Source: Noviherbaspirillum suwonense (GTDB taxonomy: Bacteria > Pseudomonadota > Gammaproteobacteria > Burkholderiales > Burkholderiaceae_D). From it: a stretch of 64,000 nucleotides of DNA. Location: the NCBI RefSeq assembly GCF_900182955.1, contig NZ_FXUL01000008.1, positions 62,001 through 126,000 on the forward strand. Reading direction: 5' to 3'. The position numbers and the translations under genes were made by a program. The notes under the pieces were generated by a model. That model made no database searches. It was not told the origin of the DNA and saw nothing but the letters and a program-made list of their open reading frames with translations. The stretch's first letter is position 1. Each line of letters starts with the position of its first letter. Below, piece after piece: positions 1-64,000 of the stretch.

Positions 1-282
1 TCTCGAAAATACAAACGTACACCAGTTTTCTTTTGATTCCCTGCACCGCATCCCCGTTTGCTGTCCTGATGGCGCGTCATTTTAGCCGCGACCGGCAGAC
101 TTTGCCGGCTTTGCCGAACGCGGCCTGCATTATGGACAAGCTTGGCCTGAGGCGATTTCCGCCGTTTGGCGGGCGGGCCCGCGTGTCCAGCATGGCGTCA
201 CGTTTAGCTAATCAGGCTCATCCGGAAGACTTCCGAAGCTTCTGCTACGATGACATCCCGTCAACTTCTTAGCAGGGAATCC

Positions 283-891
283 ATGAAACTCTATTACTCT
301 CCTGGCGCCTGTTCGATGGCGCCGCACATCGTGGCACGGGAGGCTGGCATTCCGATCGACCTCGTCAAGGTCGACATCCCGAACAAGAAAACCGAGGACG
401 GCGGCGACTTCTGGCAGGTCAATGCCAAGGGCTACGTGCCGGCGCTGCAACTCGACGACGGCAGCGTGCTGACCGAGGTCGGCGTGATCTGCCAGTACCT
501 GGCCGACCAGGCGCCGCAGTCGGGCCTGGTGCCGGCATTCGGCGGCATGGCGCGCTACGAGCAGATGGCCGCGCTGAATTTCGCGTCGTCCGAAGTCCAC
601 AAGCAGCTTGGCGCGCTGTTCAACCCGAAGATGACGCCGGAAATGCGGGAAGTCCAGCTCGGCACCATCGGCCGCAGGCTGGACACTCTGGAGCAGATGC
701 TCGCCGGTAAAAGCTTCATCGCCGGCGACGCGTTCACCGCCGCCGACGCCTACCTGTTCACCGTGCTGAACTGGACCAAGCCGCTGAAGGTCGATGTCTC
801 GAAGTGGCCCAATATCCAGGCCTACATGGCGCGCGTCGGCAGCCGTCCGAAAGTGCAGGAAACGCTGAAGGCCGAAGGACTGGTCAGCTAG
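283..891 (+). CDS. gstA: Glutathione S-transferase, GstA/beta-class type
   Basis: Predicted 202-aa cytosolic glutathione transferase that conjugates glutathione to electrophiles. The N-terminus has the thioredoxin-like GST fold opening MKLYYSPGACSMAPHI, with Cys10 at the position of the beta-class catalytic cysteine. The 'GYVPALQLDDG' segment supplies the cis-proline of the glutathione site and 'LTEVGVICQYLAD' matches the following helix. The C-terminal half is the all-helical GST domain with 'FIAGDAFTAADAYLF', the conserved N-capping box. I place the start at the ATG giving MKLYY, the usual family start, rather than an in-frame ATG 33 bp upstream. It stands alone, followed by two REP-like palindromes. 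Family assignment is firm; the physiological substrate is not visible. Confidence 0.93.
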   Translation: MKLYYSPGACSMAPHIVAREAGIPIDLVKVDIPNKKTEDGGDFWQVNAKGYVPALQLDDGSVLTEVGVICQYLADQAPQSGLVPAFGGMARYEQMAALNFASSEVHKQLGALFNPKMTPEMREVQLGTIGRRLDTLEQMLAGKSFIAGDAFTAADAYLFTVLNWTKPLKVDVSKWPNIQAYMARVGSRPKVQETLKAEGLVS

Positions 892-935
892 CGTTCGAAG
901 TCATCCGGTCCTGGGCCTGGGCGGCTAGACCGGCA

Positions 936-964
936 GGGGTAATGCGGCAAGCGCATTACTCCCC
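936..964. repeat. REP-like palindrome, copy 1
   Basis: GGGGTAATGCG and CGCATTACTCCCC form an imperfect hairpin around a GCAAG-like loop. It lies between gstA and a convergent gene and resembles the second palindrome at 1016-1050 in core (TAATGCG...CGCATTA versus TGATGCGC...GCGCTTATTA). It may act as a bidirectional terminator or be a dispersed REP-type element. Confidence 0.6.
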
Positions 965-1015
965 TTGAGCCAATCGAGTCATCGCGACCGGATGACATCG
1001 ATGGCTCGAATTCGC

Positions 1016-1050
1016 AGGGTGTGATGCGCTTGCGCTTATTACACCCTACG
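1016..1050. repeat. REP-like palindrome, copy 2
   Basis: AGGGTGTGATGCGC and GCGCTTATTACACCCT make a long imperfect stem with almost no loop. The core resembles copy 1 at 936-964. Palindromes ending in a GGGTGT/ACACCC pair are common intergenic repeats in betaproteobacteria (general knowledge). Position between two convergent genes suits a terminator role. Confidence 0.6.
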
Positions 1051-1142
1051 GACTTCGATGGCACCTCGTGAGCGCGTACCGGTACTGGACCGGGTAGCCA
1101 TCTTCAGGGATGCGCCGGTGTCGCCGGCGCATCCTTTTCCCC

Positions 1143-3845
1143 TTATTGCCCCAGCGGCTGGCCTGCCACGATCTGGCCCTGGCCGGTGACCTTCAGCCAG
1201 GTGCCGGCCAGCGGCTGCTCGGCCACGCCCGGCTTGCTGTAATCGCAGACGCCGCCGGTGAAGACCTGCTTCAGCTTCGCGAGATCGGCATCGCGCGCGG
1301 CGCCGGTCCAGGCCGTGTTGAGCGCCGCATAGCCGGCATAGTCGGCCGGGTTCACCGGCTTCAGCTGGCATTGGACGACCCGGCCCGTCAGCGGTTCGCC
1401 AGCCTCGAAGCGCGGATAGGACGACGCCGGGAACATCGCATTGCAGCGCGACGGCGTCGCGCCCGCGCCGACCGTGCCGGCCGGCTGAGTTGTGCCATTC
1501 CCTTTCAGGAACACGGTGTTGAAGCCGCCGAAGGTCTGCGGCTCGGCGATGAAGTCGTTCGCCGCACCCGGCGTGCTCGCGCCGAAGCAGCCGTCGACCA
1601 TGTCGGCCGGCTTGTTGCGCAGCACGGCGGCCGCGCGCGTGGTGGAGGTCTTGTCATTCACCGTCGCGGTCAGCCAGCGGTCCATGCCATCGAGCGCCCT
1701 CTCCATCACGATATCGCGGCGGCCGCTGTAGGCCGGACGCGGCGGCAGGACCGGGCTGGCCGCATTCGCATGCGCATCCTGGACGAAGGCCGGCACGTTG
1801 GCCTGGCCATTCCACATCACGTGATTGTCGAAATGCCCATTGGCCGCCTTCAGCCTTGCGCGCACCATGTAATGGAAGAACTTCAGGTGCAGGTCGCCGC
1901 CGCCGCTGGCTTCATTGTTCAGGCCGTCCATGTCCAGCATCGCGGTCTGCGCCAGGCCGCCGCCGCCGTACATGATCATGCCCGAGCGGTACGCGTTCCT
2001 CAGTCCTTCGAGGTCCGGCTGGATGCGCGCCGCGGTATGGCTGCCGTCGATGTCGACGCCGCCGATCTTGTCGTTCAGGTTGATGAACTGGGCCATCGTG
2101 ATCTGGCCGTTATTGAGCGCGTTCAGCCCGTACTGGACGCCGACGTTGGCGTTGTAGCTGCGGCCGAAGCCGGTGGCCGGGTCGGTGCCGAGCGTGCTCT
2201 TGTTATGGTCGGAGACGTTCGGCCGGAGCCCGGCCGGATTCGCCGGCAGGGCCGTGACCGGCGGCGGGGTGAAGCCGGCGGTCGGCATCGTGCCCATCGG
2301 CGCGCTGGTGACCGCATTGGCCGGGCTGTACTTGCGTGCGTTGCCGATCACGGCGCGGAACACCGAGCTGTTGCCGGCGCCCGCGGTGACATTGTCTCGG
2401 TCGCCGGCGTTCGGCACGCGCTGCACCGAGTCCAGCCGTCCGGCCCAGAAGCTCGCCTGCTGGCGCACGCTGTGATAGGTCGTGAAGCCCGAGACGGCCG
2501 CGATGTCGCTGTTGCTCCAGTCGAGCAGGCTGGCGTCGGCGGCGCGCCGCGCAGCGGTCGCATTGTCGTAGGTCGGGTCGTACGCCGAATTCGGCACCGG
2601 CGCGAAGGTGCCGTTCTCGGTCGTGCCGCCCCGGGTGTGATTGAGCTGGAAGTTGTAGAACAGCCGGCCTTCGAGGCTGGCGATATTGGTGTTGTCCGGG
2701 AAGCCGTTGAGCATGACGACGCCGTCGAGCAGGCCGGGGTAGACGTCGGCGATCATGCTCTGCTGCATGGCCGAACCGGAATTGCCCCAGCCCATCGTGT
2801 AGAGGACCGGTCCATAGTTTTCAACGACCCGCTCCTTCACCATCATCATCGTCTCGGCCGAGATGATGTGATTGCAGTTCTGGCCGAAGTAGTTCAGCGT
2901 CGAATTGGCAACCGCGTAGCCCTTGCGAAGCACGAGGTCGTTCAGCACGTTATAGTCGCCCGACGCGCCGTTGGCCGAGGCGGTCGACCCGCCCACCGGG
3001 CCCATCGCCGTGCCCTGCGCATACCAGCCGCCGCCGCAGCTCTGGCCGAACGGGTAGACGAGCTTGCCGTTCCAGGACTTGGCCGGCGTCAGCGGCGTCG
3101 GGTTGGGATTCGCGACCGGGTCGCCCAGCACCGCGGTCTGGTAGATGCCGCGGTTGATCACGCCGGTTTCGAGCCGGACGATATACGGCACCCTGGAGCC
3201 GTCGGCCAGCGTGGCCTGCTCGACGCTGGCCGGCGGGCTGGCCGGGTCATAGCGCTGCCAGACCGCGGTGCCCGCCTTGCCGGCGTCGTGGTAGACCCAG
3301 TCGACGCGGGTCGGCACCGTGCAGTCGGCATTCGTCACCGGCGCATCGGACAGCCTGGGGCCGCCCGGATAAATGACGAAGTTGTGGGATTCGCAGGCCA
3401 GCGGCTGCTCCTGCGGCGCGTACAGGATCGGTCCCTGCAGCGGGTAGTTCGTCAGCGTCAGGCTGGCCCGCACGAGGGACGGGTTGGCCGCGTCCACGAC
3501 CTCGATCCTGTTTTCACCGGTATTCATGCCGGTGACCGTGCCGAGCAGCGCGTTGCCGTTCGGCGCTTTCTTGAAGGCCGTCGTCACGTCGGCGCCGTTC
3601 AGGCGCACCAGCACCTTGTCGACCGTGCCGCCGGCCGCATCGCTGACCTGTATCAGGCTGTCGCCGCCGCTCGCCATGCCTTGCGGCGACGACACGCTGG
3701 TCACCTTGAGCGACGCCTGCGCCGGCGTGCCGCCGTTGCCGTTGTTGTTGTCCGAATTGCTGCTGCCGCAGCCCGCCAGCAGGGCCAGCGTCAAGGCCGA
3801 AAGATGTCGCGGCAGCTTGATGCTGCCGGATAAAGGGTGTTGCAT
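1143..3845 (-). CDS. DUF6351-like secreted lipoprotein hydrolase
   Basis: A 900-aa exported protein. The N-terminus is a lipoprotein signal: a basic start, a hydrophobic run and the lipobox LAGC, followed by a low-complexity SNSDNNNGNGG linker. An Ig-like domain probably follows (about residues 40-125). The remainder resembles the DUF6351 family found in burkholderial genomes, with 'RLETGVINRGIYQTAVL' and a C-terminal 'GGVCDYSKPGVAEQPL'. 'GWGNSGSAMQQ' (near residue 350) looks like an alpha/beta-hydrolase nucleophile elbow, and 'GQSCGGGWYAQG' is another conserved-looking glycine cluster. It is probably a surface esterase or depolymerase; the substrate is unknown. It lies convergent to gstA, with no operon partner. 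A 907-aa frame on the opposite strand is only its shadow. Confidence 0.75.
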   Translation of the reverse strand: MQHPLSGSIKLPRHLSALTLALLAGCGSSNSDNNNGNGGTPAQASLKVTSVSSPQGMASGGDSLIQVSDAAGGTVDKVLVRLNGADVTTAFKKAPNGNALLGTVTGMNTGENRIEVVDAANPSLVRASLTLTNYPLQGPILYAPQEQPLACESHNFVIYPGGPRLSDAPVTNADCTVPTRVDWVYHDAGKAGTAVWQRYDPASPPASVEQATLADGSRVPYIVRLETGVINRGIYQTAVLGDPVANPNPTPLTPAKSWNGKLVYPFGQSCGGGWYAQGTAMGPVGGSTASANGASGDYNVLNDLVLRKGYAVANSTLNYFGQNCNHIISAETMMMVKERVVENYGPVLYTMGWGNSGSAMQQSMIADVYPGLLDGVVMLNGFPDNTNIASLEGRLFYNFQLNHTRGGTTENGTFAPVPNSAYDPTYDNATAARRAADASLLDWSNSDIAAVSGFTTYHSVRQQASFWAGRLDSVQRVPNAGDRDNVTAGAGNSSVFRAVIGNARKYSPANAVTSAPMGTMPTAGFTPPPVTALPANPAGLRPNVSDHNKSTLGTDPATGFGRSYNANVGVQYGLNALNNGQITMAQFINLNDKIGGVDIDGSHTAARIQPDLEGLRNAYRSGMIMYGGGGLAQTAMLDMDGLNNEASGGGDLHLKFFHYMVRARLKAANGHFDNHVMWNGQANVPAFVQDAHANAASPVLPPRPAYSGRRDIVMERALDGMDRWLTATVNDKTSTTRAAAVLRNKPADMVDGCFGASTPGAANDFIAEPQTFGGFNTVFLKGNGTTQPAGTVGAGATPSRCNAMFPASSYPRFEAGEPLTGRVVQCQLKPVNPADYAGYAALNTAWTGAARDADLAKLKQVFTGGVCDYSKPGVAEQPLAGTWLKVTGQGQIVAGQPLGQ

Positions 3846-3948
3846 TGATTGTCTCCTGGGTTGCGTTGTTTTATTGGACTCCCGCCGGGCATTGCCCGAC
3901 TCCCTGCATGCTGCCGGCTGATGCGCGCGGCTTTTTATAATCTGTTTT

Positions 3949-4527
3949 TTATCCGAAAGGCCGCACGCCTATCCAGCGCTCGTGCAGCCAGAAGGCGAAT
4001 GCGGCCCAGGCCACGATACCGATCGCGACGGCTGCCAGCGTGCCGCCCATGGCGCCTGCCGGATAGCGGGTGCCGGCGATGCGGTCCCTGCGCCGCGCAG
4101 CCATCAGCGACGCGACGGACCATGCGAGAAAGCCGCCGAAGAGAAGCGCGTCCGCGAGCGTCCTGTTGGCCAGCAGATGTGCGAGCGCCCACAGCGCCAC
4201 GCCGATCACCATCGGATGATGCAGCCGCGCCTTGAAGCTGTTGCGCGGCACATAGGTCGCGGCCAGCAGCACGAAGGCCGCAAGGATAAGCAGGGCGGAC
4301 AGGTGGCGTAGCGCGGCTGGCGGATTCCACAGCGCGGTGGTGTCGAGCCGGGCCTGGCCGAAGCCACGGAGCAGCAGCACGAAGCCGGCGATCGACAGCA
4401 CGGCGTAGCCGATTTTCCAGGCCAGTTCGCCATGCTTGCCGATCTGCGCGCTTCGCCAGTCGTCGGCGAAGATGCGGATGGAGTGGACACCGAGAAAAAT
4501 CACCAGGCCGAGTATCAGGATCGCCAT
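3949..4527 (-). CDS. NnrU family membrane protein
   Basis: A 192-aa integral membrane protein with about five hydrophobic segments. The opening 'LGLVIFLGVHSIRIFADDWR' and the internal 'ATYVPRNSFKARLHHPMVIGVALWALAHLLAN' are hallmarks of the NnrU family. NnrU proteins were named for association with nitrite/nitric-oxide reduction, and distant relatives take part in carotenoid metabolism; no denitrification gene is present here, so the role is open. The start follows a good ribosome-binding site (GAAGGAG) six bases upstream. Confidence 0.88.
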   Translation of the reverse strand: MAILILGLVIFLGVHSIRIFADDWRSAQIGKHGELAWKIGYAVLSIAGFVLLLRGFGQARLDTTALWNPPAALRHLSALLILAAFVLLAATYVPRNSFKARLHHPMVIGVALWALAHLLANRTLADALLFGGFLAWSVASLMAARRRDRIAGTRYPAGAMGGTLAAVAIGIVAWAAFAFWLHERWIGVRPFG

Positions 4528-4704
4528 TTGCAGCTCCTTCGTTGGAAACCGTTCCTACCGCGAGACGGGTATTGTAGGGCCCGGCGGCGCAAACCGTGCA
4601 GGTTTGACGGCGCAGGGCAATTCGGGGCATGCTACGTGCATCCGAAGCCGGCCAGCCGCAATAAGCTGCACCCGGCTTCACCGATTTCCAACATCCCCGA
4701 CCGC

Positions 4705-5211
4705 ATGCGACATCGACTCCTCACTGCCCTGCTGCCTGCCGCCCTTGCCGCCCTTGTCGGCTGCAGCAGCATGCCGCCCGCGCCATCCGGCCGGATCTCG
4801 GCGACGTCCTTCCGGGCGGAGCAGATCGCTTCGCCGGCCGCGCGCGAGGTCGGCATGTATTCGCTGATGATGCTCCGGACCGGCTACCAGTTCGGCGGCA
4901 AGAATCCTTCCGCCGGCCTGGACTGCTCGGGCCTGGTCACGCATGTCTACCGCGAGGCCGCCGACATGCGCCTGGCGGGCAACGCGGCATCGCTGGCGAG
5001 GGAGGGGCGCGAGGTGGCGGTCGACCAGTTGAGAACCGGCGACCTGGTATTCTTCAACACGCTGGGCCGGCCGTTCTCGCATGTCGGCATTTACTTGGGC
5101 AACGGTGAGTTCGTCCATGCACCCAACTCGCGCGGGCAGGTGCGCGTCGAGAAGCTGACGACGCTGTACTGGTCTCAGCGTTTCGAGATGGCCAGGACAT
5201 TATTGAACTGA
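4705..5211 (+). CDS. NlpC/P60 family cell-wall hydrolase lipoprotein
   Basis: A 168-aa predicted outer-membrane or periplasmic lipoprotein peptidase that would cleave peptidoglycan stem peptides. The start chosen gives MRHRLLTALLPAALAALVGC, a signal peptide with lipobox LVGC. The NlpC/P60 domain fills the rest: the catalytic Cys is in 'LDCSGLVTHVYRE', the first His in 'FSHVGIYLGNGEF' and the second in 'VHAPNSRGQV'. An in-frame upstream extension to 4432 overlaps the divergent NnrU gene and looks non-coding. The arsenate reductase gene follows 40 bp later, possibly in the same transcript, with no evident functional link. Confidence 0.9.
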   Translation: MRHRLLTALLPAALAALVGCSSMPPAPSGRISATSFRAEQIASPAAREVGMYSLMMLRTGYQFGGKNPSAGLDCSGLVTHVYREAADMRLAGNAASLAREGREVAVDQLRTGDLVFFNTLGRPFSHVGIYLGNGEFVHAPNSRGQVRVEKLTTLYWSQRFEMARTLLN

Positions 5212-5251
5212 GCCGGCGCCAGGCTTATCTTCCCGACATGGAGACTTACCG

Positions 5252-5692
5252 ATGGACATCCGCATCTACCACAACCCGAACTGCGGCACGTCGCGCAACA
5301 CGCTGGCGCTGATCCGCAACACCGGCGTCGAGCCGCAAGTGATCGAGTACCTGAAAACGCCGCCCAGCCGGGACGAGCTGAAGGACATGATTGCCAAGGC
5401 GGGGCTGACCGTGCGCCAGGCCATCCGCGAGAAAGGCACGCCCTATGCCGAGCTTGGCCTGGACAACCCGGCGCTGGACGACGAGGCATTGCTCGACGCG
5501 ATGCTTGCGCAGCCGGTGCTGATCAACCGGCCCTTCGTCGTCACGCCGCGTGGCGTGCGGCTGTGCCGGCCGTCGGAAGCGGTGCTGGATATCCTCCCGC
5601 TGCCGCAGCGCGGCCCGTTTGCGAAGGAAGACGGGGAAGTCGTGATCGATCGCGACGGCAGGCGCGTGAGCGGCAAGCCGCCGTCGCCCTAG
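5252..5692 (+). CDS. arsC: Arsenate reductase, glutaredoxin-coupled
   Basis: A 146-aa ArsC of the plasmid R773 type, which reduces arsenate to arsenite with glutathione and glutaredoxin. The catalytic Cys11 sits in 'YHNPNCGTSRNTLALI'. The arginines that bind the arsenate/thiol adduct are in 'AIREKGTPY', 'LINRPFVVT' and 'RGVRLCRP'. The length is typical. No arsR, arsB or acr3 is next to it, so this may be a stand-alone housekeeping copy. An RBS-like GGAGA precedes the ATG. Confidence 0.94.
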   Translation: MDIRIYHNPNCGTSRNTLALIRNTGVEPQVIEYLKTPPSRDELKDMIAKAGLTVRQAIREKGTPYAELGLDNPALDDEALLDAMLAQPVLINRPFVVTPRGVRLCRPSEAVLDILPLPQRGPFAKEDGEVVIDRDGRRVSGKPPSP

Positions 5693-5728
5693 GCGGCGCC
5701 CCGGTCGGCCGGGATGCAGGCCAGCGGA

Positions 5729-6421
5729 CTAGAACAGCTCGCCCGTCGCCGGGCCGTCCGCGGCGCTGGCTTTCTTGCGCGCAGCCGGCTTCGGCTCCGG
5801 CCTTGCCTCCATCAGATCCGCCGGGAACAGCCGCAGGAAGGAGCGCGCCGCTTCCGGGTCGCGGCAGGCCAGCCAGTCGTCGTAGTCGTCGGCCGGGACG
5901 ATGACCAGCGACCGTTTCTCGTCATCCGGGCGGTGCATCCGTTTCATCAGCGGATGCACGTCCGCATTCACCGTCAGCTGCGTGAATGAAAACGACGCCT
6001 GGCCGTCGGCCTCCTGCCATTGGCGGTAAAGGCCGGCCACCGCGAACGGCGACTTGTCCGCCATGCCGATGCGATAGCGAATGTGCTTGCCGGTTTCCCA
6101 GTTCGGCTCGTAGAACGCTTCCATCGGCAGCAGGCAAAGCTGCCCGCGCTTCCACGCGCCGGAGTAGCTGCGCAGTTGGCCGACCGTTTCGGCGCGCGCA
6201 TTGAGCGTCGAGAAGCGCTTTACGCCTTCCGGCATATGCTGCTTCGGCACCATGCCGTAGGAGGCGACCAGCGACTCCCGCTGGCCCTCTTCATCGTGCC
6301 GGATCAGGGGCGCAAGATAGTCCTGGTAGGCTTCGTCCGGCCAGGATGCATCGGTCGCCGGCGGCGCATGAAAGGTGTTGACCAGGGTCTTTCGCGACAC
6401 CGGCAGGTAATTGACGCACAT
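5729..6421 (-). CDS. SOS response-associated peptidase (SRAP/YedK family)
   Basis: A 230-aa SRAP-domain protein of the HMCES/YedK family, which forms a thiazolidine crosslink with abasic sites in single-stranded DNA. Cys2 (MCVNYLP) is the crosslinking residue after Met removal. 'STLNARAETV' supplies the conserved Asn and DNA-binding segment, 'LCLLPMEAFYEP' the active-site Glu, and 'DVHPLMKRMHRPDD' the catalytic His. The C-terminal tail of Lys/Ala/Pro is low complexity. It is encoded alone and is convergent with arsC. Family-level assignment is strong. Confidence 0.93.
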   Translation of the reverse strand: MCVNYLPVSRKTLVNTFHAPPATDASWPDEAYQDYLAPLIRHDEEGQRESLVASYGMVPKQHMPEGVKRFSTLNARAETVGQLRSYSGAWKRGQLCLLPMEAFYEPNWETGKHIRYRIGMADKSPFAVAGLYRQWQEADGQASFSFTQLTVNADVHPLMKRMHRPDDEKRSLVIVPADDYDDWLACRDPEAARSFLRLFPADLMEARPEPKPAARKKASAADGPATGELF

Positions 6422-6473
6422 GGGTATTCCGTTCAGTGAATCAGGCGCGGGGCGGGGCCGGGATGTCCCGGCG

Positions 6474-6731
6474 TCAGTCCGTTCCCGGCGCCATTGTTAT
6501 ATGGATCAGGTAGGCGCGGCCGCCGTAATAGGCCGCCGTGCTGCGTTCCACGCCGTGGCCATACCGGATGATGCTGACTTCCAGCTTGTCCGGCATGCCG
6601 CGCGGCAGCGCCTTGCACAGGCTGAGATACCCGCGGCCTGGCGTCGGGACAGGCGACGTTATCGTGCAGACGATAGCGGCCCGTGCGCCGGTGGAAGGAA
6701 AGCCTGGTGTGCGCGGCACGATGCCTGACAT
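6474..6731 (-). CDS. Hypothetical small protein
   Basis: A possible 85-aa protein with a CCGGGATT ribosome-binding-site-like stretch just before the ATG. The C-terminal half ('DKLEVSIIRYGHGVERSTAAYYGGRAYLIHITM') reads like a real beta-rich protein, while the N-terminal third is less convincing. I do not recognise a family. It lies upstream of the SRAP gene on the same strand, separated by 52 bp. Confidence 0.35.
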   Translation of the reverse strand: MSGIVPRTPGFPSTGARAAIVCTITSPVPTPGRGYLSLCKALPRGMPDKLEVSIIRYGHGVERSTAAYYGGRAYLIHITMAPGTD

Positions 6732-6937
6732 GAAAATCCCGGATGGAAAAAGCCGATGCCGGTTTGGCAATGAACCGGCCGCTTTGTTCCGCTGCAACCG
6801 CATCCGATTGCTGCTGCATTCCCGCTCGGAGGCCGAAGCTTGCGCGAATTCAAGTCCGCCCTGAAAAATTCGGTGGGCCTTGCGCCGATCCCTTATGTTG
6901 GGTATAGACCCAACCCCACTGATCGAAAGGACATCCG

Positions 6938-7270
6938 ATGCGCACCCCCTTCGCCGACCCTGCCCAATTCGAGGAAAAAGCCGGCGCGCTTTCCGCGGCG
7001 CTTCAGATCGGCGCCGACCAGGCCCGTGCACTGCTCGCGCACCTTGCCGGCTATACGGACGTCACCGGCGTCGAGTATGGCAATGACGATGTCGACAGGA
7101 CGGCCTGGTCATCCCGCGAGGAACTGATCGCCAGGCTGCTCGCCAGCCGGCCCGACATGGGCAGCGACACGGCGGCGAATGTCATCGACCGGCTTGGGCT
7201 GCGAGTGCGGGACGCCGACATCGACCATGTCGTGACATCGCCCGACGCGGTGCCCAACATGGGCGGCTGA
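6938..7270 (+). CDS. Hypothetical acidic protein
   Basis: A 110-aa protein with no signal peptide or membrane segment, rich in Asp, Ala and Leu. It has a helical first half ('FEEKAGALSAALQIGADQARALLAHLAG') and a second helical segment ('REELIARLLASRP'). A GAAAGGA ribosome-binding site lies 6-8 bases upstream of the ATG. Codon usage matches the high-GC neighbours. No family is recognised. It ends 43 bp before the TetR operator and may share nothing with that unit. Confidence 0.6.
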   Translation: MRTPFADPAQFEEKAGALSAALQIGADQARALLAHLAGYTDVTGVEYGNDDVDRTAWSSREELIARLLASRPDMGSDTAANVIDRLGLRVRDADIDHVVTSPDAVPNMGG

Positions 7271-7313
7271 GACCCGGGGAAAACGCGGTTGACAAACCTG
7301 CGTTTTCGCCAAT

Positions 7314-7333
7314 AATATGATGGTCATCATATT
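7314..7333. promoter_or_regulatory. TetR operator, upstream of its own gene
   Basis: A perfect inverted repeat AATATGATG-GT-CATCATATT. A TTGACA -35 box lies at 7289-7294 and a TAATAT -10-like element (7313-7318) falls inside the palindrome at 18 bp spacing, so a bound repressor would block polymerase. A near-identical palindrome is at 7991-8010. Confidence 0.8.
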
Positions 7334-7339
7334 TAATGG

Positions 7340-7927
7340 ATGGACGCCATGCCTGCCGCATCGAGCCCCAGCAAGCGGGAACTGACGCACGAACGCATAC
7401 TCGACGCCGCATCCCGCGCCATTCGTCGCGCCGGCCACACCGGCGCCAGCGTGTCGGAGGTGATGAAGGAAGCCGGCCTGACGCACGGCGGCTTCTATGC
7501 TCATTTCGACTCGCGTGAAAAAATGGTCGCCAGCGCGATCGCCTACGCCGGAGCGCAGAGCGCGCAGAACCTGAAGCAAAGCATGGCGGTGCTGGAGAAA
7601 AAAGGCCAGTCGCCGTTCCGGGCGCTGGTGGAATCCTATTTGTCGCCAGCCCACATGGCCGCGCTGGAAACCGGCTGCGTCGTCGCCGCGCTGGGGTCGG
7701 AGATACCGCGCCAGGCGGAAGAAGTACGGCAGGCGGCGAACCAGAGGGTAAGCGCGCTGATCCGCCTGGTCGAGTCGGTGCTCCCCGCGGGCGCCGGCAG
7801 CGATCTAGCCGCGCATGTCGCCAGCACGATGGTCGGTGCGCTGCAGCTCGCACGTGCGTTGGGAAGCGCGGAAGGCGAGGCGCTGCTCGCCGCGAATCGC
7901 CGCCTGCTGAGCGAACGGTACGATTGA
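7340..7927 (+). CDS. TetR/AcrR family transcriptional regulator
   Basis: A 195-aa repressor. The N-terminal helix-turn-helix domain (about residues 12-60) has 'RILDAASRAIRRAGHTGASVSEVMKEAGLTHGGFYAHFDSREKMV', shown here only to mark the typical 'GLTHGGFYAHF' recognition helix. The C-terminal ligand domain has 'ALETGCVVAALGSEIPR', typical of TetR proteins that control efflux or reductase genes. It sits seven bases after its presumed operator and upstream of the DHA2 efflux pump, whose promoter carries a second copy of the same operator. Autorepression plus pump repression is the natural reading. The inducer cannot be read from sequence. Confidence 0.92.
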   Translation: MDAMPAASSPSKRELTHERILDAASRAIRRAGHTGASVSEVMKEAGLTHGGFYAHFDSREKMVASAIAYAGAQSAQNLKQSMAVLEKKGQSPFRALVESYLSPAHMAALETGCVVAALGSEIPRQAEEVRQAANQRVSALIRLVESVLPAGAGSDLAAHVASTMVGALQLARALGSAEGEALLAANRRLLSERYD

Positions 7928-7990
7928 TCGACGGCGCGAGCCGGCCTGAAGACCCCGAAGCCAACTTGCCAACGGGCTTCGACGATTAGA

Positions 7991-8010
7991 AATATGACGA
8001 TCATCATATT
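7991..8010. promoter_or_regulatory. TetR operator upstream of the efflux pump
   Basis: AATATGACG-AT-CATCATATT, differing from a perfect palindrome at one position. It matches the 7314-7333 operator in 17-18 of 20 positions and lies 50 bp before the MFS start codon. It ties the pump to the adjacent TetR regulator. Confidence 0.78.
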
Positions 8011-8060
8011 TCAAACCCACCCCTTGCCGCCGAGGCGCACGGGATCTTTCTGGAGCAACC

Positions 8061-9458
8061 ATGAGCACGCAAGCCGCCGTCACCGCAGCCGACCTTCCGC
8101 AAACCTCCCCCTGGCCCACGTTCTGGATCGCCAGCATCGCCGTGCTGCTGGTGTCGATCGACACCACGGTGCTGTATGCGGCGTTCGGAGCACTGCGGCA
8201 AGGCTTTCCCGACGGATCGGCAGCCGACCTGTCCTGGGTGCTCAACGCCTACACGGTGACCTATGCGGCGATGCTGATTCCCGCTGGCGGACTGGCGGAC
8301 GTCCACGGCCGCAAGCGCATGTTCTTGCTCGGCGCCGCCATCTTCATCGCCGGCTCGGCTGCCTGCGGCGCGGCCGGCTCGATCGGCCTGCTGATCGCGG
8401 CCCGGGTCGTGCAGGCCGCCGGCGCCGCCCTGCTGACGCCCGCTTCCCTGTCGCTGATCCTCGACGCCTTCCCCCAGAACAAGCGCGCGGTAGCGGTCAG
8501 CCTGTGGGGCGCGGTCGGCGGCATGGCGGCGGCGATCGGTCCGAGCCTCGGCTCGCTCATCGTCGACAGCATGGGCTGGCGCTGGGCGTTCTACATCAAC
8601 CTGCCGATCGGCGCCGTGTCGCTGATACTCGGATATGTCCGGCTGCAGGAATCCCGTATCGCGGGCAAGGTGCAGCATGTCGACCTGGTCGGCATGCTGC
8701 TGCTGGTGATCAGCGTCGGCGCCGCGGCGCTGGCACTGACCCAATCCGAATCGCCGGACTGGTCGCGCCAGACCATACAACTCATCGCGGGAACCGCCGC
8801 GCTGTGCCTGATCGCCTTCATCGCCTGGGCTGCGAACGCGCGGCACCCGCTGGTCGACCTGAATCTATTCCGCAGTCCGACTTACAGCGCGGTCAACCTG
8901 GCGACGCTGAGCTTCGCGATAGCGTTTTCGATGATGTTTTTTGCGTTCTTTTCGTACATGACCATCATCTGGGGCTACAGCCTGCCGCTTGCCGGCATAG
9001 CGGTCACGCCCGGTCCGCTGCTGGTGGTGCCGACCGCGATCATCAGCGGGCGCATCGCAGCACGCATCGGCCATCGCCCCGGCTTGGTGATCGGGTCTAT
9101 CGTCTACGCATCAAGCGGACTGTGGCTGGCGCTGGTGCCGGGAACCGCGCCCGCCTACTGGACGCAGTGGTTTCCCGGGCTGCTGCTCAGCGGCATAGGC
9201 GTCGGCATGGTGCTGCCGTCGCTGTCCGGCGCCGCAACCGCGCGTCTGCCGCAAAACCAGTATGGCGTCGGCAGTGCGGTCAACCAGGCCGTCAGGCAGA
9301 TCGGCTCGGTGCTCGGGGTCGCGCTGACGGTGGTGCTGATCGGCCAGGAAAGCGTGGTCCGCGCAGACTTCACGACGCTCTACAGCCTGCATGCGATGCT
9401 GGCGCTCGTCACCGGCGTGTTCTGTTTGCTGGTGAACACGCGGCCCAAAGTGCAATAG
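8061..9458 (+). CDS. MFS drug efflux transporter, DHA2 family
   Basis: A 465-aa inner-membrane proton antiporter of the 14-helix drug:H+ antiporter class. Motif A is visible as 'GGLADVHGRKRMFLLG' after the second helix. 'GAVGGMAAAIGPSLGSLIVD' corresponds to the antiporter motif C. A central hydrophilic segment around 'QSESPDWSRQ' separates the two halves. The protein follows a TetR gene with a shared operator, so it is probably induced by the pump's substrate. The start ATG gives MSTQAAVTAADLP, with GGAGC a few bases upstream. The substrate is unknown. Confidence 0.92.
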   Translation: MSTQAAVTAADLPQTSPWPTFWIASIAVLLVSIDTTVLYAAFGALRQGFPDGSAADLSWVLNAYTVTYAAMLIPAGGLADVHGRKRMFLLGAAIFIAGSAACGAAGSIGLLIAARVVQAAGAALLTPASLSLILDAFPQNKRAVAVSLWGAVGGMAAAIGPSLGSLIVDSMGWRWAFYINLPIGAVSLILGYVRLQESRIAGKVQHVDLVGMLLLVISVGAAALALTQSESPDWSRQTIQLIAGTAALCLIAFIAWAANARHPLVDLNLFRSPTYSAVNLATLSFAIAFSMMFFAFFSYMTIIWGYSLPLAGIAVTPGPLLVVPTAIISGRIAARIGHRPGLVIGSIVYASSGLWLALVPGTAPAYWTQWFPGLLLSGIGVGMVLPSLSGAATARLPQNQYGVGSAVNQAVRQIGSVLGVALTVVLIGQESVVRADFTTLYSLHAMLALVTGVFCLLVNTRPKVQ

Positions 9459-9633
9459 CCGGGCGGTTGCGCCGGGAGGATTGCGTTGCCCGGCACCGGC
9501 CATGACATCGCCCTTCAAGGAACCATTGCCTCGGCACGGTAACGCAAGCCATGCAACTGATTCTCTTAAACGCCGCCGGCCGGTTTAATACTGCGCCGGC
9601 CGCCGACCATGATCAATTAAAGGAGCTGGCAAG

Positions 9634-9921
9634 ATGGCAACTACGAATGACGAGCAGGCAACGCAACCGGCACTCCCACCCGTAACGCCGCCAGCCGCCC
9701 TGCTGACCGAGGACGATATGGACGCAGTATCAGCCGGCGATGGCGGCCCAGCCTCGGTGCCCTTCTGCGGGATCAAACCGAGCAGGAGGGCGACAACGCA
9801 GAAACTGGTGGACGACATCTACGCGGACGGCGGCACGGTAAATTCCGTCGACTACGAAACCGGAAAAATTAATTTCACCCTGGGCCCGGGAATTCCGGCG
9901 CCCGAAATACCGCGGGATTAA
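9634..9921 (+). CDS. Putative double-glycine-type peptide precursor
   Basis: A 95-aa small protein with a strong ribosome-binding site (AAAGGAGC, about 8 bases before the ATG). The segment 'LLTEDDMDAVSAGDGG' (residues 23-38) fits the double-glycine leader pattern L(-12), D(-8), M(-7), V(-4) ending in AG at residues 34-35. The core that would be released carries one Cys and is otherwise Asp/Gly/Pro rich. The region before residue 20 is Pro/Ala/Gln rich. It differs from the 35.5 and 60.7 kb peptides and lacks their promoter unit. No modification enzyme or exporter lies next to it. Function is unknown; the leader reading is inference. Confidence 0.5.
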   Translation: MATTNDEQATQPALPPVTPPAALLTEDDMDAVSAGDGGPASVPFCGIKPSRRATTQKLVDDIYADGGTVNSVDYETGKINFTLGPGIPAPEIPRD

Positions 9922-10639
9922 GGCGATCGCTGCATTCCGGGGAAAACCCAGCACCCTCCACACTTAATCTCGCGGCCAACACCATTTCCATACGGGGCAG
10001 GCAACAAGCCCCGCTTCCCTCTCGTCAGGCTGCCGCCGCCGACGCATTCCCATTTCCATCCGACCAATTTCGGTAGTTCAAGAACGCGTAGCCCTAACCA
10101 AAGTGAAGCTGCCTGCATCGTTCCAAAGCCCCAGGCTTGAACCATTCGTCATTTCCCCTAAGACCGCCACGCAGTTTTCGACGCCCAACATCCCCTAACC
10201 CGATCTAAACCCACAATCCGAATTAACGCCAAACGACGTTACGATCCCGCGGGCAAAGGAAATCCTCTTACTAAACTGCGCAACGAACTCGAACTTTGAT
10301 GCCAACAAATTAGAAGCCATTCAATCTTCAAAAAATTGGCTCGTTCACAGATACCGACACACGTCGTACACAAAAATGGACAAAGACAACCTCCAGAAAA
10401 TAACGGCGTTTGCCGTTAGTACGAAATTTGTGCTTTGGCCTTACGTTCAGGCGGCGGTTCAAGTCAGTTCAATTAGGGAAGCTGGTACTGGCCTTTAAGT
10501 ACTGGCTTTACTGTGCCGGCCTTTGTGTCCTGCCCTCCTCTCCTCGCGCGGCTCGCCTTGGCTATAATCGCCACGGGAAAACCTCCTTCGACAACGGCAG
10601 GACGCCGGTTCACGGTGTAATTACAAAAAGGAACAAGAA
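9922..10639. other. Long non-coding stretch
   Basis: About 720 bp with lower GC than its surroundings and no reading frame with credible protein character. The short frames here have no ribosome-binding site and read as random sequence. A conventional promoter for the downstream SDR gene probably lies in the last 150 bp. I see no repeats, tRNA or hairpin of note. Confidence 0.5.
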
Positions 10640-11416
10640 ATGGAACGCAAAGTCGCAGTCGTCACAGGCTCATCCTCGGGAATCGGGGCGGCAACGGTCA
10701 GGCTGTTTGCCGGGAATGGCTATAACGTCGTGATCAATTATTCCCGCAATCCAGATCCGGCGAATGCGGTTGCCGACGAATGCCGTGCGCTTGGCGCCGA
10801 TGTGCTGGTGATCCAGGCCAACGTCGCGGACGATGCGCAGTGCCGCGCGCTGGCGCAGGCGGTGGAGGAAAAATGGGGACGCTGCGATGCGCTCGTCAAC
10901 AATGCCGGCACCACGAAATTTGTCGCTGCCGGTAATCTCGAGGGCCTCTCCGGGCAGGATTTCCACGATATCTACTCGGTCAACGTGGTCGGCGCCTACC
11001 AGATGATTCGCGCGCTGGCGCCGCTGATGAAGAAGAATCCCGGCGCGGGCATCGTCAATATCTCGTCCGTTGCCGCGGTGATGGGCGTCGGCTCCAGCGT
11101 CGCGTACATGGCGTCGAAAGGCGCGCTCAATGCAATGACATTTGGCCTCGCCCGTGCGCTGGGCCCGGAGATCCGGGTCAATGCGATCGGCCCCGGCATG
11201 GTGGAAACGCCATGGCTGCAGAACGGTCTCGGGGCCGAGCAATATGACGCAAGGCGGCAGGCTTACCGGTCCGCGACGCCGCTGGCAGAAACCATACAGC
11301 CGGAAGATGTGGCCGACGCCGCTTACTGGCTCTGCGCCGGCGCCCGCAAGACCACCGGCGAGTTCATGCTGGTGGACAGCGGCTTCGTCAAGTATTCCAC
11401 CCTGCCCCGCTCCTGA
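10640..11416 (+). CDS. Short-chain dehydrogenase/reductase
   Basis: A 258-aa NAD(P)-dependent oxidoreductase of the classical SDR family. The Rossmann nucleotide site is 'VTGSSSGIGAATV' (TGxxxGIG, near residues 8-18). 'LVNNAGT' is the NNAG motif. The catalytic Ser is in 'IVNISSVAAV' and the Tyr-Lys pair in 'VAYMASKGAL'. 'VNAIGPGMVETPW' is the usual segment after the active site. Length is normal. AAGGAAC precedes the ATG. It stands alone, so the substrate cannot be guessed. Confidence 0.92.
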   Translation: MERKVAVVTGSSSGIGAATVRLFAGNGYNVVINYSRNPDPANAVADECRALGADVLVIQANVADDAQCRALAQAVEEKWGRCDALVNNAGTTKFVAAGNLEGLSGQDFHDIYSVNVVGAYQMIRALAPLMKKNPGAGIVNISSVAAVMGVGSSVAYMASKGALNAMTFGLARALGPEIRVNAIGPGMVETPWLQNGLGAEQYDARRQAYRSATPLAETIQPEDVADAAYWLCAGARKTTGEFMLVDSGFVKYSTLPRS

Positions 11417-11495
11417 CGCCCGGCGCAATCATGGCGAGGGACGATGGAAAGAGGTCACGGCAGGCAATCGCGTTCCAAGGACCCACGGCCAGCGT

Positions 11496-13400
11496 TCAGG
11501 CGCTGACGGCCAGGTCGATTTCCTGCGCGTCGCAAACCATGTTGCGCCCGCCCGCCTTGGCGGCGTACAGGGCCTGGTCGGCACGCCCGACCAAACTGGC
11601 GCCGACCGGCTGCCTGTCGTCCGCGTCCATCGCATGCAGGCCGATGCTGACGGTTACCACCCCGGCCGGATTGCCCTGGTGCGGCAGCGCAGTGGCGACC
11701 AGCGCCGCGCGCACTTCCTCGGCCAGCATCCGTGCGCCGGCATAACCGGTATTCCCGAGCAGGATCGCGAATTCCTCGCCGCCATAGCGCGCCACCAGGT
11801 CGCCCGGACGTTTGGCATGGCGCTGCAGCAGGCGCGCAACCTGGCGCAGGCATTCGTCTCCGGCGGGATGGCCATAACGGTCGTTGTAGCTCTTGAAGTA
11901 ATCGACATCGATCATCAGCAGTGAAAGCGCCATGCCGCCGCGTACCAGCCGCGCGCTTTCCTGCGCCAGCGCCTGGTCGAAACGGCGACGGTTCGCGACG
12001 CCGGTCAGTGCATCCTGGCCGCTGAGCGCGAGCAGTTGCGCGTTGCTTTCCTGGAGTACGGTCTTCGCATTCCGCAAATGTTGTTCGGCTTCCTTCTGGA
12101 CGGTAATGTCGGTGCGTATCGCGACATACTGGTACGGCCTGCCGTCGGCGTCGAGGAAAGGCACCACGGTGGAACTGGTCCAGTACAGGCTGCCGCCCTT
12201 TGCCCGGTTGCAGGTGTCGCCGCGCCAGACCTGGCCGGCGGCGATCGTGTCGCGGATGTTCTGCATGAAGTCCGGCGAATGGAAGCCCGACGCCACGATG
12301 CCCGCGTCCTGTCCAAGCAGTTCGGCGCGGCTGTAGCGGGATATGCTGCAGAAGCGGTCATTGACATAGACGATCTTGTGATCCGTGTCGGTGATCGCCA
12401 GGATCGCATGCTCGTCGAGCGCAAGCTCCAGGTTCTTCACCTTCGCATACGACTCCTTCAGCTGCTTTTTCGCCCTCGTCTGCGCGCGCACCTGGCGCAC
12501 CAGCGTCGCGCCGCCCAACGCGACCAGGCAGATCAGCCCGAACACGAACCCGGCCTGGACCATCATCCGCATCCGCCATCCGGCCAGGGAGTCCGTTACC
12601 GGAACCGCGGCGAGCACCACCAGCGGATAGCCCGCCAGCCGCCGATACGCGTACTGACGCTCGATGCCATCGAGGGGCGACACCTCCGTGACCGTGCCAT
12701 TGGAAAATCGTGCCAGATAGGTGCGGAACAACTCGGTCTCGGCAAGGCTGCTGCCGATCAGCCGCGAGACGTCCGGGCGGCGCGCCACCAGTTCGCCGGA
12801 CATCAGGTTCATGCCGATCAGGCCGCGCTCGCCCACGCTGAATTGTTGATGGTAGAGACTGAAATGGGTGATCCTGATGTTCGCCACCACCACGCCGCCG
12901 AAACGGCCGTCGGCTGTTTGAATACGGCGCGAAAGCGGGATGACCCAGTCCCCCGCTGCCCGGCTCTGCTCGGGTGGACCGACATGCGCAACCCGGCCGG
13001 CCCGGTCCCTGTGATAGAGGAAGGCGCTCCGCGATGCCGGATCGAGGCGGCCCGGCGCCGACGAGTTGGCCACTTCGCTCCCATGGGCATCGAACACCAG
13101 CAGGCTGTCCAGCTGTTTTTGCTGCGCCACTTTCTGGAGCAGAACGCCACGCAAACGGCTGGGCGCAACAACCACCGGCCATGCGTCTTCGATGCGCTCC
13201 ACGATGTCCAGCACCACGGTGTCGGTCTGGCTGAAGGTCGCATCGGCCTGCTGGGCCAGCGAATACGCCAGGTTTTCCATCGCCTTCCGGTCGTTTTCCA
13301 GCCACTGGCGGCGCGCGCTCCACCCAAGCAGCGCGGTTGAAACGACCAGTGCGACGCAGACCAGGATGATCAGCAGGGTCAGCGAGCGGGCCAGGGACAT
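11496..13400 (-). CDS. CACHE-PAS-GGDEF diguanylate cyclase
   Basis: A membrane receptor of about 634 aa that makes cyclic di-GMP. Order: N-terminal transmembrane helix (LTLLIILVCVALVVSTALLG), a periplasmic double-CACHE-like sensor, a second helix, a PAS domain ('ILAITDTDHKIVYVNDRF'), a PAC segment, and a C-terminal GGDEF domain. The active site is RYGGEEF, and RPGD five residues upstream is a good product-inhibition I-site. 'DALTGVANRRRFD' marks the domain start. I choose the ATG that gives MSLARSLTLL, with GAGAG upstream; an in-frame ATG at 13448 is possible. It is convergent with the SDR gene. The sensed ligand is not visible. Confidence 0.9.
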   Translation of the reverse strand: MSLARSLTLLIILVCVALVVSTALLGWSARRQWLENDRKAMENLAYSLAQQADATFSQTDTVVLDIVERIEDAWPVVVAPSRLRGVLLQKVAQQKQLDSLLVFDAHGSEVANSSAPGRLDPASRSAFLYHRDRAGRVAHVGPPEQSRAAGDWVIPLSRRIQTADGRFGGVVVANIRITHFSLYHQQFSVGERGLIGMNLMSGELVARRPDVSRLIGSSLAETELFRTYLARFSNGTVTEVSPLDGIERQYAYRRLAGYPLVVLAAVPVTDSLAGWRMRMMVQAGFVFGLICLVALGGATLVRQVRAQTRAKKQLKESYAKVKNLELALDEHAILAITDTDHKIVYVNDRFCSISRYSRAELLGQDAGIVASGFHSPDFMQNIRDTIAAGQVWRGDTCNRAKGGSLYWTSSTVVPFLDADGRPYQYVAIRTDITVQKEAEQHLRNAKTVLQESNAQLLALSGQDALTGVANRRRFDQALAQESARLVRGGMALSLLMIDVDYFKSYNDRYGHPAGDECLRQVARLLQRHAKRPGDLVARYGGEEFAILLGNTGYAGARMLAEEVRAALVATALPHQGNPAGVVTVSIGLHAMDADDRQPVGASLVGRADQALYAAKAGGRNMVCDAQEIDLAVSA

Positions 13401-13813
13401 CGGGCTGCTCTCAGAGAGGCGTGACGGGAGGAATTGGAGACGGGGCATTCGGTATCCGTACGTGAATTCCGGCAAGGGTAGCAAAAATGCCCGGCGAGAA
13501 TTCGTTGATCAGAGGCAATTTCATGGCCTATCTCCCGCGTTAGGCCGGTCAGGGACGGAGCGCTGCATGGCCGGCGGCCCGGCTGTGGTTCACACCGAGT
13601 CTCGGCTGGCAGTAAAGGATCCGGCTTCCAGTTCCGGACAATCGATAAAAGGACTGCGGGGCCAAGTATTTTGGTCGGCCTGGAACCATTATTAGGTTTC
13701 ATTTACTTAGTTAGCCCATTCGACTTGCAGGTTTTGTCATGCCGTAACTGGCGGGTTGGCAGCAGCCACAGATACCGCCGATTTCCATTTTTTCCAGGAA
13801 AGGCCATCAACGC
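13401..13813. other. Intergenic region between divergent genes
   Basis: About 410 bp between the divergent cyclase and tpsA genes. It must hold both promoters. The part near 13690-13735 is AT-richer. No convincing gene, repeat or operator was seen. Confidence 0.4.
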
Positions 13814-16800
13814 ATGAACCGGATCCACCGCCACGGAGGCCGAATCGCCAGCGGTCGCAGCAGCCGCAGCCGCCACGCCGCATATGCGCTGATATTCCTG
13901 ACCATTGCCGCCGGATCACTGCTTTCGCCGCTGCCGGCGCGCGCCGCGCCGGATGGCGGCGTCATCAAGGCTGGCACAGGCAGCATCGCCCAGCAGGGCA
14001 ACACCACCATCATCACCCAGACCACCGCCCAGCAGCCCGCCCGCATGATCATCGACTGGAACGGCTTTTCTTCGACGGCTGGCGAATCCATCGTATTCCA
14101 GCAGCCCAACGCGGCGGCGATTGCGCTGAACCGCATCACCGGCGCCAGCCCCAGCCAGTTGCTGGGCAGCCTCACCGCCAATGGCCAGGTATTCATCCTC
14201 AACCCGAACGGCATCTTTTTCGGTGCCGGCGCGCAGGTCAATGTGCGCGGCCTGCTCGCCTCGACGCTCGACATCGACAACACCGCTTTCCTGGGCGGCA
14301 TAAACATGCTGCAGCCACCAAGCTCCGGCAAGATCGTCAACCAGGGCATGCTCAAGGCCAGCGACGGCGGCTACGTGGCCCTTGTTGCCGAGAGAGTGAC
14401 GAACGACGCTTTCATCTCGGCCCGCAAGGGCGATGTGCTGCTCGCGTCCGGCAACAAGGTCACGCTGCGTATCGATGGCGGCAGCCTGCTTGGCTACAGC
14501 GTGGACGTCGGCACCGCGGCGGCGCTGATCGAGAACACGCCGCGGGGCTTCATCAGCGCCAGCGGCGGACGGGTGGTGCTGGAAAGCAGGGCGGAAGACG
14601 CCCTCAGCAAGGCCGCCGTCAACCAGCTCGGCGTAATCGAGGCGCAGACGCTCGAAGGCAGCGCGGGCAGCATCAGGCTGGTCGGCGACCGGATCGTGGG
14701 CGACGTGCTGTTGACCGGAACGCTCGACGCCTCCGCCCCGGGCGGCGGAGATGGCGGAGCCATCTCGATCAGCGGGGCTCGGGTCAACATCGCCGACAGC
14801 GCGCGTATCAGCATGGCTGCAGGCGGCCAGCCCGGCGCGCTGGCGATTGACGCGAACGACGTCGACATCATCGCGCCTCAAGCGGCGCTCCCGGAGGGAA
14901 CCGGCTCGTCGATCTCCGCCCCGGCACTGGCCGCAGCGCTGGGCACCGGCAACGTGTCTGTCATTTCGACAGCCGACACCGCCCGCGCCAGCCCGGGTGA
15001 CCTCAATGTGAATGGCGAAGTCGCCTGGTTTGGCAACCGCCTGGTCTTGCAGGCGGACCAGAACATCAACCTGAACGCGTCGATGAAAGGAAATAAGCTA
15101 ATTCTCAATTATGGCCAGGCCAGCGCCGAAGGCGGCGGCGCGGACTATAACCTGAACAATGGCGCCAAGGTCGACCTGTATCCCTCCATCGATGACGCCA
15201 ACGGCTTCTTCATGACGCAGAAAGGCAGCAATCGCGCCAACCTCCGGCACTACGACATCATCTCCAGCCTGGGCCCGGATGCCAGCAGCCCGTCTCCCGG
15301 CAACCTGCAGGGCGCACTTCCCACGACCGCCACGGGCTATTACGTGCTTGGCACGGATATCGATGCCAGCGCGACGAAAGGCTGGGACGGAAACGCCGGT
15401 TTCAGGCCGCTCGGACAGTTGAATGGCGTATTCGACGGATTGGGACACAAGATCACCGACCTCACGATCAACCGGCCGTCGAATTCAACGCAGGGGCTGT
15501 TCACCAGCCTTGGCGCGGGCGCGGCGGTCCGCAACCTGGGCATGACAAACGTATCGATTAGCGGCGGCGACGCTGTCGGCGCCGTGGCCGGGAACAGCGC
15601 GGGGACGATCCGCAACGTCTATGTGACAGGAAAAATCAGCGGGCGGCGCCAGGCCGGTGGACTTGTCGGCATCAACGCAGGCAGCCTGGCCAACGTGTAT
15701 TCACGTGCGGCCGTGGCCGGCACCGAAATCATCGGTGGACTGGTCGGAGCAAACACCGGCGGCATCCGCGACAGTTATGCGCAGGGGAGCGTAAACGGGC
15801 AGTCATCGGTCGGCGGCCTGGTCGGCGCGTCGGCATCCGGTTCGACCCTGCAAAATTCCTATGCTACCGGCGCGGTCACAGGCGCGGACGCCGCCACGAC
15901 CCATGGCCTGGTCGGGACCGCCACTGCCGGCACGGTATCCGACAGTTATTGGAATAGCGACAGCATTGCCGACGGCGGCACCGACCAGAAGGCGCCGGGC
16001 GTCGGCGAAGGCAGGACCGGCGCGCAGATGCGCCAGGCCGCGACATTCAGCAACTGGAACCTCGCCGCCACGGGTGGCGCAGGCAAGGTCTGGCGCATCT
16101 ACGAAGGCGACGGCATGCCGCTGCTGCGCAGCTTCCTTGCGCCGCTCGCGCTGGCCCCGGCAAGCACCGTCGAATATTCGGGGAAGGTCCAGAAGAACCC
16201 CGACGTCCCCACCGAAGCCGGCCGCAGCGGCACGGCTGCCTCCGGGCGCGATGCCGGCACCTACCGGCCCGTATCCGACCAGCAGGGATACGACATCAGC
16301 AACGGCGAACTGGTCATCACGCCGAAGCCGCTCGACATCGGCGCGTCGATCGGGACGAAGGTCTATGACGGCACGACGACCGCGACAGCCACTTTTACGG
16401 ACAACCGGGTAGCCGATGACAATTTCACCATCGACCACACCTCGGCCGACTTCGACAACAAGAATGTCGGGAATGGAAAGAACGTGTCTGTCGGCGGCAT
16501 CAGGCTCGCCGGCAAAGATGCCGCTAATTACCGCTACCGGTCGGCGGTGGACGCAAAGGGCAACATCACGCCGCGCGGACTGGCATTGACGTTCAGCGCG
16601 GCGGACAAGGACTACGACGGCACGACGACCGCGGCCGCGTCGGTTTCGGGCAACCAGATCCGCACGGACGACCTGTCCATCAAGGCGACCGCGCGCTTCG
16701 ACGACAGGAATGCCGGCGTCGGGAAAACGGTCAGGGTGACGGGCCTGCAGCTCGGCGGCGCGGATGCCGGCAATTACACGTATATCCAGCCCGGCACGAC

Positions 16801-17788
16801 GACGGCCGGCATCAGGCCGCGCCTGCTCGAGCTGAGCGCAACAGCCGCCGACAAGGTCTACGACGGCACTGCTTCCGCAGTCGCGGTTGTGAAGGACAAC
16901 CGCATCGCCGGCGATGCGCTGGTCATCGATCAGGTGGCGCGCTTCAGCGACAAGAATGCCGGTGAAGGGAAAAAGGTAACCGTGTCCGGCATCGCGGTGA
17001 CTGGCGCCGATGCGGCCAACTATCGCTACGCGGCGCAGACCTTGCAGGCCACGGCCGGCATCGCGCGCCGAGCGCTTGCCATCACGGCGACGGCCGCCGA
17101 CAAGGCCTACGACGGCACGACCCGGGCGTCCGCCGCGCTTGCGGACAACCGGCTGGCCGGCGATGCGGTCAACCCCACCTTCGCGAGCGCGGGCTTCGTC
17201 GACAAGAATGCCGGTCGCCTGAAGACCGTCACTGTCTCGGGCATCGCCCTCGACGGCGCCGACGCCGGGAATTACCAGGCGAACGCAAGCGCAACGGCCA
17301 GCGCGAGCATATCGCCGCTCGGGCTCGTGATCAGCGCGAACCCGGACGTCCGGAATGCCGGCGGCCCGCCCTACCAGGGCGGCAACGGCGTCAGCTACGC
17401 CGGCTTCCTGCCCGGCGAAACCGCCGCAGTGCTGGGCGGGCGATTGCAGTACGGCGGAACTGCCCAGGGCGCGGTCCGGCAAGGCAGCTACCGCATCACC
17501 CCGGGCGGGCTGAGCAGCGTTAACTATGCGCTGACATTTGTGGACGGCATGCTGACCCTGCAGCCTGCGCCGCCGGTACCCGTGACACCCCCGGCGCCTT
17601 CAGCGCCGTCGCTGCCCACTGCACTGTCGAACGCCAGCCTCGCCGCCGCCGAAATACATCGGACGATGCCGCTGCCCGCGGTGCATGCCGGCCGCGCCGA
17701 CCCGTTGCGCGTTACCGACTGCGGCCTCCGGATGCCGGAAAACATGCTGACTGGCGGCTGCCAGTCCGATGAGCAGCCATCCGAATAA
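13814..17788 (+). CDS. Two-partner secretion exoprotein (TpsA) with GLUG and YDG repeats
   Basis: A 1324-aa secreted adhesin-like protein. After an extended signal peptide ending in ARAA, residues about 45-170 form the filamentous-haemagglutinin N-terminal TPS domain ('FILNPNGIFFGAGAQVNVRGLLAST' includes the NPNGI hallmark). A beta-helical middle follows, then GLUG motifs at about residues 585-695 ('GGLVG' repeated). Four YDG-type repeats start near residues 851, 932, 1014 and 1097, about 82 residues apart, each with YDGT and a closing 'GAD/KDAxNY' segment. An MBG-like unit and a Pro-rich tail end the protein. The C-terminus has a CxL...C pair often seen in such adhesins. Its transporter gene follows 328 bp downstream. 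Confidence 0.93.
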   Translation: MNRIHRHGGRIASGRSSRSRHAAYALIFLTIAAGSLLSPLPARAAPDGGVIKAGTGSIAQQGNTTIITQTTAQQPARMIIDWNGFSSTAGESIVFQQPNAAAIALNRITGASPSQLLGSLTANGQVFILNPNGIFFGAGAQVNVRGLLASTLDIDNTAFLGGINMLQPPSSGKIVNQGMLKASDGGYVALVAERVTNDAFISARKGDVLLASGNKVTLRIDGGSLLGYSVDVGTAAALIENTPRGFISASGGRVVLESRAEDALSKAAVNQLGVIEAQTLEGSAGSIRLVGDRIVGDVLLTGTLDASAPGGGDGGAISISGARVNIADSARISMAAGGQPGALAIDANDVDIIAPQAALPEGTGSSISAPALAAALGTGNVSVISTADTARASPGDLNVNGEVAWFGNRLVLQADQNINLNASMKGNKLILNYGQASAEGGGADYNLNNGAKVDLYPSIDDANGFFMTQKGSNRANLRHYDIISSLGPDASSPSPGNLQGALPTTATGYYVLGTDIDASATKGWDGNAGFRPLGQLNGVFDGLGHKITDLTINRPSNSTQGLFTSLGAGAAVRNLGMTNVSISGGDAVGAVAGNSAGTIRNVYVTGKISGRRQAGGLVGINAGSLANVYSRAAVAGTEIIGGLVGANTGGIRDSYAQGSVNGQSSVGGLVGASASGSTLQNSYATGAVTGADAATTHGLVGTATAGTVSDSYWNSDSIADGGTDQKAPGVGEGRTGAQMRQAATFSNWNLAATGGAGKVWRIYEGDGMPLLRSFLAPLALAPASTVEYSGKVQKNPDVPTEAGRSGTAASGRDAGTYRPVSDQQGYDISNGELVITPKPLDIGASIGTKVYDGTTTATATFTDNRVADDNFTIDHTSADFDNKNVGNGKNVSVGGIRLAGKDAANYRYRSAVDAKGNITPRGLALTFSAADKDYDGTTTAAASVSGNQIRTDDLSIKATARFDDRNAGVGKTVRVTGLQLGGADAGNYTYIQPGTTTAGIRPRLLELSATAADKVYDGTASAVAVVKDNRIAGDALVIDQVARFSDKNAGEGKKVTVSGIAVTGADAANYRYAAQTLQATAGIARRALAITATAADKAYDGTTRASAALADNRLAGDAVNPTFASAGFVDKNAGRLKTVTVSGIALDGADAGNYQANASATASASISPLGLVISANPDVRNAGGPPYQGGNGVSYAGFLPGETAAVLGGRLQYGGTAQGAVRQGSYRITPGGLSSVNYALTFVDGMLTLQPAPPVPVTPPAPSAPSLPTALSNASLAAAEIHRTMPLPAVHAGRADPLRVTDCGLRMPENMLTGGCQSDEQPSE

Positions 17789-18116
17789 AGTCGGCGGCGA
17801 GCCTGGCCCGGTCCGCGGACGGGGTCGGATCCGCAGCAGGGTGTGAATCGGAAGCGAACACTTGTCTAACTGGAACTTGCTCGATGCTTTTTCTACTTAA
17901 CACTTCGTTCCATTCAAAGCGGCTCAGCGCCATCCCCCACGATGCAATTCCCAGTCCGCGAACCCGCCTCACCCCTCTTCCATGCCCGGCCCTCCTCCGC
18001 GGGTTCCACGCTTTCGCTGCCGCCCGATCTGCCCCATCCGCTTTATTCGCCCCATTCGCCCCCATTGCGCCGGAACCCCAGTCGCTGTCCCTGCTGTTCC
18101 ACCCTGCCCAGACACC
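17789..18116. other. Intergenic region between tpsA and tpsB
   Basis: About 330 bp, unusually pyrimidine-rich on the plus strand from 17940 on (runs of CCC and CCATTCGCCCC). It contains a short GC-rich dyad near 17810. In-frame extension of tpsB into this stretch has no ribosome-binding site and looks like low-complexity Pro/Arg, so I treat it as non-coding. Confidence 0.4.
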
Positions 18117-19817
18117 ATGATAAAAAACTCGTCTTCCCGCCGGATGCGCGGCGCTCGTCCCCGCCTGGTTGCCGCCCTTGCCTTGCTCATCGGCCATTCG
18201 CTGGCAGTCCACGCGCAAGTCATTCCGAACGCCGGCCAGATACTGCGTGAACTCCAGCAGCCGGCCGCGCCCGGCATGCTGCCGCAGCCAGCCGCCACGC
18301 CGCCGGACAGCGCGGTGGAAGTGCCGGTGAACGAGATAAAGATCGTCATCACGGAATTCGTCATCAGTGGCAACACCGTGATTTCCAGCGACGAATTGCA
18401 GGAACGGCTGACCGACCAGCTGGGCCAGCGGCTCGGCCTGAGCGACCTGAAGAACGCCGCGGCGCGCCTTACCGCGCTGTACCGGGAACGCGGCTACCCG
18501 GTGGCGCGGGCGTATCTGCCGGCGCAGGACATCAAGGGCGGCAAGGTGTCGATCAGCATCCTGGAGGGCAATATCGGCAAGGTCGAGCTGCGCAATGCAT
18601 CGAGCCTGTCCGACGATCGGGCAATTGCCTTTTTCAAGGAAGCCGCCGCGGGTGCGGTGATACGTTCCGACCAGGTCGACCGCGGCCTGCTGCTGCTCAA
18701 CGACGTGCCGGGCGTCGGCGCGGTGCGGGCGACGCTGCAGCCCGGCGCGGCGGTCGGCGCGTCCGACCTGCTGCTGGAAATCGACCCGGGGCCGCGCTAT
18801 GCCGGCTACGTGGCGCTCGACAACCACGGGAACCGCTACACCGGCGCCGCCAGGATGTCCGGGTCGGTCGCGCTGAACAACCTGAGCGGCATCGGCGACC
18901 AGCTGACCGCGTCCGGGCTGCTAAGCAATCACAAGCTGGGATATGGCCGCGTGGCCTATTCGCTGCCGGTGGGCAGCGACGGCATGCGCGCGGCGGTGGC
19001 CGTTTCGTCGACCACCTACCAGCTAGCCCGCGAATTCGCCGCGCTGGACGCGCATGGCCGGGCCAACAGCTTCGGCCTGACGCTGGCCTATCCGTTCATC
19101 CGCCGCCAGCGCGCATTGCTCAGCGGCTCGCTGGGCCTGGAGAGCAAGCGCCTGACCGACCGCATCGGCGCGACCGAGACCATCAACGAGAAACGGGTGC
19201 GCGTGCTCAACCTCGGCCTCGCCGGCAATTTCCAGGATGCGCTCGGCGGCGGCGCGGCCAGCAGCGCCGAGCTTTCGGCCAGCTTCGGCCGGCTGGAGAT
19301 CGAGTCGCCGTCCGCGCTGGCGTTCGACGACGCGACGGTGCGCACCAGCGGTTCCTATCGCAAGATCTACTTCGCGGGCAACCGGCTGCAGCGGCTGACC
19401 GAACAGGACCAGTTGTGGCTCGCCGTTTCGGCCCAGTGGGCGCAGAAGAACCTGGATTCGTCGGAAAAATTCCTGCTTGGCGGCGCCAGCGGGGTCCGTG
19501 CCTATCCGCAGGGCGAGGGCATCGGCGACGACGGCTACCTGGCCACCGTCGAACTGCGGCACAACTTCACCGACGCGCTGCAGGGCACGGTGTTCTACGA
19601 CGCCGGCTCGGTCAAGCTCAACCACACCGCTTACGACCTCAGCGCGCCTAACCGTCGGACGCTGGCCGGCGCGGGCCTGGGCTTCAACGCGGTCATCGCC
19701 GGGACCGACCTGCGCGCCTCGCTTGCATGGCGCACCGTCGGTGGCGAACCGCTTTCGGTGCCGCCCGGCGCAAGCAAGGCGCCCACGTTATGGATGCGCG
19801 CCAGCCGGCCGTTCTGA
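18117..19817 (+). CDS. Two-partner secretion outer-membrane transporter (TpsB, ShlB/FhaC/HecB family)
   Basis: A 566-aa outer-membrane beta-barrel that exports the TpsA protein encoded upstream. The start is the ATG giving MIKNSSSRRMRG, followed by a signal peptide ending AVHA. Two POTRA domains follow (about residues 60-215: 'ITEFVISGNTVISSDELQERL' and 'GYPVARAYLPAQDIKGGKV'). The barrel has the family motif region 'FLLGGASGVRAYPQGEGIGDDGYLATVELRH', containing the VRGY-like loop tip as VRAYPQGE. It ends in Phe, the usual last residue of outer-membrane barrels. The plus-strand order tpsA-tpsB is somewhat less usual than tpsB-tpsA. Confidence 0.93.
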   Translation: MIKNSSSRRMRGARPRLVAALALLIGHSLAVHAQVIPNAGQILRELQQPAAPGMLPQPAATPPDSAVEVPVNEIKIVITEFVISGNTVISSDELQERLTDQLGQRLGLSDLKNAAARLTALYRERGYPVARAYLPAQDIKGGKVSISILEGNIGKVELRNASSLSDDRAIAFFKEAAAGAVIRSDQVDRGLLLLNDVPGVGAVRATLQPGAAVGASDLLLEIDPGPRYAGYVALDNHGNRYTGAARMSGSVALNNLSGIGDQLTASGLLSNHKLGYGRVAYSLPVGSDGMRAAVAVSSTTYQLAREFAALDAHGRANSFGLTLAYPFIRRQRALLSGSLGLESKRLTDRIGATETINEKRVRVLNLGLAGNFQDALGGGAASSAELSASFGRLEIESPSALAFDDATVRTSGSYRKIYFAGNRLQRLTEQDQLWLAVSAQWAQKNLDSSEKFLLGGASGVRAYPQGEGIGDDGYLATVELRHNFTDALQGTVFYDAGSVKLNHTAYDLSAPNRRTLAGAGLGFNAVIAGTDLRASLAWRTVGGEPLSVPPGASKAPTLWMRASRPF

Positions 19818-19828
19818 CGGGCGGCAAG

Positions 19829-19936
19829 CGGTTCCGGCGGTTCCGGCGGATGCGGCGGTTCCGGCGGATGCGGCGGTTCCGGCGGATGCGGCGGATGCGG
19901 CGGATGCGGCGGTTCCGGTGGATGCGACGGATGCAG
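19829..19936. repeat. 9-bp minisatellite, 12 units
   Basis: Twelve tandem 9-bp units of CGG(TTC or ATG)CGG, alternating between the TTC and ATG versions, the last two units imperfect. It begins 12 bases after the tpsB stop. It has no stop codon in several frames and so makes false Pro- or Arg-rich reading frames on both strands. Copy number may vary among strains. Confidence 0.85.
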
Positions 19937-20201
19937 GCAGCTTCGCCTGCTGCCGGCTTGCATGCGCATGGCAGCGTCAAGTGCTGACATGCCGATTGCT
20001 GCACGCGCCGCCATCTCCTGTCATCCTTCCTCCCCTTTTCTCTTTCTATTTTATTTCCCTTCCTGCTCGCCCCCAGCTTGCCCCGCCCTACCCCAGGCGT
20101 CTTTGAACTGCTTCCCGCCTATTTCGCGGCTGCGTCCTGACATCTCTCGTTGTTTCCCCCTGCGTTCCTTCCCTCGTTTCCAATTATTCGGCGTAAATTC
20201 C

Positions 20202-20292
20202 CTCCCCCGACTAGCCGTCCCGATTAGCCGTCCCGACTATCCGCCTCGACCATCCGCCTCGACCATCCGTCCCGACTATCCATCCGGATTAC
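20202..20292. repeat. 13-bp tandem repeat, 7 units
   Basis: Seven consecutive 13-bp units based on CCGTCCCGACTAT, with versions CCGTCCCGATTAG, CCGCCTCGACCAT (twice) and CCATCCGGATTAC; the first and last are the most diverged. It lies 80-170 bp before the NTF2-like gene. The stretch between the two minisatellites (19937-20201) is pyrimidine-rich and holds no gene I can support. Confidence 0.8.
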
Positions 20293-20370
20293 CCGCCAGG
20301 TAATCGCCACGCGTCCGCACCATCGCCAGAATGGTTCCGTCAATCCGACGTCAACCAGATGGAGAACATG

Positions 20371-20739
20371 ATGAAATCCGCTGCAGAATTCGCAAATCAA
20401 TACCTGGCCGCGTGGAACGAGACCGACGACGCGCGGCGCCGGCAACTGGTCGAGCAAACCTTTTCGCCGGCGGCCAGCTACCAGGACCCGCTGATGGAGG
20501 GCCACGGCCATGACGGCATCGCCGCGATGATCGCCGCGGCGCAGTCGCACTTTCCGGGACACCGCTTCACGCTGCGCGGCACGCCGGACGGGTACAAGCA
20601 GGTCGTCCGGTTCTCGTGGGCGCTGGGCATTCCCGGGCAGGAGCCGGTGGCATATGGCACCGACGTGGCGACGACGTCCGATGGGCGTTTTGACAACGTT
20701 GCCGGTTTCCTCGACACTGCGCAGGCGCAGCCGGCCTGA
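20371..20739 (+). CDS. NTF2-like / SnoaL-like small protein
   Basis: A 122-aa protein of the NTF2-like fold, a cone-shaped small-ligand pocket used by isomerases, cyclases and binding proteins. 'FANQYLAAWNETDDARRRQLVEQTFSPAASYQDP' is the helix-loop typical of the family, and 'HDGIAAMIAAAQSHFPGHRF' the next helix-strand. GGAG six bases before this ATG decides the start; two in-frame ATGs lie just upstream (20359, 20368). It is followed 40 bp later by an XRE regulator on the same strand, which may control it. Confidence 0.8.
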   Translation: MKSAAEFANQYLAAWNETDDARRRQLVEQTFSPAASYQDPLMEGHGHDGIAAMIAAAQSHFPGHRFTLRGTPDGYKQVVRFSWALGIPGQEPVAYGTDVATTSDGRFDNVAGFLDTAQAQPA

Positions 20740-20779
20740 GTGCCGAGCCACGCGACCAGCCTGGGGAAGGGAACATTGC

Positions 20780-21637
20780 ATGCAAGTGGCCAGCAGCGCG
20801 GCGAGCCTGTCGCGGGAGCAGTATTTCAGTGATTTTTCCGCTGCGCTGCGCTACTGGCGGCGCAAGCGCGGCTACAGCCAGCTGGAGCTGTCCAGCCTGG
20901 GCGTGGTCTCGCAGCGGCATATCAGCTTCCTCGAAAGCGGGCGTTCCCGGCCCAGCCGCGAACTCATCCTCAGGCTCGGCGTGCTGCTGGAGATTCCCTT
21001 GCGCCAACGTAACGTCATGCTGCTGGCAGCCGGCTTCGCCCCTGCCTACCAGGAGCGCCGGCTGTCGGACCCGGAACTCGACACGGTGCGCCAGGCGCTG
21101 GAACTGATGCTGGCGCAGCAAGCGCCCTACCCGGCGCTGGTGGTCGACCGGCTCTGGAACCTGCACATGAGCAACGGCCCGGCCGCGTCGCTGATCGGCT
21201 GGCTGCTGGACCTGCCGGCCGGGCATTCGCTGCCCGGCGACGGCGCGGTCAATGTGATCCGCCTGATGCTCGAGCCGTCCGGCCTGCGCCCGCATCTGGT
21301 CAACTGGCGCGAGGTCGGCGCCGACATGCTGCACTGGATACAGCGCGAAGCCATGAGCGACGGGCCGGCCAGCCCGGCGACCAGGCTGCTGGCCGAACTG
21401 CTGCCATTGACGCGGGACGACACCCGCGACGAGCAGGCGGCCGTGGAGCGCCACGTGCTGCCCTTCCTGCCGGTCACATTGCGCAAGGATGGCGTCGAAT
21501 TGAGACTGTTCACGACTATCGCCACGCTGGGAACGCCGCGCGACGTGACCGTGCACGAGCTGCGTGTCGAGTCTTTCTTTCCGGCGGACGAGGCGACTGC
21601 GCAGTGGTTCCGGGAACGCGCGGCGACCACAGGGTAA
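20780..21637 (+). CDS. XRE-family regulator with MmyB-like ligand domain
   Basis: A 285-aa transcription factor. The HTH lies at about residues 20-75 ('LRYWRRKRGYSQLELSSLGVVSQRHISFLESGRSRPS'). The rest matches the MmyB-type ligand-binding domain ('PALVVDRLWNLHMSN', 'GLRPHLVNWREV'), a PAS-like fold reported to bind fatty acids in some members. A GGGAAGGGA ribosome-binding site precedes the ATG. It may co-transcribe with the NTF2-like gene. It is convergent with the PhyH gene. Confidence 0.88.
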   Translation: MQVASSAASLSREQYFSDFSAALRYWRRKRGYSQLELSSLGVVSQRHISFLESGRSRPSRELILRLGVLLEIPLRQRNVMLLAAGFAPAYQERRLSDPELDTVRQALELMLAQQAPYPALVVDRLWNLHMSNGPAASLIGWLLDLPAGHSLPGDGAVNVIRLMLEPSGLRPHLVNWREVGADMLHWIQREAMSDGPASPATRLLAELLPLTRDDTRDEQAAVERHVLPFLPVTLRKDGVELRLFTTIATLGTPRDVTVHELRVESFFPADEATAQWFRERAATTG

Positions 21638-21712
21638 CTTCGGCTCCCCGGCCACCAAGCGCTCGGCCAGCCGGACGATGCAAGCCGGCGCAATCCACCC
21701 GCGCCGCGCCGC

Positions 21713-22543
21713 TCAAACCCCCATCTTCAATCCTTCTATCGTATGCAGCTGGACGATAGGCTCCAGCGCATCGACCACGCGGCAGGTCATGTGCTCGCGG
21801 GCCTGGGGCGGCAGGGTTTCCCAGTAGGCGCGGGTCACCTGCAGGTCATGGCGGGCAGCATTGCCGGCGTCGGGCGCGTCGACGCCGAGCACGAATACCG
21901 GCCGCGACAGGGTCGAACGGTTGGCCGTGCCGCGATGGATGGTCAGCGCCGACCGGGCCGAGATATCGCCCATGACAGGCAGCTTGCGCTGCGCCAGCGC
22001 CTCGTAGCGCGGGTACAGGGACTTGTCGGGAAACATGCCGCTAGGGTCGCAGCGGCCGCTGAGGTCGTCCCACTGGGTGCCCGGCGCGATTTCCAGCGGA
22101 CCCATGTCCTCGGTCACGTCGACGGTGGTCATGTTGAAGGCCAGCGAGTTGAGCCGGCGGCCGATCGACGTCGCTTCCGGCGTCGCGAAGTCGCGGTGCC
22201 AGGGCTGGTTGGCCGCGCCGGGGCCGGGAACGTCGAAGCCGGCCTCGACGATGCGATAGTCCGGCCCCAGCACCGCGCTGCAGACCGCGACCACCCACGG
22301 ATGCGTGGCCAGGTCGGCGAAGCCGCGGATGCGCTCCGGGTGGACTTCCACGTAGAACCGGTTCGGGCCGCGGTTCAGCGCGCCGCCGGGGCGCTGCCAG
22401 GCTTCATCGAACAGGGTGTCGATGTCCTCCCGCATGCGCTGGACCCAGTCGCGGTCGAATGCGCCCTTGAGCCCGATGATGCCGTCGCCGTACAGCCCGC
22501 CGAGTATCTGCGCGGGCTCGAATTGCTGCGCCGATTTGTCCAT
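21713..22543 (-). CDS. Phytanoyl-CoA dioxygenase (PhyH) family protein
   Basis: A 276-aa Fe(II)/2-oxoglutarate-dependent oxygenase. The metal facial triad is visible as HRD in 'NQPWHRDFATPE' and a distal His in 'LTIHRGTANRS', where the following Arg would bind 2-oxoglutarate. 'GPLEIAPGTQWD' is the usual strand between them. The start has a clear GGAGG ribosome-binding site six bases upstream; a longer in-frame version is less likely. It lies 125 bp downstream of the HlyD operon on the same strand and may or may not belong to it. The substrate is unknown. Confidence 0.88.
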   Translation of the reverse strand: MDKSAQQFEPAQILGGLYGDGIIGLKGAFDRDWVQRMREDIDTLFDEAWQRPGGALNRGPNRFYVEVHPERIRGFADLATHPWVVAVCSAVLGPDYRIVEAGFDVPGPGAANQPWHRDFATPEATSIGRRLNSLAFNMTTVDVTEDMGPLEIAPGTQWDDLSGRCDPSGMFPDKSLYPRYEALAQRKLPVMGDISARSALTIHRGTANRSTLSRPVFVLGVDAPDAGNAARHDLQVTRAYWETLPPQAREHMTCRVVDALEPIVQLHTIEGLKMGV

Positions 22544-22667
22544 GCTGCCTCCGTCTGTTTTTGTCCCCTTGCGTCGGGGCTTGCCTGCCGTGAAGCCTAG
22601 AGACCCAGGAGGCGCAGAAAAGTGCTGCAAATCAGCAAAAATACTTCCGCAGGCCAAGACGGCGCGG

Positions 22668-24041
22668 TCATCCGCCCACCTGCCGGAACGGGTCGATCGC
22701 CAGGTCGATCAGCCGGCGCTCCCGCACGACGATCTCGGCGGTCGCCATCATCCCGTAGTGCAGCGGATACCTGCGGCCGGCCACCTCGTAATAATCGCGG
22801 TCGAGCCGGATCCGCCCCTCGTAGATCAGCTGCTTGGTCTGGGCAGACGGCCGCGCCGCCGGCGAGATGAACTCCAGCGTGCCGTCGATCAGCCCGTAGC
22901 GCTGGTACGGAAAGGCGTTGAACTTCAGCTTCACCGCCAGCCCCTCGCGCAGGAAGCCGCGGTCGCTCTCGGCGATCTCGGCCTTCAGCACCGGCCGCGC
23001 GCCTTTGGGCGCAATGCCGCCCAGAGGCGTGTTGGCCTGCAGCTTGTCGCCGGGCTGGGTCGAGGTGACGTCGGTGATGACGCCGTCCACCGGCGCGACG
23101 ATCAGCAGGAAATTGTCCTTGTCGATGTTCTCGAACTTGATGCGGGCCGCCGCCTCGGCCACCAGCCGCGCGGTCTGCACCTGCAGCCTCAGCTTGTCCT
23201 CGGTGTTGGCGACCTCGCGCGCGGCGGCTTCGTACTGGATGCGCAGCTTGCCCAGTTCCTGGCCGCTGGTCTCCAGCTGCGTGCGCGCCTGGTTCAGCTC
23301 GATGCCCTGGCGCGCGGTCAGTTCGTTCAGCCTCGACTGCGCGACCCGCAGCGCATTCTCGGCGGCCTGCAGCGCATTCCTCTTCGACTCGACCTGCAGC
23401 TGCGACACGCCGCCGCCGCCCGGCATCGCCAGCAGCCGGCCGAACTTCTCGGCTTCGTCGCGGGCGGCGTCGCGGGCGCGGCGGGCGTCCTCGATATTCG
23501 TCCGGGCTTCCTGCAGCTGCGCCCGCTGGCTTTCGCCCAGCCTGCCGGTGCCTTCCGCGACCCGCTGCTCATGCTGGTGCTCCTCCAGCTCCATCTGCTG
23601 CTTCAGCGTCGCCGCGCGCCGCTCCAGCAGCGCCTTGCGTTCGGGGAATTCGCGCCATTCGCGCTCGGCCGCTTCCAGCTTCAGCTGCGCGTCCAGCGCG
23701 CTGGTGGCCGCCTCGATCGCGCCGCGCGCATTGATGCGCGCCACCACGTCGCCGTTCGACACCGGCTGCCCCTCGGCGATATAGAGATTGGCCAGCTCGC
23801 CATCGACCGGCGTGTACATGCGGCGCACCTCGGACTCCGGCACCAGCGCGCCCTGCGTGCTGACGATCACGTCGGCATGCCCGAAGAAGGACCACAGCAG
23901 GCCCGAAAGCACCAGCGCCAGGATGGTGTAGAGCGTCAGGCGCGTGAAGCGCCACGGCTCGGCGGTCAGCACCGCGATGCCCTCCGCGCTATGGTCTTCC
24001 AGCGCTTCAGCGAGCCGTTTCTGTCCTTGCTGCGTTGCCAT
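22668..24041 (-). CDS. HlyD-family periplasmic adaptor protein
   Basis: A 457-aa membrane-fusion protein of the type I secretion class. It has a cytoplasmic N-terminus of about 30 residues, one transmembrane helix ('LTLYTILALVLSGLLWSFFG'), the first half of a barrel-sandwich/lipoyl domain ('VDGELANLYIAEGQPVSNGDVVARI'), a long coiled-coil hairpin (about residues 110-290, Glu/Arg/Ala rich) and a C-terminal 'APVDGVITDVTSTQPGDKLQANTPLGGI' half plus beta-barrel. This is the adaptor that bridges an inner-membrane ABC exporter and an outer-membrane factor. Its gene start overlaps the end of the twin-FHA gene by 35 bp. The outer-membrane factor is two genes upstream, but no ABC exporter gene is nearby. 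Confidence 0.9.
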   Translation of the reverse strand: MATQQGQKRLAEALEDHSAEGIAVLTAEPWRFTRLTLYTILALVLSGLLWSFFGHADVIVSTQGALVPESEVRRMYTPVDGELANLYIAEGQPVSNGDVVARINARGAIEAATSALDAQLKLEAAEREWREFPERKALLERRAATLKQQMELEEHQHEQRVAEGTGRLGESQRAQLQEARTNIEDARRARDAARDEAEKFGRLLAMPGGGGVSQLQVESKRNALQAAENALRVAQSRLNELTARQGIELNQARTQLETSGQELGKLRIQYEAAAREVANTEDKLRLQVQTARLVAEAAARIKFENIDKDNFLLIVAPVDGVITDVTSTQPGDKLQANTPLGGIAPKGARPVLKAEIAESDRGFLREGLAVKLKFNAFPYQRYGLIDGTLEFISPAARPSAQTKQLIYEGRIRLDRDYYEVAGRRYPLHYGMMATAEIVVRERRLIDLAIDPFRQVGG

Positions 24042-26646
24042 CGTCGGTTCCTCCCAGCAGTGCCTGCTTGGTCCTGGCCAGCGCCGGGTCGATCGCGCCG
24101 CGCGACTCCTGCAGCAGGCGGCGCTGCAGGCCGGCCTCCGCCTGGATTTCCTGCTGCAGCGCGGCCCACTTCGGCGGCACGTCGGTGCGCAGCTGCGCCG
24201 CCATCTTCATGCCCTGGCGCACCGCCTGCTGCGCGCCGGCCAGCAGCCGCGCCTGGCCGCGAAAACGTTCCGACACCACGGTCTCGAGCCGCTGCCGGCT
24301 TTCGATGCCGCCGCCGTCGCGGTACTGCCGCCAGAGGCTTTCCGCGCGGTCGATCTGTTCGCGCGCCTCCTTCTGCGCGGCGGCGCGGTCCAGCTTCAGG
24401 TCGCCCTCGGCGGCGCGGATGAACCAGGCGTCGTCGAGCGGGTCGAGCGTGCCGTAGAACGCCAGCAGCCGCTCGTTCTGACCGGGCGCGGCGCGCGACT
24501 TCTGCAGCGACGCGAACGTGTCCGCCACCGCCTTCTTGCGCGCTAGCTCCGCCGCCGCTTCCGCCGACCACGGGCCGGAGGCCGCCAGCGGCTGCAGCCG
24601 CGCCAGCGCCTGCGGCGCCTGGCCGGCCTGCCAGGCGGCGGCCACCGGCGCATATTTCTCCAGCAGCGCGGGAGGCGGCAGCGCGCCGCTGCCGGCGAGC
24701 GCGGTGTAGGCGGCCTGGAACGGCGGCGTCGCGAAGCGCGCTTGCGCAAGCAGCGCGGCCAGCGGCCCCAGCTGCCGCCTGCGCGCCGCGCCGTCGATCT
24801 CGCGGTACAGCGCAAGGTCGCGCCGCAGCGGCTCCAGCCCGGCCAGCCGCGGATACTTTTCCACGTTCTCCGCCAGCAGCGGCTCGATGGCGTCGAGCCG
24901 GCCGGCTTTCAGTTCGGCGGCAATGGCTGCCTTCAGGCGTTCGATGGCGGCCAGGTAGACGGCATCGTCGCCCTGCAGCCGCCGCAGGTGGCTCAGCGTG
25001 CCGGCATAGGTATCGCGGAAGTCGGGAACCAGGGAGGCGATGCGCGCGAGCATGCGCTGGTGCGCGCTGGTGTCGGTGTTCCACCAGTTCAGCAGCGCAT
25101 GCATCTCGTCCTCGTCGGCATACAGCTTGATCGGCGTATCGGCGGCGGCCCGCGGCGCCATGAACTTTTCGACCCGGCCGACCCAGCCGAGCTCGCCCGC
25201 CAGCGCGGCAAGGTCGGCATTGGCGGGCGCGGCGGGCAACGCGGCCAGCGTCGCCTCCGCGCCGGCGAAGTCCCGCGCCTTCAGCTGCGCCAGCCAGCCC
25301 GGCAGGCGGGCCTTCAGCGCGGCCTCGGTCTGCAGGGTGCGGACCGGCTCGCTCTCGGGATGCGCCTCCAGGTACTGGGCCGCCATCGACGCCGCCTGCG
25401 CCGGTTTGCCGTCCGCCAGCAGCGCGCGTATCTCCGTCTCGCCGCCGCCGCGCGACAGCATCAGCGCGAACGCAGCCACCGCCAGCGCCACGGCCAGCGC
25501 GCCGGCGGCCAGCAGGCGGCCGGGCTTTTTCGGCTGGTCGTCGCGCAGCGCGCCGGCCATGCCCGACAGGAACAGCGCCGCGCGGCTGCGGCTGCGGCGG
25601 GCGTCGCCCGACTTCGCGGCGGCCGCCGGCCCCGGCGCGGCGGCGTCGGCGCCGCTGTCGTCGGCCACGGCCGCGGCGGGCGGCGCGCAGAAGATGTTGA
25701 GGAAGGATTCGGCGGCGGCGACGAAGGTGGTGCGGTCCGCATCGACTGCTGGCGGCGGCGCGGCAGTGGCCGAAGGCGAAGCGGCCGAACTAGGCGAAGC
25801 AGCCGAAGCAGGCAAAGCAGCCGCATCGGCCGGCGCGCGCGCCAGCACGGTCAGGGTCGGGTCGGCCGGCGGCGCCGGAGCGGGCGCCGGCGCGGCGGCC
25901 CGCTGCAGGCTGGCGACATAGACGAAGTACAGCCCGCCGAATGCCACCGTGTCGCCGTCTTCCAGCCGGCGCGCCTGCTCGTCGAGCCGCTTGCCGTTGA
26001 CCAGCGTGCCGTTGGTGCTGCCCAGGTCCTCGACATAGGGCGCATCGCCCTTGAGGAAGATATGCGCATGCCGCCGCGACAGGTAGTCGACCTGGCGCGG
26101 ATGCAGCTCGCGGTATTGCGCGAACGCGCTCTCCGCCTTGCCGACCAGGAAGGGAAACGCGGTGATGACGATGGGCCGCAGCCCGCCCTCGCTGCTTTCC
26201 GGCGTCAGCGTCAGGCTGGCCAGCGACGCGCCCTGCGCCGCCTGCGCGCTGCGGCGCAGCCGCACCCGGTAGCTCAGCGCGGGCCCCAGCGCGACGATGT
26301 CGCCTTCCTTCAGTTCGCAGGTCTTCTGGCGGATGTCGACGCCGTTGACGGACGTGCCGTTCTTGCTGCCCAGGTCGGCGATATAGGCGCCGCCGCCTTC
26401 GAGGAAGAGCCGGGCATGCCGCCGCGACAGCTCGCCCGACAGCGCCGGTGGATATTCGGCGAACGGCGCCTCGTTGCGCCCCACCGCGAACAGCGCATCG
26501 ACGATGACGATCTCGCCCAGCTCGGGATGCGCGATCGGCTCTAGGACGATGGACAGCCCGCGCGCCTGCGCCGCCGGTGCCGCTGGTGCCGCCGGGGCCG
26601 CCGGTGCGTTGCCTGCATGCTGTGCGGCGGTGGAAGCGTCGGCCAT
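24007..26646 (-). CDS. Twin-FHA-domain membrane protein
   Basis: An 879-aa protein with two forkhead-associated phosphothreonine-binding domains: residues about 30-125 ('VGRNEAPF...SRRHARLFLEGGGAYIADLGSKNGTSVNG' contains the GR, SRRH and NGT signatures) and about 150-255 ('LSRRHAHIFLKGD', 'DLGSTNGTLVNGKRL'). A Pro/Ala-rich linker follows, then one transmembrane helix (about residues 375-397). The C-terminal 480 residues are helical, Ala/Leu/Arg rich, TPR-like, and probably periplasmic. The domain layout suggests a scaffold that reads cytoplasmic threonine phosphorylation (kinase at 33-35 kb) and contacts envelope machinery. It is fifth in a six-gene operon and overlaps hlyD. Confidence 0.85.
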   Translation of the reverse strand: MADASTAAQHAGNAPAAPAAPAAPAAQARGLSIVLEPIAHPELGEIVIVDALFAVGRNEAPFAEYPPALSGELSRRHARLFLEGGGAYIADLGSKNGTSVNGVDIRQKTCELKEGDIVALGPALSYRVRLRRSAQAAQGASLASLTLTPESSEGGLRPIVITAFPFLVGKAESAFAQYRELHPRQVDYLSRRHAHIFLKGDAPYVEDLGSTNGTLVNGKRLDEQARRLEDGDTVAFGGLYFVYVASLQRAAAPAPAPAPPADPTLTVLARAPADAAALPASAASPSSAASPSATAAPPPAVDADRTTFVAAAESFLNIFCAPPAAAVADDSGADAAAPGPAAAAKSGDARRSRSRAALFLSGMAGALRDDQPKKPGRLLAAGALAVALAVAAFALMLSRGGGETEIRALLADGKPAQAASMAAQYLEAHPESEPVRTLQTEAALKARLPGWLAQLKARDFAGAEATLAALPAAPANADLAALAGELGWVGRVEKFMAPRAAADTPIKLYADEDEMHALLNWWNTDTSAHQRMLARIASLVPDFRDTYAGTLSHLRRLQGDDAVYLAAIERLKAAIAAELKAGRLDAIEPLLAENVEKYPRLAGLEPLRRDLALYREIDGAARRRQLGPLAALLAQARFATPPFQAAYTALAGSGALPPPALLEKYAPVAAAWQAGQAPQALARLQPLAASGPWSAEAAAELARKKAVADTFASLQKSRAAPGQNERLLAFYGTLDPLDDAWFIRAAEGDLKLDRAAAQKEAREQIDRAESLWRQYRDGGGIESRQRLETVVSERFRGQARLLAGAQQAVRQGMKMAAQLRTDVPPKWAALQQEIQAEAGLQRRLLQESRGAIDPALARTKQALLGGTDDGNAARTETAR

Positions 26647-26658
26647 GCAGTCACCCGC

Positions 26659-28092
26659 TCAGCGCTCGGCGCCGACGATGACGGACGGCCAGCCGCCGCC
26701 CATCGCCTTGTACAGCGTGACCGTGTCCGACAGCAGCTGCTGGTGGTTCGCCAGCAATGCCAGCTGCGCCGACAGCAGCGAGCGCTCGGACTCGAACACG
26801 TCGAGCTGCGACACCACGCCTTCGCGCAGCTGGCCGGCAAACTGCTGCGCCACCGTCTCCAGCTGCGCGACCTGCTGCTCCAGCTCGACCCGCTGCTTGC
26901 GGTGCGCGTCGAGGTTGACCAGCGCGTTCTCCACTTCCTCGAAGGCGCCGATCACCGTGCGCCGGTACTGCTGCTCCGCCACTTCGGTCTGCGCCTGGCT
27001 GGTCTTGATGCGGGCCTTGACGCTGGGGTCGAACATGGGCAGGTTGATGCTGGGCAGCAGGCCCACGGTGAAGCTCTTGAGCAGGTCGGTCAGCGCGAAG
27101 CTGGCGCTGCCGCCGCGGCCGGTGAGGCTGATCGACGGCAGCTGCGCCAGCTTGGCCTGGCCCACCAGGTCGTAGGCTTCGAGCACGCGGAATTCGGCCG
27201 CGACGATGTCGGGCCGGCGCTCAAGCAGCTGCGCCGGCAGCCCGGCCGGCACCGGCGGCAGCTGCACGGTCTGCTGCAGCCGGCCGGGCGGCACGGTGAA
27301 TTCGCCGGCCGGCACGCCGAGCAGCGTGGCCAGCGCATTGCCGGCAAGGTCGCGCGCGCGGCGCAGTTCCAGCAGGTCGCTGGAAAGCCGGTTGACTTCG
27401 GCGCGCTGCTGCAGCACACGGGTGTTGGGCAGCAGCCCGTTCGCATGCATCGCCTCGTAGGTCGACAGGATCTGGCGGCCGCGCGCCAGCGCCTGCTGCT
27501 GGCGCAGCGACTGTTCGTCGAGCTGCAGGATCTGGAAATACGCGCTCGACACGTCCGCCACCATGCTCAGGTAGCCGGCCCGCCAGTCGGCTTCCGACGC
27601 CCGGAACTCAGCCTTCTGCGCCTCGACGCCCTTTTCCACCTTGCCCCAGATGTCGATGTCCCAGTTGACCTGGGTGCCGACATTGAACTGCTTGCTGAAT
27701 TTCTGCCCGGTCACCTTCTCGAAGGTCGCGCCCGCGCCGGCGTCCAGCGTGGGCAGCGCGCCGGCGCGGGCCTCGCCGATCTGCGCGTCGGCCACGCGTA
27801 TGCGGGCGGCCAGGATGCGGATGTCGATATTGCCCTGGATGGCCCGCGCCACCAGGCCGTCGAGATACGGGTCGCGGAAGCCCTTCCACCAGTCGGGCGC
27901 GATGGTTTCCGAGGCTGACACCGGCGCCGCCTCCTTCTGCGAGAACGCCGCCTTCTGCGGCGCGTCGGGCCGGCGGTAGGCCGGCATGCTGACATCGGCG
28001 CAGCCGCACAGCAGCGCCGCCGCCAGGGCCAGCGGGACAGCGGCGCCCGGACGATTCAAACCATGCAACCCATTCCTTGTCAGCGGCTTCAT
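26659..28092 (-). CDS. Outer-membrane efflux/secretion lipoprotein (NodT/TolC-like)
   Basis: A 477-aa outer-membrane factor with a lipoprotein signal (LLCGC), of the RND/NodT lipoprotein type. Features: 'PDWWKGFRDPYLDGLVARAIQGNIDIRILAARIRVADAQIGEARAG' opens the first coiled-coil/barrel repeat, and 'RRPDIVAAEFRVLEAYDLVGQAKLAQLPSISLTG' the second, each with the typical OMF pattern. The start codon overlaps the stop of the HD-GYP gene (ATGA), so translation is coupled. With HlyD downstream it would form a tripartite channel, lacking only an inner-membrane pump in this window. Confidence 0.9.
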   Translation of the reverse strand: MKPLTRNGLHGLNRPGAAVPLALAAALLCGCADVSMPAYRRPDAPQKAAFSQKEAAPVSASETIAPDWWKGFRDPYLDGLVARAIQGNIDIRILAARIRVADAQIGEARAGALPTLDAGAGATFEKVTGQKFSKQFNVGTQVNWDIDIWGKVEKGVEAQKAEFRASEADWRAGYLSMVADVSSAYFQILQLDEQSLRQQQALARGRQILSTYEAMHANGLLPNTRVLQQRAEVNRLSSDLLELRRARDLAGNALATLLGVPAGEFTVPPGRLQQTVQLPPVPAGLPAQLLERRPDIVAAEFRVLEAYDLVGQAKLAQLPSISLTGRGGSASFALTDLLKSFTVGLLPSINLPMFDPSVKARIKTSQAQTEVAEQQYRRTVIGAFEEVENALVNLDAHRKQRVELEQQVAQLETVAQQFAGQLREGVVSQLDVFESERSLLSAQLALLANHQQLLSDTVTLYKAMGGGWPSVIVGAER

Positions 28093-30032
28093 AACGGCTC
28101 CCACGCGCGGGATTGGACGAACACGTCGAACAGCTGCCCGTCGAGGTGGCCGGCGCGGCATTCCATCGCGATCAGGTCGAGCGCCCGGTCCGGCGGCATC
28201 GCCTTCTTGTACGGCCGGTCGCCGGCGGTCAGCGCGTCGTAGATGTCGCAGATGGTGAGGATGCGGGTCTGCGGGCTGATCTGCGGCGCGCGCAGGCCCA
28301 TCGGGTAGCCGGAGCCATCCAGCTTCTCGTGATGGCCATGCGCGATCGACGGCACCCCGGCCAGGTCCCGCGTCCACGGGATCAGGATCAGGAAGGAATA
28401 CGAGTCGGCCACGTGCGCCTCGATCTGCCGCCGTTCGTCCGGCGTAAGGCAGCCGCGCATCACGCCCAGCGCCGCATGCTCGTCCTCGGTCAGCAGCTTC
28501 AGCGGCGGGCCGTCCGGCTGCGGGCAGCACCATGCCATCGCGTCGCCGAGTTCGGGCGCGACCTCGCTCTTGCTGATCGCCGGCTCGTTGGCGCTGCGTA
28601 TGGTCGCGAGGAAGCGGTCGAGCCGGTCGAACTCCAGACGCAGCGCCTGCCCGATGTCGCGCTGGCGCTGGCGGAAGTCGTCGGGCGGCAGCCCGTGCGC
28701 CGCATGCTGCTCGACCAGGCCGCGCCAGGCTTCCCGCTCCAGGCAGGCGCGCACGTGCAGGAAGCGCTGCTCAACCGCGTGCATCTCGGCGCGGTGCAGC
28801 TTCTTTTCCTTGCGCAGCACGTGTTCCCGCACGCCAACCTTGCCGAAGTCGTGCAGCAGCGCCGCATAGCGGATCTCCCGCATCTGCTCGCGCGAGAAGC
28901 GGCGTTCCGGCGGCAGGGCGCCGCTGCGGCCCACCGCCTCGGCCAGCCGCTCCGCATAGCCGGCGACCCGGAATGAATGGCCGGCGGTGACCGGGTCGCG
29001 TTCCTCGATGGCCTGCACCGAGGCCCGCACGAAACCGTCGAGCAGGCCTTCGATGTCGGAGTAGAGCTGGAAGTTTTTCAGCGCGACCGCGGCCTCGGCG
29101 CAGACGCCGGTCAGCATCTCCAGGTCCTGCTCGCGGAAGGCATACGGGTCGGACGAGGTGTCGACCTGTATCAGCCCCAGGCATTCGCCTTCCAGCAGCA
29201 GCGGCACGCACATCACGCTGCGGATCGCCTGCGAGACGATGGATTCCTGCGCGCCGAAATGGCGGTCGGACAGCGTGTCGACCGACAGCACCGAGTGCTT
29301 CCTGCCGACCACTTCGGCGAGGATGGTGCGCGACATCACGACCTTCGCCGGGTCGAGCACGGTGCCGTCGCGCCAGCGCGCCCCGACCGGCACCGGCGCC
29401 TCGCCTTCCTTCTTCTGCAGCAGGATGAACGCCCGTTCCGCCAGCGGGAACAGCTGGAAGATGAAGTTCATGATCTTTTCGGTCAGCGTCGCGCGGTCCG
29501 TCACCGCGCCCAGCGCAATGCCGACCTGCGCCATCGCCCGCAGCTTCAGCACCGTGCGCGCCATGTCGACGCCGGCGTCGTCGCCGGGCGGCGCAAACCG
29601 CGTCAGGTCGGCGGCCGCGACCGAGCGGGTGATGATGGTCGGCGTGCTGGCCGCCGCCGGCGTCACCAGCGAATGGAACACCAGCGGGATCGCGGCGATC
29701 GACAGCTCGTCGCCGTCGCGCAGCGGATGCCAGACGCCCGGCTCCAGCCGCACGCCGAGCACGAAGGTGCCGTTGAACGAATGCAGGTCCTCGACGAAGT
29801 AGCCGTCGCCGCGGCGCCGGATGCGCGCATGGCGCCGGCTCACCGTGTGGTTGGGAATGCGGATGAAGCGGTCCAGCGCCAGCGAGTCCTGCGGGCCGCG
29901 CCCGATCACGGCCTCGTCGAGCAGCGGGAACACCTGGGCCTTCTCGTCGCCGGCGCCCGCCAGTTCCAGATAGGCGCTGACGCCAGCCGGCGCGGACTGG
30001 GCCGGCGTCTGCGCGGTGTAGCCATGCGCCAT
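28089..30032 (-). CDS. FHA-GAF-HD-GYP signalling protein
   Basis: A 647-aa cytosolic protein. FHA domain at about residues 18-120 ('VIGRGPQDS', 'SRRHARIRR', 'SFNGTFVLG'). GAF domain at about 160-325 ('SVMCVPLLLEGECLGLIQVDTS'). HD-GYP domain from about 335: HD at 394-395 and HHEKLDGSGYP at 567-577, with 'DIYDALTAGDRPYKKA' after it. These residues match active cyclic-di-GMP phosphodiesterases. The two metal motifs are about 170 residues apart, more than the usual 60 or so, so a 100-residue insertion sits in the middle of the catalytic domain. It joins phosphothreonine binding with cyclic-di-GMP hydrolysis. Third gene of the operon. Confidence 0.88.
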   Translation of the reverse strand: MAHGYTAQTPAQSAPAGVSAYLELAGAGDEKAQVFPLLDEAVIGRGPQDSLALDRFIRIPNHTVSRRHARIRRRGDGYFVEDLHSFNGTFVLGVRLEPGVWHPLRDGDELSIAAIPLVFHSLVTPAAASTPTIITRSVAAADLTRFAPPGDDAGVDMARTVLKLRAMAQVGIALGAVTDRATLTEKIMNFIFQLFPLAERAFILLQKKEGEAPVPVGARWRDGTVLDPAKVVMSRTILAEVVGRKHSVLSVDTLSDRHFGAQESIVSQAIRSVMCVPLLLEGECLGLIQVDTSSDPYAFREQDLEMLTGVCAEAAVALKNFQLYSDIEGLLDGFVRASVQAIEERDPVTAGHSFRVAGYAERLAEAVGRSGALPPERRFSREQMREIRYAALLHDFGKVGVREHVLRKEKKLHRAEMHAVEQRFLHVRACLEREAWRGLVEQHAAHGLPPDDFRQRQRDIGQALRLEFDRLDRFLATIRSANEPAISKSEVAPELGDAMAWCCPQPDGPPLKLLTEDEHAALGVMRGCLTPDERRQIEAHVADSYSFLILIPWTRDLAGVPSIAHGHHEKLDGSGYPMGLRAPQISPQTRILTICDIYDALTAGDRPYKKAMPPDRALDLIAMECRAGHLDGQLFDVFVQSRAWEPL

Positions 30033-30050
30033 CGTCCCGTCCTCCCGGCG

Positions 30051-30476
30051 CTACTTCGCCGTCACCGTGATCATCTTCGAATGCACCGGCGGCTTGTGCG
30101 GCACATGCCGGTCGTCGCCCATCAGCAGCTGCAGCGTGTGCCGCCCGGGCGGCAGCTCGATCATGGTCTCGGTCTCGCCGGCGCCGAAGTGCAGGTGGTT
30201 GCGGTCGCTCGGGATCTCCTGGTCCTCCGGCGGCAGCGGCGCGTCGATCAGCAGGTGATGGTGCCCGGTGTTCGGGTACTTCACGCCCTTGGGCGCGACG
30301 CCCATGTTGCGCAGGCCGAACCAGACCCGGAACGGCTTGTTGGCGGTGACCACCGCGCCGTCCTGCGGATAGCCGATATAGAGCCAGGTGCCGGGCGCCG
30401 ACGGCGTCTCGCCTGCGCCGGCGCGGGCGGCGGCCAGCAACGATGCGGCCGCCACAAGGAACGAACGTCTTTGCAT
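30051..30476 (-). CDS. DUF4399 exported protein B
   Basis: A 141-aa exported protein. The N-terminus MQRRSFLVAAASLLAAARAG has the twin-arginine RRSFL motif, so Tat export is likely. The mature part is a DUF4399 domain ('GLRNMGVAPKGVKYPNTGHHHLLIDAPLP', 'HFGAGETETMIELPPGRHTLQLLMGD'), with a conserved His cluster that may bind metal. GGAGGAG lies six bases before the ATG. It is a paralogue of the adjacent 30533-30964 gene, and 18 bp separate it from the HD-GYP gene. Function of the domain is unknown. Confidence 0.88.
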   Translation of the reverse strand: MQRRSFLVAAASLLAAARAGAGETPSAPGTWLYIGYPQDGAVVTANKPFRVWFGLRNMGVAPKGVKYPNTGHHHLLIDAPLPPEDQEIPSDRNHLHFGAGETETMIELPPGRHTLQLLMGDDRHVPHKPPVHSKMITVTAK

Positions 30477-30532
30477 AGGGTGCTCCTCCAGGGTGCGCCT
30501 CGTTTCCCGGCCGCCAGCCGCCGACAGCCGCG

Positions 30533-30964
30533 TCAGCGCACGGTGACCGTGATCTTGCTCGAATACACAGGCGGCTGGTGCGGGATGTGGTTGTCGTCGC
30601 CCAGCAGCAGCTGCAGCGTGTGCTTGCCCGGCGGCAGCTCCAGCCTGGCCTCGGTTTCCCCGGCGCCGAAGTGCACGTGATTGCGGTCGTTCGGGATCTG
30701 CTGGTCCATTTCCGGCAGATCGGTGTCGATCAGCACATGATGATGGCCGACGTTGGCCATCTTCACGCCCTTGGGCGCCACGCCCATGTTGCGCAGGCCC
30801 ATGCGCAGCCAGAAGCGTCCGCCGTTGATCACCGCGCCGTCCGGCGGCCAGACGATGTACACCACGGCATTCTCGGGAGCAGGCGTGCGCTGGGCTTCCG
30901 CCTGCCCAGACAGTGAAAGCGTCAGGGCCAGGGCCAGCGAAGCAAGCAGCAGTGGGTAGCGCAT
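30533..30964 (-). CDS. DUF4399 exported protein A
   Basis: A 143-aa exported protein, first gene of the six-gene operon. A Sec signal peptide (MRYPLLLASLALALTLSLSGQAEA) is used, unlike the Tat-type signal of its neighbour. The DUF4399 domain is very similar to that neighbour ('GLRNMGVAPKGVKMANVGHHHVLIDTDLP', 'NHVHFGAGETEARLELPPGKHTLQLLLGD'), so the pair arose by tandem duplication with a signal-peptide swap. It is divergent from the caspase-FGE gene across 160 bp, which probably holds both promoters. Confidence 0.88.
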   Translation of the reverse strand: MRYPLLLASLALALTLSLSGQAEAQRTPAPENAVVYIVWPPDGAVINGGRFWLRMGLRNMGVAPKGVKMANVGHHHVLIDTDLPEMDQQIPNDRNHVHFGAGETEARLELPPGKHTLQLLLGDDNHIPHQPPVYSSKITVTVR

Positions 30965-31124
30965 GTTGATCCTCCTCCGCGCTCGCCGTCAGCGACGGGA
31001 ACTGCATTCCAAGGTACTCGCCGATACGCTGCATAACCTGAGATAAAGCAAAGTCTGCGCGATAAACGCTGGACACGCGGCCCGCGCTGGGCCAAGGTCG
31101 TTAAGGGAATGGCAAGGAGGGCCT

Positions 31125-32954
31125 GTGTGGCGACGACTTCTGATTCTGATTGCGGGCGCGTGCTGCGCGCTCTGCATGCCGGCCTATGCGGACCGGCCGC
31201 AGGCGCAGCCGGCGGCGCTGGTGGTAGGCAATGCCGGCTACCCCGGCCAGCCGCTGGCCTCGGCCGCCAATGACGCCCGCGCCATGGCCGACGCGCTCGG
31301 CCGGCGCGGCTACCGCGTCATGCTCCATGAAAACCTGACCCGCGACGGCATGCTGCAGGCGCTGCAGTCGTGGCGCGCCCGGATGCGTCCGGGCGGCGGC
31401 AATGTGTTCTATTTCGCCGGCCATGGACTGCAGGCCGGCGACAGCGCGCGGCTGCTCGGCGTCGACGCGAGCCTGTCCCGGCCGGCGACACTGATGACCC
31501 GCGCGGTCGACGTGAAACAGCTGCTGGCGATGGCAGGCTCGACTACGGATGGCGCGCCCAACCTGGTGCTGCTCGACGCCTGCCGCGACAATCCGTTCGG
31601 CGCAGCGACGGCCGACCTGCCATCGGCCGCGGGCGTGCTGCTCGTCCAGGCGACCGGCGCGGGCGGCGTCGCCTTCGACCGCGCGGGCCACGGCGCATGG
31701 ACCGGCGCGCTGCTCCAGGCAATGGCCGACCGCGACACCGGGCTGGCCACGGCCCTTGCCGATCCCGCCGTCCGCGCAGCGCATGGCCGCAACCGGCATT
31801 GGCAGGCGCGGCATGAGGGACAGGAGCGGCAGGACAGCGGCCCGGCTGCGGCGGATCCAGTCCAGGCAATGACGGCCGCGGCAGGCATCGAGCACCCGCG
31901 CGGCGTGCTGCCCAAGGACAGCGCCGAGCAGGTCGAGCTGACCTTCTGGGACTCGGTCAAGGACAGCAGCCACGCCGGCGACTACGAAGCCTACCTGCAG
32001 GCCTATCCGCATGGCCGCTTCGCCGCGCTGGCGCGCGCCCGCATCGAGCGGCTGAAGGCGTCGACGCCCAAGGCCGAGACGCCGAAAGCGGCGCCGGCCC
32101 CGGCGCCCGCTCCCGAGAAACCCCGCGCGCCGGCAGCCAGGCGGCCGGCGGACGCGCCGCCCGTGGCGACGCCGGCAGCGCCCGCAGCGCCGGCCGAAGC
32201 GCCGCGCACCGCCAGCGCGCCTTCGCAGATGCAGAAGGCCGGCTCCGACATACGCGACTGCCCGGCCTGCCCGGTGCTCGCCGTGATCGCCCCGGGCGCG
32301 TTCACCATGGGCAGCAACACCAGCGACCCCAGCGAGAAGCCGCCGCACCGGGTGACGGTCGATGCGCCATTCGCCATCGGCCGCACCGAGGTCACGGTCG
32401 AGCAATGGAATGCCTGCGTCGACGCCGGCGCCTGCCCGAAGGTCACCGACGCGCCGCGCGCGCCCAACACGCCGGCGCGGGACATCAGCTGGGACGACGC
32501 CCAGCTGTACGTCAAGTGGCTGACCAAGGTCAGCGGCAAGCCATACCGGCTGCCGACCGAGGCCGAATGGGAATTCGCGGCCCGCGGCGGCACGTCGAGC
32601 CGCTACTGGTGGGGCGACGACATGCGCCGCGGCAGCGCCAACTGCAAGGACTGCGGCGAGCCGTGGCAGGCCGACGGCCCCGCGCCGGTCGCCTCCTTCG
32701 CCGCCAATGCCTATGGCCTGCACGACATGAGCGGCAGCGTCTGGGAATGGGTCGAGGACTGCTGGCATTCGTCGTACAAGAACGCGCCGGCCGACGCCCG
32801 CGCATGGAGCGAGCAGTTCTGCCGCGTCCATGTGATCCGCGGCGGCTCCTGGCGCGACGGCGCCAGCTACATGCCGGCCACCACCCGCTTCAAGTACGAC
32901 GCCAGCGTCAGGCATTCGCAGAACGGCTTCCGGGTCGCGCGGGACATGAAGTAA
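31125..32954 (+). CDS. Exported caspase-like / FGE-sulfatase-modifying fusion protein
   Basis: A 609-aa protein with GTG start (AGGAGG four bases upstream) and signal peptide MWRRLLILIAGACCALCMPAYA. Residues about 30-250 form a caspase/metacaspase (C14) domain: the catalytic His is in 'FYFAGHGLQAG' and Cys in 'LVLLDACRDNPFG'. A Pro/Ala-rich linker (about 300-370) leads to a formylglycine-generating-enzyme-like domain (about 375-609: 'FTMGSNTSDPSEKPPHRVTV', 'YRLPTEAEWEFAARGG', 'YGLHDMSGSVWEWVEDCW', 'VIRGGSWRDG'). Exported FGE-domain proteins such as TagR act in the T6SS threonine phosphorylation pathway; this one sits beside a kinase with an extracytoplasmic domain. It is divergent from the DUF4399-HlyD operon. 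Confidence 0.9.
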   Translation: MWRRLLILIAGACCALCMPAYADRPQAQPAALVVGNAGYPGQPLASAANDARAMADALGRRGYRVMLHENLTRDGMLQALQSWRARMRPGGGNVFYFAGHGLQAGDSARLLGVDASLSRPATLMTRAVDVKQLLAMAGSTTDGAPNLVLLDACRDNPFGAATADLPSAAGVLLVQATGAGGVAFDRAGHGAWTGALLQAMADRDTGLATALADPAVRAAHGRNRHWQARHEGQERQDSGPAAADPVQAMTAAAGIEHPRGVLPKDSAEQVELTFWDSVKDSSHAGDYEAYLQAYPHGRFAALARARIERLKASTPKAETPKAAPAPAPAPEKPRAPAARRPADAPPVATPAAPAAPAEAPRTASAPSQMQKAGSDIRDCPACPVLAVIAPGAFTMGSNTSDPSEKPPHRVTVDAPFAIGRTEVTVEQWNACVDAGACPKVTDAPRAPNTPARDISWDDAQLYVKWLTKVSGKPYRLPTEAEWEFAARGGTSSRYWWGDDMRRGSANCKDCGEPWQADGPAPVASFAANAYGLHDMSGSVWEWVEDCWHSSYKNAPADARAWSEQFCRVHVIRGGSWRDGASYMPATTRFKYDASVRHSQNGFRVARDMK

Positions 32955-33048
32955 GGCGGCGAACGCATCGGCCTGCGGCAGCGGGCCATGCTTCCCGACA
33001 CCAGCCTCTCGCGTCATGCTCTTTGGCCAGCGCAGTGCGGCGCAAGGC

Positions 33049-35088
33049 TCAGCGCGCCCTGGTCGTCACCTGCAGCAGGTCCACCGCGATCTTTTCCCGG
33101 CCATGCTTCGCGGCCAGCTGCGACAGCCGCTGCTCCATCGCCTTCAGGTAGGCGGTTTTCGGCTCGGTCTCCTGCCGCGCCGCATCGAACAATGGCGCAG
33201 GCGTCACCACCAGTGCGATCATCTCGGTGCCGAAGGGCCGGGCGATGATCCAGTTGCCCAGGCCGCCGATGGTCGCCGAATAGTTTGCCGGCGCCTGGTT
33301 GGCGCGCGCGCGCGGGCCGGGCACCATGTGCAGCACGCTGCCGTCGAGCACGAAATAGTCGAGCGTGACGAATGCATCGAACGGCGGCGTGGTGATGTTC
33401 ACCACCAGCGGCTCGCCCTCCACCAGCTGCGCATTGGCCGCTTTCGCGCTGAGGGTCGCGGGCCGGCCGGCCTTGCGGCTGGCGAGCCAGTACGGCCCCA
33501 GCACATTGAGCAGGCCGCACTTGTCCTCGGCCACCGCCTCGGTCTGCAGCTCCAGGTTCTTCAGGCCCGGCACCGCGGCAAGCTTTTCTCGCAGGCGGGC
33601 CGGGCCGATGCTGTCGGCCAGGTAGCCCTGCAGGCCCAATGCGTCGCCGCGCACCGTGGGGACCAGCGCCGTGCAGGGCAGCCCGGCCAGCGCCGACTCC
33701 ACGGCGGACAGCGTGAGGACAGGCGCGGGCGGCGGCGCAGGCACGGCGGGCGCGGGGGTGACGGCCGGCGCAGGCTCGGACGCCGCCTGCTCGCCGCTGC
33801 CGCGCGGCCCGTTGCGGAATTCGAGGTAATAGCCCGCCCCGGCAACCACGAGCAGCAATGCCGCCATCCCGCCGGCGGCCAGCAGCATCGTTTCCCGCAT
33901 CGGCCTTTCGCCGCGCAGCCCCTGCATGAAGGCGTCGATGCTGGGCGTGCGGGCGGCCCGGTCGAAGGACAGCGCCGCTTTCAGCGCGCGCCACTGCCGG
34001 TAGCCCAGCTGGCGCGGGCGCTCCAGCTTCATGCCCGCCGCGCGCGCTTCCGCGCCCGACAGCCGGTTGAACGGATGCCGGCCCGTCAGCATTTCCCAGG
34101 TGATGCAGGCCAGCCCGTAGATGTCGTCGCGCGGGTCCGGCTCCCGGTGCTCGACCATCTCGGGGCTGGCGTAGGCCGGCGTCAGCCCGCCCAGGCTGCC
34201 GGGGTCGAACACCGTGGCCTCGACATCGTCTTCCGGCTTGTGGAAGGCGCGGGCGATGCCGAAGTCGATGACCTTGACCTCGCCCCGGTCGGTCAGGAAG
34301 ATGTTGCCGGGCTTCAGGTCGCAGTGGACGAATCCCTGCTGGTGCGCATAGCCGAGCGCGCGGCTGATGCCGCCGACGATGCGCAGCACGTCCGCATACG
34401 GCATGCCGTTGAATCCGGGCGCGCGCAGTATCTGGCTCAGCGGCCGCCCGACCAGGTATTCCATCGTCAGGTAGACGACCGAGCCGTCTCGGTCGAAGTC
34501 ATAGACCGTCACGATGTTCGGGTGCGCCAGCGCCTGCGCTTTCTTGGCCTCGCGCTGCAGCGTGATCAGCGACTTCGGGTGCCCGCGGAACTGGACATTG
34601 AGCACCTTGATCGCGATATACGGCTTGCGGTCGGAGGCTTCGAGCTTGCGCAGGTCGAGCGCCCGGTACACCGTTCCCATGCCGCCGAAGCCGATGCATT
34701 CCTCCAGCACGAAGCGGCCGTTGAGCGTGTCGCCGACCGCCTTCATCCGGTCCGGGTCGTCATCCTGGATCGGACCGCGCGTGCCGGACGCGGCGCGCGG
34801 CGGCGGGACCGCCGACGTGGTCCGCAGGCGGGTCTCGGCATTGTCGCCATTGCCCGCGTTCTCCGCCTCCGGCGGCGGTTCCGGCGGCGGATGCTCGACC
34901 CGCCGCTGCAGCTCGGCATAGACGTCCGGCGGCAGCAGCCCGCGCGTGTCCTCCTCGCCCAGCAGCTCCTTGAGCCGCTGCCAGTTGCCGCGTTCGCTGG
35001 CTAGCGCGCGGTCGACCTGCGCAAGGAACTCATTGCGCGACAGGTCGCCCTTCTGGAATGTCTGTATCGCGTGCGCAAGACTGGCCAT
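33049..35088 (-). CDS. Transmembrane Ser/Thr protein kinase with DUF4384-like exterior domain
   Basis: A 679-aa Hanks-type kinase. Gly-loop 'CIGFGGMGTVY' (131-141), catalytic Lys in 'IAIKVLN' (161), catalytic loop HCDLKPGN (255-262) and DFG (275-277) are all intact, so it should be active. The N-terminal 110 residues are helical and Pro/acidic. One transmembrane helix lies at 401-421. The C-terminal 250 residues are extracytoplasmic and include a DUF4384-like segment ('AFVTLDYFVLDGSVLHMVPGP'). Layout matches PpkA-type kinases. Likely targets are threonines read by the FHA proteins upstream. The gene lies between the caspase-FGE gene (convergent) and the divergent peptide gene at 35538. Confidence 0.92.
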   Translation of the reverse strand: MASLAHAIQTFQKGDLSRNEFLAQVDRALASERGNWQRLKELLGEEDTRGLLPPDVYAELQRRVEHPPPEPPPEAENAGNGDNAETRLRTTSAVPPPRAASGTRGPIQDDDPDRMKAVGDTLNGRFVLEECIGFGGMGTVYRALDLRKLEASDRKPYIAIKVLNVQFRGHPKSLITLQREAKKAQALAHPNIVTVYDFDRDGSVVYLTMEYLVGRPLSQILRAPGFNGMPYADVLRIVGGISRALGYAHQQGFVHCDLKPGNIFLTDRGEVKVIDFGIARAFHKPEDDVEATVFDPGSLGGLTPAYASPEMVEHREPDPRDDIYGLACITWEMLTGRHPFNRLSGAEARAAGMKLERPRQLGYRQWRALKAALSFDRAARTPSIDAFMQGLRGERPMRETMLLAAGGMAALLLVVAGAGYYLEFRNGPRGSGEQAASEPAPAVTPAPAVPAPPPAPVLTLSAVESALAGLPCTALVPTVRGDALGLQGYLADSIGPARLREKLAAVPGLKNLELQTEAVAEDKCGLLNVLGPYWLASRKAGRPATLSAKAANAQLVEGEPLVVNITTPPFDAFVTLDYFVLDGSVLHMVPGPRARANQAPANYSATIGGLGNWIIARPFGTEMIALVVTPAPLFDAARQETEPKTAYLKAMEQRLSQLAAKHGREKIAVDLLQVTTRAR

Positions 35089-35324
35089 AGTGTCTTTTTC
35101 TGGCGATGCGTCGTCGGGTCGCGTCGATGGATCTAATTTGCACGGATTGCCCGGGATTGCCTTGATCTATTCGGCTTTGAATGGCGATGGACGGGGCCGT
35201 GCGGCATTTCTCCCGCCACTGCATGGGCGATGCCAGCGCGTTCCGTGATGCTGCAATACAGCTGCTGAAACGCCGCCCAGGGCCGCGGTTGCGAGCGCGT
35301 TGCCCCGGCGCGATGCCGGCAGCA

Positions 35325-35347
35325 GACAGTTGGCAGGATTGTGTCCG
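35325..35347 (+). promoter_or_regulatory. Upstream activator element, copy 1
   Basis: GACAGTTGGC (35325-35334) and TGTCCG (35342-35347). The same pair recurs at 60533 and 61544, each beginning exactly 131 bp before the -24 element. GACA/TGTC half-sites are inverted. Position and recurrence suit an enhancer for a sigma-54 activator. Confidence 0.6.
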
Positions 35348-35455
35348 ATCGCATCCAACACGCCGCCCGCCGCAAGCTTGCCGGCCTGCTATCGAAACCA
35401 TGGAAATGTTATCCGTCCGGCAGCGTTTCGGCCGGTTTTCAGCTGATTCGCGGGC

Positions 35456-35470
35456 TGGCACGGTTGATGC
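35456..35470 (+). promoter_or_regulatory. Sigma-54-type promoter, peptide gene 1
   Basis: TGGCACGGTTGATGC fits the -24/-12 consensus TGGCACG-N4-TTGC at all key positions (GG and GC correctly spaced) with one deviation, A for T. Identical in all three copies. It ends 67 bp before the start codon. Confidence 0.75.
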
Positions 35471-35480
35471 GATATGTGCT

Positions 35481-35501
35481 GCGAGCCCAACGAAAGCTCG
35501 C
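35481..35501 (+). other. 5'-leader hairpin, copy 1
   Basis: GCGAGC-N9-GCTCGC inverted repeat beginning about 11 nt after the -12 GC, so at or next to the predicted transcription start. A 5'-terminal hairpin could protect the mRNA. Conserved in the other two copies. Confidence 0.65.
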
Positions 35502-35537
35502 CAACCAACCCAAACCACTTCACTTAGGAGAACTACC

Positions 35538-35774
35538 ATGAAAGCACTGATGATCAAGGACCTCGCCGTCACCAAGCAACTCGGCGCAGCAGAAATGTCG
35601 GCCGTTCGCGGCGGCAGCAACTACAACGTCGGCAACGTCAACTATGCGAAGAGCGGCGGCTTCGCCAGCCCGTCGGCCGTGATCGCGCCTGTCACGCAAG
35701 TGGACGTCACCTCGCACACGACCAACCAGCTGCTCCAGAACTTCGGCGGCGAACAGTTTGCCGGACTGCGGTAA
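35538..35774 (+). CDS. Double-glycine leader peptide, paralogue 1
   Basis: A 78-aa precursor. Residues 1-26 form a leader ending L-G-A-A-E-M-S-A-V-R-G-G, with L(-12), E(-8), M(-7), V(-4), G(-2), G(-1), as required by C39 peptidase exporters. The predicted core of 52 residues is Asn/Ser/Ala/Val rich, with no Cys and 'NYNVGNVNYAKSGGF' at its start. Start chosen by the AGGAG ribosome-binding site 8 bases upstream. It is nearly identical to 60745 and 61756 except at the last residues. It has its own sigma-54-type promoter, 5' hairpin and 3' hairpin, and is divergent from the kinase. Not modified by any enzyme encoded here. Export or signalling roles are inferred. Confidence 0.85.
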   Translation: MKALMIKDLAVTKQLGAAEMSAVRGGSNYNVGNVNYAKSGGFASPSAVIAPVTQVDVTSHTTNQLLQNFGGEQFAGLR

Positions 35775-35787
35775 GCACGCGGCGACT

Positions 35788-35814
35788 GCCGGAGACCGCG
35801 ACGCGGTTTCCGGC
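35788..35814 (+). other. GC-rich hairpin after peptide gene 1
   Basis: GCCGGAGACCGCG and CGCGGTTTCCGGC pair over 13 bp with one G-T wobble and a one-base loop (a real loop would open a few pairs). No T-run follows, so it may stabilise or pause the transcript rather than end it. Equivalent hairpins follow the other two paralogues. Confidence 0.65.
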
Positions 35815-35858
35815 GCATGGCTGTCGCCACTCCGTTGAGTGCGCCGGCGGCGAACGCA

Positions 35859-36494
35859 TTAATCCGACTTCCCCGCATGCCTTAACATCGCTTCGCCCAA
35901 CGCGGTATCGCCCTGCGCCACCAGCGCTTCGCCCGCGCCGACGATATCGGCCACATCCCGGTTCTGGCTGAGCTTCGCCTTGCCGACCAGCCGCGTGATC
36001 CCGATTTCCAGCCCGACGATCGCCTTCAGTTTCGCATCGATAAATTCCCTGGGGCTGTCCGCCATTTTCCATGGCTCGGGCTGCGTGGCTTCATGGGTGC
36101 GCGTCAGCCGCCCGACGACGCCACGCACGAACCGTTCATCGTCCCGGATCGCGATGCGACCGTGCGCATGTGCCACCATGTAATTCCAGGTCGGCACCTG
36201 CATGTGATCCACATGCTTGCTCGGATACCAGTTCGGCGAGACATACGCATCGGCCGCCCGGAAGACCACCATCACCTCGTCGCCGTCCGCGACATCCTGC
36301 CACACCGGGTTGGCGCGCGCGACATGGGCGCGCAGCATGCCCAACTCTCCCTCCGCCGCATGCAGTTCGAACGGGATATGGTTGGCGTCCAGCCCGCCCG
36401 CGCCATGCGTGACCAGCAGGCCGAACGGATGCTGGCGGATGAGCTCATGCAGCACCTCGGTGCTGGTCACGTCGAAATGGGCGGGCACATACAT
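35859..36494 (-). CDS. FMN-binding PaiB-like regulator
   Basis: A 211-aa protein of the PaiB/FMN-binding split-barrel family, whose Bacillus member was described as a negative regulator of sporulation and protease genes; most members are probably FMN-dependent enzymes or flavin-binding proteins. 'MYVPAHF' opening, 'HPFGLLVTHGAGGLDANHIPF', 'YVSPNWYPSKHVDHMQVPTWNY' and 'VVGRLTRTHE' are diagnostic. The start at 36494 has AGAGGA nine bases upstream; an ATG three codons earlier would leave no spacing. Confidence 0.92.
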   Translation of the reverse strand: MYVPAHFDVTSTEVLHELIRQHPFGLLVTHGAGGLDANHIPFELHAAEGELGMLRAHVARANPVWQDVADGDEVMVVFRAADAYVSPNWYPSKHVDHMQVPTWNYMVAHAHGRIAIRDDERFVRGVVGRLTRTHEATQPEPWKMADSPREFIDAKLKAIVGLEIGITRLVGKAKLSQNRDVADIVGAGEALVAQGDTALGEAMLRHAGKSD

Positions 36495-36994
36495 AAAGGT
36501 CATTCCTCTGTTCAGGCGATAACGAACCGGCGCGGTTTTTAGGATTTCCGGTGTCGGCCCCAATTCTTGCATACGCCGCTTCCGGTGAAGCAGGCTTCAG
36601 CGCGTTTTTTAAGCTGCTGCCGAGATTCGGTAGACGTTCGAATAAAGGATTTCGCGATTCCATCTGGGGATAATTCAAACAAGCCGCCAGAGACCAGTCG
36701 TTTCTCGAATTGATGTTTCGCCCAAAGAAAGCGCGCCGCTGGGTGAAACGATTGAAGAAAGCAGGAATATCGCCATACGCCGCGAAAGACATACTGATGG
36801 CGATGGCGATCACGGCGGCAGGAATCTTTCCCCGTGCACGGTTGAAAAGGACATCAACGTCGCATTCGCTCCCAATGCCGAGCCGGCCTGACTGCCTTCG
36901 AATCGATTTATTCGCCTGCGGACAGGCGTGACCGCGCCGGCCCCGGCGCGAAGCGCCAAGGCCAGCTGCGGTCTGTCGTTATGGTGTCAGCGGA
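36495..36994. other. Intergenic region
   Basis: About 500 bp with no gene I can support. Two overlapping frames (plus 36710-36931, minus 36445-36813) have no ribosome-binding site or recognisable protein character. The paiB-like promoter must lie near its left end. Confidence 0.4.
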
Positions 36995-37312
36995 TCAGTC
37001 GAGCGCGAGGAAGACCCGTCCGCCTTCTATCCTGATCGGGTAGCTCCGGATCGCTTCCGTCACCGGCGCGCACAGCGGCGCCCCGGTACGGATGTCGAAC
37101 CTGCCCTGGTGCAGCGGGCATTCGATCTCATGCCCTTCCAGGAAGCCTTCGCACAGCCTGGCGTGGCCATGGGTGCAGATGTTGTCGGTGGCGTAGAACT
37201 CGCCGCCGGCGTTGTAGAGCGCGATGTCGCGGCCGCCGACGACGATGCCGATCACGTCGTCTTCCGGCACCTCGTCCACGGCGCTTGCGTCTGTCCATTG
37301 CTGCTTGTCCAT
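36995..37312 (-). CDS. nagAb: Rieske-type ferredoxin of aromatic hydroxylase
   Basis: A 105-aa Rieske [2Fe-2S] electron carrier for the adjacent oxygenase. The cluster ligands are in '[11 protein letters not shown]' and 'CPLHQGRFD' (C-x-H and C-x2-H). Length and context match NagAb, which delivers electrons to naphthalene dioxygenase and salicylate 5-hydroxylase. Last gene of the gdo-oxygenase run. The symbol is by context; a generic aromatic-dioxygenase ferredoxin is the alternative. Confidence 0.85.
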
Positions 37313-37319
37313 GGCGGCC

Positions 37320-37790
37320 TCAGATCGGGTAGATGATGGAGTTGGGGATCATTTCGCTGTCGTAGATGACCTGACGCGAGCTGAACTTCAGTCCCTCGGG
37401 CGTGCGCACCACGACATCGATATAGCGACCGACGTTGAATACCGAGGACAGCTCGGAGAGCTTGGTGCGGAACACCGCGTAGTTCGCCTCGCATTCGAAG
37501 CGCTCGCCCTCGGCCTTGCGCACCACCGGCGCGCCGACGACATGCCGCTGGTAATACGGGTCGTGGAACAGCGTCTCGCGGATGCCGTAGACACGGTCCT
37601 TCAGCATGCCCTTGCTCTCGAAGGACAGGGTCGCCAGCGGGAAACCGCGGTCGTAGTTTTCCCGCGGCTGCAGCCGGTAGCTGCATTCCTCGGTGAAGAA
37701 CTCCGGCCACAGTTCCCACTGCCCGGAACTGACGGCGCTCGCATAGTCGGCGTAGAGCTGCGTGAGCTCGAAATAGTCCTGGAAATCCAT
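37320..37790 (-). CDS. nagH: Aromatic-ring hydroxylase small (beta) subunit
   Basis: A 156-aa beta subunit with the SnoaL-like fold of ring-hydroxylating dioxygenases ('[65 protein letters not shown]'-type start is typical; 'DPYYQRHVV' follows). It would assemble with the large subunit as an alpha3-beta3 or similar complex. It starts 2 bp before the end of the alpha gene's stop region, so the two are translated together. Best match by context is NagH of salicylate 5-hydroxylase. Confidence 0.85.
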
Positions 37791-37792
37791 GA

Positions 37793-39058
37793 TCAGTCCT
37801 CCATTTCGCGGCGCCAGTATTCGTACATGCCGCGGATCAGCGTCTCGGTCACCATGTGGTCGGTGTCGCCCACCTCGCGCCCGCCCAGTTCCGCGAGCGT
37901 GCGGTGGTAAGGCTTCTGCTCGAAACCCTTCTGCGACAGCTCGATCACCTCGCCGTCATCGGCCGAGACGAAGCCCGCCGGCCCGAACAGGTTTGCCTGG
38001 CGCAGCCGGCGCTGCGTCATTTCCCCGGTGTCGTCCTCGAAGCCGAAATGCGTCCAGACGAAGTCGAACGAGCCGTTGCCGTTCGGCTGGATATGCCGGG
38101 TCGAGACGCTGTTGACCTGCTGCTGCAGGATCACGCTGGGGAACAGCGTCATCATCACCGCGGTCGGCCCGCCCCACCAGGGTTCGGGCATGATGTCGAG
38201 AAAGCGCGGGTCGTTGAGCTGCATGCTTTCCTTGAAGCTCGACACCTGCGTGACCTGCCCGGCCTTGCCGCTGGCGCCGCGCGTGGAAATCATCGCGGCA
38301 TGGCGATGGTGCGCATCCATCTTCAGTTCGGACTTGTTGTCGGCGCGCCAGAGCCCAAAGGTCACGAACCAAGTGTGCAATAAGCCCGGGTGGTACGGAT
38401 CCTTGATGTTTTCCTGCATCAGCTTCCAGTTGCCGGGAATGCGCTGGCGGTTATAGCCGAGTATCGTCAGCTTGCGGCCGTTGAACAGGCGGTCGAAATA
38501 GCCGAGGATGGTCGGTCCCATGAAGTCCTCGAGCGACTCGATGTCCGGGTCGAACGAGGCGAACACCACGCCGCCCCGCGCTGCGACCCTCAGCCTGGTC
38601 AGCCCGTGCTCCGCGGTCTTGAAATCGGCCGGCATGCCGCCGTTGACCTTGCCGTCCTGCCTGACGCCGCGCCGGAACGGAACGCCCTGCAGGTCGCCCT
38701 GGAGCGAGTAATTCCACTGGTGGTAAGGGCAGGTAAAGCCGCTGTCCTTGCGGTTGCCGTGGCGTTCGCGGCAGAACTGCATGCCGCGGTGGGCGCACAC
38801 GTTCTCGACCACGTTGATGCCGCCGTCGGCGTCGCGCACCATGATGACCGAGCGCTCGCCGACCACCGTGCGCTTGAAGTCGCCCGGATTCGGGATCTCG
38901 GCTTCCAGGCCCACGTAGCACCAGTGCTTGCGGTAGAAGAAGCGTTCGAGCTCCTTGCGATGCTGGTCGGCCCCGGTGTAGGCCATGAACGGGATGCGGC
39001 TGGTGCCGTCGGACTCCCAATGTATCTTATGCGGAAATACGGTGGATGCGTTGTCCAT
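37793..39058 (-). CDS. nagG: Aromatic-ring hydroxylase large subunit, salicylate 5-hydroxylase-like
   Basis: A 421-aa catalytic alpha subunit. Rieske ligands: 'CAHRGMQFC' and 'CPYHQWNY'. The mononuclear iron site has the typical NxxDxYHxxxLH in '[14 protein letters not shown]', giving the two His and the bridging Asp. NagG-type enzymes convert salicylate to gentisate; the gentisate 1,2-dioxygenase gene lies 135 bp upstream and the divergent regulator resembles NagR, so this substrate fits. An anthranilate- or other substituted-benzoate enzyme of the same clade cannot be excluded. GAGGAG precedes the ATG. No ferredoxin reductase gene (nagAa) is present. Confidence 0.82.
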
Positions 39059-39193
39059 GTTTTGTCTCCTCGCAAATGCGGGTTCAGGATGCCACTGTAA
39101 CGGTGATTTCTCCTAGGCCGGCGATTGCGCCCTTGCGCACATCGCCGCGCTCGACCGCGTTCACGCCGTCGGGCATGTCCTGGAGGCACCCGG

Positions 39194-40240
39194 CTAGATT
39201 CTATCTTCGCGCCACAGGCCCAGCGCCTGCTGGATAGGCCGATCCGAGTAGCTGAACAGCGTCGTGTCCTGCCTTGCACGCAGCCGCATCGTTTTCCACG
39301 ACGGCACGACGAACACATCGTTTTCGGTGAAGTCATACTGCGCTTCGCCGATCTCCACGACGCCCTCGCCTTCGAGGCACACGTACACCGTTCCGTCCGT
39401 GCTGCGATAGGGACGCGTAACGAAGCCGGCTTCAAGCCGCTGGGCGAACGCGCCGATGGTCGGCATCGGCGACGCGCCGGTCGCCGGATTCACGAAGCGC
39501 AATTTGTGTCCGAAGTGGGCGTCGGCCGCGCCCCGCGCGATCCCGAGCAGGGACTCGCGGGTCTTGGCGTAGGGATAGACGAACACCTTGGTCGGCTCCC
39601 AGGATGCCTGGTGATAGTCGACCGGCAGCATGTTGTTGCCGTAGCGCGCGAGCGCATCGCCTTCCGGACGGACCGCGGCTTGGGACGCGCGTTCGCCATG
39701 TTCGGCAAAGCCGGCGTCCAGGAAGCGCACCGTCGGGATATCCAGCCCGTCGAGCCAGATCACCGGCTCGTCGCCCAGGTTGCCGTGATCATGCCAGGTC
39801 CAGGAAGGCGTGATGATGAAGTCGCCGCGCCGCATCGTGGTCCGTTCGCCGTCGACGGCGGTGTAGGCGCCCTCGCCGTCCAGCACCATGCGCAGCGCCG
39901 ACTGGGTGTGCCGGTGCGCCGGCGCGACCTCGCCGGGCAGGATCAGCTGCAGCCCTGCGTACAGCGACTGCGTGATCGAGGACTGGCCGCGCAATGCCGG
40001 GTTTTCAAGTATCAGCACGCGGCGCTCCGCCTCGGCAGCCGAGATCAATCGTCCGGCCTCCAGCACCTGTTCGCGGATTTCCGCATACCGCCACAGCGCG
40101 GGAGCCGCCGGGCTGGTCGGCGTCCGTGGAACGAGCGCGCCCAGCACTTCCCACAGTGGCGTCAGGTTGTGATGGCTGATCGCTTCGTAGTATTGCCGGC
40201 GCTGTTCGCTAACGTCCTTCGGGATGGCTTGCGCCTGCAT
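39194..40240 (-). CDS. nagI: Gentisate 1,2-dioxygenase
   Basis: A 348-aa bicupin iron enzyme that opens gentisate to maleylpyruvate. The N-terminal cupin shows 'HRHTQSALRMVLDGEGAYT' with the metal His residues and 'WTWHDHGN' for the third. 'WLDGLDIPTVRFLDAGFAEHG' is typical of the family. The C-terminal cupin has 'VYVCLEGEGVVEIGEAQYDFTENDVFVVPSWKTM' without clear metal ligands, as in known enzymes. Start at the ATG with AAGGAG eight bases upstream; a GTG three codons earlier is too close. First gene of the salicylate block. Downstream steps (isomerase, fumarylpyruvate hydrolase) are absent here. Confidence 0.9.
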   Translation of the reverse strand: MQAQAIPKDVSEQRRQYYEAISHHNLTPLWEVLGALVPRTPTSPAAPALWRYAEIREQVLEAGRLISAAEAERRVLILENPALRGQSSITQSLYAGLQLILPGEVAPAHRHTQSALRMVLDGEGAYTAVDGERTTMRRGDFIITPSWTWHDHGNLGDEPVIWLDGLDIPTVRFLDAGFAEHGERASQAAVRPEGDALARYGNNMLPVDYHQASWEPTKVFVYPYAKTRESLLGIARGAADAHFGHKLRFVNPATGASPMPTIGAFAQRLEAGFVTRPYRSTDGTVYVCLEGEGVVEIGEAQYDFTENDVFVVPSWKTMRLRARQDTTLFSYSDRPIQQALGLWREDRI

Positions 40241-40476
40241 GGGTCTCACTCCTTTGCCTCTTTTAATTGGATGCCGCTTGTCCGGCTGCCGCGGTATCAG
40301 GCTGCTCTACCGGCGCCGCAGGCTTTCATTATCTATGCCGTGAAGCTTCGTTCATCGCGGACAAGATGCGTGCCGGGCTTGCCCGGCGAACCTCCTTGCG
40401 GGGAACGCTTATCCGGCGCATCGATTTCCGATGTGGATAAGGATAAAAACTAATCTAATATAAGGAAATAGCATCT

Positions 40477-40483
40477 CGTGAAT
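40477..40483 (-). promoter_or_regulatory. Possible NagR-type half-site
   Basis: ATTCACG on the minus strand, in the 277-bp divergent space between the nagR-like and gentisate dioxygenase genes. It matches the first half of the ATTCACG-type sequence known for NagR. The second half is weak. The stretch around it (40440-40470) is the AT-richest part of this region and probably holds both promoters. Confidence 0.4.
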
Positions 40484-40517
40484 GTATCCCATCACTCCCA
40501 GGAATATTGCTGCCGTC

Positions 40518-41471
40518 ATGGAACTGAACGATGTCGACTTGAACCTGCTGCTGATCTTCCATCACCTGCTGCTGGAGCGGCGCGTCTCTGTCGTTGCGGA
40601 CAAGCTGGGAATGACGCAGCCGGGCGTGAGCAATGCCCTCAGGCGCTTGCGGCTGCTGCTGGGAGACGAGCTGTTCCTGCGCACGTCGCGCGGCATGGAG
40701 CCGACGCCGTACGCAAGCCGGTTGGCGGAACCGATCGGCAATGCGCTGAGGACGATACACAGCTCGCTGAACGATGTCGCCAGGTTCGATCCGGCAAGCA
40801 GCACCCGGAAATTCACGCTGGGCATGAGCGACATCGGCGAAATACACCTGTTGCCGAAGCTGATGGAAGCGCTGGCGCTGCGCGCCTCCAGCGTATCGAT
40901 CAGCACGGTGCGCAATACCACGGCCAATCTGCAGGATGAGATCGAAGCCGGGCGCGTCGATCTCGCGATCGGCCTGCTTCCCCAGCTCAAATCGGGCTAC
41001 TTCCAGCGCCGCCTTTTCAAGCAGTGTTATGTATGCATGTTCCGCAAGGGGCACGAGCTGGACAAGCCGGGCCTGACCGCCGAAGAATTCGCGAAGGCCG
41101 ACCATGTCACCGTGATTTCGGGCGGTACCGGGCATGCGATCGTGGAAGAGTCGATCGAACGCGCGGGAATCAGGCGCAATATCCGGCTGACGGTGCCGCA
41201 CTTCGTCGCGGTAGGCCATATCCTCTCGACCAGCAACCTGATCGCGACTGTCCCCGAGCGTTATGCAATGGAGTGCGCCGTCCCCTTCGGACTCAAGTAT
41301 GCGAAGCACCCGGTTGCCCTTCCCGAAGTCGATATCAATGTCTTCTGGCATGCCAAGTTCCACAAGGACCCGGCCAGCCAATGGCTGCGTGACGTCATTT
41401 TCGACACGTTTGCCGACGGCGCGAAAGCGTCCGAGCGTCATGTCGGCCGCGTCCGCGCATTGCAGAAATGA
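40518..41471 (+). CDS. nagR: LysR-family regulator, NagR/DntR-like
   Basis: A 317-aa LysR activator. The start MELNDVDLNLLLIFHHLL follows the NagR pattern (MELRDLDLNLL). The HTH reads 'VSVVADKLGMTQPGVSNALRRLRLLLGDELFLRTSRGMEPTPYA', again NagR-like, and 'FTLGMSDIGEIHLLPKLMEAL' opens the ligand domain with the conserved DIGE. It is divergent from the gentisate dioxygenase-salicylate hydroxylase genes, the classical LysR layout, and should activate them in response to salicylate. An upstream in-frame ATG at 40482 overlaps the putative operator and is less likely. Confidence 0.87.
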   Translation: MELNDVDLNLLLIFHHLLLERRVSVVADKLGMTQPGVSNALRRLRLLLGDELFLRTSRGMEPTPYASRLAEPIGNALRTIHSSLNDVARFDPASSTRKFTLGMSDIGEIHLLPKLMEALALRASSVSISTVRNTTANLQDEIEAGRVDLAIGLLPQLKSGYFQRRLFKQCYVCMFRKGHELDKPGLTAEEFAKADHVTVISGGTGHAIVEESIERAGIRRNIRLTVPHFVAVGHILSTSNLIATVPERYAMECAVPFGLKYAKHPVALPEVDINVFWHAKFHKDPASQWLRDVIFDTFADGAKASERHVGRVRALQK

Positions 41472-41672
41472 ATAAGCACCTGGCGCGAAGAGACGGATTG
41501 TCGCGCCCGGTAATCGTCACGATGCCTCGCCAGTTTGCTGGCGCCTGTCCAATGCGGCAGCGGCAGGCACGATGCGCAGCGAAGCTGGCCGGACCGCCAT
41601 GCACGGATGCGCCGGAATAACGGCCGGTGCGAATGAACGCCCGATGCACGCAAGCCATGCGGCATGGCTTCC

Positions 41673-42458
41673 CTACCCGAACGCATAGATGTCCATGGCC
41701 AGCACGCCGTACTCATAGCTGCCGTGCACCCGCTCGATGCCGGTGCCATCGCCGCCGGCGCCCATTGCGACGAACAGGGGCAAGAGATGCTCTTCCGTCG
41801 GGTGGTTGCGCACGGCGAACGGCGCCGCTTCCCTGTAGTCGAGCAATGCCTGTTCGTCATTACCGTGCAGCCGCTCCTTCATCCACAGGCCGAAGTCGCT
41901 GACCCAGGCGGGAACCGGGGCGTCGATGCCCTGCCCGCGGAACTCAGAAAGATTGTGCGTCAGCGACCCGGAGCCGATCACCAGAACGCCTTCATCCCGA
42001 AGGCTGCTCAATGCGCGGCCGATACGCCAGTGTTCCGCAGGCGTCGCGCCACGGACCACCGAGATCTGGGCGGTTGGAATGTCGGCGTCCGGATACATCA
42101 GGCGCAATGGCACCCATGCGCCATGATCCAGCCCGCGGCTGTCGCTTTTCGCGACCGCGATGCCTTCTTGCTCCAGCAGGGCCGCGGCGCGGGCGGCAAG
42201 GTCCGGTGCGCCGGGCGCCGGATACGTGATGTCGAACAGGGCGCGCGGGAAGCCGCCGAAGTCATGGATGGTCTCGGGCTCGGAAGCGAAGGACAATGCG
42301 GGCCTCCCCGCCGATTCCCAGTGCGCCGACGCCACCAGTATCGCCTTAGGCTTCGGCAGGCTCCTGCCCAGCTCCAGCAGGAATCGATGCGCGGGGCTTT
42401 CCTGGATCGCCAGCATCGGCGATCCGTGGGAAATGAATAAGGCGGGTAAGCGTGTCAT
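41673..42458 (-). CDS. ygiD: 4,5-DOPA extradiol dioxygenase family protein
   Basis: A 261-aa class III extradiol dioxygenase (LigB superfamily). Metal ligands are suggested by 'FISHGSPML' near the start, 'VASAHWES', and 'LDHGAWVPLRLMYP', with 'GSGSLTHNLSEF' also conserved in the family. These enzymes cut the ring of catechol-type compounds using zinc or iron. Divergent from a LysR gene with 161 bp between, so probably regulated by it. A quinone/aromatic stress role is plausible. Confidence 0.92.
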   Translation of the reverse strand: MTRLPALFISHGSPMLAIQESPAHRFLLELGRSLPKPKAILVASAHWESAGRPALSFASEPETIHDFGGFPRALFDITYPAPGAPDLAARAAALLEQEGIAVAKSDSRGLDHGAWVPLRLMYPDADIPTAQISVVRGATPAEHWRIGRALSSLRDEGVLVIGSGSLTHNLSEFRGQGIDAPVPAWVSDFGLWMKERLHGNDEQALLDYREAAPFAVRNHPTEEHLLPLFVAMGAGGDGTGIERVHGSYEYGVLAMDIYAFG

Positions 42459-42619
42459 GGCCGTTCTCCTGATGTAAGCGTGTTGGCTGATCCGGCGCTC
42501 TCCGCTGGCATCCTGCCTGCGATAGAAACCCGGCCGATTGCCGATAGAAACACTTTACTTGTTGAGCGCGATGGGATAAACAGTCTTCACCAAGACTATT
42601 TGTTTCACTTTTCGACACA

Positions 42620-43534
42620 ATGGACAAGTTCCAGGAAATGCAGGCGTTCGTCGCGGTCGTCGACCAGGGCAGCTTCGTCCGCGCGGCGGAGGCGCTCGGC
42701 ACCTCCAAGGCGGCGATCTCACGCCAGGTGGCCGACCTGGAGCACCGGCTGGGAATCAGGCTGCTCAACAGGACGACGCGCAGGCTTTCCATGACCGACG
42801 AGGGCCAGCTATTCCACCTGCGCTGCACCGACCTGCTCAATGGCCTGGAAGAAGCCGAGTCCGAACTCAGCCTGCGGCGGGGAACGCCCTCGGGGCGCCT
42901 GCGCATCAGTGCGCCGGTCACCTTCGGGATATCGTACCTCGCGCCGCTATGGGGGAAGTTCCTGCAGCAGCACCCGAAGATTTCCATGGAAGTGACGCTG
43001 TCGGACCACACCGTTGACCTAGTGGAAGACGGATTCGACCTGGCCGTTCGCATTTCACGCGCCCCGCACCCGACCTATATCGCTCGCAGGCTGGCGTCGA
43101 CCACGATGGTGCTCTGCGCTTCCCCTGCCTACCTCGAACGGCATGGCACGCCGGAACACCCGCAGGACATCGCCGACCATAACGTTATTTCCTACACCTA
43201 CTGGTCGTCGAAAGACGAATGGGAATTCACGCTGCCGACCGGAAAGATCGAGACCGTCATGACCCGGCCGCGGCTGCATGCCAATAGCGGCGACACCTGC
43301 GTCGCCGCCGCGCTGCAGGCCCAGGGCATCGTCCTGCAACCCGACTTCCTGGTGCATCAGCCGCTGAGGGACGGCCTGCTGGTACAGCTGCTGCCGCAGT
43401 ACCAGACCGCCGAACTCGGCATCTATGCGGTCTACACCTCCCGCGAGCACCTGCCCCTGAAGCTGCGGTCCCTGATCGACTTCCTCGTCGACTCGTTCCG
43501 GCAGCCGGCTTGGACGGTGAATCAGGCTTCCTGA
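42620..43534 (+). CDS. LysR-family transcriptional regulator
   Basis: A 304-aa LysR protein of the large CrgA/DsdC-like clade. The HTH is 'FVAVVDQGSFVRAAEALGTSKAAISRQVADLEHRLGIRLLNRTTRRL'. The ligand-binding half follows ('GRLRISAPVTFGISYLAPLWGKF', 'DLVEDGFDLAVRI'). It is divergent from the DODA-type dioxygenase, the usual target arrangement. Ribosome-binding site is weak. The inducer is not predictable. Confidence 0.92.
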   Translation: MDKFQEMQAFVAVVDQGSFVRAAEALGTSKAAISRQVADLEHRLGIRLLNRTTRRLSMTDEGQLFHLRCTDLLNGLEEAESELSLRRGTPSGRLRISAPVTFGISYLAPLWGKFLQQHPKISMEVTLSDHTVDLVEDGFDLAVRISRAPHPTYIARRLASTTMVLCASPAYLERHGTPEHPQDIADHNVISYTYWSSKDEWEFTLPTGKIETVMTRPRLHANSGDTCVAAALQAQGIVLQPDFLVHQPLRDGLLVQLLPQYQTAELGIYAVYTSREHLPLKLRSLIDFLVDSFRQPAWTVNQAS

Positions 43535-43868
43535 GCCTGTCAAGCGCAAGGGCTGGATGCCGCTAGTCCCTGGCGCGCTGCGAGGCAACAAAAGCGTAAA
43601 GCGCAGGGGATTTAACGGTGATTTCTCTATTCGATCCTGAGAGCCGTTAAAAAATATAGTGCATTTTTTCTTTCATTAAATGTGCAATATATTTAGTCGT
43701 TGCCTTCTCATGGAATTAAGCGCTAGATTACATCGGCGGCAAAGATGCAGAATACTTTTGTTTAATGCCGCCATTAATGCACTATGTTTCATGTTGCGCT
43801 CGTCTGTGTTAACGCCACCTGGGGACGCCCGAAATCCAGCGCGAAAAATTAAACTTACGGAGACACTT
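43535..43868. other. Intergenic region upstream of esterase
   Basis: About 330 bp with a low-GC stretch around 43640-43700 that probably holds the esterase promoter. An in-frame extension of the esterase to 43680 is possible but has no ribosome-binding site and does not look like protein. Confidence 0.4.
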
Positions 43869-45704
43869 GTGAATAAACCTGACAAGAACTCATCCATGCG
43901 ACGCCTGATTTTCGGCGTCCTGGCCGGCGGCGCGTTAATCGGCCTGACCGGCTGCGGCAGTAATAACGATGACGATGCTTCCCAGCCCCCACAGCAGGCA
44001 GCGCAATCCGCACTGGTGTGCGACGACAGCATAAAGACGGCATTCAAGCCCGATACGGACACTGCCGTGCTGACCGTCAAGTCGTTCAGGAAGGGCGATG
44101 CTCTTCTGCTGTCCGGCGCCGCAACGGCGACGACGCCCGTCGCGACGAACGATGTCTGCTTCGTCAAGCTCAACGTCGGGCCAGGCAACGCCGGCCCCGC
44201 CGGCGCGCCGTCCACATCGGCGGGCATCGGCATCGAGGTATGGCTGCCGACGGCAGCCAACTGGAACAACCGCATTCGCGTCAAGGGCGGCGGCGGGTGG
44301 GCCGGCGGCACGCATGCCCTTGCGACCGCGGTGGCCAGCGCCGGAACGAACACCACGACCGCTGCGGGCGTGGCAATGACGGAAGGCGCGGTGTCGGCCA
44401 GCACCGATACCGGGCACGCTGTCGGAAGCGGCGCCTTTGCGATGAATCCCGACGGCACCATCAATACCGTCCTGTGGCGCGACTTCTCCGAGCGCGGCAT
44501 CCACGAAATGGCCGTCAAGACCAAGGCGCTCACCAGGGCCTATTACGGCCGCGACGCGCGTTACGCCTACTGGGACGGCTTCTCCACCGGCGGCCGCCAG
44601 GGCCACAAGGAAGCGCAGGCAAACCCGGCGGACTTCGACGGCATCCTGGCCGGCGCGCCAGCCTTCAACTGGACAAAGTTCATCACCGGCGAACTCTACC
44701 CGCAGACGGTGTTCCAGCGCAACCTGGCAGGCGTCAACCTGACCACCGGCCAGCTCAACCTGATGTCCAACGGCGCGATCGACGCCTGCGGCAGTGTCGG
44801 CGGCGTAAAGCTGGGCTACATTCCCGACCCGGCCCAGTGCATCTACGATCCCCGCCGGGACGTCGCGGTGCTGTGCCCAGGACAGGCGGGCATCGGCGTC
44901 ACCGGCGCGAGCACGTCGGCGGACTGCGTCAATCTCGCGCAGGCCGCGGCCATGAACAAGATCTGGTACGGCCAGACTGGCGATGGCAGCGCGCCCGACC
45001 CTGCATCCGACAATGGCCACGGCGTCAGCCCGGCGCCCAACCAGAAATGGTATGGCCTGACCCGGGGCACCAGCATGCTGGGCCTGGCCGGCGCAAGTCC
45101 GTTTCCGATCGCGACCGACATGGTTGCGCTCGAACTGCAAAACCCCAGGCTCGCAACCCCCGCATTCCTGAACGCGACCGGCAACGGCGCGGATGGATGG
45201 AAGGGCCTGGGCTATGCGGACCTGGCCAACGCGTCCGACCGTGGCGTGGCGCTGCAACCGCGGTTTGCCGACATCAACACGGACGACCCGGACCTCTCCG
45301 CCTTCCGCGCTCGCGGCGGCAAGATGATCATGTACCACGGCCTGGCCGATACGCTTATCCCGCCGCAGGGCTCGATCAACTACTACAACCGCGTGGCTGT
45401 GCAGATGGGCGGCATCCAGTCCATACAGGGCTTCTACCGCTTCTACCTGGTGCCCGGCATGGCCCACGGGTTTTCAAACGGCACCGCCAACCCCGCCGCC
45501 AATCCGCCATTGCCGACGCTGGACCAGCTCTATGCCGCGTTGACCGACTGGGTTGAAAAGGGAACGGCGCCAGCGGCGCTGACTGCCACAGCGCCAGCCA
45601 CGGCCACTTTCGGCCAGAAGACGCGCCCGCTTTGCGTTTATCCGCAAAAGGCCGTCTATACCAGTGGCGACCCGAACCTGGCGTCGAGCTACACCTGTTC
45701 CTGA
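43869..45704 (+). CDS. Tannase/feruloyl esterase family lipoprotein
   Basis: A 611-aa exported esterase with GTG start (CGGAG six to eight bases upstream) and lipobox LTGC. The tannase family catalytic Ser is in 'WDGFSTGGRQGHKEA', Asp in 'YHGLADTLIPPQ', and His in 'VPGMAHGFSNG'. The two Cys adjacent to Ser and His in fungal enzymes are replaced in part. It would release phenolic acids such as gallate or ferulate from esters outside the cell, consistent with the nearby aromatic-degradation genes. A rho-independent terminator follows the stop. Confidence 0.9.
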   Translation: MNKPDKNSSMRRLIFGVLAGGALIGLTGCGSNNDDDASQPPQQAAQSALVCDDSIKTAFKPDTDTAVLTVKSFRKGDALLLSGAATATTPVATNDVCFVKLNVGPGNAGPAGAPSTSAGIGIEVWLPTAANWNNRIRVKGGGGWAGGTHALATAVASAGTNTTTAAGVAMTEGAVSASTDTGHAVGSGAFAMNPDGTINTVLWRDFSERGIHEMAVKTKALTRAYYGRDARYAYWDGFSTGGRQGHKEAQANPADFDGILAGAPAFNWTKFITGELYPQTVFQRNLAGVNLTTGQLNLMSNGAIDACGSVGGVKLGYIPDPAQCIYDPRRDVAVLCPGQAGIGVTGASTSADCVNLAQAAAMNKIWYGQTGDGSAPDPASDNGHGVSPAPNQKWYGLTRGTSMLGLAGASPFPIATDMVALELQNPRLATPAFLNATGNGADGWKGLGYADLANASDRGVALQPRFADINTDDPDLSAFRARGGKMIMYHGLADTLIPPQGSINYYNRVAVQMGGIQSIQGFYRFYLVPGMAHGFSNGTANPAANPPLPTLDQLYAALTDWVEKGTAPAALTATAPATATFGQKTRPLCVYPQKAVYTSGDPNLASSYTCS

Positions 45705-45721
45705 ACGTCCATGGCTGTGTT

Positions 45722-45749
45722 AACGCCCTCGCCTTGCGGGGGCGTTTTA
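45722..45749 (+). terminator. Rho-independent terminator of esterase gene
   Basis: ACGCCCTCGC-CTT-GCGGGGGCGT, one wobble pair, then TTTTATT. It lies 18 bp after the stop codon. Confidence 0.85.
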
Positions 45750-46191
45750 TTGGAAGCGTGCGGATGAGCCGATCGCGACCCTGCTCTTTCATGTTCTCGC
45801 TGTCGGGCGGCAGGGAGGCACACAGCGGGACGGCATTGACCCGCGTTGCAGGCGTCGCAACGCAGAATGAAGGCCGCCTAAAAAACGGCCCTATAGAACG
45901 GGTTAACGGAGCGAGCCGCCGCAGATGCCGTGCCGAGCGGTGCAGTCCTCGCGGATGCCTGGAAGCAGCGAGCAGTCCGCCGACCGGGACGGTGCCCACC
46001 AGCCGAATGCTTCGCTTGCCCAGCGGAAGCGCCAGACGTGGGATGCCGGCTTCGTGGTGGCGGCCGACGCGCGCCACAGGCAACATCCGCCATGCAAACG
46101 TGGATACGCCTTAATCAAGCCGCACGGCTTGGCTCTGGTGCAGGCAGCCCAAGCCGCCTTGCACCGGATACGCCCCTGCCGGCGAGACCGC
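45750..46191. other. Intergenic region between convergent genes
   Basis: About 440 bp at the 3' ends of the esterase and the solute-binding protein. Short frames on both strands look random. No clear second terminator was seen. Confidence 0.4.
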
Positions 46192-47400
46192 TTACTTCTT
46201 CACCAGCGGGCAGCCCGATTGCGCCAGCGGCCGGAAAGCCTCGCTGGCCGGGACCACGTCCGCCACCTTGTAGTAATCCCACGGCGCCTTCGACTCGCTC
46301 GGCTTTTTCACCTGGAGCAGCAGCATGTCATGCACCACGCGGCCGTCGGCGCGCAGGGTGCCCTTCGGGATGACGACGTCGCTGATCGGCATTTCCTGCA
46401 TCTTCTTCATCACCGCGCCGGTCTCGTCGGTGCCCGCCGCCTTCACCGCCTTCAGGTAATGCGTGACTGCGGAATACATGCCTGCCTGCGCCATGGTCGG
46501 CATCTTCTTCTGGATCGCAAAGAAACGCTTGGACCAGGCGCGCGTCGCATCGTTGTAGTCCCAGTAGAAGCCCTCGGTCAGGTACATGTCCTGCGCATAC
46601 TTGAGGCCGATCGCATGGACGTCGCTGATGAACATCAGCAGCGGCGCAACCAGCTGGCCCTTGCCGGCAATGCCGAATTCGCCGGCCTGCTTGACCGCAT
46701 TGACGGTATCGCCGCCGGCATTCGCCAGGCCGATGACCTTCGCCTTGGACGCCTGCGCCTGCAGCAGGAAGGACGAGAAGTCGCTGCTGTTCAGCGGATG
46801 CTTGACGGAGCCGGCGACCTTGCCGCCCGCCGCGGTGACGACATCGGTCACGTCTTTCTCGAGCGACTTGCCGAACGCATAATCCGCGGTCAGGAAGTAC
46901 CAGCTGTCGCCGCCGCGCTTGACCAGCGCCTTGCCCGTGCCCACCGAACTCGAATAAGTGTCGTACATCCAGTGCGCGCTCGTGGCCGTGCACTTTTCAT
47001 TCGAGATCGCGCTGGATGCGGAACCCACGACGATCGCCAGCTTGTTCTTCTGCTGCGCAATGTCCATGACAGCGAGCGCAACGTTGGTCGGCACCAGGTC
47101 CATCAGCACGTCGACATTCTGCTGGTCGATCCATTCGCGCGCCCGGGCCGCTGCCACGTCCGCCTTGTTCTGGCTATCCGCGCTGACCATCTCGATCGGC
47201 TTGCCCAGCACGGTCTTGCCGAAGTCGTCGATCGCCATGCGCGCAGCCACGATCGACCCCTGCCCGGACAGGTCGGAATACAGGCCCGACATATCGGTGA
47301 TCACGCCTATCTTGACGACGTCGTTGCTCACCTGCGCAACAGCGGAATTCAGTCCGGCAACCAGGATGGCTGCAGCCAGGGATAGTTGTTTCATCTTCAT
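46192..47400 (-). CDS. Branched-chain amino acid-type ABC solute-binding protein
   Basis: A 402-aa periplasmic binding protein of the LivK/leucine-isoleucine-valine class. Signal peptide MKMKQLSLAAAILVAGLNSAVA; mature 'VVKIGVITDMSGLYSDLSGQGSIVAARMAIDDFG' is the family's start. Start chosen because GGAG lies nine bases upstream. No permease or ATPase gene is adjacent, so it is an orphan receptor that may serve a transporter elsewhere. Aromatic compounds are frequent ligands of this group in Burkholderiales. Two palindromes lie just upstream. Confidence 0.9.
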   Translation of the reverse strand: MKMKQLSLAAAILVAGLNSAVAQVSNDVVKIGVITDMSGLYSDLSGQGSIVAARMAIDDFGKTVLGKPIEMVSADSQNKADVAAARAREWIDQQNVDVLMDLVPTNVALAVMDIAQQKNKLAIVVGSASSAISNEKCTATSAHWMYDTYSSSVGTGKALVKRGGDSWYFLTADYAFGKSLEKDVTDVVTAAGGKVAGSVKHPLNSSDFSSFLLQAQASKAKVIGLANAGGDTVNAVKQAGEFGIAGKGQLVAPLLMFISDVHAIGLKYAQDMYLTEGFYWDYNDATRAWSKRFFAIQKKMPTMAQAGMYSAVTHYLKAVKAAGTDETGAVMKKMQEMPISDVVIPKGTLRADGRVVHDMLLLQVKKPSESKAPWDYYKVADVVPASEAFRPLAQSGCPLVKK

Positions 47401-47421
47401 CGATCTCGTCTCCGTTATGTT

Positions 47422-47436
47422 CACGTGGTCCACGTG
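47422..47436. promoter_or_regulatory. CACGTGG-T-CCACGTG palindrome
   Basis: Perfect 7-bp inverted repeat with one-base spacer, 22 bp upstream of the solute-binding protein start. It would overlap the transcript leader or promoter. Confidence 0.55.
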
Positions 47437-47444
47437 GGTTTGGA

Positions 47445-47466
47445 TTTACGTTTACGTCAACGTAAA
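47445..47466. promoter_or_regulatory. TTTACGTT-N6-AACGTAAA palindrome
   Basis: Perfect 8-bp inverted repeat with an internal ACGT, like MerR/TetR-type operators described for branched-chain and fatty-acid catabolism genes (LiuR-like). It lies just upstream of the solute-binding gene. Which regulator binds is unknown. Confidence 0.55.
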
Positions 47467-47756
47467 AGTTTGGAGAAGACTAGCACTGGTTTGCGTGCGG
47501 GATTGTCGGTTTCGTGACAATTGGATGAATTTTGGTGGGAATGGGGGCTGGGGAGGATTTTCGTATGGCTGGGGAAGCATCGGCGGTTGAGAGGTGAGGT
47601 TGACCGATCTGGAGTCGGTTTCAATCGGGTTCGGCTATTTGGCAGTGGATACTTGATTTAGGTAACAGCAGTGAAGCTCCGTATGGGAGGCGTAGCATGG
47701 TCAAAAAACTTAAAACCTATTGCAAAATTTCTAAAACGGACCAACTGACGAGCTAC

Positions 47757-47769
47757 AGTCAAAAAAGTT
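47757..47769 (+). repeat. Island-flanking direct repeat, left copy
   Basis: AGTCAAAAAAGTT, repeated exactly at 54601-54613. The two copies enclose the AT-richer defence-like genes. The rest of the 47467-47967 stretch has no gene I can support. Confidence 0.45.
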
Positions 47770-47967
47770 TTGAGTCGAGAAAAGTGCAGACGAAGTTACG
47801 TCCGCGGTACGGCGAAAGTGGACCTTAGTAGCTGGTTGGCGAAAGCAAACAATCGACCCGTAGCAGAAAATTAACGGGTCACGGCCAATGACTGCTTCGC
47901 AGCGGAAGCGGACATAAGCGATCAATAGACGAATTAGGAATTGCAAATGATAGGAAAGCAAGCTGAT

Positions 47968-50409
47968 CTAGGTTACAACCGCCTTATCCACTTCAAATTC
48001 AAAAAAACGCGGATCGGCTATTGTTTCACCTTGAAAATTTCGGCTGATTTCAACAGTCACGAGGCTATCGCCGGCAAATGCAGGACTTAGTTCCAATGTT
48101 AGATAGTCAAATAGTGCGCGCTCATGTACAGCCACGATAAGTTGTTTGCCGAGACCTTTCGAAAGGGTCCGAAGCAAGGCTGCAAATTGAGCCACGTGCA
48201 GGTCGTCCATTGACTGAACAGGGTCATCCAGCACCAACCAGGGGAGCTGTGACGGTACAGAAAGATTTAAGGCCAGAAATAAGGTTAGTGCTGCCGTATT
48301 CAGATTGCCTTGGCTCAGCATTGTCCCAGGAGCACCACCGGCTAATCCGGATTTATGCAAAGTCTCCAATACAGCCTCGACCTTGCCATCATCATGAGGC
48401 GGGAGCTGAAATTGAGGAATAAACTGCTCACTCGGCGCCAATCGCACGAATAGGTCGCGCCAAATTGTGTTGAGAGAGCCGCTGAAAACGTCACGGACAA
48501 TGCCCGAACGCACCCCTGAAGCTGCTGCTGCCACAAGCTTCGCAGTATCACGAACCTCTCCAACTTCCCTCATGGTTTTCTTAATGACATCCGACTTACT
48601 TCTAACTTTCTGCTGCTGTTCCTTCCGGTTTGTATGCAGTTCGAGTTCACGTTCATACTGGTCGAGTTCCGAGGCTAGCGAAACGCGAAGAGTTAAGCGC
48701 GCCTCAATTTCCGAAATGCGATTTAGAATTATGACTTCTGCTTCCCTAAGCCCTTCTTGCAATGTGGGAAAATTCGTTGTCGGTAGTTTGGTAATCCTTT
48801 CAACAATCATCTGAATTTCTGGAAGCAATGTAGCGGAGGAGTGAATTGCCTTACGAATTTCGCTGACTTCCCGTCTCGCATTAGCTAACGCGGTCCCAAT
48901 CTGTCGGCCTTTAATCGATTCGATCTGAAGTTCGGCTAGCCTTCCATTTATGGAGGTTACAGTAGAGAGGCGTTGCCTCCATACAAGAACGGAATCAGAG
49001 TCCAGAGTGCCGCGCTCAGCTACGACCAAATCGCGCTGCGCAATAGTTAGCCTTTCATTTTCAGCTGCACGTTCAGCAGCTAATGATTGCAGACGGCCAG
49101 CTTCACTGGTCAGATTAGCGATTGTTGCAGCAATATGGGTAGTTAGAGGCTGTGTGTGCACTTCACTATAATCCCGGCTACAGACGGGACACAGGTTAGC
49201 CTCCACATGAGGCGCAATACCAGCCAAAGCATTCGCAAGAGTTCTAGCATCTATTGCTCCGGCGGCTAAGAGTTCGTTTATCTCTCTTATTCGCGTGGAA
49301 GCACGTTGCACCACACCTTGAGCGGTAATAAGCTTTTCGTTCGAGTCGGTATGTTGTTCCAATACTCTATTACATCGACTTATTTCGCTTTTACACCAAT
49401 GGAGCGCCTCATCCATCACAGTCGCTAGGTCACTATCCGAAGTGGAAAGCTCGGAGTTATAAGGCCTTAGATCTGTAACTGCCTGACCAATCTGAGAACC
49501 GGGCCCGTTAAACCAAGATTCGAATTCGGCGGAAAGTTGGGCTTCGGCTCTCTCTTTCTCTGCGATATCGGCATCAGCGCTTTCCTCTCCTAATTTGGTG
49601 AGTCGAGTTATCAAAGAAGCGACTTGGGATTTATTCTGAACTGCCTCTGAGAGTTTTTTTTCATCACTCTGGCCGTCGGCCAACTGCTTCCTTAGGGTAA
49701 TAACGGACAAACCCATTTCAAGCTTCGATGGCTGACCAGTAAGGCTAGACAGCATGTCATTAAGGCGAGTAAGTCTTGTGTTTATAGCCCCAAAAGCACT
49801 ATCTATATTTTCTTGAAGGCGACTTGCCTGGCTCTCGTAATTCTCTAGAAGAGCCTCAAGTTGTTTGTATGCAGGTGCTATTTTTCTGACCCGCGTGATA
49901 TTGAAAGCGTGGCTAAGGCCCTCCGCCAATGCGTCCAATGGATCTAGACGCAGTAATTCCTTTACAAACTGCGTAAGCCTGGAATTGGTGTTACTGCTTT
50001 GTTCATCATAGATCTCAAGCAAGCGTCCCAGCACTCCTTGTGGGAGAAAACAGCGCTCGGAGAAGAAGGACGCATAGGAACTAGAGAGTACGGGGTTTGA
50101 TTCAAAGACTTCAGGAGAAAAAGTCAGGCTCCCTTTGCCATTGCCCTGGTATTGCGGCAAGTGCTCGGCCACTAACTCGATAGAGCCTGAATGAGCCGCA
50201 AAATTTGTAAGGAAGTCTCTATAACTCGACTTATTTTCAAGATGAGCAATCCTGCCAGTAAGACCGAGTTCCAATGCTGAAAGAATGCTCGTCTTACCCA
50301 TACCATTGGCTCCGTGCACCAAGATTACTTGGGCATCGAGCGGTACAACTATCTGGCCGTGTATGCTACGGAAGTTTTTGATCGTTAGCGACTTAAGTTT
50401 GGGACTCAC
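47968..50409 (-). CDS. Rad50/SbcC-like ABC ATPase with zinc hook
   Basis: An 813-aa SMC-type ATPase. Walker A 'GANGMGKTS' at 33-41; long coiled coils on both sides of a 'LCPVCSRD' motif near residue 407, which matches the CxxC zinc hook of Rad50/SbcC; signature 'MLSQGNLN' near 695; Walker B 'LVLDDPVQSMDD' near 723; His switch 'VAVHE'. The GTG start overlaps the stop of the middle gene (GTGA), so translation is coupled. Third gene of a SIR2-middle-ATPase operon, comparable to three-component ABC conflict systems. The reading frame has lower GC than the flanking genes. Confidence 0.88.
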   Translation of the reverse strand: MSPKLKSLTIKNFRSIHGQIVVPLDAQVILVHGANGMGKTSILSALELGLTGRIAHLENKSSYRDFLTNFAAHSGSIELVAEHLPQYQGNGKGSLTFSPEVFESNPVLSSSYASFFSERCFLPQGVLGRLLEIYDEQSSNTNSRLTQFVKELLRLDPLDALAEGLSHAFNITRVRKIAPAYKQLEALLENYESQASRLQENIDSAFGAINTRLTRLNDMLSSLTGQPSKLEMGLSVITLRKQLADGQSDEKKLSEAVQNKSQVASLITRLTKLGEESADADIAEKERAEAQLSAEFESWFNGPGSQIGQAVTDLRPYNSELSTSDSDLATVMDEALHWCKSEISRCNRVLEQHTDSNEKLITAQGVVQRASTRIREINELLAAGAIDARTLANALAGIAPHVEANLCPVCSRDYSEVHTQPLTTHIAATIANLTSEAGRLQSLAAERAAENERLTIAQRDLVVAERGTLDSDSVLVWRQRLSTVTSINGRLAELQIESIKGRQIGTALANARREVSEIRKAIHSSATLLPEIQMIVERITKLPTTNFPTLQEGLREAEVIILNRISEIEARLTLRVSLASELDQYERELELHTNRKEQQQKVRSKSDVIKKTMREVGEVRDTAKLVAAAASGVRSGIVRDVFSGSLNTIWRDLFVRLAPSEQFIPQFQLPPHDDGKVEAVLETLHKSGLAGGAPGTMLSQGNLNTAALTLFLALNLSVPSQLPWLVLDDPVQSMDDLHVAQFAALLRTLSKGLGKQLIVAVHERALFDYLTLELSPAFAGDSLVTVEISRNFQGETIADPRFFEFEVDKAVVT

Positions 50410-50993
50410 TGGTCTGTCTCCCCGTCTTCCAACGTTCGGTCTGCGCGCGACGCTATATCTTCCGCAAGAGCTTGTTCGACAGCATCCTTTCCGTTTTGGG
50501 CTTGTAGAATGAATTGTGTGATTAACGCTTGAGGCATAACCTGACTTAGGTTTTCCTCAAGCGCTGAACGCCAGTTAGCAAGATGTTCCACAGGTGGTGG
50601 GCTCTTTATCGGAAGCAATACGGCAAGCCAGTCCCGCACATGCTGGGTCGCATTTGCTCCAGAAGGAGCTCCAATTGGAAGGACTCGGCATACCCTATTT
50701 ATAGCGTTCATCAGTTCCTTGTCCGCTTGGCCTGAGGTCAGCACAACCGTAACAGATCGTCGAGATCCAAAGACATCGAGGGCGCGTGTAAACGCAAGAA
50801 TAGACCTCGCTACAGAAGTGTTGTCAGTGGCACCAGTCAACTCAACGACGAGAACAAGATCATTTCCTTTGTCTGTGGCAGATAGAATATGGGTAAAGTC
50901 GAATTCTTGAGACCCTATTTTTATCGGCTTTTGAAGTGATTTGTAATGTCCTTCTGTAGTTAGTATCTCGAATACGCGATCAGTTGTAGTCAT
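50406..50993 (-). CDS. Middle protein of the SIR2/ABC operon, unknown fold
   Basis: A 195-aa protein I cannot place. The N-terminal part is alpha/beta: 'KIGSQEFDFTHILSATDKGNDLVLVVELTG' then 'FGSRRSVTVVLTSG'. A D...x...E-x-T arrangement (residues about 33-53) vaguely recalls nuclease folds but no complete motif is visible. The C-terminal part is helical and acidic. Start and stop each overlap a neighbour by four bases, so it is made in step with the SIR2-like protein and the ATPase, and probably bridges them, as middle components do in ABC-3C systems. Confidence 0.75.
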   Translation of the reverse strand: MTTTDRVFEILTTEGHYKSLQKPIKIGSQEFDFTHILSATDKGNDLVLVVELTGATDNTSVARSILAFTRALDVFGSRRSVTVVLTSGQADKELMNAINRVCRVLPIGAPSGANATQHVRDWLAVLLPIKSPPPVEHLANWRSALEENLSQVMPQALITQFILQAQNGKDAVEQALAEDIASRADRTLEDGETDQ

Positions 50994-52678
50994 AGACCAA
51001 CCTCTGCTACAAAACGTTGACGAAAATCAGCCAGCGAGGTGCTGCTTCCAAGCAAATCCTCGACACCAATATATCTAGGTGTTAACCGCCCATTTCGAAG
51101 ATTTGCAGATGGGCTTCGTTGCTGCCGCTGGCTAACGGTGCGCGAGCAGACGACCACAACATCTTGGTCATCTGGATCGAATGCACCAGACTTAATTAGT
51201 CCGTTAATCTTATCGTCACTAGATGCAAAGAATATGCGTGCATCGACCCCTTGTACACAAATACGCAGTGCCCCTGAAGTTATTTCGGTCGGATCATCGA
51301 CAGTAACCTCCCAACCGGAATCGTGCATTTCAAGCCCAATTACACCAAGGGTAGTAGCAACCTCTATCTGCCCTGTATATGGCAAGGTGGTATCTGCCGC
51401 CATTTGATGTGTGGGCTTAGAGTGCACCGGAGCGTAAGGCCGTTGCCCGACTTCACTCCTCCCGCCTAAAAATTGCTCTGTAAAGCGTCCCATTAAACGT
51501 GAAATTGTAATAGCGAGCCCGTATCTATCCGCATTGCCATGCTTAGCTGCCTTGTCCCGGAGCTTTTTAACGCCTTCAATGAGCATTTGTCTCCCTGCAA
51601 CGTCGATACTTGGCGCATTAACCCTGTCCACAAGTGTTTCGATCTTCCGGGAAATATTTTGCAACAGCAAAGCCAAAAGTAACTGTTTGGAAAATGCCGG
51701 CAACTTTGCATCGGCGCAAATCTGGTCACGATTTGCCTCATATTCAGGATGATATGCGCCCTCGAGAATAGATTTTTGTCCCGCGGTTAAACTTTGCGCC
51801 GAAAAAATAATTGGTACGGGTTTATTGTTCCACTTCCATCCTTTTGAACCAAACATCAACTGGATATTAGAATCTTGCGCGGACAGACCTATCATCAAAG
51901 TTCTTGTTCGAGAGACAAGGGCGTTTAATTGAATGCGTATCTCATTGAAATTTTGGTTGCTAGACCACTGGTTAATAGTGGCTTCACGTGCGACAAGTAG
52001 ATCCCGGTATTGGTTTTCAGCTGCAATCGCGCGATTGGCGCAACCATGAAATTTGTAAAGCGTAGCAGTTGCAACTGGTCCCTTTAAATCGTCACCCCTA
52101 ACTGCCACTCGATAAAAATCTGCGGGCTGTCCTAACTCAACCATCGCTGCTTCTAGAAGCGCATCCCAGTTGGCAGTGGCTAATTCCGAGACAACTCCTT
52201 CTAACACCAGCATTCCAACAGCCAGATGTTCAGCATCAGGCACCTGGGATGAGAATGTGTTTTTAAAATCTAATACGTCCCACAATAAGTAATCGAGTTT
52301 TTGGCCCTGCACTTCTATGCCCAAAACTTTTGAATACTTGTTCCATAGACGATCTATTACAGTCGTTAGGCAGGGCCAGTTAGATGCAGCGATATTAAAG
52401 TCGACTCCCACTCGATCAGCTCGAGTAAGATCGGCAAGATCTAGGATTTCGGAGAGCGCCTGGTAGTGCGGGCAATCTACGGCGTTGCTTATCCTTTGTC
52501 GTAGGGATTCTAGGAGCTTCGCCAAAACTCCATCGAGGCCGACGACTCGTTCTCGAGATATTGCTGAGCCCAGCCACAAGGCATACATGCCAGTTTCAAA
52601 TCCAGTAGCAAATTCTTTGAACTCGTTTTCGAGCAATCTAATAGTTTCCTCTATGGAAATATTCGCAGCGTTTGCCAA
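50990..52678 (-). CDS. SIR2-like domain effector protein
   Basis: A 562-aa protein, first gene of the operon, with TTG start eight bases after GAGGAG. The N-terminal half is a SIR2-type NAD-binding fold: 'ALWLGSAISRE' (34-43), 'TANWDALLE' with Asn170, 'LYKFHGCAN' with His211, and 'MIGLSAQDSNI' (262-272). These match the nucleotide-binding Gly, Asn and His of SIR2-like defence NADases. The C-terminal half is of unknown type, possibly a sensor or partner-binding region. In defence systems SIR2 domains deplete NAD+ on phage infection; here the ABC ATPase would be the trigger. That function is inference. Confidence 0.82.
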   Translation of the reverse strand: MANAANISIEETIRLLENEFKEFATGFETGMYALWLGSAISRERVVGLDGVLAKLLESLRQRISNAVDCPHYQALSEILDLADLTRADRVGVDFNIAASNWPCLTTVIDRLWNKYSKVLGIEVQGQKLDYLLWDVLDFKNTFSSQVPDAEHLAVGMLVLEGVVSELATANWDALLEAAMVELGQPADFYRVAVRGDDLKGPVATATLYKFHGCANRAIAAENQYRDLLVAREATINQWSSNQNFNEIRIQLNALVSRTRTLMIGLSAQDSNIQLMFGSKGWKWNNKPVPIIFSAQSLTAGQKSILEGAYHPEYEANRDQICADAKLPAFSKQLLLALLLQNISRKIETLVDRVNAPSIDVAGRQMLIEGVKKLRDKAAKHGNADRYGLAITISRLMGRFTEQFLGGRSEVGQRPYAPVHSKPTHQMAADTTLPYTGQIEVATTLGVIGLEMHDSGWEVTVDDPTEITSGALRICVQGVDARIFFASSDDKINGLIKSGAFDPDDQDVVVVCSRTVSQRQQRSPSANLRNGRLTPRYIGVEDLLGSSTSLADFRQRFVAEVGL

Positions 52679-53030
52679 CCGTTTTCTCCTCTATTTCTGA
52701 TCCAGCGATTTTATTTTTTCAAACTATCATTATATAACGTATCGCATTAACTCGAAATTTGTTCAAGGCTGGACCATTAAAGTGTTGCCGTATTTTGGCT
52801 CCATTTCTAAGTTGATGGCTGCTTTACCAATTTTTTTCTACCGATCATTAGAAAAAGTCCGCTTCCAGTATGTATGACGCTTCGGGAAACTGCCGTTGAC
52901 GCTGGCTGGGCCAACGGCATAAGCCCAATCCATCTGAACGTTGCCAGAACAAAAAAGCGGATTTTGATATGCATTTAAAAGTAACTTAACGGACCGGCAA
53001 TTAGGTCGGTTGATGGTAAAGCGGCGTCCA
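52679..53030. other. Intergenic region within the island
   Basis: About 350 bp, AT-rich near the SIR2 gene's promoter (52700-52830). A minus-strand 68-codon frame at 52838-53044 reads like decayed protein and is not supported. A GTCCGCTTCC word at 52857 recurs in reverse at 47898-47907. Confidence 0.4.
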
Positions 53031-53663
53031 TTAAGATGGATCACTAACCACTCTCATAAGCTCTCTACCGACGGTAGTGAGGATCCATACTCGGTCTAAC
53101 TCGGTTATTAATCCGAGTTTTGCTAAATGAACATGGTTGAATGTTTTTCGTTCGTTGAGCAGTCCTAGTGTCGTACGCGACGCTAATGCTTTAAGAATCT
53201 TAATGGTGAGCGGAGTCGCTTCATCTTGTTGAGCTATCTTTAGGAGCAAAACCGCATCGCGTGATGTCAATCTTGAAAGTAATTTTGCTATTTCTGGATG
53301 AACGCTGCCGTCAATAAATTCATTTGCTAATAAGTTCGCCCACAAACCTCTAATCGTGGTGTCAGTTTGATTGTCGGTATTTTCGAGTGCTTCATAGACA
53401 ACTCCAGGCTTAACGATAACATCAGGTTTCAGTCCGGTTATCGATTCTTGGATTTTTTTGTGTGCTTCTTCAAAGCATTTCGCGGCGATAATCTTCTGTT
53501 CGTCTTCTAGTTTCGAGAATCGCAGTTCTATTAAACGGCCGATGCCTTCCGTAGTGGCAGTTAATGGATAGATCAGTTTCTCGAATGTGGCACATGCTGT
53601 TTTTGCAAGTTGAGCCCAAGCTTCCTTCGGAATCGACTTAACGATGTTTGCTGGATTGTCCAT
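53031..53663 (-). CDS. DUF4393 / Abi_alpha family protein
   Basis: A 210-aa cytosolic protein. 'LIELRFSKLEDEQKIIAAKCFEEAHKKI' and 'DTTIRGLWANLLANEFIDGSVHPEIAKLLSRLTSRDAVLLL' match the DUF4393 family (Pfam Abi_alpha), associated with abortive infection. The C-terminal 'LTTVGRELMRVV' resembles the winged-helix-like tail of the family. I start at MDNPANIV; an in-frame extension upstream to 53822 is Arg-rich and lacks a ribosome-binding site. It supports a defence role for the island. It reads on the same strand as the SIR2 operon, upstream of it. Confidence 0.75.
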   Translation of the reverse strand: MDNPANIVKSIPKEAWAQLAKTACATFEKLIYPLTATTEGIGRLIELRFSKLEDEQKIIAAKCFEEAHKKIQESITGLKPDVIVKPGVVYEALENTDNQTDTTIRGLWANLLANEFIDGSVHPEIAKLLSRLTSRDAVLLLKIAQQDEATPLTIKILKALASRTTLGLLNERKTFNHVHLAKLGLITELDRVWILTTVGRELMRVVSDPS

Positions 53664-53863
53664 TTTCGTTTCGCCCAAAAATCTAATGTTTGCTAAGATC
53701 GGCAGGACAGACTTCACCCGGCTTGGCGAGCGATGCCGTTCAATTAAGGGACTAGGCCTGCCGGATGGCACAGATAAACAATCGTAAAATACGTAATCTT
53801 TTCTAACTCTGCGCCGTCGCAACCGCCTAATTTACTGGAGAGATCAAAGCGTCTCGATTCTTG

Positions 53864-54367
53864 CTAGCGAATTTGCCCCATCAGCGCATGCCAAGAACTT
53901 TGCAGAACCTCGCGAGTAAGTCCGCGTGTGGTTGGATAGGGCGCCACTTCATGCGCAATGCCTGCCGCTTCTACAATCGGCTGTGAATACTTCGCCTGTC
54001 CAATGCCAAGAATCCAGACGCCGTGGGGTTCGATCTGCTTGAGAACACTCTTAAACGGTTCGCACGCGGCTTCAAAATGCTCGTTTTTTGATCGACTTTC
54101 TCTGCCTTCTGCAATAGACCCCGGCACGAAATTGTAAAAGGCGATTTGATTCCAAAACCTCAGGCGGTCCTCCGGTGTCGATTTAGTTGTATGCATTCCC
54201 GAGCCGGTGTTAAAGATCTTGCTAAAGCTCATGTCGCGGACTTTGCGCGAAGCCCAACCACGAATGAATTCCGGCAGATCTTGCGTCTCTCCATACCATG
54301 ACTCACCCAAGACTAGCACGCTCCGTTCTGCAGATAAGTAATTTTCGCCAATCCAAATGTCCCGCAT
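53864..54367 (-). CDS. Protein distantly like uracil-DNA glycosylases
   Basis: A 167-aa protein. 'RSVLVLGESWYGETQD' near the N-terminus, 'FWNQIAFYNFVPG' in the middle and 'HGVWILGIGQAKYSQPIVE' resemble the order of motifs in the uracil-DNA glycosylase superfamily (GExxxG, FxN..P, then a strand with G). The catalytic residues cannot be assigned with confidence. AGAGAG precedes the ATG. It lies at the right side of the AT-richer island, 200 bp upstream of the Abi_alpha gene and on the same strand. It may be a base-modification or nuclease-like defence component. Confidence 0.6.
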   Translation of the reverse strand: MRDIWIGENYLSAERSVLVLGESWYGETQDLPEFIRGWASRKVRDMSFSKIFNTGSGMHTTKSTPEDRLRFWNQIAFYNFVPGSIAEGRESRSKNEHFEAACEPFKSVLKQIEPHGVWILGIGQAKYSQPIVEAAGIAHEVAPYPTTRGLTREVLQSSWHALMGQIR

Positions 54368-54764
54368 AATTCTCTCTATTTAGTTTCCTAAATGCAATGC
54401 TAACAGAAAGATTGATCGCCTCGCAATTAAAAAAATTTGTAAAGATCGCGCAAGGCATCTAACTCGTCCGCTCGTCACCAAAACTTCCTACTATTGCAAT
54501 AGTGGAAATGTCCGCTTACCGTCTAAAGCGGACGAATGAGCAATGAAAAGCCTATATCTTGGACAGATAAAAGAAATTAACTAATGCGGGTTCGAACAGA
54601 AAGTCAAAAAAGTTCGCCGGTCGGTTTGCAATTCTTGGCGGAGAACGCCACTTCTACGTTCTCCGCAGTCGACCTATCGCCTTAGAAGCATTGCTAAACA
54701 TTCTCTCATCTAAAACGCAATTACTTCTACCCTCTTGATCCCCTCCTAATCCCCACTCCTCCCC
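54368..54764. other. Right island boundary region with two hairpins
   Basis: About 400 bp without a gene. It holds GTCCGCTT-N8-AAGCGGAC (54510-54533) and GCGGAGAACG-N9-CGTTCTCCGC (54637-54665), both perfect inverted repeats, and the right copy of the 13-bp direct repeat (54601-54613). Base composition returns to high GC to the right. Confidence 0.55.
54601..54613 (+). repeat. Island-flanking direct repeat, right copy
   Basis: AGTCAAAAAAGTT, identical to 47757-47769. No integrase lies between the copies. Confidence 0.45.
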
Positions 54765-56408
54765 TCACCTCTTCTTCATTATCTTGTCCACAATCTGCTC
54801 CGCCTTCACCTTGCTCTTCCGCTCCGCCTCGGCCAGTTCCGCCGGGCTGGCCGCCGCCTGCATGCATTGCGTCGACACCCTGCGGAAGTTCTTGCTGCAC
54901 GTTGCCGCTACCCGCTTCGCCTCGTCCCAGCCCTGCGTTTCCCCGTAAAACTTCACCGCATACGGCCAGACGTCTTCCGCGTTCTGGAAATACGCCAGTC
55001 CTGATTCGAGAACCTTCTTTGCGGCGGCGGTCTGGTTGCCTTCCTTCAGCCGCGTGCTGCGTTCCTCGTAGGTTTTCCAGGCGCGGTCGGGTTCGGACTT
55101 GAAGTTCGCTTCGAGTATCAGGCCGGGGTCGACGCGCCTGCCGGCAGCGCCTGGCTGCACGTTCGTTACGGTGTAGAGCGCGAACAGCGGCACCGCGTGG
55201 GTTGCGGTGGGCGCTGTGACGGCGCTTCTTGCCTTGTCGAGTGCGCCGGGGTCGTTCGGCGCATTGATGGCCTTGAAGGCCAGCGAATAGTTCTTGAGGA
55301 TGGCGGCGGTGCGCTTGTCCTGCAGCGCGGTCTTCAGCGGCCGCACGATGGGTTCCGCGCCGGTCTGGAGTTCCGGGAACGGGTCGACTGCCAGCGCGAG
55401 CGCATCGATCCGGGCGGTAGTTTCCGGGTGGTTGCTCTTGATCTTGTCGGACGCCTTATTGATCTCGAAGCTGAGCTGCTGCAGCGCCGCGCCGAGGCCG
55501 CCGCTGATCTCGCCGCTTGCCTGTCCGAGCGCCTGGCCCAGCTGGTTGGCGGGCTGCCTGGCGCTGGCCTGCATCGCCTTGTCCATCGACTGCTGCCGCA
55601 GCGCCTTGAGCAGCTGTTCCTGCCGGGCCTTGTCGCGTTCCTCGTTGCGGTCTTCCCAGGTCGCGATGCGTTCCAGGAAGGCCTTCATGCCGTGCTCGTA
55701 GGAATACCCGAGCTTGACGGAGAGGTTGAGGCCGAAGTTGTCGGCGGCGCTTTCCTGCGTGCGGCCGTAGATGGTGGTGGCGAGGCCGCGTCCCAGCATG
55801 TAGGCGGTGGCCAGGCTGTCGACCTGCGTCCAGCCGGTGGCCTGGCCGGTCTTCTTGGCAATCGCCACGGTCAGGGTCACGACCCCGGCGGCCGTGTTGG
55901 CGTCCTCGACCGCGCCTTCGAGCTGGTGATAGTGCAAATAGATATGGCCGAATTCATGGCTGAGCAGCGCCACCATTTCGTCTTCGCTCTCGACCGATTC
56001 CAGCCAGGGCAGCGAGACATAGATATGGCCGGCGCCGGTCGCGTAGGCATGCAGCGCCTCGTTCGCCACGATATGCACGGAGCCGGGCCAGTCCGGCACC
56101 CCGGCCTGCTTCTTGATGCGCGCATACAGGCCGTTCAGGTAGCGCTGCACGTCCGGCGCATTGACCAGGCCAAAGCCGCGGGCGCGCTGGTTGAGCACGT
56201 CCTGCGCTTCGTTGGGCCAGGTGCGCGGCACCGGCGGCGCGAGGTTGCCCACGGGGCTGGCCGGGGGCTTGCCGTCCTTGACGATGGACGTTATGTCGGC
56301 CATGCTTTTTGGCATGGTTTCGCAGCCGGCCAGGGGCAGCAGCGCCAGCGCCATTGCAAGCGCCGGCAAACGGAACGTGGAGCGCAGGCGGCGCTTATTT
56401 GCAGGCAT
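54765..56408 (-). CDS. M48-family metalloprotease lipoprotein
   Basis: A 547-aa periplasmic zinc protease with lipobox LAGC. The zinc motif HEFGHIYLH (HExxH) sits in 'LLSHEFGHIYLHYHQ' and the third ligand in 'ESAADNFGLN'. The C-terminal half has alternating helices, TPR-like, plus a Lys/Glu-rich end. The family includes BepA/LoiP-type envelope proteases. Its start overlaps the SH3-like gene's end by 14 bp, and the CHASE2 gene is upstream, so the three genes form one operon. Confidence 0.9.
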   Translation of the reverse strand: MPANKRRLRSTFRLPALAMALALLPLAGCETMPKSMADITSIVKDGKPPASPVGNLAPPVPRTWPNEAQDVLNQRARGFGLVNAPDVQRYLNGLYARIKKQAGVPDWPGSVHIVANEALHAYATGAGHIYVSLPWLESVESEDEMVALLSHEFGHIYLHYHQLEGAVEDANTAAGVVTLTVAIAKKTGQATGWTQVDSLATAYMLGRGLATTIYGRTQESAADNFGLNLSVKLGYSYEHGMKAFLERIATWEDRNEERDKARQEQLLKALRQQSMDKAMQASARQPANQLGQALGQASGEISGGLGAALQQLSFEINKASDKIKSNHPETTARIDALALAVDPFPELQTGAEPIVRPLKTALQDKRTAAILKNYSLAFKAINAPNDPGALDKARSAVTAPTATHAVPLFALYTVTNVQPGAAGRRVDPGLILEANFKSEPDRAWKTYEERSTRLKEGNQTAAAKKVLESGLAYFQNAEDVWPYAVKFYGETQGWDEAKRVAATCSKNFRRVSTQCMQAAASPAELAEAERKSKVKAEQIVDKIMKKR

Positions 56409-56754
56409 CTTTACCTGCTCCCGGCGTGGCGGCGGTCAGTCCGCCGGAACCCAGCGCCACGGTGCCGCAGCTGGCCGTGGTGTCGCGGCTGACACGCACC
56501 TTGGAACCCCGGACCCAGTAGTCCTTCCCGCCTATCGCCACCTGGTAGAAACCGGCTTGCCGCGCCTGTATCGGCAACGGCAGGCCCGCCTCGGCCACGC
56601 TGATCTGGCGCGCGGCTTCGGGCGCGGCCGGCTGCTCGTAGAGGTCCAGCACCGAGGCGTTGGCCGGGCTGAGGCTGACGACCTTGTCTTGCGCGATGGC
56701 CGACGACGCGGCCAGTGCGAGCAGGCCGAACAGCATGGGAGAGAGGCGTTTCAT
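56395..56754 (-). CDS. Exported SH3-like small protein
   Basis: A 119-aa protein with a signal peptide (MKRLSPMLFGLLALAASSAIAQ) and a short beta-rich mature part that looks like an SH3-type domain ('LPIQARQAGFYQVAIGGKDYWVRGSKVRVSRD'). Cys near 'ASCGTVAL' and 'KDACK' could pair. It sits between the CHASE2 and M48 genes in the same operon. The function is unknown. Confidence 0.7.
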   Translation of the reverse strand: MKRLSPMLFGLLALAASSAIAQDKVVSLSPANASVLDLYEQPAAPEAARQISVAEAGLPLPIQARQAGFYQVAIGGKDYWVRGSKVRVSRDTTASCGTVALGSGGLTAATPGAGKDACK

Positions 56755-56771
56755 GGGTTTCCTTTGCGGTT

Positions 56772-58349
56772 TTACACGGGGGATGTTGGAGCCGGTGCGG
56801 GAGGCGCTGTCGCTCTGGTTTCGTCGGGCACCAGCGCTCCCAGCTTCTTCATGTAGTTGAATCCTTCCGCCAGCAGCGTCATGGTGACCAGCTCGACCAC
56901 GGGCAGCATGCCGATGCGGAACAAGGTCTGCAGGATGGCAATCAGCGCCATGGCGGCCACGGTTTTGAGCGTCATCTTGAGCAGCCAGGCCAGCACGCCT
57001 AGCGCTGCGCGGCCGATCTTTCGCGGCGTGATCCGCCTGGCGTCCTCCGCCGCAGCGCCGGCGTTGTGCGCTTTAGGTTTTTTAACGAAGCCGAATTTTT
57101 GCGAGACCTTGCGCCAGCCGACATTCACCAGGAACACGGCCAGTACGGCCAGCAGCGCAGGCTTGATCAGGTTGGGGAAATGCTCCGGCTCCCAGCCGGT
57201 GCTCTGCTTGTAGTTGCCCTGGTAGGTCAGCAGGTTGTCGAGCGCCATCGCATGCAGGTGCACGCCGGGAATCAGGCCGTGGACCGGGGAGTTCGCGAAG
57301 TCGTTGTAGCCGGGGACATTCGCGCCCACCAGCAGGTAGCGGTCCTTGAGGAATGGCGCCAGCACGTCTTCGGGCAATTCCCCCAGCTGGGCCATGGAAA
57401 GCGTGTTGTGATACGGGCAAACCGGGGAAGACGGGTTCTGGAAGAATTGCCGGATGATGCCCGGCACATATCGCGCCGCGTCGTAGGCGCCCGGCTTGCA
57501 GTACGACAGGCTGTCGGGCCGCTCGCGCTGCGGCGCGGACTTGAGGCCCCACACCAGCGCGAGCGGCGCGGTTTCCCTGCCCAGCTCGATATGCGCGACA
57601 TCCTGCGCAATGGTCATCGCGGCGCTGCGGTAGGCAGGCGGGGTCGCGGCGGCGGAAGGTTCTCCCGTCCCGTCCTTCCAGCCGCTCTCGGCGCGGTGGC
57701 GCGTGAGCCGGTAGTCCCAGGCCAGGCCGTCCAGCGTGTCCGGCAGGTAGTCGACGCCGACCAGCGTGTAGCACGGCGCTTCGGTCGATGACGGATCCGG
57801 GCCAAGGCCGTTGCGCACCGCCAGCTTTCCGGTTTCCGGCGACGGCAAGGCGGCCAGGAACACCGGCACCTTGTATTCGTTCCGCACCGTGCACAGCGCC
57901 TGCCGCAGCGCCGGCAGGGTTGGGTCCTTGCGGTTCTGGCCGAAGGTAATGTCCAGCATGATTGCCTTGGGCCGGGCATTCGGGTCGCCGGCCAGGCGCA
58001 GCAGCCAGTCCGCATGGTCCTGGTAGCTGATCGGCCAGGCGCTGTCCGTGTGCTTCAGGAACTGCTGGTCGTACATCACGACGGTGATCCGGTCCCGCAT
58101 CGCGGTCGGGTAGCCGACCTGCGCCGTTAACGTCGCCTGCGCCCTGGCCATGAAGCGGGTCAGCACCATGTCCTTGGCATTGAGCTTGTCGCCGATCGCC
58201 AGCATGACGAGGGACACGATGAAAAGGATGAGGAATGCGCATGCCAGCGTGGCGAAGGACATGCGCTCGCCCTTCACGGGCGGGTCGGAATACCGGAGCG
58301 CTTTTCTGAAGGTATCTTTTACGCCGCCAGGTATTCTTGTCATATTCAT
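56772..58349 (-). CDS. CHASE2-domain membrane protein
   Basis: A 525-aa protein. A short cytoplasmic N-terminus, one helix ('LACAFLILFIVSLVMLAIG'), a large extracytoplasmic CHASE2 domain (about residues 60-370: 'ITVVMYDQQFLKHTDSAWPISYQDHADWLLRL', 'AIMLDITFG', 'YLLVGANVPGYNDFANSPVHGLIPGVHLHAMALDNLL') and two or three C-terminal helices. CHASE2 usually couples to a kinase or cyclase, but no output domain follows here, so it may signal through other subunits or a partner. First gene of the CHASE2-SH3-M48 operon. Confidence 0.88.
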   Translation of the reverse strand: MNMTRIPGGVKDTFRKALRYSDPPVKGERMSFATLACAFLILFIVSLVMLAIGDKLNAKDMVLTRFMARAQATLTAQVGYPTAMRDRITVVMYDQQFLKHTDSAWPISYQDHADWLLRLAGDPNARPKAIMLDITFGQNRKDPTLPALRQALCTVRNEYKVPVFLAALPSPETGKLAVRNGLGPDPSSTEAPCYTLVGVDYLPDTLDGLAWDYRLTRHRAESGWKDGTGEPSAAATPPAYRSAAMTIAQDVAHIELGRETAPLALVWGLKSAPQRERPDSLSYCKPGAYDAARYVPGIIRQFFQNPSSPVCPYHNTLSMAQLGELPEDVLAPFLKDRYLLVGANVPGYNDFANSPVHGLIPGVHLHAMALDNLLTYQGNYKQSTGWEPEHFPNLIKPALLAVLAVFLVNVGWRKVSQKFGFVKKPKAHNAGAAAEDARRITPRKIGRAALGVLAWLLKMTLKTVAAMALIAILQTLFRIGMLPVVELVTMTLLAEGFNYMKKLGALVPDETRATAPPAPAPTSPV

Positions 58350-58642
58350 GCTGCAGCAACGCTGTTTTTATCGTTTGAATGCGGCTCGATAGCTTGTCAA
58401 AGCTTCAACATCAAGCTTAGCATGCCGCCTGCCGTGTTGGCATCACACAAATTAACTATAGGGAACATCTTGCTTTACCGATGCGACCCGGCAGCGCTGG
58501 CTGGTCGCGGTGCGCCGCGCCGGCGGAAATGCCTGCCGTCGCGCTGGTCCATTCATAAACGTTGCCGCGTGCGCCTGCCTTTGCGGGAATCGCAACGCAC
58601 TTGGACTAGAATGGCGTCCAAATCCAGTGAGAGGGCCGGCTT

Positions 58643-59212
58643 ATGCGTTTGAAGATGAAAGAAAATTCCCTGTTCGCAGTCCTGCTGCGCTCGCCCTGGT
58701 GGATCAGCTTCCTGGTCTCCGCGATCATTGGCGTGGTCGCGATGCTGGCGATGCCGCTGGAATACCGGGCACTCGCGATTTTTTCCGGGGGACCGTTCTT
58801 CATCATCGGATGCATGGCCGCATGGCGGCAGTGGCGCACGCCCAGCGCCACCAAGGTGACCGCCGCGCTGGATGCCGCATCGCAGATGCCGTCGGCGGCG
58901 TTCATGGCCGCGGTCAGCGAGGGCTTCCGCCGGCAGGGCTACACGGTCAAGCCCTACGCGGGCCGCGGCGCCGACTTCGAAGCCGACAAGGCCGGCCGCA
59001 TCGCATTGATTGCCTGCAAGCGCTGGAAGGCCGCGCGGCATGGCATCGAGCCGTTCCGCGAGCTGCAGGCCGCCGCCGACAGCCGCGGCGCGCAGGACTG
59101 CATTTACATCGCGCTCGGCGAAGTCAGCGACACGGCGCGCCGCTTTGCGGTGGACTCGAAGATCGACATCGTCCAGGGCGTGCGCCTGGCGCAGCTGGTC
59201 AAGGCGGGCTAA
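58643..59212 (+). CDS. Membrane protein with degenerate Mrr-like nuclease domain
   Basis: A 189-aa protein with two transmembrane helices in the first 75 residues ('WWISFLVSAIIGVVAMLAMP', 'LAIFSGGPFFIIGCMAA'). The C-terminal half matches the Mrr/restriction-endonuclease-like PD-(D/E)xK fold ('EGFRRQGYTVKPYAGRGADFEADKAGRIALIACKRWK'-type core; shown by its key pieces 'GADFEAD' and 'ACKRW'). Active Mrr-type enzymes have QxK before RW; here Ala replaces Gln, so catalysis is doubtful. It is encoded alone. Membrane-anchored pseudonucleases of this kind are common and of unknown function. Confidence 0.75.
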   Translation: MRLKMKENSLFAVLLRSPWWISFLVSAIIGVVAMLAMPLEYRALAIFSGGPFFIIGCMAAWRQWRTPSATKVTAALDAASQMPSAAFMAAVSEGFRRQGYTVKPYAGRGADFEADKAGRIALIACKRWKAARHGIEPFRELQAAADSRGAQDCIYIALGEVSDTARRFAVDSKIDIVQGVRLAQLVKAG

Positions 59213-59281
59213 GGGCGGGCCGGCGGTTAACGACGGTTGCGATTGGCTGCTTAATCGGCTTTTAGGATGCGCTGCGGGTTT

Positions 59282-60001
59282 TTAAACGGCGTCGATCCAG
59301 CGCGACATTGCCCTGATGACGGCGTCAGGCTGTTCAAGCGGCGCCATGTGGCCGCAACGCTCCAGCACCAGCATTTCCGCTTCACGAATCCCGGATGCCA
59401 TCTCCTCGCTGCAATCCAGGGGCGTGACCTGGTCTTCGCGTCCGCACAGGACCAGGGTCTTGCAGCGTATATCTTTGAGCAAGGGCCGGCTGTCCGGCCG
59501 ACCTATCGCCGCCCGCTGCTGCCGTACGAATCCGTCCGGGCCGACGCTGCGGGCCATCGACAGCAGGAGATCGCCAAGCGCCGCATCGTTGACCCGCGAC
59601 GCATGGACCAACCGCGGCAGGAAGGCAGCCGCCAGCGCATCGAAGCCGGCTGCGCCGCTGCGCGCATTTACCAGCGCGGCAATCATGCGTTCCCTGCCGA
59701 TGATCGATTCCGGCAAGTCCGGGCGGGCGCTGGTGGCGATTAATGCCAGGGCCGCCACGCGCTCCGGCGCGCGACGCAGTATCTCGAACGCCACGTAGCC
59801 GCCGAGTGAAAATGCCGCCAGCGCAAACGGGCCGGGCGGCGCACTGGCAAGCGCCGTGGCGGCCAGCGCGGCGACGGACGCGTGGCCGGAGCAGTCCGCG
59901 ACCTGACATTGATGCTCGTTCATCGCGGCAATGACAGGCTGCCAGACGCGGGCGTCGTTCATGAGACCTGGAAGTAAAAGTAAGGGAATAGGTTGATTCA
60001 T
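59282..60001 (-). CDS. Alpha/beta-fold hydrolase
   Basis: A 239-aa hydrolase. The nucleophile is in 'LAAFSLGGYVAFE' (GxSxGG), the acid in 'VLCGREDQVTPLDCSEEMA' and the His in 'ERCGHMAPLEQPDAV'. The size matches small esterases and lactonases. It is divergent from a MerR regulator with a clear palindrome in the shared promoter, so it may be its target. The substrate is unknown. Confidence 0.9.
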   Translation of the reverse strand: MNQPIPLLLLPGLMNDARVWQPVIAAMNEHQCQVADCSGHASVAALAATALASAPPGPFALAAFSLGGYVAFEILRRAPERVAALALIATSARPDLPESIIGRERMIAALVNARSGAAGFDALAAAFLPRLVHASRVNDAALGDLLLSMARSVGPDGFVRQQRAAIGRPDSRPLLKDIRCKTLVLCGREDQVTPLDCSEEMASGIREAEMLVLERCGHMAPLEQPDAVIRAMSRWIDAV

Positions 60002-60041
60002 CGCTCGTTTCCAGAGAGTTAAACTGGCTCTACACTAAGTC

Positions 60042-60055
60042 TGGAGTGCGCTCCA
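60042..60055. promoter_or_regulatory. MerR-type operator
   Basis: TGGAG-TGCG-CTCCA perfect inverted repeat, 38-51 bp before the MerR gene and about the same distance from the divergent hydrolase start. The TGGAGT/CTCCA half-sites are like known MerR operators. Confidence 0.6.
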
Positions 60056-60092
60056 TGGTCAAGGGGTGCAACACAATTCATTGGAAGAAGGC

Positions 60093-60470
60093 ATGTTGAT
60101 TTCTGAATTTGCGAGCGCTTCGGGGTTGAGCATAGACACCGTGCGGTTCTATCTGCGGCAGGGATTACTGACCCCGAAACGCAGCAGTAAAGGCGGCGCC
60201 GGCGGCTACCGGGAGTTCGGTCCCGACGAATTACGCATTGCGGCCGGGATCCGGACAGGCCAGGCGCTCGGCCTGTCCCTGGCCGAGATCAAGCGTTTTA
60301 TCGTCGAACGACGCTCGGGTCCCCGCTCCGCTGGAAAAGGGATCGATGTAATGGAAATGCATCGCGAGCGGCTTCATCAACGACTGCTTGAATTGCAGCG
60401 CCTGCTTGCCTACATGGACAGGAAGATCGAGTGGATGAAAGGCGAAGGCGACGAGCCGGCGTGGCCCTAG
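60093..60470 (+). CDS. MerR-family transcriptional regulator
   Basis: A 125-aa regulator. HTH and wing: 'LISEFASASGLSIDTVRFYLRQGLLTPKR', then 'GYREFGPDELRIAAGIRTGQALGLSLAEIKRF'. A coiled-coil dimer helix follows ('RERLHQRLLELQRLLAYMDRKIEWM'). The protein is short with no extended ligand domain and no Cys, so metal sensing is unlikely. Start chosen by GAAGAAGG just upstream. Probably controls the divergent hydrolase and itself. Confidence 0.88.
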   Translation: MLISEFASASGLSIDTVRFYLRQGLLTPKRSSKGGAGGYREFGPDELRIAAGIRTGQALGLSLAEIKRFIVERRSGPRSAGKGIDVMEMHRERLHQRLLELQRLLAYMDRKIEWMKGEGDEPAWP

Positions 60471-60532
60471 GCGGCAACGGTTTTCAGGCGCGCACGAAGA
60501 CCGGCTTGGCAAGCATAACGATGGCGGTTGCC

Positions 60533-60555
60533 GACAGTTGTCAAAAACATGTCCG
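60533..60555 (+). promoter_or_regulatory. Upstream activator element, copy 2
   Basis: GACAGTTGTC (60533-60542) and TGTCCG (60550-60555), the latter also paired with CGGACA at 60563-60568. Starts 131 bp before the -24 element. A palindrome AAACCGCGGTTT follows at 60603-60614; the same place in copy 3 has AAAACC-CC-GGTTTT. Confidence 0.65.
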
Positions 60556-60663
60556 GCGAAATCGGACACGGCCACCGCCAAAATCTTGCCGCCCTTGTAT
60601 CAAAACCGCGGTTTCGATGCCATCCCGATATCGTTTTGCGCGTTTCATGGCTTTCCGGTGCGC

Positions 60664-60678
60664 TGGCACGGTTGATGC
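60664..60678 (+). promoter_or_regulatory. Sigma-54-type promoter, peptide gene 2
   Basis: TGGCACGGTTGATGC, identical to copies 1 and 3, ending 66 bp before the start codon. Confidence 0.75.
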
Positions 60679-60688
60679 GATATGTGCT

Positions 60689-60709
60689 GCGAGCCCAACG
60701 AAAGCTCGC
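60689..60709 (+). other. 5'-leader hairpin, copy 2
   Basis: GCGAGC-N9-GCTCGC, starting about 11 nt after the -12 element. Confidence 0.65.
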
Positions 60710-60744
60710 CAACCAACCAAACCACTCAACTTAGGAGAACTACC

Positions 60745-60981
60745 ATGAAAGCACTGATGATCAAGGATCTGGCCGTCACCAAGCAACTCGGCGCTGAAGA
60801 AATGTCGGCTGTGCGCGGCGGCAGCAACTACAACGTCCACAACGTGAACTATGCCAAGAGCGGCGGCTTCGCCAGCCCGTCGGCGGTGATCGCGCCCGTC
60901 ACGCAGGTGGATGCGACTTCCCACACCACGAACAATGTGCTGCAGAACTTCGGCGGCGAACAGTTTGCCGGCCTGTTTTAA
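60745..60981 (+). CDS. Double-glycine leader peptide, paralogue 2
   Basis: A 78-aa precursor nearly identical to 35538 and 61756. Leader ends L-G-A-E-E-M-S-A-V-R-G-G with GG at residues 25-26. The core begins SNYNVHNVNYAKSGGF and ends QFAGLF. AGGAG eight bases upstream. First gene of a two-gene operon with the 64-aa peptide at 61150; a terminator follows the second gene. The leader, promoter unit and 3' hairpin are shared with the other copies. No modifying enzyme lies nearby. Confidence 0.85.
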   Translation: MKALMIKDLAVTKQLGAEEMSAVRGGSNYNVHNVNYAKSGGFASPSAVIAPVTQVDATSHTTNNVLQNFGGEQFAGLF

Positions 60982-60994
60982 TCCGGATGGCGGA

Positions 60995-61021
60995 GCCGGG
61001 CGCTGCAATGCGGCTCCCGGC
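60995..61021 (+). other. GC-rich hairpin after peptide gene 2
   Basis: GCCGGGCGCTGC and GCGGCTCCCGGC pair over 12 positions with one mismatch and one wobble. It lies between the two peptide genes and lacks a T-run. Confidence 0.6.
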
Positions 61022-61149
61022 AGATGCACATCAATATCCATCGCCGCGCCGTCCCGCAGGGACTGGCGCGGCGCCTATACTGGAAGCGACAGCGCGTTAC
61101 TCCTTGCGCCGCTTCCGGCGACCGACCCACATTGATGGAGGTAGCAACC

Positions 61150-61344
61150 ATGGCGACCATACACATTAAAGACCTGAGCGACAGCACCGAACTGGACCGC
61201 GAGGCCATGCGCGCCATCGTCGGCGGCGCACGCGGCGGCAGCCAGCCGTGGCAGGCCATCGCCGAGGTGTTCAAAGACAGACGCATCGTCGACTACCCGC
61301 CAGGCTTCAAGCCGCGCACCCCCGTGCCAGCCAGCAGGAAATAA
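61150..61344 (+). CDS. Double-glycine leader peptide, second of operon 2
   Basis: A 64-aa precursor with the leader ending L-D-R-E-A-M-R-A-I-V-G-G (GG at 25-26), so it fits the same export signal though the core is unrelated. The core (38 residues) is basic and Pro-rich toward the end ('PPGFKPRTPVPASRK'). The start has GGAGG eight bases upstream; an earlier in-frame start is out of place for the leader. A strong terminator follows. It may be a second peptide of a pair with 60745. Confidence 0.8.
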   Translation: MATIHIKDLSDSTELDREAMRAIVGGARGGSQPWQAIAEVFKDRRIVDYPPGFKPRTPVPASRK

Positions 61345-61363
61345 AGCGGCAGGTTGCCGACAC

Positions 61364-61388
61364 ATCCACCTTCGGGTGGATTTTTTTT
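61364..61388 (+). terminator. Rho-independent terminator of peptide operon 2
   Basis: ATCCACC-TTCG-GGTGGAT followed by a run of eight T, a textbook terminator with a TTCG loop, 20 bp after the 61150 gene. Confidence 0.9.
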
Positions 61389-61543
61389 GCGTGATGGTTG
61401 TTGGCGAGCAGACGGCCTGTATCGGCCGAAAATCAGTCTGTGCTTCGGGCATCTCCGGAACGTCTCCCGATCCGTATTCGTACAGATGCAACCAGGCCGA
61501 CGGAAGAGGAAGCGTGTGCGGCTCGGGTCGGTTGTCGAGACCA

Positions 61544-61566
61544 GACAGTTGTCCAAAAGATGTTCG
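61544..61566 (+). promoter_or_regulatory. Upstream activator element, copy 3
   Basis: GACAGTTGTC (61544-61553) and TGTTCG (61561-61566). It starts 131 bp before the -24 element. The AAAACC-CC-GGTTTT palindrome is at 61613-61626. Confidence 0.65.
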
Positions 61567-61674
61567 CCCGCGCCATACGCCCGCCGCGCCCGTATGTGGT
61601 CAGCCTGGCACCAAAACCCCGGTTTTTGATGTCCTTCCAACATGTTTTCCCCCGTTTTCCCCGCCCCGGCGCGC

Positions 61675-61689
61675 TGGCACGGTTGATGC
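61675..61689 (+). promoter_or_regulatory. Sigma-54-type promoter, peptide gene 3
   Basis: TGGCACGGTTGATGC, as in copies 1 and 2, ending 66 bp before the start codon. Confidence 0.75.
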
Positions 61690-61699
61690 GATAGGTACT

Positions 61700-61720
61700 G
61701 CGAGCCCAACGAAAGCTCGC
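61700..61720 (+). other. 5'-leader hairpin, copy 3
   Basis: GCGAGC-N9-GCTCGC, conserved with copies 1 and 2. Confidence 0.65.
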
Positions 61721-61755
61721 CAACCAACCAAACCACTCAACTTAGGAGAACTACC

Positions 61756-61989
61756 ATGAAAGCACTGATGATCAAGGACCTGGCCGTCACCAAGCAACTC
61801 GGCGCCGAAGAAATGTCGACTGTCCGCGGCGGCAGCAACTACAACGTCCACAACGTGAACTACGCCAAGAGCGGCGGCTTCGCCAGCCCGTCGGCGGTGA
61901 TCGCGCCGGTGACCCAGGTCGACGCGACGTCCTATACGCATAACACCATGCTGCAAAACTTCGGCGGCCTGCAAGGCGCCATTCTGTAA
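61756..61989 (+). CDS. Double-glycine leader peptide, paralogue 3
   Basis: A 77-aa precursor. Leader ends L-G-A-E-E-M-S-T-V-R-G-G (GG at 25-26). The core shares the SNYNVHNVNYAKSGGF start and differs at the end ('SYTHNTMLQNFGGLQGAIL'). AGGAG eight bases upstream. It heads a two-gene unit with the 96-aa peptide at 62057. Confidence 0.85.
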   Translation: MKALMIKDLAVTKQLGAEEMSTVRGGSNYNVHNVNYAKSGGFASPSAVIAPVTQVDATSYTHNTMLQNFGGLQGAIL

Positions 61990-62000
61990 GCAGGCGACGG

Positions 62001-62027
62001 GCCGGGAGCGGCGACACCGCTCCCGGC
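62001..62027 (+). other. GC-rich hairpin after peptide gene 3
   Basis: GCCGGGAGCGG-CGACA-CCGCTCCCGGC, a perfect 11-bp stem 11 bp after the stop codon and 29 bp before the next peptide gene. No T-run. Confidence 0.75.
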
Positions 62028-62056
62028 AGCGCCCACCGACCACGACGGAGACCGAC

Positions 62057-62347
62057 ATGAGCACATTACGCATCAGCGACCTTGAAACGAGCCGCGTCCT
62101 GGGCAGCCAGGCGATGTCCACCATCCGCGGCGGCGATGGCGCCCGCTGGGTGTATGGATGGATCGCGGCATTCAATCCGCTGGCAGGCCGCGCCAGTTCG
62201 GCGGCAGTAAATTTTGTGCAGAACAACACGATCTTTATGGCCGAGCAGATGACCAACCAGTTCCTGCAGGTCGGCGTGAACAACACCGGCGCCGCTGCCA
62301 ACATCAACGTGATGCCCACCACCGTCGGCATCACGCAGAAACAGTAA
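62057..62347 (+). CDS. Double-glycine leader peptide, second of operon 3
   Basis: A 96-aa precursor. The leader ends L-G-S-Q-A-M-S-T-I-R-G-G (GG at 25-26), close to the 61756 leader, but the core (70 residues) is different: Trp-rich at the start ('DGARWVYGWIAAF') and then Asn/Ala/Val/Thr rich, with no Cys. GGAGA six to nine bases upstream. It may be the partner of 61756. No terminator was seen before the phosphatase gene, but that gene has its own -10-like box. Confidence 0.8.
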   Translation: MSTLRISDLETSRVLGSQAMSTIRGGDGARWVYGWIAAFNPLAGRASSAAVNFVQNNTIFMAEQMTNQFLQVGVNNTGAAANINVMPTTVGITQKQ

Positions 62348-62468
62348 GCGCCGCGCGCAAACTTGAGCCGGGGTCAAACATTGGTCGGGTAGCCTTGCGC
62401 CGGCCGCAAATTCGCGCCCTTATACTGGTCCTTCGCATCGCAACCCAGCGTGCTTTCCGGAGGCTCAG

Positions 62469-63229
62469 ATGGCGCAAGCTTGCCCATTCCGTTGGCAGTC
62501 CGCATCCTGCTCGCATGTCGGCAGGATACGCAGGATCAATGAAGACTCCCTGCTCGACCAGCCTGAACGCGGCCTGTGGGCAGTGGCCGACGGCATGGGC
62601 GGACACACGCTGGGCGATGTCGCAAGCCGGATGGTGGTCGACGCGCTGGCCCGCCTGCCCGACGTCACCGCCAGCGACATCCGCCTCTGCCTGAGCGAGG
62701 TCAACCAGCGGCTGATGAAGGAAGCGGCGATGCGCGACGTCCAGCTCATCGGCAGCACCGCGGTCGTGCTGATGGCCGCCGACGGCCGCTGCACCTGCAT
62801 CTGGGCCGGCGACAGCCGCATCTACCGCTACCGCGACGGCATGCTGCAGCAGCTCACCCGCGACCACAGCCATGTCGAGGACCTGGTGTCCCGCGGGCTG
62901 CTGACGCCGGACGAGGCGAGCCGCCATCCCGGCCACAACCTGATCACCCGCGCGATCGGCGTGGCCGACCTGCTCGAACTCGAGGAGACCGACACCGAGG
63001 TCCAGGACGGCGACATGTTCGTACTGTGCAGCGACGGCCTGAGCAATGAAGTCGATGCGCCGCAGATCGCAGCGCTCCTGGCGCCGCATGACTGCCGGCT
63101 GGCCGCGCAGCGGCTGGTGGAGGAAGCGCTGGCGCATGGCGGGCGCGACAATATCACGGTGGTCGTGGTCATGGCGGTCGACCCCGCGCATGACGAGATG
63201 ACGGCCATCAACCCGGCGCTGGACCGGGG

Positions 63230-63233
<4 letters not shown>
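62469..63233 (+). CDS. PP2C-family Ser/Thr protein phosphatase
   Basis: A 254-aa Mg/Mn-dependent phosphatase. Motifs: 'IRRINEDS', '[12 protein letters not shown]', '[13 protein letters not shown]', '[11 protein letters not shown]' and '[11 protein letters not shown]', so all metal Asp residues are present. The length matches PppA of the T6SS threonine phosphorylation pathway. It would reverse the kinase encoded at 33-35 kb. A TTATACT box near 62420 may be its promoter. Its stop overlaps the convergent sigma-54 regulator gene by 4 bp. Confidence 0.92.

Positions 63234-64000
<767 letters not shown>

Follow-up and report, generated by a model that had tools for sequence, protein, structure and literature searches.

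Introduction

Type VI secretion systems (T6SS) are controlled by a toolkit of PpkA-PppA-Fha, i.e. a Ser/Thr kinase, a PP2C and an FHA protein, together with an EBP of the VasH type. A sigma-54 regulon built around protein export has been described for the PEP-CTERM/EpsH (exosortase) system of Proteobacteria, where, in the passages of PMC1569441 that bear on it, multi-copy genes for exported proteins share a common upstream activator motif and a sigma-54 motif, and where this motif is distributed in the same way as a dedicated sigma-54 activator. Among exporters, HetC of Nostoc has a cNMP-type domain that binds ppGpp in vitro and is required in vivo; the relevant passages of PMC10986499 identify no HetC substrate and mention no sigma-54 regulon.

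Here we analyzed 64,000 nt of Noviherbaspirillum suwonense DNA (GCF_900182955.1, contig NZ_FXUL01000008.1, positions 62,001–126,000 of the forward strand; hereafter the window), in which three similar units precede genes for small peptides. Judged from sequence comparisons, these units are very probably the promoters through which sigma-54 controls a regulon that serves peptide secretion alone, with a private activator, double-glycine (GG)-leader precursors and C39-ABC export. A sequence-only reading of the same DNA knew of no described regulon of this form, which is partly right: PEP-CTERM/PrsR, as portrayed in passages of PMC1569441, is a similar one, while no account of the present peptide/sigma-54 locus was found in the open-licence PMC literature searched, and the passages retrieved by a term search of the P. 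phymatum rpoN paper (PMC5979394) do not concern such peptides.

Results

The Putative Secretion Locus and Its Peptides

Besides a sigma-54 activator, the locus has genes for a C39-ABC exporter that carries cNMP-binding domains, for HlyD, a TolC-like outer membrane efflux protein (OEP) and a PPIase, and also for a Ser/Thr kinase, a PP2C, and FHA and HD-GYP proteins. Encoded on the minus strand are a HlyD-type membrane fusion protein (22668..24041; PF13437, 7.2e-19), a protein with FHA domains (24007..26646; PF00498, 4.7e-30), the OEP (26659..28533; PF02321, 1.1e-48; its true start is probably near 28090), an FHA-GAF-HD (HD-GYP-like) protein (28089..30032), a DUF4399 protein (30051..31076; PF14347, 3.2e-35), a 638-aa protein for which no family was found (31101..33017) and the Ser/Thr protein kinase (33049..35088; PF00069, 7.3e-41). 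The exporter combines PF03412 (7.1e-40), PF00664 and PF00005 with two N-terminal cNMP-binding domains; a C39 peptidase-ABC exporter is encoded together with GG-leader precursors, as in double-glycine/PCAT systems. A PP2C-type protein phosphatase (62469..63233, plus strand; PF13672, 1.6e-14) is encoded farther along, and the sigma-54 activator gene that had been proposed to adjoin copies 2 and 3 was confirmed: it runs on the minus strand from 63230 to 64522, with 63230..64000 inside the window, and specifies 430 aa (PF00158, 2.5e-70). The protein is an AAA+ activator with GAFTGA and, by eye, a C-terminal HTH of the Fis type; a Pfam scan found no receiver or other sensor domain.

Each of the three units lies 5' of a gene for a type A GG-leader peptide, at 35538..35774 (78 aa), 60745..60981 (78 aa) and 61756..61989 (77 aa), all on the plus strand, as the sequence-only reading had placed them. 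These peptides are 90–94% identical, and the window copies differ mostly at third codon positions. The copy 2 unit is followed on the same strand by a type C GG-leader peptide gene (64 aa, 61150..61344), with similar peptides in relatives, and is closed by an intrinsic-terminator-like hairpin with T-run (61364..61388, plus strand), read from the sequence. A type B GG-leader peptide (WVYGW type, 96 aa, 62057..62347, plus strand) is encoded 5' of the PP2C gene, on the same strand, and its homologues adjoin PP2C in many relatives.

As to function, it is quite conceivable, albeit short of probable, that the peptides are extracellular matrix or fibre components (functional-amyloid-like) or cell-cell signals. 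In line with this, the cores are rich in N/Q (18% over 235 cores, compared with 6% in 18 further proteins encoded in this region), tandem paralogues are many, and cell-exterior functions under sigma-54 are a general theme in passages of PMC3162934. The predicted type B model shows low-confidence strands, but the models are unreliable (mean pLDDT 44.2 for type B and 52.3 for type A) and were for this reason not used for fold search; the type A model has no strands, and a Pfam search of 22 type A peptides that admitted E values up to 5 gave no match to the curlin family, although HMMER filters lose weak matches. Rather unlikely is a role as bacteriocins, with the locus an unusually regulated bacteriocin cluster. 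The GG leaders, the C39 exporter and the many variable paralogues would fit, as would the match of 2 of the 22 type A peptides to Pfam Bacteriocin_IIc, yet it is the leader that defines this double-glycine leader family, the neighboring proteins scanned included no recognizable immunity gene, and the N/Q-rich cores share Q..Q.Q and NGNN-like patterns (by eye).

The Probable Sigma-54 Box and the Predicted mRNA 5' End

All three units carry TGGCACGGTTGATGC on the plus strand (35456..35470, 60664..60678 and 61675..61689), which presents GG and GC with 10 bases in between, i.e. a sigma-54 -24/-12 box of the TGGCAC..TGC type. The distance from GACAGTTG[T/G]C (starts at 35325, 60533 and 61544) to this box is 131 bp, start to start, in 3/3 copies, as had been pointed out earlier; TGTYCG starts at 35342, 60550 and 61561, and AGGAGAACTACCATG at 35526, 60733 and 61744. 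In the 6.45-Mb draft genome, which has one sigma-54 gene, the exact 15-mer occurs at these three places only, plus one place with one mismatch, while its backward-read control gave one match with up to one mismatch allowed. The count of three copies holds for the window, but the genome has at least five such promoters: at least two more are truncated by contig ends (C12, C17), and a fourth peptide gene lies at another contig end (C32). The box recurs in 40 promoters from 17 genomes. A divergent sigma-54 box, TGGCATCGCCCATGC (35221..35235, minus strand), is a tentative candidate for a kinase promoter at 35235(-) directed toward the kinase operon; it shares the palindrome at 35342, at -125, and is without match in relatives.

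An identical stem-loop, GCGAGCCCAACGAAAGCTCGC, follows the box on the plus strand at 35481..35501 (z -3.83), 60689..60709 (z -3.48) and 61700..61720 (z -3.48). Transcription would be expected to start 11–12 nt past the -12 GC, so that the mRNA is predicted to begin with this small stem-loop. The leader set comprised 110 distinct 60-nt texts, many of them near-alike and type B excluded, of which 21 were hand-picked for the stem pair count; in type B promoters the stem-loop is absent by eye. A looser pattern of box plus stem, leaving out the activator site, matched in 23/294 family genomes. In several of these no peptide of the kind was observed, and the backward control gave scattered matches as well.

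Putative Activator Palindromes

The activator site in relatives is a 19-bp palindrome, TGTTGG-N7-CCAACA, upstream of the GG-N10-GC sigma-54 box. In type A promoters these palindromes are mostly paired, 32 bp apart; the 32-bp pair was found in 0/34 type B promoters. GACAGTTG and TGTYCG, listed as separate elements in the sequence-only reading, are real, but each is half of one of two palindromic sites. Likewise, GACAGTTGTC, taken there for an enhancer, consists for the most part of the upstream palindrome's right half, with a genus-specific extension. As a free-standing enhancer it was rejected: GACAGTT is kept in this genome's five promoters, but the fit in N. soli is limited to GACA, the palindrome's right arm. 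The AAACC..GGTTT palindrome seen in copies 2 and 3 did not emerge as a general feature of the system; no equivalent was established in other genera, and an ATCAAAACC-like stretch recurs within this genome.

In copy 1, the upstream site (35310..35328, plus strand) has the right half (GACA) only and, at -1.0 bits, is a half-site at -146 from the -24 T; it contains the start of GACAGTTGGC (35325-35334). The downstream palindrome, TGTCCG-N7-CCAACA (35342..35360), scores 18.2 bits at -114. Copy 2 similarly has an upstream right half only (60518..60536, plus strand; -0.1 bits at -146), overlapping GACAGTTGTC at 60533-60542, and a downstream palindrome TGTCCG-N7-CGGACA (60550..60568; 14.3 bits at -114). 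In copy 3, CGGTTG-N7-CAGACA (61529..61547; 9.6 bits at -146) overlaps GACAGTTGTC at 61544-61553, and TGTTCG-N7-CATACG (61561..61579; 10.7 bits at -114) has a weak right half. That the upstream site is a mere half-site in copies 1 and 2, and that copy 3 has two weak sites, weighs against the assignment.

An IHF-type pattern at -41/-42 was seen in 25/38 Oxalobacteraceae upstreams, using a pattern relaxed after inspecting those upstreams, and in just 2/46 Burkholderiaceae type A promoters; the classic IHF consensus at this position occurred in 12/34 type B promoters. In the window copies the IHF-type pattern at -41 is absent by eye.

Conservation and Co-Occurrence

The locus recurs with conserved gene order in Massilia, Paraburkholderia, Caballeronia and Cupriavidus, and was found in Paraburkholderia xenovorans LB400 (L197), a laboratory strain. 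From promoters scoring >=13.5, L102:11863 and L094:870 were removed by hand as likely coding overlaps, the latter probably a true promoter because activator site and box matched at that place; after one redundant and one short-upstream entry were then dropped, 38 of 40 promoters were used. A palindromic motif search of these 38 non-redundant upstreams, three of them from the window, gave a log-likelihood of 412 versus 90.6–93.6 in eight shuffles. Sites of >=9 bits occurred in 38/38 upstreams versus 167/3943 background stretches, and site pairs 31–33 bp apart in 29/38 versus 8/3943, counts for which the 38 upstreams are the same ones that trained the site model.

With the model trained on Oxalobacteraceae, held-out promoters were taken from outside this family: from 125 promoters, 13 from Oxalobacteraceae-like loci, 7 that begin otherwise than with TGGCA and 1 whose upstream was short were set aside, which left 104, reduced to 80 by a 70% identity filter. 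Their selection had relied on box and GG leader and had left the activator site out of account. The site was present in 80/80, and lay at the training positions (-129 to -123 or -118 to -114) in 67/80, compared with a mean of 0.16 and a maximum of 2/80 in letter shuffles; position windows widened after the listing had been inspected gave 76/80 (shuffles 0.31, maximum 2). The layout of enhancer plus sigma-54 promoter suggested earlier is thus strongly supported by conservation, as box, sites and spacing recur before homologous peptide genes in many genera, and sigma-54 control of the peptide promoters is strongly inferred.

Upstream sites and an AAA+ activator are both at hand, their cognate pairing coming from co-occurrence only. 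The pattern of activator site plus box gave 39 matches, versus 1 for the backward pattern, in 21 genomes picked mostly for having such peptides or activator. Across 97 family genomes it matched in 11/13 with an activator orthologue and in 10/84 without (Fisher p 2.2e-7); the backward pattern had 2 matches over all 97, so that some of the matches are background or something else. The strict pattern had no match in G001 and G096 despite the activator; G001 nonetheless has such promoters. Activator orthologues share 64–83% identity, the lowest scoring 568.7 bits and the next activator among the matches listed 253.2. Of 80 named loci found via the PPIase, 77 hold the orthologue, including 69/69 of those with a peptide promoter of this kind. 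Plasmid records, without gene annotation there, carry the activator as well. When box plus site was scanned for, 190 matches lay before a recognized leader peptide and 116 did not, with overlapping loci counted repeatedly; some of the 116 lie before other genes, and others may be chance.

That the sigma-54 promoters are driven by another EBP, e.g. a nitrogen or stress regulator, the neighboring activator serving something else, appears improbable. Family genomes are rich in sigma-54 activators, a first look giving as many as 42 candidates in a single genome, and the pattern persists in the 10/84, but palindrome plus box track the orthologue, all 69 loci with a peptide promoter hold it, and in the same-genus genome G003, which lacks it, the one leader-peptide gene examined is frame-broken behind a surviving promoter. 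We favor the reading that the small, probably exported peptides of these soil bacteria stand under one kind of switch on which the activator of the same conserved secretion locus probably acts. Passive remnants of a recent peptide-gene duplication, kept through ancestry and not function, can hardly explain the elements: the near-identical box-to-start segments and peptides would fit, yet the copies are merely 49–59% identical between offsets 29 and 131 with the elements in register, a check of kept elements against a drifting remainder that the units pass, and in other genera the same elements precede peptide genes that have diverged strongly and whose upstreams share less than 70% identity.

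Discussion

In the mechanism that we propose, the private activator (63230-64522) would bind one or two TGTTGG-N7-CCAACA palindromes about 114–160 bp upstream and contact sigma-54 RNA polymerase at GG-N10-GC, probably aided, in many of the relatives' promoters, by IHF bending the DNA at -41. The 5' stem-loop may protect the mRNA. The transcripts would encode GG-leader precursors, from which the C39-cNMP-ABC transporter, HlyD and OEP of the same locus would cut the leader and export the core. How active the activator or the exporter is would probably be set by the Ser/Thr kinase, the FHA proteins and the PP2C, the last of these encoded 3' of the peptides of copy 3. The sequence itself shows the elements and their conservation, the gene set and the co-occurrence; that this activator binds, that the promoters depend on sigma-54, and that export and control by phosphorylation take place is inferred.

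Only tentatively, and at less than even chances, do we extend this to an undescribed Burkholderiales module for secretion and signaling, in which the large, fast-diversifying family of N/Q-rich GG-leader substrates of a type I peptide exporter forms a private sigma-54 regulon. Its activator would answer to Ser/Thr phosphorylation (kinase, PP2C, FHA) and not to a receiver or ligand domain, cNMP-type domains would gate the exporter, and the peptides would assemble outside the cell as matrix or signal. If true, this would establish which substrates, which exporter and activator and which DNA code belong to a peptide-secretion system that environmental bacteria have conserved. The precise arrangement of sites, box and stem-loop makes regulon members findable from sequence, and a directly testable link from Ser/Thr phosphorylation to sigma-54 activation is offered.

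Like PEP-CTERM/PrsK/PrsR, as far as passages of PMC1569441 describe it, the system has multi-copy genes for export substrates, an activator motif plus sigma-54 motif and a dedicated activator. PrsR, however, has a response-regulator receiver domain and pairs with a histidine kinase, whereas no receiver was found here, the activator scores 293.9 bits against NCBIfam PEP_resp_reg (cut-off 502.6), and the locus has a Ser/Thr kinase and PP2C in their place; unlike PEP-CTERM proteins, the substrates have an N-terminal GG leader and predicted C39-ABC export. With T6SS control by PpkA-PppA-Fha/VasH the locus shares a Ser/Thr kinase, PP2C, FHA and sigma-54 activator, but no T6SS family occurred among the proteins scanned, and the secretion parts are those of type I. 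The locus PPIase resembles TIGR04500 (putative peptide maturation, PpiC-related; 3.2e-25), and its 89.1 bits against a curated cut-off of 180 place it outside that family by this test. The exporter has the same kinds of domains as HetC, a C39-ABC protein with an N-terminal cNMP-type domain according to passages on it. As in PCATs, C39 peptidase, ABC membrane and ATPase domains are combined, with GG-leader substrates alongside; in contrast to PCATs, the exporter bears two N-terminal cNMP-binding domains, and its substrate genes are apparently under sigma-54 and a private activator.

Promoter Units and Leader Peptides of the Window

The sequence-only reading had proposed that one sigma-54 promoter unit precedes each of the peptide genes at 35538, 60745 and 61756 (copies 1, 2 and 3), and the described layout was borne out: GACAGTTG(T/G)C, TGTYCG, TGGCACGGTTGATGC, the stem-loop and AGGAGAACTACCATG are present in all three copies, and the distance from the first element to the -24/-12 box (GG-N10-GC) is 131 bp in each, as had been claimed. 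The stem-loop, 21 nt in length, is identical among copies 1–3, while the stretches between the elements show 49–59% identity from copy to copy. In the 6.45-Mb draft genome of Noviherbaspirillum suwonense (G000), the exact box occurs at these three places only.

The three products, here termed type A, comprise 77–78 aa and start with MKALMIKDLAVTKQLGAxEMSxVRGG, a double-glycine leader. Over the first 63 codons, most differences between the copies sit at the third base of a codon (16/20, 18/26 and 13/17), a pattern that speaks for the three type A ORFs encoding real proteins. Two more leader peptides, at 61150 (type C) and 62057 (type B, the WVYGW type), belong to other classes. No Pfam model matched any of the five window peptides at E 0.01; among 22 type A relatives, two matched Bacteriocin_IIc (best 2.7e-5).

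Activator Sites Shared with Relatives

In relatives, the gene that opens a peptide array mostly carries the same box, about 80 nt 5' of its start codon. After hand exclusions, 40 promoters from 17 genomes remained; 38 upstreams, all from Oxalobacteraceae and three of them the window's own, were used for training. A palindromic motif search of these yielded TGTTGG-N7-CCAACA with a log-likelihood of 412, compared with 90.6–93.6 for eight shuffles, which were run with fewer starts than the real search. Sites scoring at least 9 bits were present in 38/38 training upstreams versus 167/3943 background stretches of the same loci, and two sites spaced 31–33 bp (mostly 32) in 29/38 versus 8/3943. Counted from the T of -24, site positions group near -158/-126 or about 11 bp nearer, a shift that would fit helical phasing.

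In 80 non-redundant held-out promoters from outside Oxalobacteraceae, an activator site was found without exception (80/80), lying at the training positions in 67 (shuffles: mean 0.16, maximum 2) and in 76 when the position windows were widened after the data had been seen. Paired sites were a feature of type A (31/46) but not of type B (0/34) promoters. An IHF-type pattern, relaxed after looking at these very sequences, is found in 27/38 Oxalobacteraceae upstreams, in 25 of them at -41/-42; the classic IHF consensus occupies -41/-42 in 12/34 type B promoters, and the IHF-type pattern appears in only 2/46 Burkholderiaceae type A promoters. At several Paraburkholderia and Caballeronia loci (L179:16806, L197:16740, L198:16612 and similar), a second sigma-54-like box is directed away from the type B promoter, with which it has the activator sites in common.

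Within the window, the downstream activator site is good in copies 1 (18.2 bits) and 2 (14.3 bits), the upstream one being a half-site in both; copy 3 carries two weak sites (10.7 and 9.6 bits). GACAGTT accompanies all five promoters of G000 and none of three from N. soli.

The Stem-Loop at the Predicted 5' End

The stem-loop begins 12–13 nt 3' of the -12 GC, which places it at the predicted 5' end of the transcript, and CGAGC occupies this position in 42/46 held-out type A promoters. Among 110 distinct leaders, many of them near-alike, the mean folding energy was -8.0 kcal/mol versus -3.4 kcal/mol for letter shuffles, and 108 folded better than the mean of the shuffles. Covariation was assessed on 21 hand-chosen leaders, the very sequences from which the 6-pair stem had been read. 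Here, 89.5% of the cells were paired versus 85.3% after shuffling (reached by 2/500 shuffles), seven cells versus 2.4 were altered on both sides (1/500), and the covariation score was 0.184 versus 0.125 (4/500); the counts of pairs altered on both sides (70/500) and of pair types (356/500) were unexceptional. We infer that the stem-loop may act in mRNA stability.

Further Promoters of This Kind

A strict pattern search, which copy 3 escapes, finds five places in G000, namely copies 1 and 2, two contig ends (C12:16-143, L158; C17:16-143, L159) and C8:197626. A fourth peptide gene (C32:69542-69763, L008) starts at the very end of its contig. Since two promoters and one peptide gene thus lie at contig ends, the draft probably undercounts the peptide family. 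Repeats of the unit probably broke the assembly. At C8:197626-197754 (L157), the palindrome TGTCGGGTCCGGCCCGACA lies 114 bp 5' of TGGCACGCTCCGTGC, followed by a 36-aa and then a 380-aa ORF, with no recognised leader peptide.

Elsewhere, such promoters precede a leader peptide gene directly 5' of the PPIase-ABC-activator genes in a Massilia (L110:1774), an OEP gene in one Burkholderia (L239:3720), a gene for a small signal-peptide protein in a Noviherbaspirillum (L124:5382) and a further gene in a Caballeronia (L198:16612), which by eye we take to resemble LRAT proteins. A promoter with leader stem-loop, similar in design to that of L124:5382 but below the activator-site threshold, is found at G000:C2:289077 (L105:7078); its small signal-peptide protein resembles that of L124:5382, and both resemble DUF4148.

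The Activator and Its Locus

Type B peptide and PP2C phosphatase genes lie 3' of copy 3. On the opposite strand, extending beyond the window, are the predicted sigma-54 activator (63230-64522), a C39-ABC exporter that carries two cNMP-binding domains, and a PPIase. Divergent from copy 1 run genes for a Ser/Thr kinase, a 638-aa protein matching no family, DUF4399, FHA-GAF-HD, a TolC-like OEP, an FHA protein and HlyD; a candidate divergent sigma-54 box (window 35221-35235) faces this kinase operon and would use the copy 1 palindrome as well. Two ORFs at 47968-54367 have low third-position G+C (0.44 and 0.53) relative to most of the window and are perhaps acquired DNA.

Judged from gene order, these separate groups are a single module in relatives: L110 and L112 read PPIase-ABC-activator, PP2C and a peptide array, followed by kinase, DUF4399, HD-GYP and OEP, and the majority of Paraburkholderia loci read DUF4399-peptide-OEP-FHA-HlyD-PPIase-ABC-activator with PP2C and type B peptide opposite. 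Among the best 80 of 264 confirmed relatives from a PPIase search, the exporter was present in 79 loci and the activator in 77 (all except L212, L239 and L241); 69 carried one or more leader peptides with a sigma-54 box, and every one of these loci also had the activator.

Pfam identified the AAA+ domain but no sensor domain in the activator; a stretch of about 90 residues at its N terminus shows partial conservation. Orthologues are well separated from other activators and occur in 13/97 family genomes (lowest 568.7 bits, the next among the matches listed 253.2) and, own genome included, in 3/300 sampled genomes of the order and 3/369 of the class; the activator is thus patchily distributed in order and class. 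The activator-site-plus-box pattern was found in 11/13 genomes with the activator versus 10/84 without (p 2.2e-7), and a backward-pattern control gave 2 matches in the 97 family genomes. G003, of the same genus, has no activator orthologue at E 1e-70 and retains, on C3, promoter and stem-loop (L104:6991) before a frame-broken peptide gene as well as a second promoter-like site (L104:5783), which suggests that it has lost the system. In G023 (86% complete), no activator orthologue was found; its contig C280 (L126) bears the promoter of a leader peptide together with a kinase match split into several pieces. In two distant genomes of the class, the exporter operon is retained, and the stretches covered yielded no recognised leader peptide; on the side where peptides would be expected, the contigs start within about 170 and 910 bases of the activator match.

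Relation to Known Systems

Sigma-54 regulons, double-glycine-leader peptides and PCATs are each already known; our searches of open-licence papers found no account of this probable peptide-secretion system. By its domains, the exporter comes closest, among those we found described, to HetC of Nostoc (PMC10986499). Among described systems, the closest in form that we found is PEP-CTERM/PrsR (PMC1569441); the peptide system departs from it in the architecture of the activator, the signal on the substrates and the exporter.
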